DNA of 64,000 bases from Xanthostigma xanthostigma. Its lineage: Eukaryota > Arthropoda > Insecta > Raphidioptera > Raphidiidae. The stretch's first letter is position 1; each line of letters opens with the position of its first letter. The position numbers and the translations under genes were made by a program. Shown here in pieces: positions 1 to 64,000 of the stretch. Location of the stretch: positions 32,160,501 to 32,224,500 of the forward strand of contig OY754470.1 of assembly GCA_963575645.1 (NCBI GenBank), in the 5' to 3' direction. The notes under the pieces were generated by a model. That model saw only the letters and a list, made by a program, of their open reading frames with translations, made no database searches and was not told the origin of the DNA.

Positions 1-165
1 TACACTATAACATTCAGGTTTGGATCATTCTCTCATAAGAAAATGCAAACTGCATATTAACCATTATTTTAACGCACACAAGCAGTTTTTACATGCTTTA
101 TGACAATTAGGGGCAAATGAGTCCTTTTAGGCAAAATTGCTTTATTTTACAAAGGTAAGTCTATT
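1..165 (+). repeat. representative satellite monomer
   Basis: This is the first complete monomer; the next starts at 166 and the following at 330, giving lengths of 165 and 164. It carries the acgcacacaag variant and gagtccttttagg. The pairing of these two marks recurs near 15063, 19345, 28240, 33018, 40763 and 45541, so it serves as a landmark for the 13-kb super-repeats. It contains the dyad ATGCA-AAC-TGCAT at about 43-55. Its length is close to one nucleosome core plus a short linker, which is common among centromeric satellites; any phasing is inference. Confidence 0.9.
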
Positions 166-824
166 TACACTATAACATTCAGGTTTGGATCATTCTCTCA
201 TAAAAAATGCAAACTGCATATTAACCATTATTTTAACGCTGACAAGCAGTTTTTACATGCTTTACGACAATTAGGTGCAAATGAGTCCTTATAGGCAAAA
301 GTGCTTTATTTCATGAAGGTTAGTCTATTTACACTATAACATTCAGGTTTGGATCATTCTCTCATAAGAAAATGCAAACTGCATATTAACCATTATTTTA
401 ACGCTGACAAGCAGTTTTTACATGCTTTACGACAATTAGGTGCAAATGAGTCCTTATAGGCAAAATAGCTCTATTTTACAAAGGTTAGTATACTTAAACT
501 ATAACATTCAGGTTTGGATCATTCTCTCATAAGAAAATGCAAACTGCATATTAACGATTATTTTAACGCATACAAGCAGTTTTTACAAACTTTATGACAA
601 TTAGGTGCAAATGAGTCCTTATACGCAAAATTGCTGTATTTCATGAGGGTTAGTCTATTTACACTATAACATTTAGGTTTGGATCATTCTCTCATAAGAA
701 AATGCAAACTGCATATTTACTATCATTTTAACGCATACAAACAGTTTTTACATGCTTTATGACAATTAGGTGCAAATGAGTCCTTATAGGCAAAATTGCT
801 TTATTTCATGAGGGTAATGCTATT

Positions 825-988
825 TTCACTATAACATTTAGGTTTGGATCATTTTCTCATAAGAAAATGCAAGTTCATATTAACCATTATTTTAATGCAG
901 ACAAGCAGTTTTTACATGCTTTATGACAATTAGGGGCAAATGAGTCCTTATAGGCAAAATAGCTTTATTTCATTAAGGTTAAACTATT
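825..988 (+). repeat. A-variant monomer (1 of 9), 164 bp
   Basis: It reads ggtaatgctattttcac at its left edge, then ttttctcataag and atgcaagttcatatt with aatgcagac, so the dyad arm TGCAT is lost. It is followed by the gaatctctctcac monomer, a pairing kept at every A site. Confidence 0.88.
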
Positions 989-1395
989 TACACTATAACA
1001 TTCAGGTTTGAATCTCTCTCACTTAAGAAAATGCAAACTGCATATTAACCATTATTTTAACGCTGACAAGCAGTTTTTACATGCTTCACGACAATTGCGT
1101 GCAAATGAGTACTTAAGACCAAAATTGCGATATTTTACAAAGGTAAGTCTATTTTCACTATAACATTCAGATTTGGATCATTCTCTCATAAGAAAATGCA
1201 AACTGCATATTAACCATTATTTTAACGCATACAGGCAGTTTTTACATGCTTTATGACAATTTGGGGCAAATGAGTCCTTATAGGCAAAACTGCTTTATTT
1301 CATTAAGGTAAGTCTATTTACACTATAACATTCAGGTTTGGATCATTCTCTCATAAGAAAACGCAAACTGCATATTAACCATTATTTTAACGCTG

Positions 1396-3044
1396 ACAAG
1401 CAGTTTTTACATGCTTTACGACAATTAGGTGCAAATGAGTCCTTATAGGCAAAAGTGCTTTATTTCATGAGGGTAAGTCTATTTACACTATAACATTCAG
1501 GTTTGGATCATTCTCTCATAAGAAAATGCAAACTGCATATTTACTATCATTTTCACGCAGACAAGCAGTTTTTACATGCTTCACGACAATTGCGTGCAAA
1601 TGAGTCCTTATAGGCAAAATTGCTTTATTTTACAAAGGTAAGTCTATTTATATTATAACATTCAGGTTTAGATCATTTTCTCAAAAGATAATGCAAACTG
1701 ATCATTTCCTATTATTTTCACGCAGTCAAGCAGTTTTTACATGCTTCACGACAATTGCGTGCAAATGAGTCCTTATAAGCAAAATTGCTTTATTTAATGA
1801 GGGTAAGTCTATTTACACTATAACATTCAGGTTTAGATCATTCTCTCATAAGAAAATGCTAACTGCATATTAACCATTATTTTAACGCATACAAGCAGTT
1901 TTTACATGCTTTATGACAATTAGAGGCAAATGGGTCCTTATAGGCAAAATTGCTTTATTTCATGAAGGTTAGTCTATTTACACTATAACATTCAGGTTTG
2001 GATCATTCTCTCATAAGAAAATGCAAACTGCATATTAACCATTATTTTAACGCAACAAGCAGTTTTTACATGCTTCACGACAATTAGGTGCAAATGAGTC
2101 CTTATAGGCAAAATTGCTTTATTTCATGAGGGTAAGTCTATTTACACTATAACGTTCAGGTTTGGATCATTCTCTCATAAGAAAATGCAAACTGCATATT
2201 TACTATCATTTTCACGCAGACAAGCAGTTTTTACATGCTTCACGACAATTGCGTGCAAATGAGTCCTTATAGGCAAAATTGCTTTATTTTACAAAGGTAA
2301 GTCTATTTACACTATAACATTCAGGTTTGGATCATTCTCTCATAAGAAAATGCAAACTGCATATTAACCATTATTTTAACGCATACAAGCAGTTTTTACA
2401 TGCTTTATGACAATTAGGGGCAAATGAGTCCTTATAGGCAAAATTGCTTTATTTTACAAAGGTAAGTTTACTTAAACTATAACATTCAGGTTTGGATCAT
2501 TCTCTCATAGGAAAATGCAAACTGCATATTAACCATTATTTAAACGCAGACAAGCAGTTTTCACATGCTTTACGACAATTAGGTGCAAATGAATCTTTAT
2601 AAGCAAAATTGCTTTATTTCATGAGGGTAAGTCTATTTACACTATAACGTTCAGGTTTGGATCATTCTCTCATAAGAAAATGCAAACTGCATATTTACTA
2701 TCATTTTCACGCAGACAAGCAGTTTTTACATGCTTCACGACAATTGCGTGCAAATGAGTCCTTATAGGCAAAATTGCTTTATTTTACAAAATCAAGTCTA
2801 TTTACACTATAACATTCAGGTTTGGATCATTCTCTCATAAGAAAATGCAAACTGCATATTAACTATTATTTTAACGCATACACGCAGTTTTTACAAGCTT
2901 TATGACAATTAGGTGCAAATGAGTCCTTATAGGCAAAATTGCTTTATTTCATGAGGGTAAGTCTATTTACACTATAACATTCAGGTTTGGATCATTCTCT
3001 CATAAGAAAATGCAAACTGCATATTTACTATCATTTTAACGCAT
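1396..3044 (+). repeat. 1649-bp (10-monomer) tandem duplication, first copy
   Basis: Comparing each base with the base 1649 downstream, sequences agree from about 1396, just after the last mismatch (gctgac here, gcatac downstream), to about 3067. Rare marks shared by both copies include the divergent X monomer (1649 and 3298), gtttagatcattctctc with atgctaactgc, ctcataggaaaatgc, and tacaaaatcaagtc. One clear substitution is t at 1826 against a at 3475. The near identity indicates a recent tandem duplication, or recent homogenisation, of ten monomers. Confidence 0.88.
1649..1813 (+). repeat. divergent X monomer, subtype a (1 of 17)
   Basis: The X form is the most divergent monomer in the window. 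It reads tatattataac, ctcaaaagataatgc, actgatcatttcctat and acgcagtcaag. The TGCAT half of the usual dyad is replaced by tgatcattt. Subtype a has ggtttagatc, ctattatttt and atttaatgag. The next monomer has atgctaactgc and agaggcaaatgggtcc. Confidence 0.9.
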
Positions 3045-4693
3045 ACAAGCAGTTTTTACATGCTTTACGACAATTAGGTGCAAATGAGTCCTTATAGGCA
3101 AAAGTGCTTTATTTCATGAGGGTAAGTCTATTTACACTATAACATTCAGGTTTGGATCATTCTCTCATAAGAAAATGCAAACTGCATATTTACTATCATT
3201 TTCACGCAGACAAGCAGTTTTTACATGCTTCACGACAATTGCGTGCAAATGAGTCCTTATAGGCAAAATTGCTTTATTTTACAAAGGTAAGTCTATTTAT
3301 ATTATAACATTCAGGTTTAGATCATTTTCTCAAAAGATAATGCAAACTGATCATTTCCTATTATTTTCACGCAGTCAAGCAGTTTTTACATGCTTCACGA
3401 CAATTGCGTGCAAATGAGTCCTTATAAGCAAAATTGCTTTATTTAATGAGGGTAAGTCTATTTACACTATAACAATCAGGTTTAGATCATTCTCTCATAA
3501 GAAAATGCTAACTGCATATTAACCATTATTTTAACGCATACAAGCAGTTTTTACATGCTTTATGACAATTAGAGGCAAATGGGTCCTTATAGGCAAAATT
3601 GCTTTATTTCATGAAGGTTAGTCTATTTACACTATAACATTCAGGTTTGGATCATTCTCTCATAAGAAAATGCAAACTGCATATTAACCATTATTTTAAC
3701 GCAACAAGCAGTTTTTACATGCTTCACGACAATTAGGTGCAAATGAGTCCTTATAGGCAAAATTGCTTTATTTCATGAGGGTAAGTCTATTTACACTATA
3801 ACGTTCAGGTTTGGATCATTCTCTCATAAGAAAATGCAAACTGCATATTTACTATCATTTTCACGCAGACAAGCAGTTTTTACATGCTTCACGACAATTG
3901 CGTGCAAATGAGTCCTTATAGGCAAAATTGCTTTATTTTACAAAGGTAAGTCTATTTACACTATAACATTCAGGTTTGGATCATTCTCTCATAAGAAAAT
4001 GCAAACTGCATATTAACCATTATTTTAACGCATACAAGCAGTTTTTACATGCTTTATGACAATTAGGGGCAAATGAGTCCTTATAGGCAAAATTGCTTTA
4101 TTTTACAAAGGTAAGTTTACTTAAACTATAACATTCAGGTTTGGATCATTCTCTCATAGGAAAATGCAAACTGCATATTAACCATTATTTAAACGCAGAC
4201 AAGCAGTTTTCACATGCTTTACGACAATTAGGTGCAAATGAATCTTTATAAGCAAAATTGCTTTATTTCATGAGGGTAAGTCTATTTACACTATAACGTT
4301 CAGGTTTGGATCATTCTCTCATAAGAAAATGCAAACTGCATATTTACTATCATTTTCACGCAGACAAGCAGTTTTTACATGCTTCACGACAATTGCGTGC
4401 AAATGAGTCCTTATAGGCAAAATTGCTTTATTTTACAAAATCAAGTCTATTTACACTATAACATTCAGGTTTGGATCATTCTCTCATAAGAAAATGCAAA
4501 CTGCATATTAACTATTATTTTAACGCATACACGCAGTTTTTACAAGCTTTATGACAATTAGGTGCAAATGAGTCCTTATAGGCAAAATTGCTTTATTTCA
4601 TGAGGGTAAGTCTATTTACACTATAACATTCAGGTTTGGATCATTCTCTCATAAGAAAATGCAAACTGCATATTTACTATCATTTTAACGCAT
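3045..4693 (+). repeat. 1649-bp (10-monomer) tandem duplication, second copy
   Basis: This is the downstream copy of the 10-monomer unit. Identity continues to 4716, and the first mismatch is at 4717 (t here, c at 3068). The monomer at the join, about 2969-3133, is a hybrid: its left half (tttactatcattttaacgcatac) is like the monomer that ends this copy, and its right half (ttacgac with gcaaaagtgc) is like the monomer at 1320-1484 that begins the first copy. That is the expected product of unequal exchange inside a monomer. Confidence 0.88.
3298..3462 (+). repeat. X monomer, subtype a (2)
   Basis: Tandem-duplicate of the copy at 1649, exactly 1649 bp downstream. It is followed by the same atgctaactgc monomer, which here carries acaatcagg. 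Confidence 0.9.
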
Positions 4694-6921
4694 ACAAGCA
4701 GTTTTTACATGCTTTATGACAATTAGGTGCAAATGAGTCTTTATAGGCAAAATTGCTTTATTTCATGAGGGTAAGTCTATTTACACTAAAACATTCAGGT
4801 TTGGATCATTCTCTCATAAGAAAATGCAAACTGCATATTTACTATCATTTTCACGCAGACAAGCAGTTTTCACATGTTTTACGCAATTAGGTGGAAATAA
4901 GTTCTTAAAGACAAAATTGTTTTATTCCACAAAGGTATGTCTACTTTCACTATAACATTCAGGTTTGGATCATTCTCTCATAAGAAAATGCAAACTGCAT
5001 ATTAACCATTATTTTAACGCAGACAAGCAGTTTTTACATGCTTCACGACAATTGCGTGCAAATGAGTCCTTAAGGGCAAAATTGCGTTATTTTACAAAGG
5101 TAAGTCTATTTTCACTATAACATTCAGGTTTGGATCATTCTCTCATAAGAAAATGCAAACTGCATATTAACCATTATTTTAACGCAACAAGCAGTTTTTA
5201 CATGCTTTACGACAATTAGGTGCAAATGAGTCCTTATAGGCAAAATTGTTTTATTTCACAAAGGTTAGTCTACTTTCACTATAATATTCAGGGTTGGATC
5301 ATTCTCTCATAAAAAATGCAAATTGCATATTAACCATTATTTTAACGCAGACAAGCAGTTTTTACATGCTTCACGACAATTGCGTGCAAATGAGTCCTTA
5401 TAAGCAAAATTGCTTTATTTCATGAGAGTAAGTCTATTTACACTATAACATTCAGGTTTGGATCATTCTCTCATAAGAAAATGCAAACTGCATATTAACC
5501 ATTTTTTTAACGCAACAAGCAGTTTTTACATGCTTTACGATTATTAGGTGCAAATGAGTCCTTATAGGCAAAATTGTTTTATTTCACAAAGGTAAGTCTA
5601 CTTTCACTATAATATTCAGGGTTGGATCATTCTCTCATAACAAAATGCAAACTGCATATTAACCATTATTTCAACGCAGACAAGCAGTTTTTAAATGCTT
5701 TACGACAATTAGGTGCAAATGAGTCCTTATAGGCAAAATTGTTTTATTTCACAAAGGTAAGTCTACTTTCACTATAATATTCAGGGTTGGATCATTCTCT
5801 CATAACAAAATGCAAACTGCATATTAACCATTATTTTAACGCAGACAAGCAGTTTTTACATGCTTCACGACAATTGTATGCAAATGAGTCCTTATAGGCA
5901 AAATTGCTTTATTTTACAAAGGTAAGTCTATTTACACTATAACATTCAGGTTTGGATCATTCTCTCATAAGGAAATGCAAACAGCATATTAACCATTATT
6001 TTAACGCATACAAGCAGTTTTTACATGCTTTATGACAATTAGGGGCAAATGAGTCTTTATAGGCAAAATTGCTTTATTTCATGAAGGTAAGTCTATTTAC
6101 ACTATAACATTCAGGTTTGGATCATTCTCTCATAAGAAAATGTAAACTGCATATTAACCCTTATTTTAACGCAGACAAGCAGTTTTTACATGCTTCACGA
6201 CAATTGCGTGCAAATGAGTCCTTATAGGCAAAATTGCGTTATTTTACAAAGGTAAGTCTATTTTCACTATAACATTCAGGTTTGGATCATTCTCTCATAA
6301 GAAAATGCAAACTGCATATTAACCATTATTTTAACGCTGACAAGCAGTTTTTACATGCTTTACGACAATTAGGTGCAAATGAGTCCTTATAGGCAAAAGT
6401 GCTTTATTTCATGAACGTTAGTCAATTTACACTATAACATTCAGGTTTGGATCATTCTCTCATAAAAAAATGCAAACTGCATATTAACCATTATTTTAAC
6501 GCAACAAGCAGTTTTTACATGCTTTACGACAATTAGGTGCAAATGAGTCCTTATAGGCAAAATAGCTTTATTTTACAAAGGTAAGTATACTTAAACTATA
6601 ACATTCAGGTTTGGATCATTCACTCATAAGAAAATGCAAACTGCATATTAACGATTATTTTAACGCATACAAGCAGTTTTTACAAGCTTTATGACAATTA
6701 GGTGCAAATTAGTCCTTATAGGCAAAATTGCTTTATTTCATGAGGGTTAGTCTATTTACACTATAACATTTAGGTTTGGATCATTCTCTCATAAGAAAAT
6801 GCAAACTGCATATTTACTATCATTTTAACGCATACAAACAGTTTTTACATGCTTTATGACAATTAGGTGCAAATGAGTCCTTATAGGCAAAATTGCTTTA
6901 TTTCATGAGGGTAATGCTATT

Positions 6922-7085
6922 TTCACTATAACATTCAGGTTTGGATCATTTTCTCATAAGAAAATGCAAGTTCATATTAACCATTATTTTAATGCAGACA
7001 AGCAGTTTTTACATGCTTTATGACAATTAGGGGCAAATGAGTCCTTATAGGCAAAATAGCTTTATTTCATTAAGGTTAGTCTATT
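6922..7085 (+). repeat. A-variant monomer (2)
   Basis: The following gaatctctctcac monomer ends as a hybrid (ttacgac with gcaaaagtgc), skipping about three monomers that are present near 20.0-20.4 kb. Confidence 0.88.
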
Positions 7086-7580
7086 TACACTATAACATTC
7101 AGGTTTGAATCTCTCTCACATAAGAAAATGCAAACTGCATATTAACCATTATTTTAACGCTGACAAGCAGTTTTTACATGCTTTACGACAATTAGGTGCA
7201 AATGAGTCCTTATAGGCAAAAGTGCTTTATTTCATGAGGGTAAGTCTATTTACACTATAACATTCAGGTTTGGATCATTCTCTCATAAGAAAATGCAAAC
7301 TGCATATTAACTATCATTTTCACGCAGACAAGCAGTTTTCACATGTTTTACCACAATAAGGTGGAAATATGTCCTTAAAGGCAAAATTGTTTAATTTCAC
7401 AAAGGTAAGTCTACTTTCACTATAATATTCAGGGTTGGATCATTCTCTCATAAGAAAATGCAAACTGCATATTAACCATTATTTTAACGCAGACAAGCAG
7501 TTTTTAAATGCTTCACGACAATTGCGTGCAAATGAGTCCTTATAGGCAAAATTGCTTTATTTTACAAAGGTAAGTCTATT

Positions 7581-7745
7581 TATATTATAACATTCAGGTT
7601 TAGATCATTTTCTCAAAAGATAATGCAAACTGATCATTTCCTATAATTTTCACGCAGTCAAGCAGTTTTTACATGCTTCACGACAATTGCGTGCAAATGA
7701 GTCCTTATAAGCAAAATTGCTTTATTTAATGAGGGTAAGTCTATT
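7581..7745 (+). repeat. X monomer, subtype b (3)
   Basis: Subtype b reads ctataatttt instead of ctattatttt. It is followed by an acgcaacaag monomer, the same neighbour as the subtype b copies at 34762 and 48276. Confidence 0.9.
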
Positions 7746-9063
7746 TACACTATAACATTCAGGTTTGGATCATTCTCTCATAAGAAAATGCAAACTGCAT
7801 ATTAACCATTATTTTAACGCAACAAGCAGTTTTTACATGCTTTACGACAATTAGGTGCAAATGAGTCCTTATAGGCAAAATTGCTTTATTTCATGAGGGT
7901 AAGTCTATTTACACTATAACGTTCAGGTTTGGATTATTCTCTCATAAGAAAATGCAAACTGCATATTAACTATTATTTTAACGCATACAAGCAGTTTTTA
8001 CATGCTTTATGACAATTAGGGGCAAATGAGTCCTTATAGGCAAAATTGCTTTATTTTACAAAGGTAAGTTTACTTAAACTATAACATTCAGGTTTGGATC
8101 ATTCTCTCATAAGAAAATGCAAACTGCATATTAACCATTATTTAAACGCAGACAAGCAGTTTTCACATGCTTTACGACAATTAGGTGCAAATGAATCTTT
8201 ATAGGCAAAATTGCTTTATTTCATGAGGGTAAGTCTATTTACACTATAACGTTCAGGTTTGGATCATTCTCTCATAAGAAAATGCAAACTGCATATTTAC
8301 TATCATTTTCACGCAGACAAGCAGTTTTTACATGCTTCACGACAATTGCGTGCAAATGAGTCCTTATAGGCAAAATTGCTTTATTTTACAAAGGTAAGTC
8401 TATTTACACTATAACATTCAGGTTTGGATCATTCTCCCATAAGAAAATGCAAACTGCATATTAACTATTATTTTAACGCATACACGCAGATTTTACAAGC
8501 TTTATGACAATTAGGTGCAAATGAGTCCTTATAGGCAAAATTGCATTATTTCATGAGGGTAAGTCTATTTACACTATAACATTCAGGTTTGGATCATTCT
8601 CTCATAAGAAAATGCAAACTGCATATTTACTATCATTTTAACGCATACAAGCAGTTTTTACATGCTTTATGACAATTAGGTGCAAATGAGTCTTTATAGG
8701 CAAAATTGCTTTATTTCATGAGGGTAAGTCTATTTACGCTAAAACATTCAGGTTTGGATCATTCTCTCATAAGAAAATGCAAACTGCATATTTACTATCA
8801 TTTTCACGCAGACAAGCAGTTTTCACATGTTTTACGCAATTAGGTGGAAATAAGTTCTTAAAGACAAAATTGTTTTATTCCACAAAGGTATGTCTACTTT
8901 CACTATAACATTCAGGTTTGGATCATTCTCTCATAAGAAAATGCAAACTGCATATTAACCATTATTTTAACGCAGACAAGCAGTTTTTACATGCTTCACG
9001 ACAATTGCGTGCAAATGAGTCCTTAAGGGCAAAATTGCGTTATTTTACAAAGGTAAGTCTATT

Positions 9064-9227
9064 TTCACTATAACATTCAGGTTTGGATCATTCTCTCATT
9101 AGAAAATGCAAGTTCATATTAACCATTATTTTAATGCAGACAAGCAGTTTTTACATGCTTTATGACAATTAGGGGCAAATGAGTCCTTATAGGCAAAATA
9201 GCTTTATTTCATTAAGGTTATACTATT
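9064..9227 (+). repeat. A-variant monomer with different left half (3)
   Basis: The left edge is the standard ggtaagtctattttcac with ctctcattag, not ggtaatgc with ttttctcataag. The A monomer is therefore joined here to the ccttaagggc monomer by an exchange inside its first third. 22240 has the same join. Confidence 0.88.
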
Positions 9228-10052
9228 TACACTATAACATTCAGGTTTGAATCTCTCTCACATAAGAAAATGCAAACTGCATATTAACCATTATTTTAAC
9301 GCTGACAAGCAGTTTTTACATGCTTCACGACAATTGCGTGCAAATGAGTACTTAAGACCAAAATTGCGATATTTTACAAAGGTAAGTCTATTTTCACTAT
9401 AACATTCAGGTTTGGATCATTCTCTCATAAGAAAATGCAAACTGCATATTAACCATTATTTTAACGCATACAGGCAGTTTTTACATGCTTTATGACAATT
9501 TGGGGCAAATGAGTCCTTATAGGCAAAATTGCTTTATTTCATTAAGGTAAGTCTATTTACACTATAACATTCAGGTTTGGATCATTCTCTCATAAGAAAA
9601 CGCAAACTGCATATTAACCATTATTTTAACGCTGACAAGCAGTTTTTACATGCTTTACGACAATTAGGTGCAAATGAGTCCTTATAGGCAAAAGTGCTTT
9701 ATTTCATGAGGGTAAGTCTATTTACACTATAACATTCAGTTTTGGATCATTCTCTCATAAGAAAATGCAAACTGCATATTAACTATCATTTTCACGCAGA
9801 CAAGCAGTTTTCACATGTTTTACGACAATAAGGTGGAAATAGGTCCTTAAAGGCAAAATTGTTTAATTTCACAAAGGTAAGTCTACTTTCACTATAATAT
9901 TCAGGGTTGGATCATTCTCTCATAAGAAAATGCAAACTGCATATTAACCATTATTTTAACGCAGACAAGCAGTTTTTAAATGCTTCACGACAATTGCGTG
10001 CAAATGAGTCCTTATAGGCAAAATTGCTTTATTTTACAAAGGTAAGTCTATT

Positions 10053-10217
10053 TATATTATAACATTCAGGTTTAGATCATTTTCTCAAAAGATAATGCAA
10101 ACTGATCATTTCCTATTATTTTCACGCAGTCAAGCAGTTTTTACATGCTTCACGACAATTGCGTGCAAATGAGTCCTTATTAGCAAAATTGCTTTATTTA
10201 ATGAGGGTAAGTCTATT
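10053..10217 (+). repeat. X monomer, subtype a (4)
   Basis: It has a private change, ccttattagc. Its right neighbour is not the usual agaggcaaatggg monomer but a acgttcagg monomer, apparently through conversion. Confidence 0.9.
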
Positions 10218-11359
10218 TACACTATAACGTTCAGGTTTGGATCATTCTCTCATAAGAAAATGCAAACTGCATATTTACTATCATTTTCACGCAGACAAGC
10301 AGTTTTTACATGCTTCACGACAATTGCGTGCAAATGAGTCCTTATAGGCAAAATTGCTTTATTTTACAAAAGTAAGTCTATTTACACTATAACATTCAGG
10401 TTTGGATCATTCTCTCATAAGAAAATGCAAACTGCATATTAACCATTATTTTAACGCAACAAGCAGTTTTTACATGCTTCACGACAATTAGGTGCAAATG
10501 AGTCCTTATAGGCAAAATTGCTTTATTTCATGAGGGTAAGTCTATTTACACTATAACGTTCAGGTTTGGATCATTCTCTCATAAGAAAATGCAAACTGCA
10601 TATTTACTATCATTTTCACGCAGACAAGCAGTTTTTACATGCTTCACGACAATTGCGTGCAAATGAGTCCTTATAGGCAAAATTGCTTTATTTTACAAAA
10701 GTAAGTCTATTTACACTATAACATTCAGGTTTGGATCATTCTCTCATAAGAAAATGCAAACTGCATATTAACCATTATTTTAACGCATACAAGCAGTTTT
10801 TACATGCTTTATGACAATTAGGGGCAAATGAGTCCTTATAGGCAAAATTGCTTTATTTTACAAAGGTAAGTTTACTTAAACTATAACATTCAGGTTTGGA
10901 TCATTCTCTCATAAGAAAATGCAAACTGCATATTAACCATTATTTAAACGCAGACAAGCAGTTTTCACATGCTTTACGACAATTAGGTGCAAATGAATAT
11001 TTATAAGCAAAATTGCTTTATTTCATGAGGGTAAGTCTATTTACACTATAACGTTCAGGTTTGGATCATTCTCTCATAAGAAAATGCAAACTGCATATTT
11101 ACTATCATTTTCACGCAGACAAGCAGTTTTTACATGCTTCACGACAATTGCGTGCAAATGAGTCCTTATAGGCAAAATTGCTTTATTTTACAAAATCAAG
11201 TCTATTTACACTATAACATTCAGGTTTGGATCATTCTCTCATAAAAAAATGCAAACTGCATATTAACTATTATTTTAACGCATACACGCAGTTTTTACAA
11301 GCTTTATGACAATTAGGTGCAAATGAGTCCTTATAGGCAAAATTGCTTTATTTCATGAG

Positions 11360-12840
11360 GGTAAGTCTATTTACACTATAACATTCAGGTTTGGATCATT
11401 CTCTCATAAGAAAATGCAAACTGCATATTTACTATCATTTTAACGCATACAAGCAGTTTTTACATGCTTTATGACAATTAGGTGCAAATGAGTCTTTATA
11501 GGCAAAATTGCTTTATTTCATGAGGGTAAGTCTATTTACACTAAAACATTCAGGTTTGGATCATTCTCTCATAAGAAAATGCAAACTGCATATTTACTAT
11601 CATTTTCACGCAGACAAGCAGTTTTCACATGTTTTACGCAATTAGGTGGAAATAAGTTCTTAAAGACAAAATTGTTTTATTCCACAAAGGTATGTCTACT
11701 TTCACTATAACATTCAGGTTTGGATCATTCTCTCATAAGAAAATGCAAACTGCATATTAACCATTATTTTAACGCAGACAAGCAGTTTTTACATGCTTCA
11801 CGACAATTGCGTGCAAATGAGTCCTTAAGGGCAAAATTGCGTTATTTTACAAAGGTAAGTCTATTTTCACTATAACATTCAGGTTTGGATCATTCTCTCA
11901 TAAGAAAATGCAAACTGCATATTAACCATTATTTTAACGCAACAAGCAGTTTTTACATGCTTTACGACAATTAGGTGCAAATGAGTCCTTATAGGCAAAA
12001 TTGTTTTATTTCACAAAGGTAAGTCTACTTTCACTATAATATTCAGGGTTGGATCATTCTCTCATAAAAAATGCAAATTGCCTATTAACCATTATTTTAA
12101 CGCAGACAAGCAGTTTTTACATGCTTCACGACAATTGCGTGCAAATGAGTCCTTATAAGCAAAATTGCTTTATTTCATGAGAGTAAGTCTATTTACACTA
12201 TAACATTCAGGTTTGGATCATTCTCTCATAAGAAAATGCAAACTGCATATTAACCATTATTTTAACGCAACAAGCAGTTTTTACATGCTTTACGATTATT
12301 AGGTGCAAATGAGTCCTTATAGGCAAAATTGTTTTATTTCACAAAGGTAAGTCTACTTTCACTATAATATTCAGGGTTGGATCATTCTCTCATAACAAAA
12401 TGCAAACTGCATATTAACCATTATTTTAACGCAGACAAGCAGTTTTTAAATGCTTTACGACAATTAGGTGCAAATGAGTCCTTATAGGCAAAATTGTTTT
12501 ATTTCACAAAGGTAAGTCTACTTTCACTATAATATTCAGGGTTGGATCATTCTCTCATAACAAAATGCAAACTGCATATTAACCATTATTTTAACGCAGA
12601 CAAGCAGTTTTTACATGCTTCACGACAATTGTATGCAAATGAGTCCTTATAGGCAAAATTGCTTTATTTTACAAAGGTAAGTCTATTTACACTATAACAT
12701 TCAGGTTTGGATCATTCTCTCATAAGGAAATGCAAACAGCATATTAACCATTATTTTAACGCATACAAGCAGTTTTTACATGCTTTATGACAATTAGGGG
12801 CAAATGAGTCTTTATAGGCAAAATTGCTTTATTTCATGAA
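11360..12840 (+). repeat. M9 unit (9 monomers, 1481 bp), first tandem copy
   Basis: Nine distinguishable monomers in order carry: acgcatacaag with gagtcttta; actaaaac with ttttacgcaattagg; ccttaagggc; acgcaacaag; ataaaaaatgcaaattgc; catgagagtaag with tacgattatt; ataacaaaatgc with ttttaaatgc; ataacaaaatgc with attgtatgc; and ataaggaaatgcaaacagc. Identity with the next copy starts at 11360, with the mismatch g11359 against a12840. This first copy has cctattaacc where the second has catattaacc, near 12080. The same unit recurs near 24536 and 38540. Confidence 0.88.
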
Positions 12841-14320
12841 GGTAAGTCTATTTACACTATAACATTCAGGTTTGGATCATTCTCTCATAAGAAAATGCAA
12901 ACTGCATATTTACTATCATTTTAACGCATACAAGCAGTTTTTACATGCTTTATGACAATTAGGTGCAAATGAGTCTTTATAGGCAAAATTGCTTTATTTC
13001 ATGAGGGTAAGTCTATTTACACTAAAACATTCAGGTTTGGATCATTCTCTCATAAGAAAATGCAAACTGCATATTTACTATCATTTTCACGCAGACAAGC
13101 AGTTTTCACATGTTTTACGCAATTAGGTGGAAATAAGTTCTTAAAGACAAAATTGTTTTATTCCACAAAGGTATGTCTACTTTCACTATATATTCAGGTT
13201 TGGATCATTCTCTCATAAGAAAATGCAAACTGCATATTAACCATTATTTTAACGCAGACAAGCAGTTTTTACATGCTTCACGACAATTGCGTGCAAATGA
13301 GTCCTTAAGGGCAAAATTGCGTTATTTTACAAAGGTAAGTCTATTTTCACTATAACATTCAGGTTTGGATCATTCTCTCATAAGAAAATGCAAACTGCAT
13401 ATTAACCATTATTTTAACGCAACAAGCAGTTTTTACATGCTTTACGACAATTAGGTGCAAATGAGTCCTTATAGGCAAAATTGTTTTATTTCACAAAGGT
13501 AAGTCTACTTTCACTATAATATTCAGGGTTGGATCATTCTCTCATAAAAAATGCAAATTGCATATTAACCATTATTTTAACGCAGACAAGCAGTTTTTAC
13601 ATGCTTCACGACAATTGCGTGCAAATGAGTCCTTATAAGCAAAATTGCTTTATTTCATGAGAGTAAGTCTATTTACACTATAACATTCAGGTTTGGATCA
13701 TTCTCTCATAAGAAAATGCAAACTGCATATTAACCATTATTTTAACGCAACAAGCAGTTTTTACATGCTTTACGATTATTAGGTGCAAATGAGTCCTTAT
13801 AGGCAAAATTGTTTTATTTCACAAAGGTAAGTCTACTTTCACTATAATATTCAGGGTTGGATCATTCTCTCATAACAAAATGCAAACTGCATATTAACCA
13901 TTATTTTAACGCAGACAAGCAGTTTTTAAATGCTTTACGACAATTAGGTGCAAATGAGTCCTTATAGGCAAAATTGTTTTATTTCACAAAGGTAAGTCTA
14001 CTTTCACTATAATATTCAGGGTTGGATCATTCTCTCATAACAAAATGCAAACTGCATATTAACCATTATTTTAACGCAGACAAGCAGTTTTTACATGCTT
14101 CACGACAATTGTATGCAAATGAGTCCTTATAGGCAAAATTGCTTTATTTTACAAAGGTAAGTCTATTTACACTATAACATTCAGGTTTGGATCATTCTCT
14201 CATAAGGAAATGCAAACAGCATATTAACCATTATTTTAACGCATACAAGCAGTTTTTACATGCTTTATGACAATTAGGGGCAAATGAGTCTTTATAGGCA
14301 AAATTGCTTTATTTCATGAA
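12841..14320 (+). repeat. M9 unit, second tandem copy (1480 bp)
   Basis: This has the same nine-monomer order as 11360-12840 and is one base shorter because a monomer near 13190 reads ctatatattcagg instead of ctataacattcagg. That single loss creates the chance open frame at 13173-13355. The equivalent monomer at 24.87-26.5 kb and in copy 3 lacks the deletion, so it postdates duplication of the block or was corrected elsewhere. Confidence 0.87.
13173..13355 (+). other. chance 60-codon open frame, not a gene
   Basis: The frame starts at ATG in ggtatgtct and ends at TAA in ttcactataac of the next monomer. It exists because one base is missing near 13190 (ctatatattc), which joins the ATG frame to the frame that is open across the rest of the monomer. 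It also needs the variant tccttaagggc, which replaces the usual in-frame TAG (tccttatag), and cttcacgac, which replaces the in-frame TGA (ctttatgac). No Kozak-like context, signal or domain is seen, and sister M9 copies lack the frame. I judge it non-coding. Confidence 0.92.
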
Positions 14321-14586
14321 GGTAAGTCTATTTACACTATAACATTCAGGTTTGGATCATTCTCTCATAAGAAAATGCAAACTGCATATTTACTATCATT
14401 TTAACGCATACAAGCAGTTTTTACATGCTTTATGACAATTAGGTGCAAATGAGTCTTTATAGGCAAAATTGCTTTATTTCATGAGGGTAAGTCTATTTAC
14501 ACTAAAACATTCAGGTTTGGATCATTCTCTCATAAGAAAATGCAAACTGCATATTTACTATCATTTTCACGCAGACAAGCAGTTTT
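14321..14586 (+). repeat. truncated third M9 copy with deletion junction
   Basis: M9 monomer 1 and half of monomer 2 are present. At 14587 the sequence switches from the expected ttttcacatgttttacg to tttttacatgcttcacg with attgtatgc, which is M9 monomer 8. About six monomers are therefore missing, the join lying in the shared gcagacaagcag segment. Monomer 9 then follows with aaacagcatttt, leading into the acacaag monomer near 15063. The same junction occurs near 27763 and 40286, so it predates spread of the super-repeat. Confidence 0.82.
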
Positions 14587-15814
14587 TACATGCTTCACGA
14601 CAATTGTATGCAAATGAGTCCTTATAGGCAAAATTGCTTTATTTTACAAAGGTAAGTCTATTTACACTATAACATTCAGGTTTGGATCATTCTCTCATAA
14701 GGAAATGCAAACAGCATTTTAACCATTATTTTAACGCATACAAGCAGTTTTTACATGCTTTATGACAATTAGGGGCAAATGAGTCTTTATAGGCAAAATT
14801 GCTTTATTTCATGAAGGTAAGTCTATTTACACTATAACATTCAGGTTTGGATCATTCTCTCATAAGAAAATGTAAACTGCATATTAACCCTTATTTTAAC
14901 GCAGACAAGCAGTTTTTACATGCTTCACGACAATTGCGTGCAAATGAGTCCTTATAGGCAAAATTGCGTTATTTTACAAAGGTAAGTCTATTTTCACTAT
15001 AACATTCAGGTTTAGATCATTCTCTCATAAGAAAATGCAAACTGCATATTAACCATTATTTTAACGCACACAAGCAGTTTTTACATGCTTTATGACAATT
15101 AGGGGCAAATGAGTCCTTTTAGGCAAAATTGCTTTATTTTACAAAGGTAAGTCTATTTACACTATAACATTCAGGTTTGGATCATTCTCTCATAAAAAAT
15201 GCAAACTGCATATTAACCATTATTTTAACGCTGACAAGCAGTTTTTACATGCTTTACGACAATTAGGTGCAAATGAGTCCTTATAGGCAAAAGTGCTTTA
15301 TTTCATGAACGTTAGTCTATTTACACTATAACATTCAGGTTTGGATCATTCTCTCATAAGAAAATGCAAACTGCATATTAACCATTATTTTAACGCTGAC
15401 AAGCAGTTTTTACATGCTTTACGACAATTAGGTGCAAATGAGTCCTTATAGGCAAAATAGCTTTATTTTACAAAGGTAAGTATACTTAAACTATAACATT
15501 CAGATTTGGATCATTCTCTCATAAGAAAATGCAAACTGCATATTAACGATTATTTTAACGCATACAAGCAGTTTTTACAAGCTTTATGACAATTAGGTGC
15601 AAATGAGTCCTTATAGGCAAAATTGCTTTATTTCATGAGGGTTAGTCTATTTACACTATAACATTTAGGTTTGGATCATTCTCTCATAAGAAAATGCAAA
15701 CTGCATATTTACTATCATTTTAACGCACAAACAGTTTTTACATGCTTTATGACAATTAGGTGCAAATGAGTCCTTATAGGCAAAATTGCTTTATTTCATG
15801 AGGGAAATGCTATT

Positions 15815-15978
15815 TTCACTATAACATTCAGGTTTGGATCATTTTCTCATAAGAAAATGCAAGTTCATATTAACCATTATTTTAATGCAGACAAGCAGTT
15901 TTTACATGCTTTATGACAATTAGGGGAAAATGAGTCCTTATAGGCAAAATAGCTTTATTTCATTAAGGTTAAACTATT
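15815..15978 (+). repeat. A-variant monomer (4)
   Basis: Counterpart of 825 at offset 14990; both are followed by aaggttaaactattta. Confidence 0.88.
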
Positions 15979-16638
15979 TACACTATAACATTCAGGTTTG
16001 AATCTCTCTCACATAAGAAAATGCAAACTGCATATTAACCATTATTTTAACGCTGACAAGCAGTTTTTACATGCTTCACGACAATTGCGTCCAAATGAGT
16101 ACTTAAGACCAAAATTGCGATATTTTACAAAGGTAAGTCTATTTTCACTATAACATTCAGGTTTGGATCATTCTCTCATAAGAAAATGCAAACTGCATAT
16201 TAACCATTATTTTAACGCATACAGGCAGTTTTTACATGCTTTATGACAATTTGGGGCAAATGAGTCCTTATAGGCAAAACTGCTTTATTTCATTAAGGTA
16301 AGTCTATTTACACTATAACATTCAGGTTTGGATCATTCTCTCATAAGAAAACGCAAACTGCATATTAACCATTATTTTAACGCTGACAAGCAGTTTTTAC
16401 ATGCTTTACGACAATTAGGTGCAAATGAGTCCTTATAGGCAAAAGTGCTTTATTTCATGAGGGTAAGTCTATTTACACTATAACATTCAGGTTTGGATCA
16501 TTCTCTCATAAGAAAATGCAAACTGCATATTTACTATCATTTTCACGCAGACAAGCAGTTTTTACATGCTTCACGACAATTGCGTGCAAATGAGTCCTTA
16601 TAGGCAAAATTGCTTTATTTTACAAAGGTAAGTCTATT

Positions 16639-16803
16639 TATATTATAACATTCAGGTTTAGATCATTTTCTCAAAAGATAATGCAAACTGATCATTTCCT
16701 ATTATTTTCACGCAGTCAAGCAGTTTTTACATGCTTCACGACAATTGCGTGCAAATGAGTCCTTATAAGCAAAATTGCTTTATTTAATGAGGGTAAGTCT
16801 ATT
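16639..16803 (+). repeat. X monomer, subtype a (5)
   Basis: Counterpart of 1649 at offset 14990. Downstream, a two-monomer loss follows within the agaggcaaatggg monomer near 16930. Confidence 0.9.
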
Positions 16804-19769
16804 TACACTATAACATTCAGGTTTAGATCATTCTCTCATAAGAAAATGCTAACTGCATATTAACCATTATTTTAACGCATACAAGCAGTTTTTACATGCT
16901 TTATGACAATTAGAGGCAAATGGGTCCTTATAGGCAAAATTGCTTTATTTTACAAAGGTAAGTCTATTTACACTATAACATTCAGGTTTGGATCATTCTC
17001 TCATAAGAAAATGCAAACTGCATATTAACCATTATTTTAACGCATACAAGCAGTTTTTACATGCTTTATGACAATTAGGGGCAAATGAGTCCTTATAGGC
17101 AAAATTGCTTTATTTTACAAAGGTAAGTTTACTTAAACTATAACATTCAGGTTTGGATCATTCTCTCATAAGAAAATGCAAACTGCATATTAACCATTAT
17201 TTAAACGCAGACAAGCAGTTTACACATGCTTTACGACAATTAGGTGCAAATGAATCTTTATAAGCAAAATTGCTTTATTTCATGAGGGTAAGTCTATTTA
17301 CACTATAACGTTCAGGTTTGGATCATTCTCTCATAAGAAAATGCAAACTGCATATTTACTATCATTTTCACGCAGACAAGCAGTTTTTACATGCTTCACG
17401 ACAATTGCGTGCAAATGAGTCCTTATAGGCAAAATTGCTTTATTTTACAAAATCAAGTCTATTTACACTATAACATTCAGGTTTGGATCATTCTCTCATA
17501 AGAAAATGCAAACTGCATATTAACTATTATTTTAACGCATACACGCAGTTTTTACAAGCTTTATGACAATTAGGTGCAAATGAGTCCTTATAGGCAAAAT
17601 TGCTTTATTTCATAAGGGTAAGTCTATTTACACTATAACATTCAGGTTTGGATCATTCTCTCATAAGAAAATGCAAACTGCATATTTACTATCATTTTAA
17701 CGCATACAAGCAGTTTTTACATGCTTTATGACAATTAGGTGCAAATGAGTCTTTATAGGCAAAATTGCTTTATTTCATGAGGGTAAGTCTATTTACACTA
17801 AAACATTCAGGTTTGGATCATTCTCTCATAAGAAAATGCAAACTGCATATTTACTATCATTTTCACGCAGACAAGCAGTTTTCACATGTTTTACGCAATT
17901 AGGTGGAAATAAGTTCTTAAAGACAAAATTGTTTTATTCCACAAAGGTATGTCTACTTTCACTATAACATTCAGGTTTGGATCATTCTCTCATAAGAAAA
18001 TGCAAACTGCATATTAACCATTATTTTAACGCAGACAAGCAGTTTTTACATGCTTCACGACAATTGCGTGCAAATGAGTCCTTAAGGGCAAAATTGCGTT
18101 ATTTTACAAAGGTAAGTCTATTTTCACTATAACATTCAGGTTTGGATCATTCTCTCATAAGAAAATGCAAACTGCATATTAACCATTATTTTAACGCAAC
18201 AAGCAGTTTTTACATGCTTTACGACAATTAGGTGCAAATGAGTCCTTATAGGCAAAATTGTTTTATTTCACAAAGGTAAGTCTACTTTCACTATAATATT
18301 CAGGGTTGGATCATTCTCTCATAAAAAATGCAAATTGCATATTAACCATTATTTTAACGCAGACAAGCAGTTTTTACATGCTTCACGACAATTGCGTGCA
18401 AATGAGTCCTTATAAGCAAAATTGCTTTATTTCATGAGAGTAAGTCTATTTACACTATAACATTCAGGTTTGGATCATTCTCTCATAAGAAAATGCAAAC
18501 TGCATATTAACCATTTTTTTAACGCAACAAGCAGTTTTTACATGCTTTACGATTATTAGGTGCAAATGAGTCCTTATAGGCAAAATTGTTTTATTTCACA
18601 AAGGTAAGTCTACTTTCACTATAATATTCAGGGTTAGATCATTCTCTCATAACAAAATGCAAACTGCATATTAACCATTATTTCAACGCAGACAAGCAGT
18701 TTTTAAATGCTTTACGACAATTAGGTGCAAATGAGTCCTTATAGGCAAAATTGTTTTATTTCACAAAGGTAAGTCTACTTTCACTATAATATTCAGGGTT
18801 GGATCATTCTCTCATAACAAAATGCAAACTGCATATTAACCATTATTTTAACGCAGACAAGCAGTTTTTACATGCTTCACGACAATTGTATGCAAATGAG
18901 TCCTTATAGGCAAAATTGCTTTATTTTACAAAGGTAAGTCTATTTACACTATAACATTCAGGTTTGGATCATTCTCTCATAAGGAAATGCAAACAGCATA
19001 TTAACCATTATTTTAACGCATACAAGCAGTTTTTACATGCTTTATGACAATTAGGGGCAAATGAGTCTTTATAGGCAAAATTGCTTTATTTCATGAAGGT
19101 AAGTCTATTTACACTATAACATTCAGGTTTGGATCATTCTCTCATAAGAAAATGTAAACTGCATATTAACCCTTATTTTAACTCAGACAAGCAGTTTTTA
19201 CATGCTTCACGACAATTGCGTGCAAATGAGTCCTTATAGGCAAAAAAGCGTTATTTTACAAAGGTAAGTCTATTTTCACTATAACATTCAGGTTTGGATC
19301 ATTCTCTCATAAGAAAATGCAAACTGCATATTAACCATTATTTTAACGCACACAAGCAGTTTTTACATGCTTTATGACAATTAGGGGCAAATGAGTCCTT
19401 TTAGGCAAAATAGCTTTATTTTACAAAGGTAAGTATACTTAAACTATAACATTCAGGTTTGGATCATTCTCTCATAAGAAAATGCAAACTGCATATTTAC
19501 TATCATTTTAACGCATACAAGCAGTTTTTACAAGCTTTATGACAATTCGGTGCAAATGAGTCCTTATAGGCAAAATTGCTTTATTTCATGAGGGTTAGTC
19601 TATTTACACTATAACATTTAGGTTTGGATCATTCTCTCATAAGAAAATGCAAACTGCATATTTACTATCATTTTAACGCATACAAACAGTTTTTACATGC
19701 TTTATGACAATTAGGTGCAAATGAGTCCTTATAGGCAAAATTGCTTTATTTCATGAGGGTAATGCTATT

Positions 19770-19933
19770 TTCACTATAACATTCAGGTTTGGATCATTTT
19801 CTCATAAGAAAATGCAAGTTCATATTAACCATTATTTTAATGCAGACAAGCAGTTTTTACATGCTTTATGACAATTAGGGGCAAATGAGTCCTTATAGGC
19901 AAAATAGCTTTATTTCATTAAGGTTAGTCTATT
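19770..19933 (+). repeat. A-variant monomer (5)
   Basis: Counterpart of 6922 at offset 12848. Its copy 2 equivalent near 33772 has been restored to the common sequence in the middle. Confidence 0.88.
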
Positions 19934-20582
19934 TACACTATAACATTCAGGTTTGAATCTCTCTCACATAAGAAAATGCAAACTGCATATTAACCATTAT
20001 TTTAACGCTGACAAGCAGTTTTTACATGCTTCACGACAATTGCGTGCAAATGAGTACTTAAGACCAAAATCGCGTTATTTTACAAAGGTAAGTCTATTTT
20101 CACTATAACATTCAGGTTTGGATCATTCTCTCATAAGAAAATGCAAACTGCATATTAACCATTATTTTAACGCATACAGGCAGTTTTTACATGCTTTATG
20201 ACAATTTGGGGCAAATGAGTCCTTATAGGCAAAATTGCTTTATTTCATTAAGGTAAGTCTATTTACACTATAACATTCAGGTTTGGATCATTCTCTCATA
20301 AGAAAACGCAAACTGCATATTAACCATTATTTTAACGCTGACAAGCAGTTTTTACATGCTTTACGACAATTAGGTGCAAATGAGTCCTTATAGGCAAAAG
20401 TGCTTTATTTCATGAGGGTAAGTCTATTTACACTATAACATTCAGGTTTGGATCATTCTCTCATAAGAAAATGCAAACTGCATATTAACTATCATTTTCA
20501 CGCAGACAAGCAGTTTTCACATGTTTTACCACAATAAGGTGAAAATATATCCTTAAAGGCAAAATTGTTTTATTCCACAAAG

Positions 20583-21545
20583 GTATGTCTACTTTCACTA
20601 TAACATTCAGATTTGGATCATTCTCTCATAAGAAAATGCAAACTGCATATTAACCATTATTTTAACGCAGACAAGCAGTTTTTACATGCTTCACGACAAT
20701 TGCGTGCAAATGAGTCCTTAAGGGCAAAATTGCGTTATTTTACAAAGGTAAGTCTATTTTCACTATAACATTCAGGTTTGGATCATTCTCTCATAAGAAA
20801 ATGCAAACTGCATATTAACCATTATTTTAACGCAACAAGCAGTTTTTACATGCTTTACGACAATTAGGTGCAAATGAGTCCTTATAGGCAAAATTGTTTT
20901 ATTTCAAAAAGGTAAGTCTACTTTCACTATAATATTCAGGGTTGGATCATTCTCTCATAAAAAATGCAAATTGCATATTAACCATTATTTTAACGCAGAC
21001 AAGCAGTTTTTACATGCTTCACGACAATTGCGTGCAAATGAGTCCTTATAAGCAAAATTGCTTTATTTCATGAGAGTAAGTCTATTTACACTATAACATT
21101 CAGGTTTGGATCATTCTCTCATAAGAAAATGCAAACTGCATATTAACCATTATTTTAACGCAACAAGCAGTTTTTACATGCTTTACGATTATTAGGTGCA
21201 AATGAGTCCTTATAGGCAAAATTGTTTTATTTCACAAAGGTAAGTCTACTTTCATTATAATATTCAGGGTTGGATCATTCTCTCATAACAAAATGCAAAC
21301 TGCATATTAACCATTATTTTAACGCAGACAAGCAGTTTTTAAATGCTTTACGACAATTAGGTGCAAATGAGTCCTTATAGGCAAAATTGTTTTATTTCAC
21401 AAAGGTAAGTCTACTTTCACTATAATATTCAGGGTTGGATCATTCTCTCATAACAAAATGCAAACTGCATATTAACCATTATTTTAACGCAGACAAGCAG
21501 TTTTTACATGCTTCACGACAATTGTATGCAAATGAGTCCTTATAG
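20583..21545 (+). repeat. partial M9 module re-entered through a hybrid monomer
   Basis: The sequence follows M9 from its third monomer and matches 24866-25820 at offset 4283, including ttcattataatattc. It is entered through a hybrid monomer at about 20440-20600 and leaves near 21530 into the 8357-type segment. The entry point is the same place in the module as the left edge of super-repeat copy 3 (37390). Confidence 0.72.
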
Positions 21546-22239
21546 GCAAAATTGCTTTATTTTACAAAGGTAAGTCTATTTACACTATAACATTCAGGTT
21601 TGGATCATTCTCTCATAAGAAAATGCAAACTGCATATTAACTATTATTTTAACGCATACACGCAGATTTTACAAGCTTTATGACAATTAGGTGCAAATGA
21701 GTCCTTATAGGCAAAATTGCATTATTTCATGAGGGTAAGTCTATTTACACTATAACATTCAGGTTTGGATCATTCTCTCATAAGAAAATGCAAACTGCAT
21801 ATTTACTATCATTTTAACGCATACAAGCAGTTTTTACATGCTTTATGACAATTAGGTGCAAATGAGTCTTTATAGGCAAAATTGCTTTATTTCATGAGGG
21901 TAAGCCTATTTACGCTAAAACATTCAGGTTTGGATCATTCTCTCATAAGAAAATGCAAACTGCATATTTACTATCATTTTCACGCAGACAAGCAGTTTTC
22001 ACATGTTTTACGCAATTAGGTGGAAATAAGTTCTTAAAGACAAAATTGTTTTATTCCACAAAGGTATGTCTACTTTCACTATAACATTCAGGTTTGGATC
22101 ATTCTCTCATAAGAAAATGCAAACTGCATATTAACCATTATTTTAACGCAGACAAGCAGTTTTTACATGCTTCACGACAATTGCGTGCAAATGAGTCCTT
22201 AAGGGCAAAATTGCGTTATTTTACAAAGGTAAGTCTATT

Positions 22240-22403
22240 TTCACTATAACATTCAGGTTTGGATCATTCTCTCATTAGAAAATGCAAGTTCATATTAACC
22301 ATTATTTTAATGCAGACAAGCAGTTTTTACATGCTTTATGACAATTAGGGGCAAATGAGTCCTTATAGGCAAAATAGCTTTATTTCATTAAGGTTATACT
22401 ATT
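22240..22403 (+). repeat. A-variant monomer with different left half (6)
   Basis: Counterpart of 9064 at offset 13176, with the same ctctcattag join, followed by aaggttatactattta in both. Confidence 0.88.
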
Positions 22404-23228
22404 TACACTATAACATTCAGGTTTGAATCTCTCTCACATAAGAAAATGCAAACTGCATATTAACCATTATTTTAACGCTGACAAGCAGTTTTTACATGCT
22501 TCACGACAATTGCGTGCAAATGAGTACTTAAGACCAAAATTGCGATATTTTACAAAGGTAAGTCTATTTTCACTATAACATTCAGGTTTGGATCATTCTC
22601 TCATAAGAAAATGCAAACTGCATATTAACCATTATTTTAACGCATACAGGCAGTTTTTACATGCTTTATGACAATTTGGGGCAAATGAGTCCTTATAGGC
22701 AAAATTGCTTTATTTCATTAAGGTAAGTCTATTTACACTATAACATTCAGGTTTGGATCATTCTCTCATAAGAAAACGCAAACTGCATATTAACCATTAT
22801 TTTAACGCTGACAAGCAGTTTTTACATGCTTTACGACAACTAGGTGCAAATGAGTCCTTATAGGCAAAAGTGCTTTATTTCATGAGGGTAAGTCTATTTA
22901 CACTATAACATTCAGGTTTGGATCATTCTCTCATAAGAAAATGCAAACTGCATATTAACTATCATTTTCACGCAGACAAGCAGTTTTCACATGTTTTACG
23001 ACAATAAGGTGGAAATAGGTCCTTAAAGGCAAAATTGTTTAATTTCACAAAGGTAAGTCTACTTTCACTATAATATTCAGGGTTGGATCATTCTCTCATA
23101 AGAAAATGCAAACTGCATATTAACCATTATTTTAACGCAGACAAGCAGTTTTTAAATGCTTCACGACAATTGCGTGCAAATGAGTCCTTATAGGCAAAAT
23201 TGCTTTATTTTACAAAGGTAAGTCTATT

Positions 23229-23393
23229 TATATTATAACATTCAGGTTTAGATCATTTTCTCAAAAGATAATGCAAACTGATCATTTCCTATTATTTTCA
23301 CGCAGTCAAGCAGTTTTTACATGCTTCACGACAATTGCGTGCAAATGAGTCCTTATAAGCAAAATTGCTTTATTTAATGAGGGTAAGTCTATT
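23229..23393 (+). repeat. X monomer, subtype a (6)
   Basis: Counterpart of 10053 at offset 13176. It keeps the usual right neighbour, here with a private ctaactacat. Confidence 0.9.
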
Positions 23394-24535
23394 TACACTA
23401 TAACATTCAGGTTTAGATCATTCTCTCATAAGAAAATGCTAACTACATATTAACCATTATTTTAACGCATACAAGCAGTTTTTACATGCTTTATGACAAT
23501 TAGAGGCAAATGGGTCCTTATAGGCAAAATTGCTTTATTTCATGAAGGTTAGTCTATTTACACTATAACATTCAGGTTTGGATCATTCTCTCATAAGAAA
23601 ATGCAAACTGCATATTAACCATTATTTTAACGCAACAAGCAGTTTTTACATGCTTCACGACAATTAGGTGCAAATGAGTCCTTATAGGCAAAATTGCTTT
23701 ATTTCATGAGGGTAAGTCTATTTACACTATAACTTTCAGGTTTGGATCATTCTCTCATAAGAAAATGCAAACTGCATATTTACTATCATTTTCACGCAGA
23801 CAAGCAGTTTTTACATGCTTCACGACAATTGCGTGCAAATGAGTCCTTATAGGCAAAATTGCTTTATTTTACAAAAGTAAGTCTATTTACACTATAACAT
23901 TCAGGTTTGGATCATTCTCTCATAAGAAAATGCAAACTGCATATTAACCATTATTTTAACGCATACAAGCAGTTTTTACATGCTTTATGACAATTAGGGG
24001 CAAATGAGTCCTTATAGGCAAAATTGCTTTATTTTACAAAGGTAAGTTTACTTAAACTATAACATTCAGGTTTGGATCATTCTCTCATAAGAAAATGCAA
24101 ACTGCATATTAACCATTATTTAAACGCAGACAAGCAGTTTTCACATGCTTTACGACAATTAGGTGCAAATGAATATTTATAAGCAAAATTGCTTTATTTC
24201 ATGAGGGTAAGTCTATTTACACTATAACGTTCAGGTTTGGATCATTCTCTCATAAGAAAATGCAAACTGCATATTTACTATCATTTTCACGCAGACAAGC
24301 AGTTTTTACATGCTTCACGACAATTGCGTGCAAATGAGTCCTTATAGGCAAAATTGCTTTATTTTACAAAATCAAGTCTATTTACACTATAACATTCAGG
24401 TTTGGATCATTCTCTCATAAAAAAATGCAAACTGCATATTAACTATTATTTTAACGCATACACGCAGTTTTTACAAGCTTTATGACAATTAGGTGCAAAT
24501 GAGTCCTTATAGGCAAAATTGCTTTATTTCATGAG

Positions 24536-26016
24536 GGTAAGTCTATTTACACTATAACATTCAGGTTTGGATCATTCTCTCATAAGAAAATGCAAACTGC
24601 ATATTTACTATCATTTTAACGCATACAAGCAGTTTTTACATGCTTTATGACAATTAGGTGCAAATGAGTCTTTATAGGCAAAATTGCTTTATTTCATGAG
24701 GGTAAGTCTATTTACACTAAAACATTCAGGTTTGGATCATTCTCTCATAAGAAAATGCAAACTGCATATTTACTATCATTTTCACGCAGACAAGCAGTTT
24801 TCACATGTTTTACGCAATTAGGTGGAAATAAGTTCTTAAAGACAAAATTGTTTTATTCCACAAAGGTATGTCTACTTTCACTATAACATTCAGGTTTGGA
24901 TCATTCTCTCATAAGAAAATGCAAACTGCATATTAACCATTATTTTAACGCAGACAAGCAGTTTTTACATGCTTCACGACAATTGCGTGCAAATGAGTCC
25001 TTAAGGGCAAAATTGCGTTATTTTACAAAGGTAAGTCTATTTTCACTATAACATTCAGGTTTGGATCATTCTCTCATAAGAAAATGCAAACTGCATATTA
25101 ACCATTATTTTAACGCAACAAGCAGTTTTTACATGCTTTACGACAATTAGGTGCAAATGAGTCCTTATAGGCAAAATTGTTTTATTTCACAAAGGTAAGT
25201 CTACTTTCACTATAATATTCAGGGTTGGATCATTCTCTCATAAAAAATGCAAATTGCATATTAACCATTATTTTAACGCAGACAAGCAGTTTTTACATGC
25301 TTCACGACAATTGCGTGCAAATGAGTCCTTATAAGCAAAATTGCTTTATTTCATGAGAGTAAGTCTATTTACACTATAACATTCAGGTTTGGATCATTCT
25401 CTCATAAGAAAATGCAAACTGCATATTAACCATTATTTTAACGCAACAAGCAGTTTTTACATGCTTTACGATTATTAGGTGCAAATGAGTCCTTATAGGC
25501 AAAATTGTTTTATTTCACAAAGGTAAGTCTACTTTCATTATAATATTCAGGGTTGGATCATTCTCTCATAACAAAATGCAAACTGCATATTAACCATTAT
25601 TTTAACGCAGACAAGCAGTTTTTAAATGCTTTACGACAATTAGGTGCAAATGAGTCCTTATAGGCAAAATTGTTTTATTTCACAAAGGTAAGTCTACTTT
25701 CACTATAATATTCAGGGTTGGATCATTCTCTCATAACAAAATGCAAACTGCATATTAACCATTATTTTAACGCAGACAAGCAGTTTTTACATGCTTCACG
25801 ACAATTGTATGCAAATGAGTCCTTATAGGCAAAATTGCTTTATTTTACAAAGGTAAGTCTATTTACACTATAACATTCAGGTTTGGATCATTCTCTCATA
25901 AGGAAATGCAAACAGCATATTAACCATTATTTTAACGCATACAAGCAGTTTTTACATGCTTTATGACAATTAGGGGCAAATGAGTCTTTATAGGCAAAAT
26001 TGCTTTATTTCATGAA
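24536..26016 (+). repeat. M9 unit, super-repeat copy 1/2 boundary, first copy
   Basis: This is the counterpart of 11360 at offset 13176. It includes ttcattataatattc near 25536, where most M9 copies have ttcactataatattc; the same variant is at 21248 and near 38058, linking those copies by descent. The super-repeat copy 2 edge (24867) falls within its second monomer. Confidence 0.84.
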
Positions 26017-27497
26017 GGTAAGTCTATTTACACTATAACATTCAGGTTTGGATCATTCTCTCATAAGAAAATGCAAACTGCATATTTACTATCATTTTAA
26101 CGCATACAAGCAGTTTTTACATGCTTTATGACAATTAGGTGCAAATGAGTCTTTATAGGCAAAATTGCTTTATTTCATGAGGGTAAGTCTATTTACACTA
26201 AAACATTCAGGTTTGGATCATTCTCTCATAAGAAAATGCAAACTGCATATTTACTATCATTTTCACGCAGACAAGCAGTTTTCACATGTTTTACGCAATT
26301 AGGTGGAAATAAGTTCTTAAAGACAAAATTGTTTTATTCCACAAAGGTATGTCTACTTTCACTATAACATTCAGGTTTGGATCATTCTCTCATAAGAAAA
26401 TGCAAACTGCATATTAACCATTATTTTAACGCAGACAAGCAGTTTTTACATGCTTCACGACAATTGCGTGCAAATGAGTCCTTAAGGGCAAAATTGCGTT
26501 ATTTTACAAAGGTAAGTCTATTTTCACTATAACATTCAGGTTTGGATCATTCTCTCATAAGAAAATGCAAACTGCATATTAACCATTATTTTAACGCAAC
26601 AAGCAGTTTTTACATGCTTTACGACAATTAGGTGCAAATGAGTCCTTATAGGCAAAATTGTTTTATTTCACAAAGGTAAGTCTACTTTCACTATAATATT
26701 CAGGGTTGGATCATTCTCTCATAAAAAATGCAAATTGCATATTAACCATTATTTTAACGCAGACAAGCAGTTTTTACATGCTTCACGACAATTGCGTGCA
26801 AATGAGTCCTTATAAGCAAAATTGCTTTATTTCATGAGAGTAAGTCTATTTACACTATAACATTCAGGTTTGGATCATTCTCTCATAAGAAAATGCAAAC
26901 TGCATATTAACCATTATTTTAACGCAACAAGCAGTTTTTACATGCTTTACGATTATTAGGTGCAAATGAGTCCTTATAGGCAAAATTGTTTTATTTCACA
27001 AAGGTAAGTCTACTTTCACTATAATATTCAGGGTTGGATCATTCTCTCATAACAAAATGCAAACTGCATATTAACCATTATTTTAACGCAGACAAGCAGT
27101 TTTTAAATGCTTTACGACAATTAGGTGCAAATGAGTCCTTATAGGCAAAATTGTTTTATTTCACAAAGGTAAGTCTACTTTCACTATAATATTCAGGGTT
27201 GGATCATTCTCTCATAACAAAATGCAAACTGCATATTAACCATTATTTTAACGCAGACAAGCAGTTTTTACATGCTTCACGACAATTGTATGCAAATGAG
27301 TCCTTATAGGCAAAATTGCTTTATTTTACAAAGGTAAGTCTATTTACACTATAACATTCTGGTTTGGATCTTTCTCTCATAAGGAAATGCAAACAGCATA
27401 TTAACCATTATTTTAACGCATACAAGCAGTTTTTACAAGCTTTATGACAATTAGGGGCAAATGAGTCTTTATAGGCAAAATTGCTTTATTTCATGAA
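26017..27497 (+). repeat. M9 unit, second copy in super-repeat copy 2
   Basis: This repeats the preceding unit 1481 bp downstream. Its ninth monomer carries attctggtttggatctttctc near 27360, with two substitutions against the M9 norm. Copy 3 shares only the second (gatctttctc near 39892), so one change happened before the 12.5-kb duplication and one after, or was corrected. Confidence 0.84.
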
Positions 27498-27763
27498 GGT
27501 AAGTCTATTTACACTATAATATTCAGGTTTGGATCATTCTCTCATAAGAAAATGCAAACTGCATATTTACTATCATTTTAACGCATACAAGCAGTTTTTA
27601 CATGCTTTATGACAATTAGGTGCAAATGAGTCTTTATAGGCAAAATTGCTTTATTTCATGAGGGTAAGTCTATTTACACTAAAACATTCAGGTTTGGATC
27701 ATTCTCTCATAAGAAAATGCAAACTGCATATTTACTATCATTTTCACGCAGACAAGCAGTTTT
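27498..27763 (+). repeat. truncated M9 copy in super-repeat copy 2
   Basis: About 1.6 monomers of M9 are followed by the same switch to the attgtatgc monomer seen at 14587. It starts with actataatattcaggtttgg where 14321 has actataacattcagg; 40021 shares the variant, grouping copies 2 and 3. Confidence 0.8.
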
Positions 27764-28993
27764 TACATGCTTCACGACAATTGTATGCAAATGAGTCCTT
27801 ATAGGCAAAATTGCTTTATTTTACAAAGGTAAGTCTATTTACACTATAACATTCAGGTTTGGATCATTCTCTCATAAGGAAATGCAAACAGCATTTTAAC
27901 CATTATTTTAACGCATACAAGCAGTTTTTACATGCTTTATGACAATTAGGGGCAAATGAGTCTTTATAGGCAAAATTGCTTTATTTCATGAAGGTAAGTC
28001 TATTTACACTATAACATTCAGGTTTGGATCATTCTCTCATAAGAAAATGTAAACTGCATATTAACCCTTATTTTAACGCAGACAAGCAGTTTTTACATGC
28101 TTCACGACAATTGCGTGCAAATGAGTCCTTATAGGCAAAATTGCGTTATTTTACAAAGGTAAGTCTATTTTCACTATAACATTCAGGTTTAGATCATTCT
28201 CTCATAAGAAAATGCAAACTGCATATTAACCATTATTTTAACGCACACAAGCAGTTTTTACATGCTTTATGACAATTAGGGGCAAATGAGTCCTTTTAGG
28301 CAAAATTGCTTTATTTTACAAAGGTAAGTCTATTTACACTATAACATTCAGGTTTGGATCATTCTCTCATAAAAAATGCAAACTGCATATTAACCATTAT
28401 TTTAACGCTGACAAGCAGTTTTTACATGCTTTACGACAATTAGGTGCAAATGAGTCCTTATAGGCAAAAGTGCTTTATTTCATGAACGTTAGTCTATTTA
28501 CACTATAACATTCAGGTTTGGATCATTCTCTCATAAGAAAATGCAAACTGCATATTAACCATTATTTTAACGCTGACAAGCAGTTTTTACATGCTTTACG
28601 ACAATTAGGTGCAAATGAGTCCTTATAGGCAAAATAGCTTTATTTTACAAAGGTAAGTATACTTAAACTATAACATTCAGGTTTGGATCATTCTCTCATA
28701 AGAAAATGCAAACTGCATATTAACGATTATTTTAACGCATACAAGCAGTTTTTACAAGCTTTATGACAATTAGGTGCAAATGAGTCCTTATAGGCAAAAT
28801 TGCTTTATTTCATGAGGGTTAGTCTATTTACACTATAACATTTAGGTTTGGATCATTCTCTCATAAGAAAATGCAAACTGCATATTTACTATCATTTTAA
28901 CGCATACAAACAGTTTTTACATGCTTTATGACAATTAGGTGCAAATGAGTCCTTATAGGCAAAATTGCTTTATTTCATGAGGGTAATGCTATT

Positions 28994-29157
28994 TTCACTA
29001 TAACATTCAGGTTTGGATCATTTTCTCATAAGAAAATGCAAGTTCATATTAACCATTATTTTAATGCAGACAAGCAGTTTTTACATGCTTTATGACAATT
29101 AGGGGCAAATGAGTCCTTATAGGCAAAATAGCTTTATTTCATTAAGGTTAGTCTATT
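28994..29157 (+). repeat. A-variant monomer (7), super-repeat copy 2
   Basis: Counterpart of 15815 in copy 1 and 41517 in copy 3. Confidence 0.88.
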
Positions 29158-29982
29158 TACACTATAACATTCAGGTTTGAATCTCTCTCACATAAGAAAA
29201 TGCAAACTGCATATTAACCATTATTTTAACGCTGACAAGCAGTTTTTACATGCTTCACGACAATTGCGTGCAAATGAGTACTTAAGACCAAAATCGCGTT
29301 ATTTTACAAAGGTAAGTCTATTTTCACTATAACATTCAGGTTTGGATCATTCTCTCATAAGAAAATGCAAACTGCATATTAACCATTATTTTAACGCATA
29401 CAGGCAGTTTTTACATGCTTTATGACAATTTGGGGCAAATGAGTCCTTATAGGCAAAATTGCTTTATTTCATTAAGGTAAGTCTATTTACACTATAACAT
29501 TCAGGTTTGGATCATTCTCTCATAAGAAAACGCAAACTGCATATTAACCATTATTTTAACGCTGACAAGCAGTTTTTACATGCTTTACGACAATTAGGTG
29601 CAAATGAGTCCTTATAGGCAAAAGTGCTTTATTTCATGAGGGTAAGTCTATTTACACTATAACATTCAGGTTTGGATCATTCTCTCATAAGAAAATGCAA
29701 ACTGCATATTAACTATCATTTTCACGCAGACAAGCAGTTTTCACATGTTTTACCACAATAAGGTGGAAATATGTCCTTAAAGGCAAAATTGTTTAATTTC
29801 ACAAAGGTAAGTCTACTTTCACTATAATATTCAGGGTTGGATCATTCTCTCATAAGAAAATGCAAACTGCATATTAACCATTATTTTAACGCAGACAAGC
29901 AGTTTTTAAATGCTTCACGACAATTGCGTGCAAATGAGTCCTTATAGGCAAAATTGCTTTATTTTACAAAGGTAAGTCTATT

Positions 29983-30147
29983 TATATTATAACATTCAGG
30001 TTTAGATCATTTTCTCAAAAGATAATGCAAACTGATCATTTCCTATTATTTTCACGCAGTCAAGCAGTTTTTACATGCTTCACGACAATTGCGTGCAAAT
30101 GAGTCCTTATAAGCAAAATTGCTTTATTTAATGAGGGTAAGTCTATT
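29983..30147 (+). repeat. X monomer, subtype a (7), super-repeat copy 2
   Basis: First of the a-b-c series of copy 2. Its counterpart in copy 3 is at 42506. Confidence 0.9.
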
Positions 30148-33100
30148 TACACTATAACATTCAGGTTTAGATCATTCTCTCATAAGAAAATGCTAACTGC
30201 ATATTAACCATTATTTTAACGCATACAAGCAGTTTTTACATGCTTTATGACAATTAGAGGCAAATGGGTCCTTATAGGCAAAATTGCTTTATTTCATGAA
30301 GGTTAGTCTATTTACACTATAACATTCAGGTTTGGATCATTCTCTCATAAGAAAATGCAAACTGCATATTAACCATTATTTTAACGCAACAAGCAGTTTT
30401 TACATGCTTCACGACAATTAGGTGCAAATGAGTCCTTATAGGCAAAATTGCTTTATTTCATGAGGGTAAGTCTATTTACACTATAACGTTCAGGTTTGGA
30501 TCATTCTCTCATAAGAAAATGCAAACTGCATATTTACTATCATTTTCACGCAGACAAGCAGTTTTTACATGCTTCACGACAATTGCGTGCAAATGAGTCC
30601 TTATAGGCAAAATTGCTTTATTTTACAAAAGTAAGTCTATTTACACTATAACATTCAGGTTTGGATCATTCTCTCATAAGAAAATGCAAACTGCATATTA
30701 ACCATTATTTTAACGCATACAAGCAGTTTTTACATGCTTTATGACAATTAGGGGCAAATGAGTCCTTATAGGCAAAATTGCTTTATTTTACAAAGGTAAG
30801 TTTACTTAAACTATAACATTCAGGTTTGGATCATTCTCTCATAAGAAAATGCAAACTGCATATTAACCATTATTTAAACGCAGACAAGCAGTTTTCACAT
30901 GCTTTACGACAATTAGGTGCAAATGAATCTTTATAAGCAAAATTGCTTTATTTCATGAGGGTAAGTCTATTTACACTATAACGTTCAGGTTTGGATCATT
31001 CTCTCATAAGAAAATGCAAACTGCATATTTACTATCATTTTCACGCAGACAAGCAGTTTTTACATGCTTCACGACAATTGCGTGCAAATGAGTCCTTATA
31101 GGCAAAATTGCTTTATTTTACAAAATCAAGTCTATTTACACTATAACATTCAGGTTTGGATCATTCTCTCATAAAAAAATGCAAACTGCATATTAACTAT
31201 TATTTTAACGCATACACGCAGTTTTTACAAGCTTTATGACAATTAGGTGCAAATGAGTCCTTATAGGCAAAATTGCTTTATTTCATGAGGGTAAGTCTAT
31301 TTACACTATAACATTCAGGTTTGGATCATTCTCTCATAAGAAAATGCAAACTGCATATTTACTATCATTTTATCGCATACAAGCAGTTTTTACATGCTTT
31401 ATGACAATTAGGTGCAAATGAGTCTTTATAGGCAAAATTGCTTTATTTCATGAGGGTAAGTCTATTTACACTAAAACATTCAGGTTTGGATCATTCTCTC
31501 ATAAGAAAATGCAAACTGCATATTTACTATCATTTTCACGCAGACAAGCAGTTTTCACATGTTTTACGCAATTAGGTGGAAATAAGTTCTTAAAGACAAA
31601 ATTGTTTTATTCCACAAAGGTATGTCTACTTTCACTATAACATTCAGGTTTGGATCATTCTCTCATAAGAAAATGCAAACTGCATATTAACCATTATTTT
31701 AACGCAGACAAGCAGTTTTTACATGCTTCACGACAATTGCGTGCAAATGAGTCCTTAAGGGCAAAATTGCGTTATTTTACAAAGGTAAGTCTATTTTCAC
31801 TATAACATTCAGGTTTGGATCATTCTCTCATAAGAAAATGCAAACTGCATATTAACCATTATTTTAACGCAACAAGCAGTTTTTACATGCTTTACGACAA
31901 TTAGGTGCAAATGAGTCCTTATAGGCAAAATTGTTTTATTTCACAAAGGTAAGTCTACTTTCACTATAATATTCAGGGTTGGATCATTCTCTCATAAAAA
32001 ATGCAAATTGCATATTAACCATTATTTTAACGCAGACAAGCAGTTTTTACATGCTTCACGACAATTGCGTGCAAATGAGTCCTTATAAGCAAAATTGCTT
32101 TATTTCATGAGAGTAAGTCTATTTACACTATAACATTCAGGTTTGGATCATTCTCTCATAAGAAAATGCAAACTGCATATTAACCATTATTTTAACGCAA
32201 CAAGCAGTTTTTACATGCTTTACGATTATTAGGTGCAAATGAGTCCTTATAGGCAAAATTGTTTTATTTCACAAAGGTAAGTCTACTTTCACTATAATAT
32301 TCAGGGTTGGATCATTCTCTCATAACAAAATGCAAACTGCATATTAACCATTATTTTAACGCAGACAAGCAGTTTTTAAATGCTTTACGACAATTAGGTG
32401 CAAATGAGTCCTTATAGGCAAAATTGTTTTATTTCACAAAGGTAAGTCTACTTTCACTATAATATTCAGGGTTGGATCATTCTCTCATAACAAAATGCAA
32501 ACTGCATATTAACCATTATTTTAACGCAGACAAGCAGTTTTTACATGCTTCACGACAATTGTATGCAAATGAGTCCTTATAGGCAAAATTGCTTTATTTT
32601 ACAAAGGTAAGTCTATTTACACTATAACATTCAGGTTTGGATCATTCTCTCATAAGGAAATGCAAACAGCATTTTAACCATTATTTTAACGCATACAAGC
32701 AGTTTTTACATGCTTTATGACAATTAGGGGCAAATGAGTCTTTATAGGCAAAATTGCTTTATTTCATGAAGGTAAGTCTATTTACACTATAACATTCAGG
32801 TTTGGATCATTCTCTCATAAGAAAATGTAAACTGCATATTAACCCTTATTTTAACGCAGACAAGCAGTTTTTACATGCTTCACGACAATTGCGTGCAAAT
32901 GAGTCCTTATAGGCAAAATTGCGTTATTTTACAAAGGTAAGTCTATTTTCACTATAACATTCAGGTTTAGATCATTCTCTCATAAGAAAATGCAAACTGC
33001 ATATTAACCATTATTTTAACGCACACAAGCAGTTTTTACATGCTTTATGACAATTAGGGGCAAATGAGTCCTTTTAGGCAAAATTGCTTTATTTTACAAA

Positions 33101-34761
33101 GGTAAGTCTATTTACACTATAACATTCAGGTTTGGATCATTCTCTCATAAAAAATGCAAACTGCATATTAACCATTATTTTAACGCTGACAAGCAGTTTT
33201 TACATGCTTTACGACAATTAGGTGCAAATGAGTCCTTATAGGCAAAAGTGCTTTATTTCATGAACGTTAGTCTATTTACACTATAACATTCAGGTTTGGA
33301 TCATTCTCTCATAAGAAAATGCAAACTGCATATTAACCATTATTTTAACGCTGACAAGCAGTTTTTACATGCTTTACGACAATTAGGTGCAAATGAGTCC
33401 TTATAGGCAAAATAGCTTTATTTTACAAAGGTAAGTATACTTAAACTATAACATTCAGGTTTGGATCATTCTCTCATAAGAAAATGCAAACTGCATATTA
33501 ACGATTATTTTAACGCATACAAGCAGTTTTTACAAGCTTTATGACAATTAGGTGCAAATGAGTCCTTATAGGCAAAATTGCTTTATTTCATGAGGGTTAG
33601 TCTATTTACACTATAACATTTAGGTTTGGATCATTCTCTCATAAGAAAATGCAAACTGCATATTTACTATCATTTTAACGCATACAAACAGTTTTTACAT
33701 GCTTTATGACAATTAGGTGCAAATGAGTCCTTATAGGCAAAATTGCTTTATTTCATGAGGGTAATGCTATTTTCACTATAACATTCAGGTTTGGATCATT
33801 TTCTCATAAGAAAATGCAAACTGCATATTAACCATTATTTTAACGCAGACAAGCAGTTTTTACATGCTTTATGACAATTAGGGGCAAATGAGTCCTTATA
33901 GGCAAAATAGCTTTATTTCATTAAGGTTAGTCTATTTACACTATAACATTCAGGTTTGAATCTCTCTCACATAAGAAAATGCAAACTGCATATTAACCAT
34001 TATTTTAACGCTGACAAGCAGTTTTTACATGCTTCACGACAATTGCGTGCAAATGAGTACTTAAGACCAAAATCGCGTTATTTTACAAAGGTAAGTCTAT
34101 TTTCACTATAACATTCAGGTTTGGATCATTCTCTTATAAGAAAATGCAAACTGCATATTAACCATTATTTTAACGCATACAGGCAGTTTTTACATGCTTT
34201 ATGACAATTTGGGGCAAATGAGTCCTTATAGGCAAAATTGCTTTATTTCATTAAGGTAAGTCTATTTACACTATAACATTCAGGTTTGGATCATTCTCTC
34301 ATAAGAAAACGCAAACTGCATATTAACCATTATTTTAACGCTGACAAGCAGTTTTTACATGCTTTACGACAATTAGGTGCAAATGAGTCCTTATAGGCAA
34401 AAGTGCTTTATTTCATGAGGGTAAGTCTATTTACACTATAACATTCAGGTTTGGATCATTCTCTCATAAGAAAATGCAAACTGCATATTAACTATCATTT
34501 TCACGCAGACAAGCAGTTTTCACATGTTTTACCACAATAAGGTGGAAATATGTCCTTAAAGGCAAAATTGTTTAATTTCACAAAGGTAAGTCTACTTTCA
34601 CTATAATATTCAGGGTTGGATCATTCTCTCATAAGAAAATGCAAACTGCATATTAACCATTATTTTAACGCAGACAAGCAGTTTTTAAATGCTTCACGAC
34701 AATTGCGTGCAAATGAGTCCTTATAGGCAAAATTGTTTTATTTTACAAAGGTAAGTCTATT

Positions 34762-34926
34762 TATATTATAACATTCAGGTTTAGATCATTTTCTCAAAAG
34801 ATAATGCAAACTGATCATTTCCTATAATTTTCACGCAGTCAAGCAGTTTTTACATGCTTCACGACAATTGCGTGCAAATGAGTCCTTATAAGCAAAATTG
34901 CTTTATTTAATGAGGGTAAGTCTATT
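34762..34926 (+). repeat. X monomer, subtype b (8), super-repeat copy 2
   Basis: Preceded by a ttgttttattttac monomer, a change shared only with the copy 3 counterpart at 48276. Confidence 0.9.
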
Positions 34927-36410
34927 TACACTATAACATTCAGGTTTGGATCATTCTCTCATAAGAAAATGCAAACTGCATATTAACCATTATTTTAACG
35001 CAACAAGCAGTTTTTACATGCTTTACGACAATTAGGTGCAAATGAGTCCTTATAGGCAAAATTGCTTTATTTCATGAGGGTAAGTCTATTTACACTATAA
35101 CGTTCAGGTTTGGATCATTCTCTCATAAGAAAATGCAAACTGCATATTAACCATTATTTTAACGCATACAAGCAGTTTTTACATGCTTTATGACAATTAG
35201 GGGCAAATGAGTCCTTATAGGCAAAATTGCTTTATTTTACAAAGGTAAGTTTACTTAAACTATAACATTCAGGTTTGGATCATTCTCTCATAAGAAAATG
35301 CAAACTGCATATTAACCATTATTTAAACGCAGACAAGCAGTTTTCACATGCTTTACGACAATTAGGTGCAAATGAATCTTTATAGGCAAAATTGCTTTAT
35401 TTCATGAGGGTAAGTCTATTTACACTATAACGTTCAGGTTTGGATCATTCTCTCATAAGAAAATGCAAACTGCATATTTACTATCATTTTCACGCAGACA
35501 AGCAGTTTTTACATGCTTCACGACAATTGCGTGCAAATGAGTCCTTATAGGCAAAATTGCTTTATTTTACAAAGGTAAGTCTATTTACACTATAACATTC
35601 AGGTTTGGATCATTCTCTCATAAGAAAATGCAAACTGCATATTAACTATTATTTTAACGCATACACGCAGTTTTTACAAGCTTTATGACAATTAGGTGCA
35701 AATGAGTCCTTATAGGCAAAATTGCTTTATTTCATGAGGGTAAGTCTATTTACACTATAACATTCAGGTTTGGATCATTCTCTCATAAGAAAATGCAAAC
35801 TGCATATTAACCATTATTTTAACGCATACAGGCAGTTTTTACATGCTTTATGACAATTAGGGGCAAATGAGTCCTTATAGGCAAAATTGCTTTATTTCAT
35901 TAAGGTAAGTCTATTTACACTATAACATTCAGGTTTGGATCATTCTCTCATAAGAAAACGCAAACTGCATAATAACCATTATTTTAACGCTGACAAGCAG
36001 TTTTTACATGCTTTACGACAATTAGGTGCAAATGAGTCCTTATAGGCAAGAGTGCTTTATTTCATGAGGGTTAGTCTATTTACACTATAACATTCAGGTT
36101 TGGATCATTCGCTCATAAGAAAATGCAAACTGCATATTTACTATCATTTTCACGCAGACAAGCAGTTTTCACATGTTTTACGACAATAAGGTGAAATTAA
36201 GTCCTTAAAGGCAAAATTGTTATATTTCACAAAGGTAAGTCTACTTTCACTATAATATTCAGGGTTGGATCATTCTCTCATAATAAAATGCAAACTGCAT
36301 ATTAACCATTATTTTAACGCAGACAAGCAGTTTTTAAATGCTTCACGACAATTGCGTGCAAATAAGTCCTTATAGGCAAAATTGCATTATTTTACAAAGG
36401 TAAGTCTATT

Positions 36411-36575
36411 TATATTATAACATTCAGGTTTGGATCATTTTCTCAAAAGATAATGCAAACTGATCATTTCCTATTATTTTCACGCAGTCAAGCAGTTTTT
36501 ACATGCTTCACGACAATTGCGTGCAAATGAGTCCTTATAAGCAAAATTGCTTTATTTCATGAGGGTAAGTCTATT
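36411..36575 (+). repeat. X monomer, subtype c (9), super-repeat copy 2
   Basis: Subtype c has ggtttggatc and atttcatgag, closer to the array norm. It is followed by a standard atgcaaactgc monomer with agaggcaaatgggtcc. Confidence 0.9.
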
Positions 36576-38539
36576 TACACTATAACATTCAGGTTTGGAT
36601 CATTCTCTCATAAGAAAATGCAAACTGCATATTAACCATTATTTTAACGCATACAAGCAGTTTTTACATGCTTTATGACAATTAGAGGCAAATGGGTCCT
36701 TATAGGCAAAATTGCTTTATTTCATGAAGGTTAGTCTATTTACACTATAACATTCAGGTTTGGATCATTCTCTCATAAGAAAATGCAAACTGCATATTAA
36801 CCATTATTTTAACGCAACAAGCAGTTTTTACATGCTTTACGACAATTAGGTGCAAATGAGTCCTTAAAGGAAAAATTGTTTTATTTCACAATGGTAAGTC
36901 TACTTTCACTATAACATTCAGGTTTGGATCATTCTCTCATAAGAAAATGCAAACTGCATATTAACCATTATTTTAACGCAGACAAGCAGTTTTTAAATGC
37001 TTCACGACAATTGCGTGCAAATGAGTCCTTATAAGCAAAATTGCTTTATTTCATGAGGGTAAGTCTATTTACACTATAACATTCAGGTTTGGATCATTCT
37101 CTCATAAGAAAATGCAAACTGCATATTATCTATTATTTTAACGCATACAAGCAGTGTTTACATGCTTTATGACAATTAGGGGCAAATGAGTCCTTATAGG
37201 CAAAATTGCTTTATTTCATAAGGGTAAGTCTATTTACACTATAACATTCAGGTTTGGATCATTCTCTCATAAGAAAATGCAAACTGAATATTGACTATCA
37301 TTTTCACGCAGACAAGCAGTTTTTACATGGTTTACGACAATTAGGTGCAAATAAGTCCTTAAAGAAAAAATTGTTTTATTTCACAATGGTAAGTCTACTT
37401 TCACTATAACATTCAGGTTTGGATCATTCTCTCATAAGAAAATGCAAACTGCATATTAACCATTATTTTAACGCAGACAAGCAGTTTTTACATGCTTCAC
37501 GACAATTGCGTGCAAATGAGTCCTTAAGGGCAAAATTGCGTTATTTTACAAAGGTAAGTCTATTTTCACTATAACATTCAGGTTTGGATCATTCTCTCAT
37601 AAGAAAATGCAAACTGCATATTAACCATTATTTTAACGCAACAAGCAGTTTTTACATGCTTTACGACAATTAGGTGCAAATGAGTCCTTATAGGCAAAAT
37701 TGTTTTATTTCACAAAGGTAAGTCTACTTTCACTATAATATTCAGGGTTGGATCATTCTCTCATAAAAAATGCAAATTGCATATTAACCATTATTTTAAC
37801 GCAGACAAGCAGTTTTTACATGCTTCACGACAATTGCGTGCAAATGAGTCCTTATAAGCAAAATTGCTTTATTTCATGAGAGTAAGTCTATTTACACTAT
37901 AACATTCAGGTTTGGATCATTCTCTCATAAGAAAATGCAAACTGCATATTAACCATTATTTTAACGCAACAAGCAGTTTTTACATGCTTTACGATTATTA
38001 GGTGCAAATGAGTCCTTATAGGCAAAATTGTTTTATTTCACAAAGGTAAGTCTACTTTCATTATAATATTCAGGGTTGGATCATTCTCTCATAACAAAAT
38101 GCAAACTGCATATTAACCATTATTTTAACGCAGACAAGCAGTTTTTAAATGCTTTACGACAATTAGGTGCAAATGAGTCCTTATAGGCAAAATTGTTTTA
38201 TTTCACAAAGGTAAGTCTACTTTCACTATAATATTCAGGGTTGGATCATTCTCTCATAACAAAATGCAAACTGCATATTAACCATTATTTTAACGCAGAC
38301 AAGCAGTTTTTACATGCTTCACGACAATTGTATGCAAATGAGTCCTTATAGGCAAAATTGCTTTATTTTACAAAGGTAAGTCTATTTACACTATAACATT
38401 CAGGTTTGGATCATTCTCTCATAAGGAAATGCAAACAGCATATTAACCATTATTTTAACGCATACAAGCAGTTTTTACATGCTTTATGACAATTAGGGGC
38501 AAATGAGTCTTTATAGGCAAAATTGCTTTATTTCATGAA

Positions 38540-40020
38540 GGTAAGTCTATTTACACTATAACATTCAGGTTTGGATCATTCTCTCATAAGAAAATGCAAA
38601 CTGCATATTTACTATCATTTTAACGCATACAAGCAGTTTTTACATGCTTTATGACAATTAGGTGCAAATGAGTCTTTATAGGCAAAATTGCTTTATTTCA
38701 TGAGGGTAAGTCTATTTACACTAAAACATTCAGGTTTGGATCATTCTCTCATAAGAAAATGCAAACTGCATATTTACTATCATTTTCACGCAGACAAGCA
38801 GTTTTCACATGTTTTACGCAATTAGGTGGAAATAAGTTCTTAAAGACAAAATTGTTTTATTCCACAAAGGTATGTCTACTTTCACTATAACATTCAGGTT
38901 TGGATCATTCTCTCATAAGAAAATGCAAACTGCATATTAACCATTATTTTAACGCAGACAAGCAGTTTTTACATGCTTCACGACAATTGCGTGCAAATGA
39001 GTCCTTAAGGGCAAAATTGCGTTATTTTACAAAGGTAAGTCTATTTTCACTATAACATTCAGGTTTGGATCATTCTCTCATAAGAAAATGCAAACTGCAT
39101 ATTAACCATTATTTTAACGCAACAAGCAGTTTTTACATGCTTTACGACAATTAGGTGCAAATGAGTCCTTATAGGCAAAATTGTTTTATTTCACAAAGGT
39201 AAGTCTACTTTCACTATAATATTCAGGGTTGGATCATTCTCTCATAAAAAATGCAAATTGCATATTAACCATTATTTTAACGCAGACAAGCAGTTTTTAC
39301 ATGCTTCACGACAATTGCGTGCAAATGAGTCCTTATAAGCAAAATTGCTTTATTTCATGAGAGTAAGTCTATTTACACTATAACATTCAGGTTTGGATCA
39401 TTCTCTCATAAGAAAATGCAAACTGCATATTAACCATTATTTTAACGCAACAAGCAGTTTTTACATGCTTTACGATTATTAGGTGCAAATGAGTCCTTAT
39501 AGGCAAAATTGTTTTATTTCACAAAGGTAAGTCTACTTTCACTATAATATTCAGGGTTGGATCATTCTCTCATAACAAAATGCAAACTGCATATTAACCA
39601 TTATTTTAACGCAGACAAGCAGTTTTTAAATGCTTTACGACAATTAGGTGCAAATGAGTCCTTATAGGCAAAATTGTTTTATTTCACAAAGGTAAGTCTA
39701 CTTTCACTATAATATTCAGGGTTGGATCATTCTCTCATAACAAAATGCAAACTGCATATTAACCATTATTTTAACGCAGACAAGCAGTTTTTACATGCTT
39801 CACGACAATTGTATGCAAATGAGTCCTTATAGGCAAAATTGCTTTATTTTACAAAGGTAAGTCTATTTACACTATAACATTCAGGTTTGGATCTTTCTCT
39901 CATAAGGAAATGCAAACAGCATATTAACCATTATTTTAACGCATACAAGCAGTTTTTACAAGCTTTATGACAATTAGGGGCAAATGAGTCTTTATAGGCA
40001 AAATTGCTTTATTTCATGAA
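38540..40020 (+). repeat. M9 unit in super-repeat copy 3
   Basis: This is the counterpart of 26017-27497 at offset 12523. Only the last seven or so monomers of the preceding M9 unit are present upstream (from 37390), because the copy 3 edge cuts it. Confidence 0.84.
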
Positions 40021-40286
40021 GGTAAGTCTATTTACACTATAATATTCAGGTTTGGATCATTCTCTCATAAGAAAATGCAAACTGCATATTTACTATCATT
40101 TTAACGCATACAAGCAGTTTTTACATGCTTTATGACAATTAGGTGCAAATGAGTCTTTATAGGCAAAATTGCTTTATTTCATGAGGGTAAGTCTATTTAC
40201 ACTAAAACATTCAGGTTTGGATCATTCTCTCATAAGAAAATGCAAACTGCATATTTACTATCATTTTCACGCAGACAAGCAGTTTT
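40021..40286 (+). repeat. truncated M9 copy in super-repeat copy 3
   Basis: This is the counterpart of 27498-27763, with the same truncation and the same switch into the attgtatgc monomer. Confidence 0.8.
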
Positions 40287-41516
40287 TACATGCTTCACGA
40301 CAATTGTATGCAAATGAGTCCTTATAGGCAAAATTGCTTTATTTTACAAAGGTAAGTCTATTTACACTATAACATTCAGGTTTGGATCATTCTCTCATAA
40401 GGAAATGCAAACAGCATTTTAACCATTATTTTAACGCATACAAGCAGTTTTTACATGCTTTATGACAATTAGGGGCAAATGAGTCTTTATAGGCAAAATT
40501 GCTTTATTTCATGAAGGTAAGTCTATTTACACTATAACATTCAGGTTTGGATCATTCTCTCATAAGAAAATGTAAACTGCATATTAACCCTTATTTTAAC
40601 GCAGACAAGCAGTTTTTACATGCTTCACGACAATTGCGTGCAAATGAGTCCTTATAGGCAAAATTGCGTTATTTTACAAAGGTAAGTCTATTTTCACTAT
40701 AACATTCAGGTTTAGATCATTCTCTCATAAGAAAATGCAAACTGCATATTAACCATTATTTTAACGCACACAAGCAGTTTTTACATGCTTTATGACAATT
40801 AGGGGCAAATGAGTCCTTTTAGGCAAAATTGCTTTATTTTACAAAGGTAAGTCTATTTACACTATAACATTCAGGTTTGGATCATTCTCTCATAAAAAAT
40901 GCAAACTGCATATTAACCATTATTTTAACGCTGACAAGCAGTTTTTACATGCTTTACGACAATTAGGTGCAAATGAGTCCTTATAGGCAAAAGTGCTTTA
41001 TTTCATGAACGTTAGTCTATTTACACTATAACATTCAGGTTTGGATCATTCTCTCATAAGAAAATGCAAACTGCATATTAACCATTATTTTAACGCTGAC
41101 AAGCAGTTTTTACATGCTTTACGACAATTAGGTGCAAATGAGTCCTTATAGGCAAAATAGCTTTATTTTACAAAGGTAAGTATACTTAAACTATAACATT
41201 CAGGTTTGGATCATTCTCTCATAAGAAAATGCAAACTGCATATTAACGATTATTTTAACGCATACAAGCAGTTTTTACAAGCTTTATGACAATTAGGTGC
41301 AAATGAGTCCTTATAGGCAAAATTGCTTTATTTCATGAGGGTTAGTCTATTTACACTATAACATTTAGGTTTGGATCATTCTCTCATAAGAAAATGCAAA
41401 CTGCATATTTACTATCATTTTAACGCATACAAACAGTTTTTACATGCTTTATGACAATTAGGTGCAAATGAGTCCTTATAGGCAAAATTGCTTTATTTCA
41501 TGAGGGTAATGCTATT

Positions 41517-41680
41517 TTCACTATAACATTCAGGTTTGGATCATTTTCTCATAAGAAAATGCAAGTTCATATTAACCATTATTTTAATGCAGACAAGCAG
41601 TTTTTACATGCTTTATGACAATTAGGGGCAAATGAGTCCTTATAGGCAAAATAGCTTTATTTCATTAAGGTTAGTCTATT
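41517..41680 (+). repeat. A-variant monomer (8), super-repeat copy 3
   Basis: Counterpart of 28994 at offset 12523. Confidence 0.88.
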
Positions 41681-42505
41681 TACACTATAACATTCAGGTT
41701 TGAATCTCTCTCACATAAGAAAATGCAAACTGCATATTAACCATTATTTTAACGCTGACAAGCAGTTTTTACATGCTTCACGACAATTGCGTGCAAATGA
41801 GTACTTAAGACCAAAATCGCGTTATTTTACAAAGGTAAGTCTATTTTCACTATAACATTCAGGTTTGGATCATTCTCTCATAAGAAAATGCAAACTGCAT
41901 ATTAACCATTATTTTAACGCATACAGGCAGTTTTTACATGCTTTATGACAATTTGGGGCAAATGAGTCCTTATAGGCAAAATTGCTTTATTTCATTAAGG
42001 TAAGTCTATTTACACTATAACATTCAGGTTTGGATCATTCTCTCATAAGAAAACGCAAACTGCATATTAACCATTATTTTAACGCTGACAAGCAGTTTTT
42101 ACATGCTTTACGACAATTAGGTGCAAATGAGTCCTTATAGGCAAAAGTGCTTTATTTCATGAGGGTAAGTCTATTTACACTATAACATTCAGGTTTGGAT
42201 CATTCTCTCATAAGAAAATGCAAACTGCATATTAACTATCATTTTCACGCAGACAAGCAGTTTTCACATGTTTTACCACAATAAGGTGGAAATATGTCCT
42301 TAAAGGCAAAATTGTTTAATTTCACAAAGGTAAGTCTACTTTCACTATAATATTCAGGGTTGGATCATTCTCTCATAAGAAAATGCAAACTGCATATTAA
42401 CCATTATTTTAACGCAGACAAGCAGTTTTTAAATGCTTCACGACAATTGCGTGCAAATGAGTCCTTATAGGCAAAATTGCTTTATTTTACAAAGGTAAGT
42501 CTATT

Positions 42506-42670
42506 TATATTATAACATTCAGGTTTAGATCATTTTCTCAAAAGATAATGCAAACTGATCATTTCCTATTATTTTCACGCAGTCAAGCAGTTTTTACATG
42601 CTTCACGACAATTGCGTGCAAATGAGTCCTTATAAGCAAAATTGCTTTATTTAATGAGGGTAAGTCTATT
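42506..42670 (+). repeat. X monomer, subtype a (10), super-repeat copy 3
   Basis: Counterpart of 29983 at offset 12523. Confidence 0.9.
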
Positions 42671-45600
42671 TACACTATAACATTCAGGTTTAGATCATTC
42701 TCTCATAAGAAAATGCTAACTGCATATTAACCATTATTTTAACGCATACAAGCAGTTTTTACATGCTTTATGACAATTAGAGGCAAATGGGTCCTTATAG
42801 GCAAAATTGCTTTATTTCATGAAGGTTAGTCTATTTACACTATAACATTCAGGTTTGGATCATTCTCTCATAAGAAAATGCAAACTGCATATTAACCATT
42901 ATTTTAACGCAACAAGCAGTTTTTACATGCTTCACGACAATTAGGTGCAAATGAGTCCTTATAGGCAAAATTGCTTTATTTCATGAGGGTAAGTCTATTT
43001 ACACTATAACGTTCAGGTTTGGATCATTCTCTCATAAGAAAATGCAAACTGCATATTTACTATCATTTTCACGCAGACAAGCAGTTTTTACATGCTTCAC
43101 GACAATTGCGTGCAAATGAGTCCTTATAGGCAAAATTGCTTTATTTTACAAAAGTAAGTCTATTTACACTATAACAGTCAGGTTTGGATCATTCTCTCAT
43201 AAGAAAATGCAAACTGCATATTAACCATTATTTTAACGCATACAAGCAGTTTTTACATGCTTTATGACAATTAGGGGCAAATGAGTCCTTATAGGCAAAA
43301 TTGCTTTATTTTACAAAGGTAAGTTTACTTAAACTATAACATTCAGGTTTGGATCATTCTCTCATAAGAAAATGCAAACTGCATATTAACCATTATTTAA
43401 ACGCAGACAAGCAGTTTTCACATGCTTTACGACAATTAGGTGCAAATGAATCTTTATAAGCAAAATTGCTTTATTTCATGAGGGTAAGTCTATTTACACT
43501 ATAACGTTCAGGTTTGGATCATTCTCTCATAAGAAAATGCAAACTGCATATTTACTATCATTTTCACGCAGACAAGCAGTTTTTACATGCTTCACGACAA
43601 TTGCGTGCAAATGAGTCCTTATAGGCAAAATTGCTTTATTTTACAAAATCAAGTCTATTTACACTATAACATTCAGGTTTGGATCATTCTCTCATAAAAA
43701 AATGCAAACTGCATATTAACTATTATTTTAACGCATACACGCAGTTTTTACAAGCTTTATGACAATTAGGTGCAAATGAGTCCTTATAGGCAAAATTGCT
43801 TTATTTCATGAGGGTAAGTCTATTTACACTATAACATTCAGGTTTGGATCATTCTCTCATAAGAAAATGCAAACTGCATATTTACTATCATTTTATCGCA
43901 TACAAGCAGTTTTTAGATGCTTTATGACAATTAGGTGCAAATGAGTCTTTATAGGCAAAATTGCTTTATTTCATGAGGGTAAGTCTATTTACACTAAAAC
44001 ATTCAGGTTTGGATCATTCTCTCATAAGAAAATGCAAACTGCATATTTACTATCATTTTCACGCAGACAAGCAGTTTTCACATGTTTTACGCAATTAGGT
44101 GGAAATAAGTTCTTAAAGACAAAATTGTTTTATTCCACAAAGGTATGTCTACTTTCACTATAACATTCAGGTTTGGATCATTCTCTCATAAGAAAATGCA
44201 AACTGCATATTAACCATTATTTTAACGCAGACAAGCAGTTTTTACATGCTTCACGACAATTGCGTGCAAATGAGTCCTTAAGGGCAAAATTGCGTTATTT
44301 TACAAAGGTAAGTCTATTTTCACTATAACATTCAGGTTTGGATCATTCTCTCATAAGAAAATGCAAACTGCATATTAACCATTATTTTAACGCAACAAGC
44401 AGTTTTTACATGCTTTACGACAATTAGGTGCAAATGAGTCCTTATAGGCAAAATTGTTTTATTTCACAAAGGTAAGTCTACTTTCACTATAATATTCAGG
44501 GTTGGATCATTCTCTCATAAAAAATGCAAATTGCATATTAACCATTATTTTAACGCAGACAAGCAGTTTTTACATGCTTCACGACAATTGCGTGCAAATG
44601 AGTCCTTATAAGCAAAATTGCTTTATTTCATGAGAGTAAGTCTATTTACACTATAACATTCAGGTTTGGATCATTCTCTCATAAGAAAATGCAAACTGCA
44701 TATTAACCATTATTTTAACGCAACAAGCAGTTTTTACATGCTTTACGATTATTAGGTGCAAATGAGTCCTTATAGGCAAAATTGTTTTATTTCACAAAGG
44801 TAAGTCTACTTTCACTATAATATTCAGGGTTGGATCATTCTCTCATAACAAAATGCAAACTGCATATTAACCATTATTTTAACGCAGACAAGCAGTTTTT
44901 AAATGCTTTACGACAATTAGGTGCAAATGAGTCCTTATAGGCAAAATTGTTTTATTTCACAAAGGTAAGTCTACTTTCACTATAATATTCAGGGTTGGAT
45001 CATTCTCTCATAACAAAATGCAAACTGCATATTAACCATTATTTTAACGCAGACAAGCAGTTTTTACATGCTTCACGACAATTGTATGCAAATGAGTCCT
45101 TATAGGCAAAATTGCTTTATTTTACAAAGGTAAGTCTATTTACACTATAACATTCAGGTTTGGATCATTCTCTCATAAGGAAATGCAAACAGCATTTTAA
45201 CCATTATTTTAACGCATACAAGCAGTTTTTACATGCTTTATGACAATTAGGGGCAAATGAGTCTTTATAGGCAAAATTGCTTTATTTCATGAAGGTAAGT
45301 CTATTTACACTATAACATTCAGGTTTGGATCATTCTCTCATAAGAAAATGTAAACTGCATATTAACCCTTATTTTAACGCAGACAAGCAGTTTTTACATG
45401 CTTCACGACAATTGCGTGCAAATGAGTCCTTATAGGCAAAATTGCGTTATTTTACAAAGGTAAGTCTATTTTCACTATAACATTCAGGTTTAGATCATTC
45501 TCTCATAAGAAAATGCAAACTGCATATTAACCATTATTTTAACGCACACAAGCAGTTTTTACATGCTTTATGACAATTAGGGGCAAATGAGTCCTTTTAG

Positions 45601-45833
45601 GCAAAATTGCTTTATTTTACAAAGGTAAGTCTATTTACACTATAACATTCAGGTTTGGATCATTCTCTCATAAGAAAATGCAAACTGCATATTTACTATC
45701 ATTTTAACGCATACAAACAGTTTTTACATGCTTTATGACAATTAGGTGCAAATGAGTCCTTATAGGCAAAATTGCTTTATTTCATGAGGGTAATGCTATT
45801 TTCACTATAACATTCAGGTTTGGATCATTCTCT

Positions 45834-46658
45834 CATAAGAAAATGCAAACTGCATATTAACCATTATTTTAACGCACACAAGCAGTTTTTACATGCTTTA
45901 CGACAATTAGGTGCAAATGAGTCCTTATAGGCAAAAGTGCTTTATTTCATGAACGTTAGTCTATTTACACTATAACATTCAGGTTTGGATCATTCTCTCA
46001 TAAGAAAATGCAAACTGCATATTAACCATTATTTTAACGCTGACAAGCAGTTTTTACATGCTTTACGACAATTAGGTGCAAATGAGTCCTTATAGGCAAA
46101 ATAGCTTTATTTTACAAAGGTAAGTATACTTAAACTATAACATTCAGGTTTGGATCATTCTCTCATAAGAAAATGCAAACTGCATATTAACGATTATTTT
46201 AACGCATACAAGCAGTTTTTACAAGCTTTATGACAATTAGGTGCAAATGAGTCCTTATAGGCAAAATTGCTTTATTTCATGAGGGTTAGTCTATTTACAC
46301 TATAACATTTAGGTTTGGATCATTCTCTCATAAGAAAATGCAAACTGCATATTTACTATCATTTTAACGCATACAAACAGTTTTTACATGCTTTATGACA
46401 ATTAGGTGCAAATGAGTCCTTATAGGCAAAATTGCTTTATTTCATGAGGGTAATGCTATTTTCACTATAACATTCAGGTTTGGATCATTTTCTCATAAGA
46501 AAATGCAAACTGCATATTAACCATTATTTTAACGCAGACAAGCAGTTTTTACATGCTTTATGACAATTAGGGGCAAATGAGTCCTTATAGGCAAAATAGC
46601 TTTATTTCATTAAGGTTAGTCTATTTACACTATAACATTCAGGTTTGAATCTCTCTCA
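45834..46658 (+). repeat. 825-bp (5-monomer) tandem duplication, first copy
   Basis: Sequence from about 45834 to 46696 matches the sequence 825 bp downstream. It begins in a hybrid monomer joining acgcacacaag to ttacgac and gcaaaagtgc with catgaacgtt. It includes the gtatacttaaac, acatttagg, ggtaatgctattttcac and gaatctctctcac monomers. It is part of the 991-bp excess that distinguishes copy 3 from copy 2. Confidence 0.82.
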
Positions 46659-47483
46659 CATAAGAAAATGCAAACTGCATATTAACCATTATTTTAACGC
46701 ACACAAGCAGTTTTTACATGCTTTACGACAATTAGGTGCAAATGAGTCCTTATAGGCAAAAGTGCTTTATTTCATGAACGTTAGTCTATTTACACTATAA
46801 CATTCAGGTTTGGATCATTCTCTCATAAGAAAATGCAAACTGCATATTAACCATTATTTTAACGCTGACAAGCAGTTTTTACATGCTTTACGACAATTAG
46901 GTGCAAATGAGTCCTTATAGGCAAAATAGCTTTATTTTACAAAGGTAAGTATACTTAAACTATAACATTCAGGTTTGGATCATTCTCTCATAAGAAAATG
47001 CAAACTGCATATTAACGATTATTTTAACGCATACAAGCAGTTTTTACAAGCTTTATGACAATTAGGTGCAAATGAGTCCTTATAGGCAAAATTGCTTTAT
47101 TTCATGAGGGTTAGTCTATTTACACTATAACATTTAGGTTTGGATCATTCTCTCATAAGAAAATGCAAACTGCATATTTACTATCATTTTAACGCATACA
47201 AACAGTTTTTACATGCTTTATGACAATTAGGTGCAAATGAGTCCTTATAGGCAAAATTGCTTTATTTCATGAGGGTAATGCTATTTTCACTATAACATTC
47301 AGGTTTGGATCATTTTCTCATAAGAAAATGCAAACTGCATATTAACCATTATTTTAACGCAGACAAGCAGTTTTTACATGCTTTATGACAATTAGGGGCA
47401 AATGAGTCCTTATAGGCAAAATAGCTTTATTTCATTAAGGTTAGTCTATTTACACTATAACATTCAGGTTTGAATCTCTCTCA
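46659..47483 (+). repeat. 825-bp (5-monomer) tandem duplication, second copy
   Basis: This is the downstream copy. Collinearity extends to about 47521, where acgctgac replaces acgcacac. Upstream it is joined to the gaatctctctcac monomer, whereas the first copy is joined to a standard ggatcattctctc monomer. This shows that the exchange points lie between the left quarter and the middle of the monomer. Confidence 0.82.
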
Positions 47484-48275
47484 CATAAGAAAATGCAAAC
47501 TGCATATTAACCATTATTTTAACGCTGACAAGCAGTTTTTACATGCTTCACGACAATTGCGTGCAAATGAGTACTTAAGACCAAAATCGCGTTATTTTAC
47601 AAAGGTAAGTCTATTTTCACTATAACATTCAGGTTTGGATCATTCTCTTATAAGAAAATGCAAACTGCATATTAACCATTATTTTAACGCATACAGGCAG
47701 TTTTTACATGCTTTATGACAATTTGGGGCAAATGAGTCCTTATAGGCAAAATTGCTTTATTTCATTAAGGTAAGTCTATTTACACTATAACATTCAGGTT
47801 TGGATCATTCTCTCATAAGAAAACGCAAACTGCATATTAACCATTATTTTAACGCTGACAAGCAGTTTTTACATGCTTTACGACAATTAGGTGCAAATGA
47901 GTCCTTATAGGCAAAAGTGCTTTATTTCATGAGGGTAAGTCTATTTACACTATAACATTCAGGTTTGGATCATTCTCTCATAAGAAAATGCAAACTGCAT
48001 ATTAACTATCATTTTCACGCAGACAAGCAGTTTTCACATGTTTTACCACAATAAGGTGGAAATATGTCCTTAAAGGCAAAATTGTTTAATTTCACAAAGG
48101 TAAGTCTACTTTCACTATAATATTCAGGGTTGGATCATTCTCTCATAAGAAAATGCAAACTGCATATTAACCATTATTTTAACGCAGACAAGCAGTTTTT
48201 AAATGCTTCACGACAATTGCGTGCAAATGAGTCCTTATAGGCAAAATTGTTTTATTTTACAAAGGTAAGTCTATT

Positions 48276-48440
48276 TATATTATAACATTCAGGTTTAGAT
48301 CATTTTCTCAAAAGATAATGCAAACTGATCATTTCCTATAATTTTCACGCAGTCAAGCAGTTTTTACATGCTTCACGACAATTGCGTGCAAATGAGTCCT
48401 TATAAGCAAAATTGCTTTATTTAATGAGGGTAAGTCTATT
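48276..48440 (+). repeat. X monomer, subtype b (11), super-repeat copy 3
   Basis: Counterpart of 34762 at offset 13514, beyond the 991-bp expansion. Confidence 0.9.
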
Positions 48441-49319
48441 TACACTATAACATTCAGGTTTGGATCATTCTCTCATAAGAAAATGCAAACTGCATATTAA
48501 CCATTATTTTAACGCAACAAGCAGTTTTTACATGCTTTACGACAATTAGGTGCAAATGAGTCCTTATAGGCAAAATTGCTTTATTTCATGAGGGTAAGTC
48601 TATTTACACTATAACGTTCAGGTTTGGATCATTCTCTCATAAGAAAATGCAAACTGCATATTAACCATTATTTTAACGCATACAAGCAGTTTTTACATGC
48701 TTTATGACAATTAGGGGCAAATGAGTCCTTATAGGCAAAATTGCTTTATTTTACAAAGGTAAGTTTACTTAAACTATAACATTCAGGTTTGGATCATTCT
48801 CTCATAAGAAAATGCAAACTGCATATTAACCATTATTTAAACGCAGACAAGCAGTTTTCACATGCTTTACGACAATTAGGTGCAAATGAATCTTTATAGG
48901 CAAAATTGCTTTATTTCATGAGGGTAAGTCTATTTACACTATAACGTTCAGGTTTGGATCATTCTCTCATAAGAAAATGCAAACTGCATATTTACTATCA
49001 TTTTCACGCAGACAAGCAGTTTTTACATGCTTCACGACAATTGCGTGCAAATGAGTCCTTATAGGCAAAATTGCTTTATTTTACAAAGGTAAGTCTATTT
49101 ACACTATAACATTCAGGTTTGGATCATTCTCTCATAAGAAAATGCAAACTGCATATTAACTATTATTTTAACGCATACACGCAGTTTTTACAAGCTTTAT
49201 GACAATTAGGTGCAAATGAGTCCTTATAGGCAAAATTGCTTTATTTCATGAGGGTAAGTCTATTTACACTATAACATTCAGGTTTGGATCATTCTCTCAT
49301 AAGAAAATGCAAACTGCAT

Positions 49320-52290
49320 ATTAACCATTATTTTAACGCATACAGGCAGTTTTTACATGCTTTATGACAATTAGGGGCAAATGAGTCCTTATAGGCAACA
49401 TTGCTTTATTTCATTAAGGTAAGTCTATTTACACTATAACATTCAGGTTTGGATCATTCTCTCATAAGAAAACGCAAACTGCATAATAACCATTATTTTA
49501 ACGCTGACAAGCAGTTTTTACATGCTTTACGACAATTAGGTGCAAATGAGTCCTTATAGGCAAGAGTGCTTTATTTCATGAGGGTTAGTCTATTTACACT
49601 ATAACATTCAGGTTTGGATCATTCGCTCATAAGAAAATGCAAACTGCATATTTACTATCATTTTCACGCAGACAAGCAGTTTTCACATGTTTTACGACAA
49701 TAAGGTGAAATTAAGTCCTTAAAGGCAAAATTGTTATATTTCACAAAGGTAAGTCTACTTTCACTATAATATTCAGGGTTGGATCATTCTCTCATAATAA
49801 AATGCAAACTGCATATTAACCATTATTTTAACGCAGACAAGCAGTTTTTAAATGCTTCACGACAATTGCGTGCAAATAAGTCCTTATAGGCAAAATTGCT
49901 TTATTTTACAAAGGTAAGTCTATTTATATTATAACATTCAGGTTTGGATCATTTTCTCAAAAGATAATGCAAACTGATCATTTCCTATTATTTTCACGCA
50001 GTCAAGCAGTTTTTACATGCTTCACGACAATTGCGTGCAAATGAGTCCTTATAAGCAAAATTGCTTTATTTCATGAGGGTAAGTCTATTTACACTATAAC
50101 ATTCAGGTTTGGATCATTCTCTCATAAGAAAATGCAAACTGCATATTAACCATTATTTTAACGCATACAAGCAGTTTTTACATGCTTTATGACAATTAGA
50201 GGCAAATGGGTCCTTATAGGCAAAATTGCTTTATTTCATGAAGGTTAGTCTATTTACACTATAACATTCAGGTTTGGATCATTCTCTCATAAGAAAATGC
50301 AAACTGCATATTAACCATTATTTTAACGCAACAAGCAGTTTTTACATGCTTTACGACAATTAGGTGCAAATGAGTCCTTAAAGGAAAAATTGTTTTATTT
50401 CACAATGGTAAGTCTACTTTCACTATAACATTCAGGTTTGGATCATTCTCTCATAAGAAAATGCAAACTGCATATTAACCATTATTTTAACGCAGACAAG
50501 CAGTTTTTAAATGCTTCACGACAATTGCGTGCAAATGAGTCCTTATAAGCAAAATTGCTTTATTTCATGAGGGTAAGTCTATTTACACTATAACATTCAG
50601 GTTTGGATCATTCTCTCATAAGAAAATGCAAACTGCATATTATCTATTATTTTAACGCATACAAGCAGTGTTTACATGCTTTATGACAATTAGGGGCAAA
50701 TGAGTCCTTATAGGCAAAATTGCTTTATTTCATAAGGGTAAGTCTATTTACACTATAACATTCAGGTTTGGATCATTCTCTCATAAGAAAATGCAAACTG
50801 AATATTGACTATCATTTTCACGCAGACAAGCAGTTTTTACATGGTTTACGACAATTAGGTGCAAATAAGTCCTTAAAGAAAAAATTGTTTTATTTCACAA
50901 TGGTAAGTCTACTTTCACTATAACATTCAGGTTTGGATCATTCTCTCATAAGAAAACGCAAATTGCATAATAACCATTATTTTAACACAGACAAGCAGTT
51001 TTTACATGCTTCACGACAATTGCGTGCAAATGAGTCCTTATAGGCAAAATTGCTTTATTTTACAAAGGTAAGTCTATTTGCACTATAACATTCAGGTTTG
51101 GATAATTCTCTCATAAGAAAATGCAAACTGCATATTAACCATTATTTTAACGCATACAAGCAGTTTTTACAAGCTTTATGACAATTAGGTGCAAATGAGT
51201 CCTTATAGGCAAAATTGCTTTATTTCATGAGGGTAAGTCTATTTACACTATAACATTCAGGTTTGGATCATTCTCTCATAAGAAAATGCAAACTGCATAT
51301 TTTCTATCATTTTAACGCATACAAGCAGTTTTTACATGCTTTATGACAATTAGGTGCAAATGAGTCTTTATAGGCAAAATTGCTTTATTTCATGTGGGTT
51401 AGTCTATTTACACTATAACATTCAGGTTTGGATCATTCTCTCATAAGAAAATGCAAACTGCATATTAACCATTATTTTAACGCATACAAGCAGTTTTTAC
51501 ATGCTTTATGACAATTAGATGCAAATGAGTCCTTATAGGCAAAATTGCTTTATTTCATTAAGGTAAGTCTATTTACACTATAACATTCAGGTTTGGATCA
51601 TTCTCTCATAAGAAAACGCAAACTGCATATTAACCATTATTTTAACGCTGACAAGCAGTTTTTACATGCTTTACGACAATTAGGTGCAAATGAGTCCTTA
51701 TAGGCAAAATTGCTTTATTTTACAAAGGTAAGTCTATTTACACTATAACATTCAGGTTTGGATCATTCTCTCATAAGAAAATGCGAACTGCATATTAACC
51801 ATTATTTAAACGCAGACAAGCAGTTTTCACATGCTTTACGACAATTAGGTGCAAATGAATCTTTATAGGCAAAATTGCTTTATTTCATGAGGGTAAGTCT
51901 ATTTACACTATAACGTTCAGGTTTGGATCATTCTCTCATAAGAAAATGCAAACTGCATATTTACTATCATTTTCACGCAGACAAGCAGTTTTTACATGCT
52001 TCACGACAATATCGTGCAAATGAGTCCTTATAGGCAAAATTGCTTTATTTTACAAAGGTAAGTCTATTTACACTATAACATTCAGGTTTGGATCATTCTC
52101 TCATAAGAAAATGCAAACTGCATATTAACTATTATTTTAACGCATACACGCAGTTTTTACAAGCTTTATGACAATTAGGTGCAAATGAGTCCTTATAGGC
52201 AAAATTGCTTTATTTCATGAGGGTAAGTCTATTTACACTATAACATTCAGGTTTGGATCATTCTCTCATAAGAAAATGCAAACTGCATAT
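49320..52290 (+). repeat. 2.97-kb (18-monomer) segment, first copy
   Basis: This matches 58882-61852 at a constant offset of 9562. Shared rare marks are aaaacgcaaattgc (50953 and 60515), cagtctatttgcactataac-type monomers with gataattctctc, atgtgggtt, and atgcgaactgc (51783 and 61345). Small differences include cataagggt against catgagggt and gcataataacc against gcatattaacc. Confidence 0.8.
49925..50089 (+). repeat. X monomer, subtype c (12), super-repeat copy 3
   Basis: Counterpart of 36411. It also aligns with 59487 at offset 9562, making it a likely relative of the H10 copies. Confidence 0.9.
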
Positions 52291-52398
52291 TTACTATCAT
52301 TTTAACGCATACAAGCAGTTTTTACATGCTTTATGACAATTAGGTGCAAATGAATCTTTATAGGCAAAATTGCTTTATTTCATGAGGGTAAGTCTATT

Positions 52399-53130
52399 TA
52401 CACTAAAACATTCAGGTTTGGATCATTCTCTTATAAGAAAATGCAAACTGCATATTTACTATCATTTTCACGCAGACAAGCAGTTTTCACATGTTTTACG
52501 CAATTAGGTGGAAATAAATTCTTAAAGACAAAATTGTTTTATTCCACAAAGGTAAGTCTACTTTCACTATAACATTCAGGTTTGGATCATTCTCTCATAA
52601 GAAAATGCAAACTGCATATTAACCATTATTTTAACGCAGACAAGCAGTTTTTACATGCTTCACGACAATTGCGTGTAAATGAGTCCTTAAGGGCAAAATT
52701 GCGTTATTTTACAAAGGTAAGTCTATTTTCACTATAACATTCAGGTTTGGATCATTCTCTCATAAGAAAATGCAAACTGCATATTAACCATTATTTTAAC
52801 GCATACAGGCAGTTTTTACATGCTTTATGACAATTAGGGGCAAATGAGTCCTTATAGGCAAAATTGCTTTATTTCATTAAGGTAAGTCTATTTACACTAT
52901 AACATTCAGGTTTGGATCATTCTTTCATAAGAAAACGCAAACTGCATATTAACCATTATTTTAACGCTGACAAGCAGTTTTTACATGCTTTACGACAATT
53001 GCGTGCAAATGAGTCCTTATAGGCAAAAGTGCTTTATTTCATGAGGGTTAGTCTATTTACACTATAACATTCAGGTTTGGATCATTCGCTCATAAGAAAA
53101 TGCAAACTGCATATTTACTATCATTTTAAC
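52399..53130 (+). repeat. partial H10 unit (first 4-5 monomers)
   Basis: Monomers 1 to 5 of the H10 order are seen (actaaaac; gcgtgtaaatgag; catacaggcag; aaaacgcaaac; attcgctcataag). In the fifth, near 53130, the sequence switches from the H10 form (tcacgcagac) to taacgcatacaag and continues into the A-variant monomer at 53223. It matches 62291-63020 at offset 9892. Confidence 0.78.
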
Positions 53131-53222
53131 GCATACAAGCAGTTTTTACATGCTTTATGACAATTAGGTGCAAATGAGTCCTTATAGGCAAAATTGCTTT
53201 ATTTCATGAGGGTTATGCTATT

Positions 53223-53386
53223 TTCACTATAACATTCAGGTTTAGATCATTTTCTCATAAGAAAATGCAAGTTCATATTAACCATTATTTTAATGCAGAC
53301 AAGCAGTTTTTACATGCTTTATGACAATTAGGGGCAAATGAGTCCTTATAGGCAAAATAGCTTTATTTCATTAAGGGTAGTCTATT
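53223..53386 (+). repeat. A-variant monomer (9)
   Basis: It reads ggttatgctattttcac and ggtttagatc. The gaatctctctcac monomer follows, with attgggtgc in place of attgcgtgc. Confidence 0.88.
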
Positions 53387-54211
53387 TACACTATAACATT
53401 CAGGTTTGAATCTCTCTCACATAAGAAAATGCAAACTGCATATTAACCATTATTTTAACGCTGACAAGCAGTTTTTACATGCTTCACGACAATTGGGTGC
53501 AAATGAGTACTTAAGACCAAAATCGCGTTATTTTACAAAGGTAAGTCTATTTTCACTATAACATTCAGGTTTGGATCATTCTCTCATAAGAAAATGCAAA
53601 CTGCATATTAACCATTATTTTAACGCATACAGGCAGTTTTTACATGCTTTATGACAATTTGGGGCAAATGAGTCCTTATAGGCAAAATTGCTTTATTTCA
53701 TTAAGGTAAGTCTATTTACACTATAACATTCAGGTTTGGATCATTCTCTCATAAGAAAACGCAAACTGCATATTAACCATTATTTTAACGCTGACAAGCA
53801 GTTTTTACATGCTTTACGACAATTAGGTGCAAATGAGTCCTTATAGGCAAAAGTGCTTTATTTCATGAGGGTAAGCCTATTTACACTATAACATTCAGGT
53901 TTGGATCATTCTCTCATAAGAAAATGCAAACTGCATATTAACTATCATTTTCACGCAGACAAGCAGTTTTCACATGTTTTACCACAATAAGGTGGAAATA
54001 TGTCCTTAAAGGCAAAATTGTTTAATTTCACAAAGGTAAGTCTACTTTCACTATAATATTCAGGGTTGGATCATTCTCTCATAAGAAAATGCAAACTGCA
54101 TATTACCCATTATTTTAACGCAGACAAGCAGTTTTTAAATGCTTCACGACAATTGCGTGCAAATGAGTCCTTATAGGCAAAATTGCTTTATTTTACAAAG
54201 GTAAGTCTATT

Positions 54212-54376
54212 TATATTATAACATTCAGGTTTAGATCATTTTCTCAAAAGATAATGCAAACTGATCATTTCCTATAATTCTCACGCAGTCAAGCAGTTTT
54301 TACATGCTTCACGACAATTGCGTGCAAATGAGTCCTTATAAGCAAAATTGCTTTATTTAATGAGGGTAAGTCTATT
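54212..54376 (+). repeat. X monomer, subtype b (13)
   Basis: It carries a private ctataattctcacgc. The acgcaacaag monomer that follows other subtype b copies is missing here. Confidence 0.9.
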
Positions 54377-55201
54377 TACACTATAACGTTCAGGTTTGGA
54401 TCATTCTCTCATAAGAAAATGCAAACTGCATATTAACCATTATTTTAACGCATACAAGCAGTTTTTACATGCTTTATGACAATTAGGGGCAAATGAGTCC
54501 TTATAGGCAAAATTGCTTTATTTTACAAAGGTAAGTTTACTTAAACTATAACATTCAGGTTTGGATCATTCTCTCATAAGAAAATGCAAACTGCATATTA
54601 ACCATTATTTAAACGCAGACAAGCAGTTTTCACATGCTTTACGACAATTAGGTGCAAATGAATCTTTATAGGCAAAATTGCTTTATTTCATGAGGGTAAG
54701 TCTATTTACACTATAACGTTCAGGTTTGGATCATTCTCTCATAAGAAAATGCAAACTGCATATTTACTATCATTTTCACGCAGACAAGCAGTTTTTACAT
54801 GCTTCACGACAATTGCGTGCAAATGAGTCCTTATAGGCAAAATTGCTTTATTTTACAAAGGTAAGTCTATTTACACTATAACATTCAGGTTTGGATCATT
54901 CTCTCATAAGAAAATGCAAACTGCATATTAACTATTATTTTAACGCATACACGCAGTTTTTACAAGCTTTATGACAATTAGGTGCAAATGAGTCCTTATA
55001 GGCAAAATTGCTTTATTTCATGAGGGTAAGTCTATTTACACTATAACATTCAGGTTTGGATCATTCTCTCATAAGAAAATGCAAACTGCATATTTACTAT
55101 CATTTTAACGCATACAAGCAGTTTTTACATGCTTTATGACAATTAGGTGCAAATGAGTCTTTATAGGCAAAATTGCTTTATTTCATGAGGGTAAGTCTAT
55201 T

Positions 55202-56849
55202 TACACTAAAACATTCAGGTTTAGATCATTCTCTCATAAGAAAATGCAAACTGCATATTTACAATCATTTTCACGCAGACAAGCAGTTTTCACATGTTTT
55301 ACGCAATTAGGTGGAAATAAGTTCTTAAAGACAAAATTGTTTTATTCCACAAAGGTATGTCTACTTTCACTATAACATTCAGGTTTGGATCATTCTCTCA
55401 TAAGAAAATGCAAACTGCATATTAACCATTATTTTAACGCAGACAAGCAGTTTTTACATGCTTCACGACAATTGCGTGCAAATGAGTCCTTAAGGGCAAA
55501 ATTGCGTTATTTTACAAAGGTAAGTCTATTTTCACTATAACATTCAGGTTTGGATCATTCTCTCATAAGAAAATGCAAACTGCATATTAACCATTATTTT
55601 AACGCATACAGGCAGTTTTTACATGCTTTATGACAATTAGGGGCAAATGAGTCCTTATAGGCAAAATTGCTTTATTTCATTAAGGTAAGTCTATTTACAC
55701 TATAACATTCAGGTTTGGATCATTCTCTCATAAGAAAACGCAAACTGCATATTAACCATTATTTTAACGCTGACAAGCAGTTTTTACATGCTTTACGACA
55801 ATTAGGTGCAAATGAGTCCTTATAGGCAAGAGTGCTTTATTTCATGAGGGTTAGTCAATTTACACTATAACATTCAGGTTTGGATCATTCGCTCATAAGA
55901 AAATGCAAACTGCATATTTACTATCATTTTCACGCAGACAAGCAGTTTTCACATGTTTTACGACAATAAGGTGAAATTAAGTCCTTAAAGGCAAAATTGT
56001 TATATTTCACAAAGGTAAGTCTACTTTCACTATAATATTCAGGGTTGGATCATTCTCTCATAAGAAAATGCAAACTGCATATTAACCATTATTTTAACGC
56101 AGACAAGCAGTTTTTAAATGCTTCACGACAATTGCGTGCAAATAAGTCCTTATAGGCAAAATTGCTTTATTTTACAAAGGTAAGTCTATTTATATTATAA
56201 CATTCAGGTTTGGATCATTTTCTCAAAAGATAATGCAAACTGATCATTTCCTATTATTTTCACGCAGTCAAGCAGTTTTTACATGCTTCACGACAATTGC
56301 GTGCAAATGAGTCCTTATAAGCAAAATTGCTTTATTTCATGAGGGTAAGTCTATTTACACTATAACATTCAGGTTTGGATCATTCTCTCATAAGAAAATG
56401 CAAACTGCATATTAACCATTATTTTAACGCATACAAGCAGTTTTTACATGCTTTATGACAATTAGAGGCAAATGGGTCCTTATAGGCAAAATTGCTTTAT
56501 TTCATGAAGGTTAGTCTATTTACACTATAACATTCAGGTTTGGATCATTCTCTCATAAGAAAATGCAAACTGCATATTAACCAATATTTTAACGCAACAA
56601 GCAGTTTTTACATGCTTTACGACAATTAGGTGCAAATGAGTCCTTAAAGGAAAAATTGTTTTATTTCACAATGGTAAGTCTACTTTCACTATAACATTCA
56701 GGTTTGGATCATTCTCTCATAAGAAAATGCAAACTGCATATTAACCATTATTTTAACGCAGACAAGCAGTTTTTAAATGCTTCACGACAATTGCGTGCAA
56801 ATGAGTCCTTATAAGCAAAATTGCTTTATTTCATGAGGGTAAGTCTATT
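55202..56849 (+). repeat. H10 unit (10 monomers, 1648 bp), copy 1
   Basis: The ten monomers in order carry: ttttacgcaattagg; ccttaagggc; catacaggcag; aaaacgcaaac with gctgac; attcgctcataag with gtgaaattaag; atattcagg with ttttaaatgc; the X monomer (type c); agaggcaaatgggtcc; acgcaacaag with aaaggaaaaattg and cacaatgg; and ttttaaatgc with ccttataagc. This copy differs from the next in ggtttagatc with tacaatcatt, gtcaatttac near 55853, and acaataagg where later copies have acagtaagg. It looks like the oldest or least homogenised member. Confidence 0.85.
56191..56355 (+). repeat. X monomer, subtype c (14), H10 copy 1
   Basis: Seventh monomer of H10 copy 1. Confidence 0.9.
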
Positions 56850-58497
56850 TACACTATAACATTCAGGTTTGGATCATTCTCTCATAAGAAAATGCAAACT
56901 GCATATTTACTATCATTTTCACGCAGACAAGCAGTTTTCACATGTTTTACGCAATTAGGTGGAAATAAATTCTTAAAGACAAAATTGTTTTATTCCACAA
57001 AGGTAAGTCTACTTTCACTATAACATTCAGGTTTGGATCATTCTCTCATAAGAAAATGCAAACTGCATATTAACCATTATTTTAACGCAGACAAGCAGTT
57101 TTTACATGCTTCACGACAATTGCGTGTAAATGAGTCCTTAAGGGCAAAATTGCGTTATTTTACAAAGGTAAGTCTATTTTCACTATAACATTCAGGTTTG
57201 GATCATTCTCTCATAAGAAAATGCAAACTGCATATTAACCATTATTTTAACGCATACAGGCAGTTTTTACATGCTTTATGACAATTAGGGGCAAATGAGT
57301 CCTTATAGGCAAAATTGCTTTATTTCATTAAGGTAAGTCTATTTACACTATAACATTCAGGTTTGGATCATTCTCTCATAAGAAAACGCAAACTGCATAT
57401 TAACCATTATTTTAAAGCTGACAAGCAGTTTTTACATGCTTTACGACAATTGCGTGCAAATGAGTCCTTATAGGCAAAAGTGCTTTATTTCATGAGGGTT
57501 AGTCTATTTACACTATAACATTCAGGTTTGGATCATTCGCTCATAAGAAAATGCAAACTGCATATTTACTATCATTTTCACGCAGACAAGCAGTTTTCAC
57601 ATGTATTACGACAGTAAGGTGAAATTAAGTCCTTAAAGGCAAAATTGTTATATTTCACTAAGGTAAGTCTACTTTCACTATAATATTCAGGATTGGATCA
57701 TTCTCTCATAAGAAAATGCAAAATGCATATTAACCATTATTTTAACGCAGACAAGCAGTTTTTAAATGCTTCACGACAATTGCGTGCAAATAAGTCCTTA
57801 TAGGCAAAATTGCTTTATTTTACAAAGGTAAGTCTATTTATATTATAACATTCAGGTTTGGATAATTTTCTCAAAAGATAATGCAAACTGATCATTTCCT
57901 ATTATTTTCACGCAGTCAAGCAGTTTTTACATGCTTCACGACAATTGCGTGCAAATGAGTCCTTATAAGCAAAATTGCTTTATTTCATGAGGGTAAGTCT
58001 ATTTACACTATAACATTCAGGTTTGGATCATTCTCTCATAAGAAAATGCAAACTGCATATTAACCATTATTTTAACGCATACACGCAGTTTTTACATGCT
58101 TTATGACAATTAGAGGCAAATGGGTCCTTATAGGCAAAATTGCTTTATTTCATGAAGGTAAGTCTATTTACACTATAACATTCAGGTTTGGATCATTCTC
58201 TCATAAGAAAATGCAAACTGCATATTAACCATTATTTTAACGCAACAAGCAGTTTTTACATGCTTTACGACAATTAGGTGCAAATGAGTCCTTAAAGGAA
58301 AAATTGTTTTATTTCACAATGGTAAGTCTACTTTCACTATAACATTAAGGTTTGGATCATTCTCTCATAAGAAAATGCAAACTGCATATTAACCATTATT
58401 TTAACGCAGACAAGCAGTTTTTAAATGCTTCACGACAATTGCGTGCAAATGAGTCCTTATAAGCAAAATTGCTTTATTTCATGAGGGTAAGTCTATT
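56850..58497 (+). repeat. H10 unit, copy 2
   Basis: This has the same ten-monomer order at +1648. It reads actataac at its start where the other H10 copies read actaaaac. Private changes include acgacagtaagg with gtattacg, atgcaaaatgcatatt shared with copies 3 and 4, and gataattttctc in its X monomer. Confidence 0.86.
57839..58003 (+). repeat. X monomer, subtype c (15), H10 copy 2
   Basis: Seventh monomer of H10 copy 2, with private gataattttctc. Confidence 0.9.
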
Positions 58498-60145
58498 TAC
58501 ACTAAAACATTCAGGTTTGGATCATTCTCTCATAAGAAAATGCAAACTGCATATTTACTATCATTTTCACGCAGACAAGCAGTTTTCACATGTTTTACGC
58601 AATTAGGTGGAAATAAATTCTTAAAGACAAAATTGTTTTATTCCACAAAGGTAAGTCTACTTTCACTATAACATTCAGGTTTGGATCATTCTCTCATAAG
58701 AAAATGCAAACTGCATATTAACCATTATTTTAACGCAGACAAGCAGTTTTTACATGCTTCACGACAATTGCGTGTAAATGAGTCCTTAAGGGCCAAATTG
58801 CGTTATTTTACAAAGGTAAGTCTATTTTCACTATAACATTCAGGTTTGGATCATTCTCTCATAAGAAAATGCAAACTGCATATTCACCATTATTTTAACG
58901 CATACAGGCAGTTTTTACATGCTTTATGACAATTAGGGGCAAATGAGTCCTTATAGGCAAAATTGCTTTATTTCATTAAGGTAAGTCTATTTACACTATA
59001 ACATTCAGGTTTGGATCATTCTCTCATAAGAAAACGCAAACTGCATATTAACCATTATTTTAACGCTGACAAGCAGTTTTTACATGCTTTACGACAATTG
59101 CGTGCAAATGAGTCCTTATAGGCAAAAGTGCTTTATTTCATGAGGGTTAGTCTATTTACACTATAACATTCAGGTTTGGATCATTCGCTCATTAGAAAAT
59201 GCAAACTGCATATTTACTATCATTTTCACGCAGACAAGCAGTTTTCACATGTTTTACGACAGTAAGGTGAAATTAAGTCCTTAAAGGCAAAATTGTTATA
59301 TTTCACTAAGGTAAGTCTACTTTCACTATAATATTCAGGATTGGATCATTCTCTCATAAGAAAATGCAAAATGCATATTAACCATTATTTTAACGCAGAC
59401 AAGCAGTTTTTAAATGCTTCACGACAATTGCGTGCAAATAAGTCCTTATAGGCAAAATTGCTTTATTTTACAAAGGTAAGTCTATTTATATTATAACATT
59501 CAGGTTTGGATCATTTTCTCAAAAGATAATGCAAACTGATCATTTCCTATTATTTTCACGCAGTCAAGCAGTTTTTACATGCTTCACGACAATTGCGTGC
59601 AAATGAGTCCTTATAAGCAAAATTGCTTTATTTCATGAGGGTAAGTCTATTTACACTATAACATTCAGGTTTGGATCATTCTCTCATAAGAAAATGCAAA
59701 CTGCATATTAACCATTATTTTAACGCATACAAGCAGTTTTTACATGCTTTATGACAATTAGAGGCAAATGGGTCCTTATAGGCAAAATTGCTTTATTTCA
59801 TGAAGGTAAGTCTATTTACACTATAACATTCAGGTTTGGATCATTCTCTCATAAGAAAATGCAAACTGCATATTAACCATTATTTTAACGCAACAAGCAG
59901 TTTTTACATGCTTTACGACAATTAGGTGCAAATGAGTCCTTAAAGGAAAAATTGTTTTATTTCACAATGGTAAGTCTACTTTCACTATAACATTCAGGTT
60001 TGGATCATTCTCTCATAAGAAAATGCAAACTGCATATTAACCATTATTTTAACGCAGACAAGCAGTTTTTAAATGCTTCACGACAATTGCGTGCAAATGA
60101 GTCCTTATAAGCAAAATTGCTTTATTTCATGAGGGTAAGTCTATT
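58498..60145 (+). repeat. H10 unit, copy 3
   Basis: This has the same order at +1648 again. It differs from copy 2 by single bases such as ctcattagaaaatgc near 59190 and tattcaccatta near 58883. Its right part also aligns with about 49.3-50.6 kb of super-repeat copy 3 (offset 9562), showing that H10 grew from that end of the super-repeat. Confidence 0.86.
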
Positions 60146-61852
60146 TACACTATAACATTCAGGTTTGGATCATTCTCTCATAAGAAAATGCAAACTGCAT
60201 ATTATCTATTATTTTATCGCATACAAGCAGTTTTTACATGCTTTATGACAATTAGGGGCAAATGAGTCCTTATAGGCAAAATTGCTTTATTTCATGAGGG
60301 TAAGTCTATTTACACTATAACATTCAGGTTTGGATCATTCTCTCATAAGAAAATGCAAACTGAATATTGACTATCATTTTCACGCAGACAAGCAGTTTTT
60401 ACATGGTTTACGACAATTAGGTGCAAATAAGTCCTTAAAGAAAAAATTGTTTTATTTCACAATGGTAAGTCTACTTTCACTATAACATTCAGGTTTGGAT
60501 CATTCTCTCATAAGAAAACGCAAATTGCATATTAACCATTATTTTAACACAGACAAGCAGTTTTTACATGCTTCACGACAATTGCGTGCAAATGAGTCCT
60601 TATAGGCAAAATTGCTTTATTTTACAAAGGTAAGTCTATTTGCACTATAACATTCAGGTTTGGATAATTCTCTCATAAGAAAATGCAAACTGCATATTAA
60701 CCATTATTTTAACGCATACAAGCAGTTTTTACAAGCTTTATGACAATTAGGTGCAAATGAGTCCTTATAGGCAAAATTGCTTTATTTCATGAGGGTAAGT
60801 CTATTTACACTATAACATTCAGGTTTGGATCATTCTCTCATAAGAAAATGCAAACTGCATATTTTCTATCATTTTAACGCATACAAGCAGTTTTTACATG
60901 CTTTATGACAATTAGGTGCAAATGAGTCTTTATAGGCAAAATTGCTTTTTTTCATGTGGGTTAGTCTATTTACACTATAACATTCAGGTTTGGATCATTC
61001 TCTCATAAGAAAATGCAAACTGCATATTAACCATTATTTTAACGCATACAAGCAGTTTTTACATGCTTTATGACAATTAGATGCAAATGAGTCCTTATAG
61101 GCAAAATTGCTTTATTTCATTAAGGTAAGTCTATTTACACTATAACATTCAGGTTTGGATCATTCTCTCATAAGAAAACGCAAACTGCATATTAACCATT
61201 ATTTTAACGCTGACAAGCAGTTTTTACATGCTTTACGACAATTAGGTGCAAATGAGTCCTTATAGGCAAAATTGCTTTATTTTACAAAGGTAAGTCTATT
61301 TACACTATAACATTCAGGTTTGGATCATTCTCTCATAAGAAAATGCGAACTGCATATTAACCATTATTTAAACGCAGACAAGCAGTTTTCACATGCTTTA
61401 CGACAATTAGGTGCAAATGAATCTTTATAGGCAAAATTGCTTTATTTCATGAGGGTAAGTCTATTTACACTATAGCGTTCAGGTTTGGATCATTCTCTCA
61501 TAAGAAAATGCAAACTGCATATTTACTATCATTTTCACGCAGACAAGCAGTTTTTACATGCTTCACGACAATTGCGTGCAAATGAGTCCTTATAGGCAAA
61601 ATTGCTTTATTTTGCAAAGGTAAGTCTATTTACACTATAACATTCAGGTTTGGATCATTCTCTCATAAGAAAATGCAAACTGCATATTAACTATTATTTT
61701 AACGCATACACGCAGTTTTTACAAGCTTTATGACAATTAGGTGCAAATGAGTCCTTATAGGCAAAATTGCTTTATTTCATGAGGGTAAGTCTATTTACAC
61801 TATAACATTCAGGTTTGGATCATTCTCTCATAAGAAAATGCAAACTGCATAT
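58882..61852 (+). repeat. 2.97-kb (18-monomer) segment, second copy
   Basis: This is the second copy of 49320-52290. Just after it (about 61853-62182) two extra monomers, including a gtttacttaaac type, are inserted relative to the first copy, raising the offset from 9562 to 9892. A further substitution, ttgctttttttcatg near 60946, breaks the otherwise constant tttatttcatg. Confidence 0.8.
59487..59651 (+). repeat. X monomer, subtype c (16), H10 copy 3
   Basis: Seventh monomer of H10 copy 3, 1648 bp after the previous one. Confidence 0.9.
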
Positions 61853-62290
61853 TAACCATTATTTTAACGCATACAAGCAGTTTTTACATGCTTTATGACA
61901 ATTAGGGGCAAATGAGTCCTTATAGGCAAAATTGCTTTATTTTACAAAGGTAAGTTTACTTAAACTATAACATTCAGGTTTGGATCATTCTCTCATAAGA
62001 AAATGCAAACTGCATATTAACTATTATTTTAACGCATACACGCAGTTTTTACAAGCTTTATGACAATTAGGTGCAAATGAGTCCTTATAGCCAAAATTGC
62101 TTTATTTCATGAGGGTAAGTCTATTTACACTATAACATTCAGGTTTGGATCATTCTCTCATAAGAAAATGCAAACTGCATATTTACTATCATTTTAACGC
62201 ATACAAGCAGTTTTTACATGCTTTATGACAATTAGGTGCAAATGAGTCTTTATAGGCAAAATTGCTTTATTTCATGAGGGTAAGTCTATT

Positions 62291-63938
62291 TACACTAAAA
62301 CATTCAGGTTTGGATCATTCTCTCATAAGAAAATGCAAACTGCATATTTACTATCATTTTCACGCAGACAAGCAGTTTTCACATGTTTTACGCAATTAGG
62401 TGGAAATAAGTTCTTAAAGACAAAATTGTTTTATTCCACAAAGGTAAGTCTACTTTCACTATAACATTCAGGTTTGGATCATTCTCTCATAAGAAAATGC
62501 AAACTGCATATTAACCATTATTTTAACGCAGACAAGCAGTTTTTACATGCTTCACGACAATTGCGTGTAAATGAGTCCTTAAGGGCAAAATTGCGTTATT
62601 TTACAAAGGTAAGTCTATTTTCACTATAACATTCAGGTTTGGATCATTCTCTCATAAGAAAATGCAAACTGCATATTAACCATTATTTTAACGCATACAG
62701 GCAGTTTTTACATGCTTTATGACAATTAGGGGCAAATGAGTCCTTATAGGCAAAATTGCTTTATTTCATTAAGGTAAGTCTATTTACACTATAACATTCA
62801 GGTTTGGATCATTCTCTCATAAGAAAACGCAAACTGCATATTAACCATTATTTTAACGCTGACAAGCAGTTTTTACATGCTTTACGACAATTGCGTGCAA
62901 ATGAGTCCTTATAGGCAAAAGTGCTTTATTTCATGAGGGTTAGTCTATTTACACTATAACATTCAGGTTTGGATCATTCGCTCATAAGAAAATGCAAACT
63001 GCATATTTACTATCATTTTCACGCAGACAAGCAGTTTTCACATGTTTTACGACAGTAAGGTGAAATTAAGTCCTTAAAGGCAAAATTGTTATATTTCACT
63101 AAGGTAAGTCTACTTTCACTATAATATTCAGGGTTGGATCATTCTCTCATAAGAAAATGCAAAATGCATATTAACCATTATTTTAACGCAGACAAGCAGT
63201 TTTTAAATGCTTCACGACAATTGCGTGCAAATAAGTCCTTATAGGCAAAATTGCATTATTTTACAAAGGTAAGTCTATTTATATTATAACATTCAGGTTT
63301 GGATCATTTTCTCAAAAGATAATGCAAACTGATCATTTCCTATTATTTTCACGCAGTCAAGCAGTTTTTACATGCTTCACGACAATTGCGTGCAAATGAG
63401 TCCTTATAAGCAAAATTGCTTTATTTCATGAGGGTAAGTCTATTTACACTATAACATTCAGGTTTGGATCATTCTCTCATAAGAAAATGCAAACTGCATA
63501 TTAACCATTATTTTAACGCATACAAGCAGTTTTTACATGCTTTATGACAATTAGAGGCAAATGGGTCCTTATAGGCAAAATTGCTTTATTTCATGAAGGT
63601 AAGTCTATTTACACTATAACATTCAGGTTTGGATCATTCTCTCATAAGAAAATGCAAACTGCATATTAACCATTATTTTAACGCAACAAGCAGTTTATAC
63701 ATGCTTTACGACAATTAGGTGCAAATGAGTCCTTAAAGGAAAAATTGTTTTATTTCACAATGGTAAGTCTACTTTCACTATAACATTCAGGTTTGGATCA
63801 TTCTCTTATAAGAAAATGCAAACTGCATATTAACCATTATTTTAACGCAGACAAGCAGTTTTTAAATGCTTCACGACAATTGCGTGCAAATGAGTCCTTA
63901 TAAGCAAAATTGCTTTATTTCATGAGGGTAAGTCTATT
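62291..63938 (+). repeat. H10 unit, copy 4 (separated by an inserted segment)
   Basis: The order and markers match copies 2 and 3, including acagtaagg, atgcaaaatgcatatt and gcgtgtaaatgag. It is 3793 bp beyond copy 3 instead of 1648 because the 60.1-62.3 kb segment lies between. Downstream it passes directly to the gaatattgact monomer, whereas copy 3 first has an extra attatctatt monomer near 60146-60310. Confidence 0.84.
63280..63444 (+). repeat. X monomer, subtype c (17), H10 copy 4
   Basis: Seventh monomer of H10 copy 4. The preceding monomer ends ttgcattatttt, a change also seen before 36411 but not before the other H10 copies. Confidence 0.9.
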
Positions 63939-64000
63939 TACACTATAACATTCAGGTTTGGATCATTCTCTCATAAGAAAATGCAAACTGAATATTGACT

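Follow-up and report, generated by a model that had tools for sequence, protein, structure and literature searches.

Introduction

Centromeric satellites of plants, such as Arabidopsis CEN178 and poplar Palv156, are built from nucleosome-scale monomers with copies mostly on one strand, and carry irregular higher-order repeats (HORs) whose blocks vary in monomer number and spacing, as set out in the text of PMC12046899. Poplar and willow satellite arrays without CENH3 peaks have HORs homogenised as in Arabidopsis centromeres, according to the same text. An A/T periodicity of 10 bp is described for many satellites in the relevant part of Talbert and Henikoff 2022 (PMC8997354). Human alpha satellite represents the regular type, with one unit throughout. 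Which of these organisations does a long array of 165-bp monomers follow?

The array described here fills the window, by which we mean the whole 64-kb stretch of DNA that was analysed. With the plant satellites it shares the monomer scale, the one-strand orientation and HOR blocks of varying size and spacing, the monomers being compared by description only. With human alpha satellite it shares a similar monomer length (171 bp there, 165 bp here), HORs of diverged monomers, the head-to-tail arrangement and recent expansion; it differs in lacking a CENP-B box and any one HOR unit that dominates the 64 kb. The finer details of the likeness to CEN178 are common background on that satellite. Judging by a title, CentO of Oryza punctata also has a 165-bp monomer and is called a '165-bp satellite'; we claim no relationship.

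Results

The window is a single satellite array

1..64000, + strand: satellite array of 389 pieces (TRF, wrap-around cutting, reverse-strand 13-mers, RNA gene scans)

On the forward strand the window is one head-to-tail array of a 165-bp monomer with 32% GC. TRF (longest period 500) returned one array over 1-63996, with a period of 165, 388.4 copies and 90% matches. Cutting by wrap-around alignment ran without interruption and yielded 389 pieces, of which 307 measure 165 bp, 80 measure 164 bp, one measures 163 bp and one, at the window edge, 62 bp. The 387 full monomers have a mean identity of 94.1% to the consensus and of 90.7% to each other, the latter being above the figure for monomers within a human HOR. 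A long head-to-tail run of one monomer family places the stretch among satellite DNA. No inverted copies were found in the whole window (0 reverse-strand 13-mers occur on the forward strand), nor were inserted elements, tRNA genes or Rfam matches at gathering scores within the 64 kb. The initial annotation, made from the letters alone, was thus right to call this pure satellite of a 165-bp monomer, uninterrupted by transposon or inversion.

Several other identities were rejected. Although 165 equals 3 x 55, a coding repeat does not fit, the single closed stop-to-stop frame of at least 80 aa in the window having just 81 aa. A structured RNA or DNA is not indicated either, given the missing Rfam match and a single-strand consensus fold that is not unusual (z -0.53, equalled by 57 of 200 shuffles). 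CpG is depleted across the window (862 observed vs 1614 expected), and one CpG site reads CG in 247 monomers and TG in 134. Strong methylation decay is nevertheless unsupported: the commonest CpG site reads CG in 375 monomers and TG in just 9, and among minor alleles present 3 or more times transversions outnumber transitions (70 vs 51). With no exact 17-bp box or core, a CENP-B-box satellite was likewise discarded; both strands of the window gave 0 exact matches, the best core having 2 mismatches and the best full box 6.

Searches for relatives gave little. Exact-pattern searches with the monomer's conserved part had 0 hits in viral_contigs and 0 in genome_contigs, and blastn of window positions 1-1000 found no match among plasmids or phages; all of these are prokaryotic or viral collections, so that absence from them says little. 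Consensus words in the literature gave isolated single 13-base matches (an antiviral compound, salmon gene editing), which we take as chance, and otherwise 0. In the portions of text covered from PMC12046899, PMC2543021, PMC8997354 and PMC9673304, no comparable monomer sequence was found.

Near-identical blocks of several sizes recur within the array

Mean monomer identity by lag is nearly flat over the whole window, at about 0.90-0.92. Since block insertions and deletions mask duplications in such means, a comparison based on runs was used, in which diagonal stretches of at least 5 monomers with at most 3 differences each were counted and 100 permutations of monomer order served as control. 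There are 115 such runs, the longest of 50 monomers, against none in the 100 permutations. The block duplications are not chance, and identical tracts reach 3293 bp. The blocks at lags of 12.5-13.5 kb are the following.

24877..37399, + strand: copy B, a 76-monomer (12,523 bp) tandem segmental duplication (alignment to copy C)
37400..50913, + strand: copy C, 82 monomers, the surplus of six lying at about 45.6-46.8 kb (alignment to copy B)
10383..16473, + strand: best-preserved part of an older super-repeat copy, A (matches 23559-29652, lag 13176)
8405..10217, + strand: 11-monomer match to 21581-23393 (lag 13176, 5 mismatches in 1813)

Copies B and C differ at 5 mismatches over 12,523 aligned bases, with 2 gap openings and 991 gap bases that are extra in C. 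Aligned by monomer, they form 76 pairs and show 12 differences in all, of which the pair adjoining the insertion accounts for 7. The match falls into two parts: at lag 12523, 24877-33112 corresponds to 37400-45635 (50 monomers), and at lag 13514, 33277-37399 corresponds to 46791-50913 (25 monomers). The best part of A covers 37 monomers at a lag of 80 monomers (13176 bp) and differs from its match at 17 of 6091 positions. As complete units, A and B agree much less regularly: 63 monomers align with 0.83% difference and monomer gaps of up to 15. The head and tail of the window align to the neighbouring super-repeat in pieces only (50/71 and 25/79 monomers), with large gaps.

Further blocks lie inside and outside these copies.

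24548..27674, + strand: 9-monomer (1481 bp) tandem duplication, near-identical at lag 1481
1484..4781, + strand: 10-monomer (1649 bp) tandem duplication, 4 mismatches in 1649
55861..60145, + strand: 10-monomer (1648 bp) tandem repeat near the window end, about 2.6 units at lag 1648
45834..47525, + strand: 5-monomer (825 bp) tandem duplication within copy C, 867 bp mismatch-free at lag 825
22404..32782, + strand: 41-monomer (6754 bp) repeat, 22404-26028 matching 29158-32782

Equivalents of the 9-monomer duplication occur at 11372-14497 in A, where the lag is 1480 owing to a 1-bp indel, and at 37400-40197 in C, where the first two monomers are missing. In the repeat near the window end, units 1 and 2 differ at 14 positions in 1648, and the third unit matches in 6 monomers only. 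When the lag-825 comparison is shifted 132 bp onward, past the end of the match, 18 mismatches in 825 appear. The 41-monomer repeat, which the initial annotation had not listed, has 11 mismatches in 3625, and its lag is also found within 3628-12852 and 37400-45305.

Repeat lags are local

The lags named at the outset, 1481, 1648, 1649 and 12.5-13.5 kb, are all present as near-identical DNA, each restricted to particular stretches. Runs of at least 4 monomers occupy three places at lag 9 monomers, two at lag 10, one at lag 5, three at lag 41, one at lag 76, two at lag 80 and one at lag 82. Pairs differing at no more than one position number 27/380 at lag 9 and 23/379 at lag 10. The 1481-, 1648- and 1649-bp matches are exact locally but confined to a few stretches, and the proposed repeats of 12.5-13.5 kb are likewise there as local near-identical blocks at lags 12523, 13176 and 13514.

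Whole-window autocorrelation bore out the anticipated peaks in part. The value at 12523 (0.406) is the top of the 12-14 kb range, with 13176 at 0.363, but 1481 is no whole-window peak (0.379, ranking 52nd among lags 1-3000); for 9 monomers the peak lies at 1484 (0.530). Lags 1648 and 1649 reach 0.450 and 0.505, and among all lags as far as 39,999 the strongest value beyond 10 kb is at 32453 (0.462). For the most part, the peaks at 1484 and 1649 reflect the monomer period, every multiple of which produces one; alone they are no proof of a 9- or 10-monomer unit.

Part of the order of events can be read

The 9-monomer duplication predates the B/C duplication, because it is found in A, B and C. 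In the best stretches, which overlap one another and on which the block ages rest (A and B as wholes differ by 0.83% with large gaps), mismatches amount to 0.14-0.30% for 9-monomer pairs, 0.24% for the 10-monomer pair at the window start, 0.30-0.32% for 41-monomer, 0.28-0.34% for 80-monomer and 0.04% for 76-monomer blocks. Gene conversion would turn such divergences into poor clocks. The claim of recent expansion is borne out by the adjacent copies B and C and by the length of the identical tracts.

Monomer register and a bounded crossover tract

37393..37442, + strand: 50-bp identical tract, the same at 24870-24919 and 50907-50956, with mismatches on both sides

If a single exchange produced B and C, this tract is its crossover site; the monomers at the unit ends differ at 7 and 12 of 165 positions. 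Register was kept, with 387 of the 389 pieces at 164-165 bp and only the 163-bp piece and the 62-bp window edge as exceptions. Rare monomers, in groups of no more than two, number 31. For 11 of them a two-parent mosaic was better than the best single parent by at least 3 differences, as was the case for 0 of 620 simulated controls. Seven of the 31 are perfect mosaics, although the 31 are not independent and perfect mosaics 278 and 283 each serve as the other's parent. Several rare monomers thus look like two-parent hybrids. Given this and the preserved register, the likely mechanism is either unequal homologous exchange or break-induced replication.

Discussion

We consider it probable that the window is an internal part of a long array of nucleosome-length satellite monomers, presumably in a eukaryote and with a centromeric or pericentromeric position as the most likely one, and that its larger repeats form a mosaic of block duplications instead of a regular hierarchy. 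The array is ordinary in kind: near-identical blocks of varying size and spacing (115 runs, none in permuted order) are irregular HORs of the Arabidopsis type, and one unit throughout, as in human alpha satellite, is not seen within 64 kb. The three nested, superposed levels described initially do not stand, since the 9- and 10-monomer lags are restricted to a few places and coexist with blocks of 5, 41, 76, 80 and 82 monomers. The hierarchy of periods is a misreading of block duplications that differ in size and age.

Could the array still follow the pattern of human alpha satellite, with a regular unit of 9 or 10 monomers inside a larger regular unit of 12.5-13.5 kb? The named lags exist exactly and large blocks return at similar spacing, but with so few places and close pairs at lags 9 and 10, and with a head and tail that align piecemeal, a multi-level HOR array is disfavoured within these 64 kb and we regard it as highly improbable. 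It is improbable, too, that the 12.5-kb B/C repeat is wholly or partly an artefact of assembly, in which one read path was followed twice and the largest level would be absent from the genome. A divergence of 0.04% is near the resolution limit of long-read assembly, for which satellite arrays are the hardest case; a path walked twice would, however, usually be identical, C has 991 bp beyond B with rare monomers of its own, and the older lag-13176 blocks show similar-sized spacings.

A tentative but real possibility, compatible with the mosaic part of our preferred reading, is a pericentromeric, subtelomeric or interstitial heterochromatic satellite of the same recombination history without kinetochore function. 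The window holds no kinetochore-specific feature and no CENP-B box. On the other side stand the nucleosome length, the absence of insertions over 64 kb and the very recent homogenisation, which are usual in centromere cores though none is decisive. The same holds for the A/T-dinucleotide rhythm, whose strongest harmonic lies at 9.7 bp; its power near 10 bp was reached by 3 of 500 shuffles in a range set after the peak was seen, and such a rhythm in a nucleosome-scale monomer is usual in centromeric satellites without defining them. Monomer length, rhythm and recent homogenisation make a candidate centromere identity plausible, and a predicted active centromere core would be compatible with the sequence. 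The step from HORs to a centromere is weak, because the CENH3-free arrays of poplar and willow also form homogenised HORs (PMC12046899, in the text cited above).

Under the mosaic reading, blocks of 5, 9, 10, 41 and about 76-82 monomers would have been duplicated at separate times when non-allelic monomers underwent homologous exchange in register, later blocks taking earlier ones along. The pathway may have been unequal sister-chromatid exchange, or break-induced replication that restarted out of register; both models are described by Talbert and Henikoff 2022 (PMC8997354) in the part used here. The array would carry centromeric nucleosomes, its 165-bp length and 9.7-bp A/T rhythm favouring regular wrapping. 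A more specific scheme, which we think rather unlikely, would have a readable order of bursts, with 9-, 41- and 80-monomer blocks, alike in age (about 0.3% in their best stretches), preceding the 76-monomer block (0.04%), and a crossover in the 50-bp tract, which falls largely within the monomer's conserved first third; that placement rests on one tract, and a long identical tract is expected in that segment anyway.

The lags had been chosen by eye and should not be taken as an HOR hierarchy. The array is a worked example of centromere-like growth, with layers of blocks, probable in-register hybrids and one bounded crossover in 64 kb. If crossover sites were to cluster array-wide in the monomer's conserved segment, the starting points of satellite recombination could be tested from sequence, and the conserved segment would be a preferred site of recombination or fork restart, not solely a binding or wrapping element.

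An array of one monomer

The window is a single array throughout (one tandem repeat by TRF, positions 1-63996, period 165, 388.4 copies) and pure satellite, as the initial annotation had it. Wrap-around alignment to the consensus gives 389 pieces, of which 307 are 165 bp long, 80 are 164 bp and one is 163 bp, with one of 62 bp at the window edge; they form 60 groups at a threshold of 2 differences. With the first and last piece set aside, the 387 monomers average 94.1% identity to the consensus and 90.7% pairwise, and represent 155 distinct sequences. G+C content is 31.3-32.4% along the window in 2-kb steps. No inverted copies, tRNA or Rfam match were found within the window, and one closed stop-to-stop frame of at least 80 aa (81 aa) is present. 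The monomer had no match in the sequence collections searched or in literature text; literature matches to words of the consensus look like chance. Because these collections cover no eukaryotic genomes, the family cannot be called undescribed.

Diversity along the monomer, computed over 49 representatives in 20-bp windows, is 0.02-0.04 at starts 1-41 versus about 0.14 at starts 136-146; 3 of 1000 column permutations were equally uneven. Among these representatives the first third of the consensus (positions 1-50) shows little variation and the final 30 bp (136-165) the most. CpG count in the window is about half of that expected. At consensus 101-102, 247 monomers carry a CpG and 134 have TG in its place; the other main CpG, at 73-74, is almost invariant.

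A mosaic of block duplications

Is the array built of three nested levels (165 bp, 1481/1648/1649 bp and 12.5-13.5 kb), as initially proposed? The lags named above the monomer are all real, and exact at specific coordinates, but local: in runs of at least 4 monomers, a lag of 9 monomers occurs in three places and a lag of 10 in two, and blocks with lags of 5, 41, 76, 80 and 82 monomers coexist with them. Pairs differing at no more than one position make up 27/380 at lag 9 and 23/379 at lag 10, with the highest fractions at lags 76 (51/313), 80 (44/309) and 41 (47/348), against a baseline of 1.7% over all monomer pairs. The whole-window autocorrelation lacks a 1481 peak, this lag ranking 52 among lags 1-3000; what it shows at 1484 and 1649 is mostly the peak that any multiple of the monomer length gives. 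Near-identical runs at least 5 monomers long number 115 (the longest, 50); 100 permutations of monomer order gave none. Since the lags are local, the block sizes many and 1481 so low in rank, the window should be read as a mosaic in which blocks of many sizes have been duplicated rather than as three nested levels. This architecture is that of satellites with irregular higher-order repeats (HORs).

Order of the duplications and the probable B/C crossover

B and C are adjacent copies of a tandem segmental duplication (76 and 82 monomers), and A is an older copy upstream of B.

Duplicated features (window coordinates)
11372-14497: 9-monomer tandem duplication in A
24548-27674: 9-monomer tandem duplication in B, beginning 329 bp ahead of the B unit
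37400-40197: 9-monomer tandem duplication in C, without its first two monomers
24877-37399 versus 37400-50913: B versus C; 12,523 aligned positions, 5 mismatches, two gaps totalling 991 bases
24870-24919, 37393-37442 and 50907-50956: identical tract, the same in all three places, mismatches on both sides

The 9-monomer duplication is present in A, B and C and is therefore older than the B/C duplication; it also falls within the stretch over which A and B match at lag 13176, and so probably predates that match too. In the best-preserved stretches, mismatches amount to 0.14-0.30% within 9-monomer pairs, 0.24% in the 10-monomer pair at the beginning of the window, 0.30-0.32% in the 41-monomer block, 0.28-0.34% in the lag-13176 block and 0.04% between B and C, the stretches that give the figures near 0.3% overlapping one another. 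Against a simple order of events stands the full-length comparison of A with B, in which just 63 monomers align, at a divergence of 0.83% and with gaps as long as 15 monomers. In the 10-monomer repeat near the window end, the first two units differ by 0.85% and the third matches for 6 monomers only. Later gene conversion could blur every age based on mismatches. The last 13 kb (50914-63938) aligns to C piecemeal (25 of 79 monomers) and holds several rare monomers private to it; it may have a separate sub-array history or be a transition zone.

Aligned by monomers, B and C form 76 pairs with 12 differences in total, 7 of them in the pair adjoining six extra monomers in C. The extra stretch includes a 5-monomer tandem duplication (867 bp, zero mismatches at lag 825), and we infer a gain in C because the uninserted order occurs in other stretches. 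At lag 12523 exact identity starts at position 24870, and at lag 13514 it runs as far as 37442; one exchange within the identical tract accounts for the junction. This tract corresponds to roughly the last 7 and the first 43 consensus positions, and in so conserved a part of the monomer identity over such a length is to be expected anyway.

A probable mechanism: homologous exchange

Monomer register is unbroken at every junction (lengths 163-165 bp), and rare monomers, those in groups of at most two, often fit as in-register hybrids, which together point to homologous exchange over end joining. A two-parent mosaic beats the best single parent by at least 3 differences in 11 of 31 rare monomers versus 0 of 620 simulated single-parent controls, made by random mutation of monomers with shared ancestry not reproduced, and by at least 2 in 20 of 31 versus 9 of 620. 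Seven of the 31 are perfect mosaics. The 31 are non-independent: pairs 309/367 and 313/371, both among the 11, lie in one duplicated block at lag 58, and monomers 278 and 283 each act as the other's parent. Unequal sister exchange and break-induced replication would both predict hybrids and kept register, and the window fits either. Both are described as models in a section of PMC8997354, where complex HOR structures are held harder to account for by unequal exchange or gene conversion.

A candidate centromeric array

Does this organisation mark a centromere, as initially suggested? According to a portion of PMC12046899, satellites in arrays without CENH3 peaks form HORs and are homogenised like Arabidopsis centromeres, so that the step from repeat structure to centromere is not safe. 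No CENP-B box was found, nor any special fold of the consensus, results that count against the centromere reading or are neutral to it. In its favour are the nucleosome-like length of the monomer, A/T dinucleotides that recur with a 9.7-bp rhythm (17 turns per 165 bp), the purity of the array and its recent homogenisation. Judged from these sequence features and leaning on general base rates, the array is somewhat more probably than not a centromeric core or its immediate flank.
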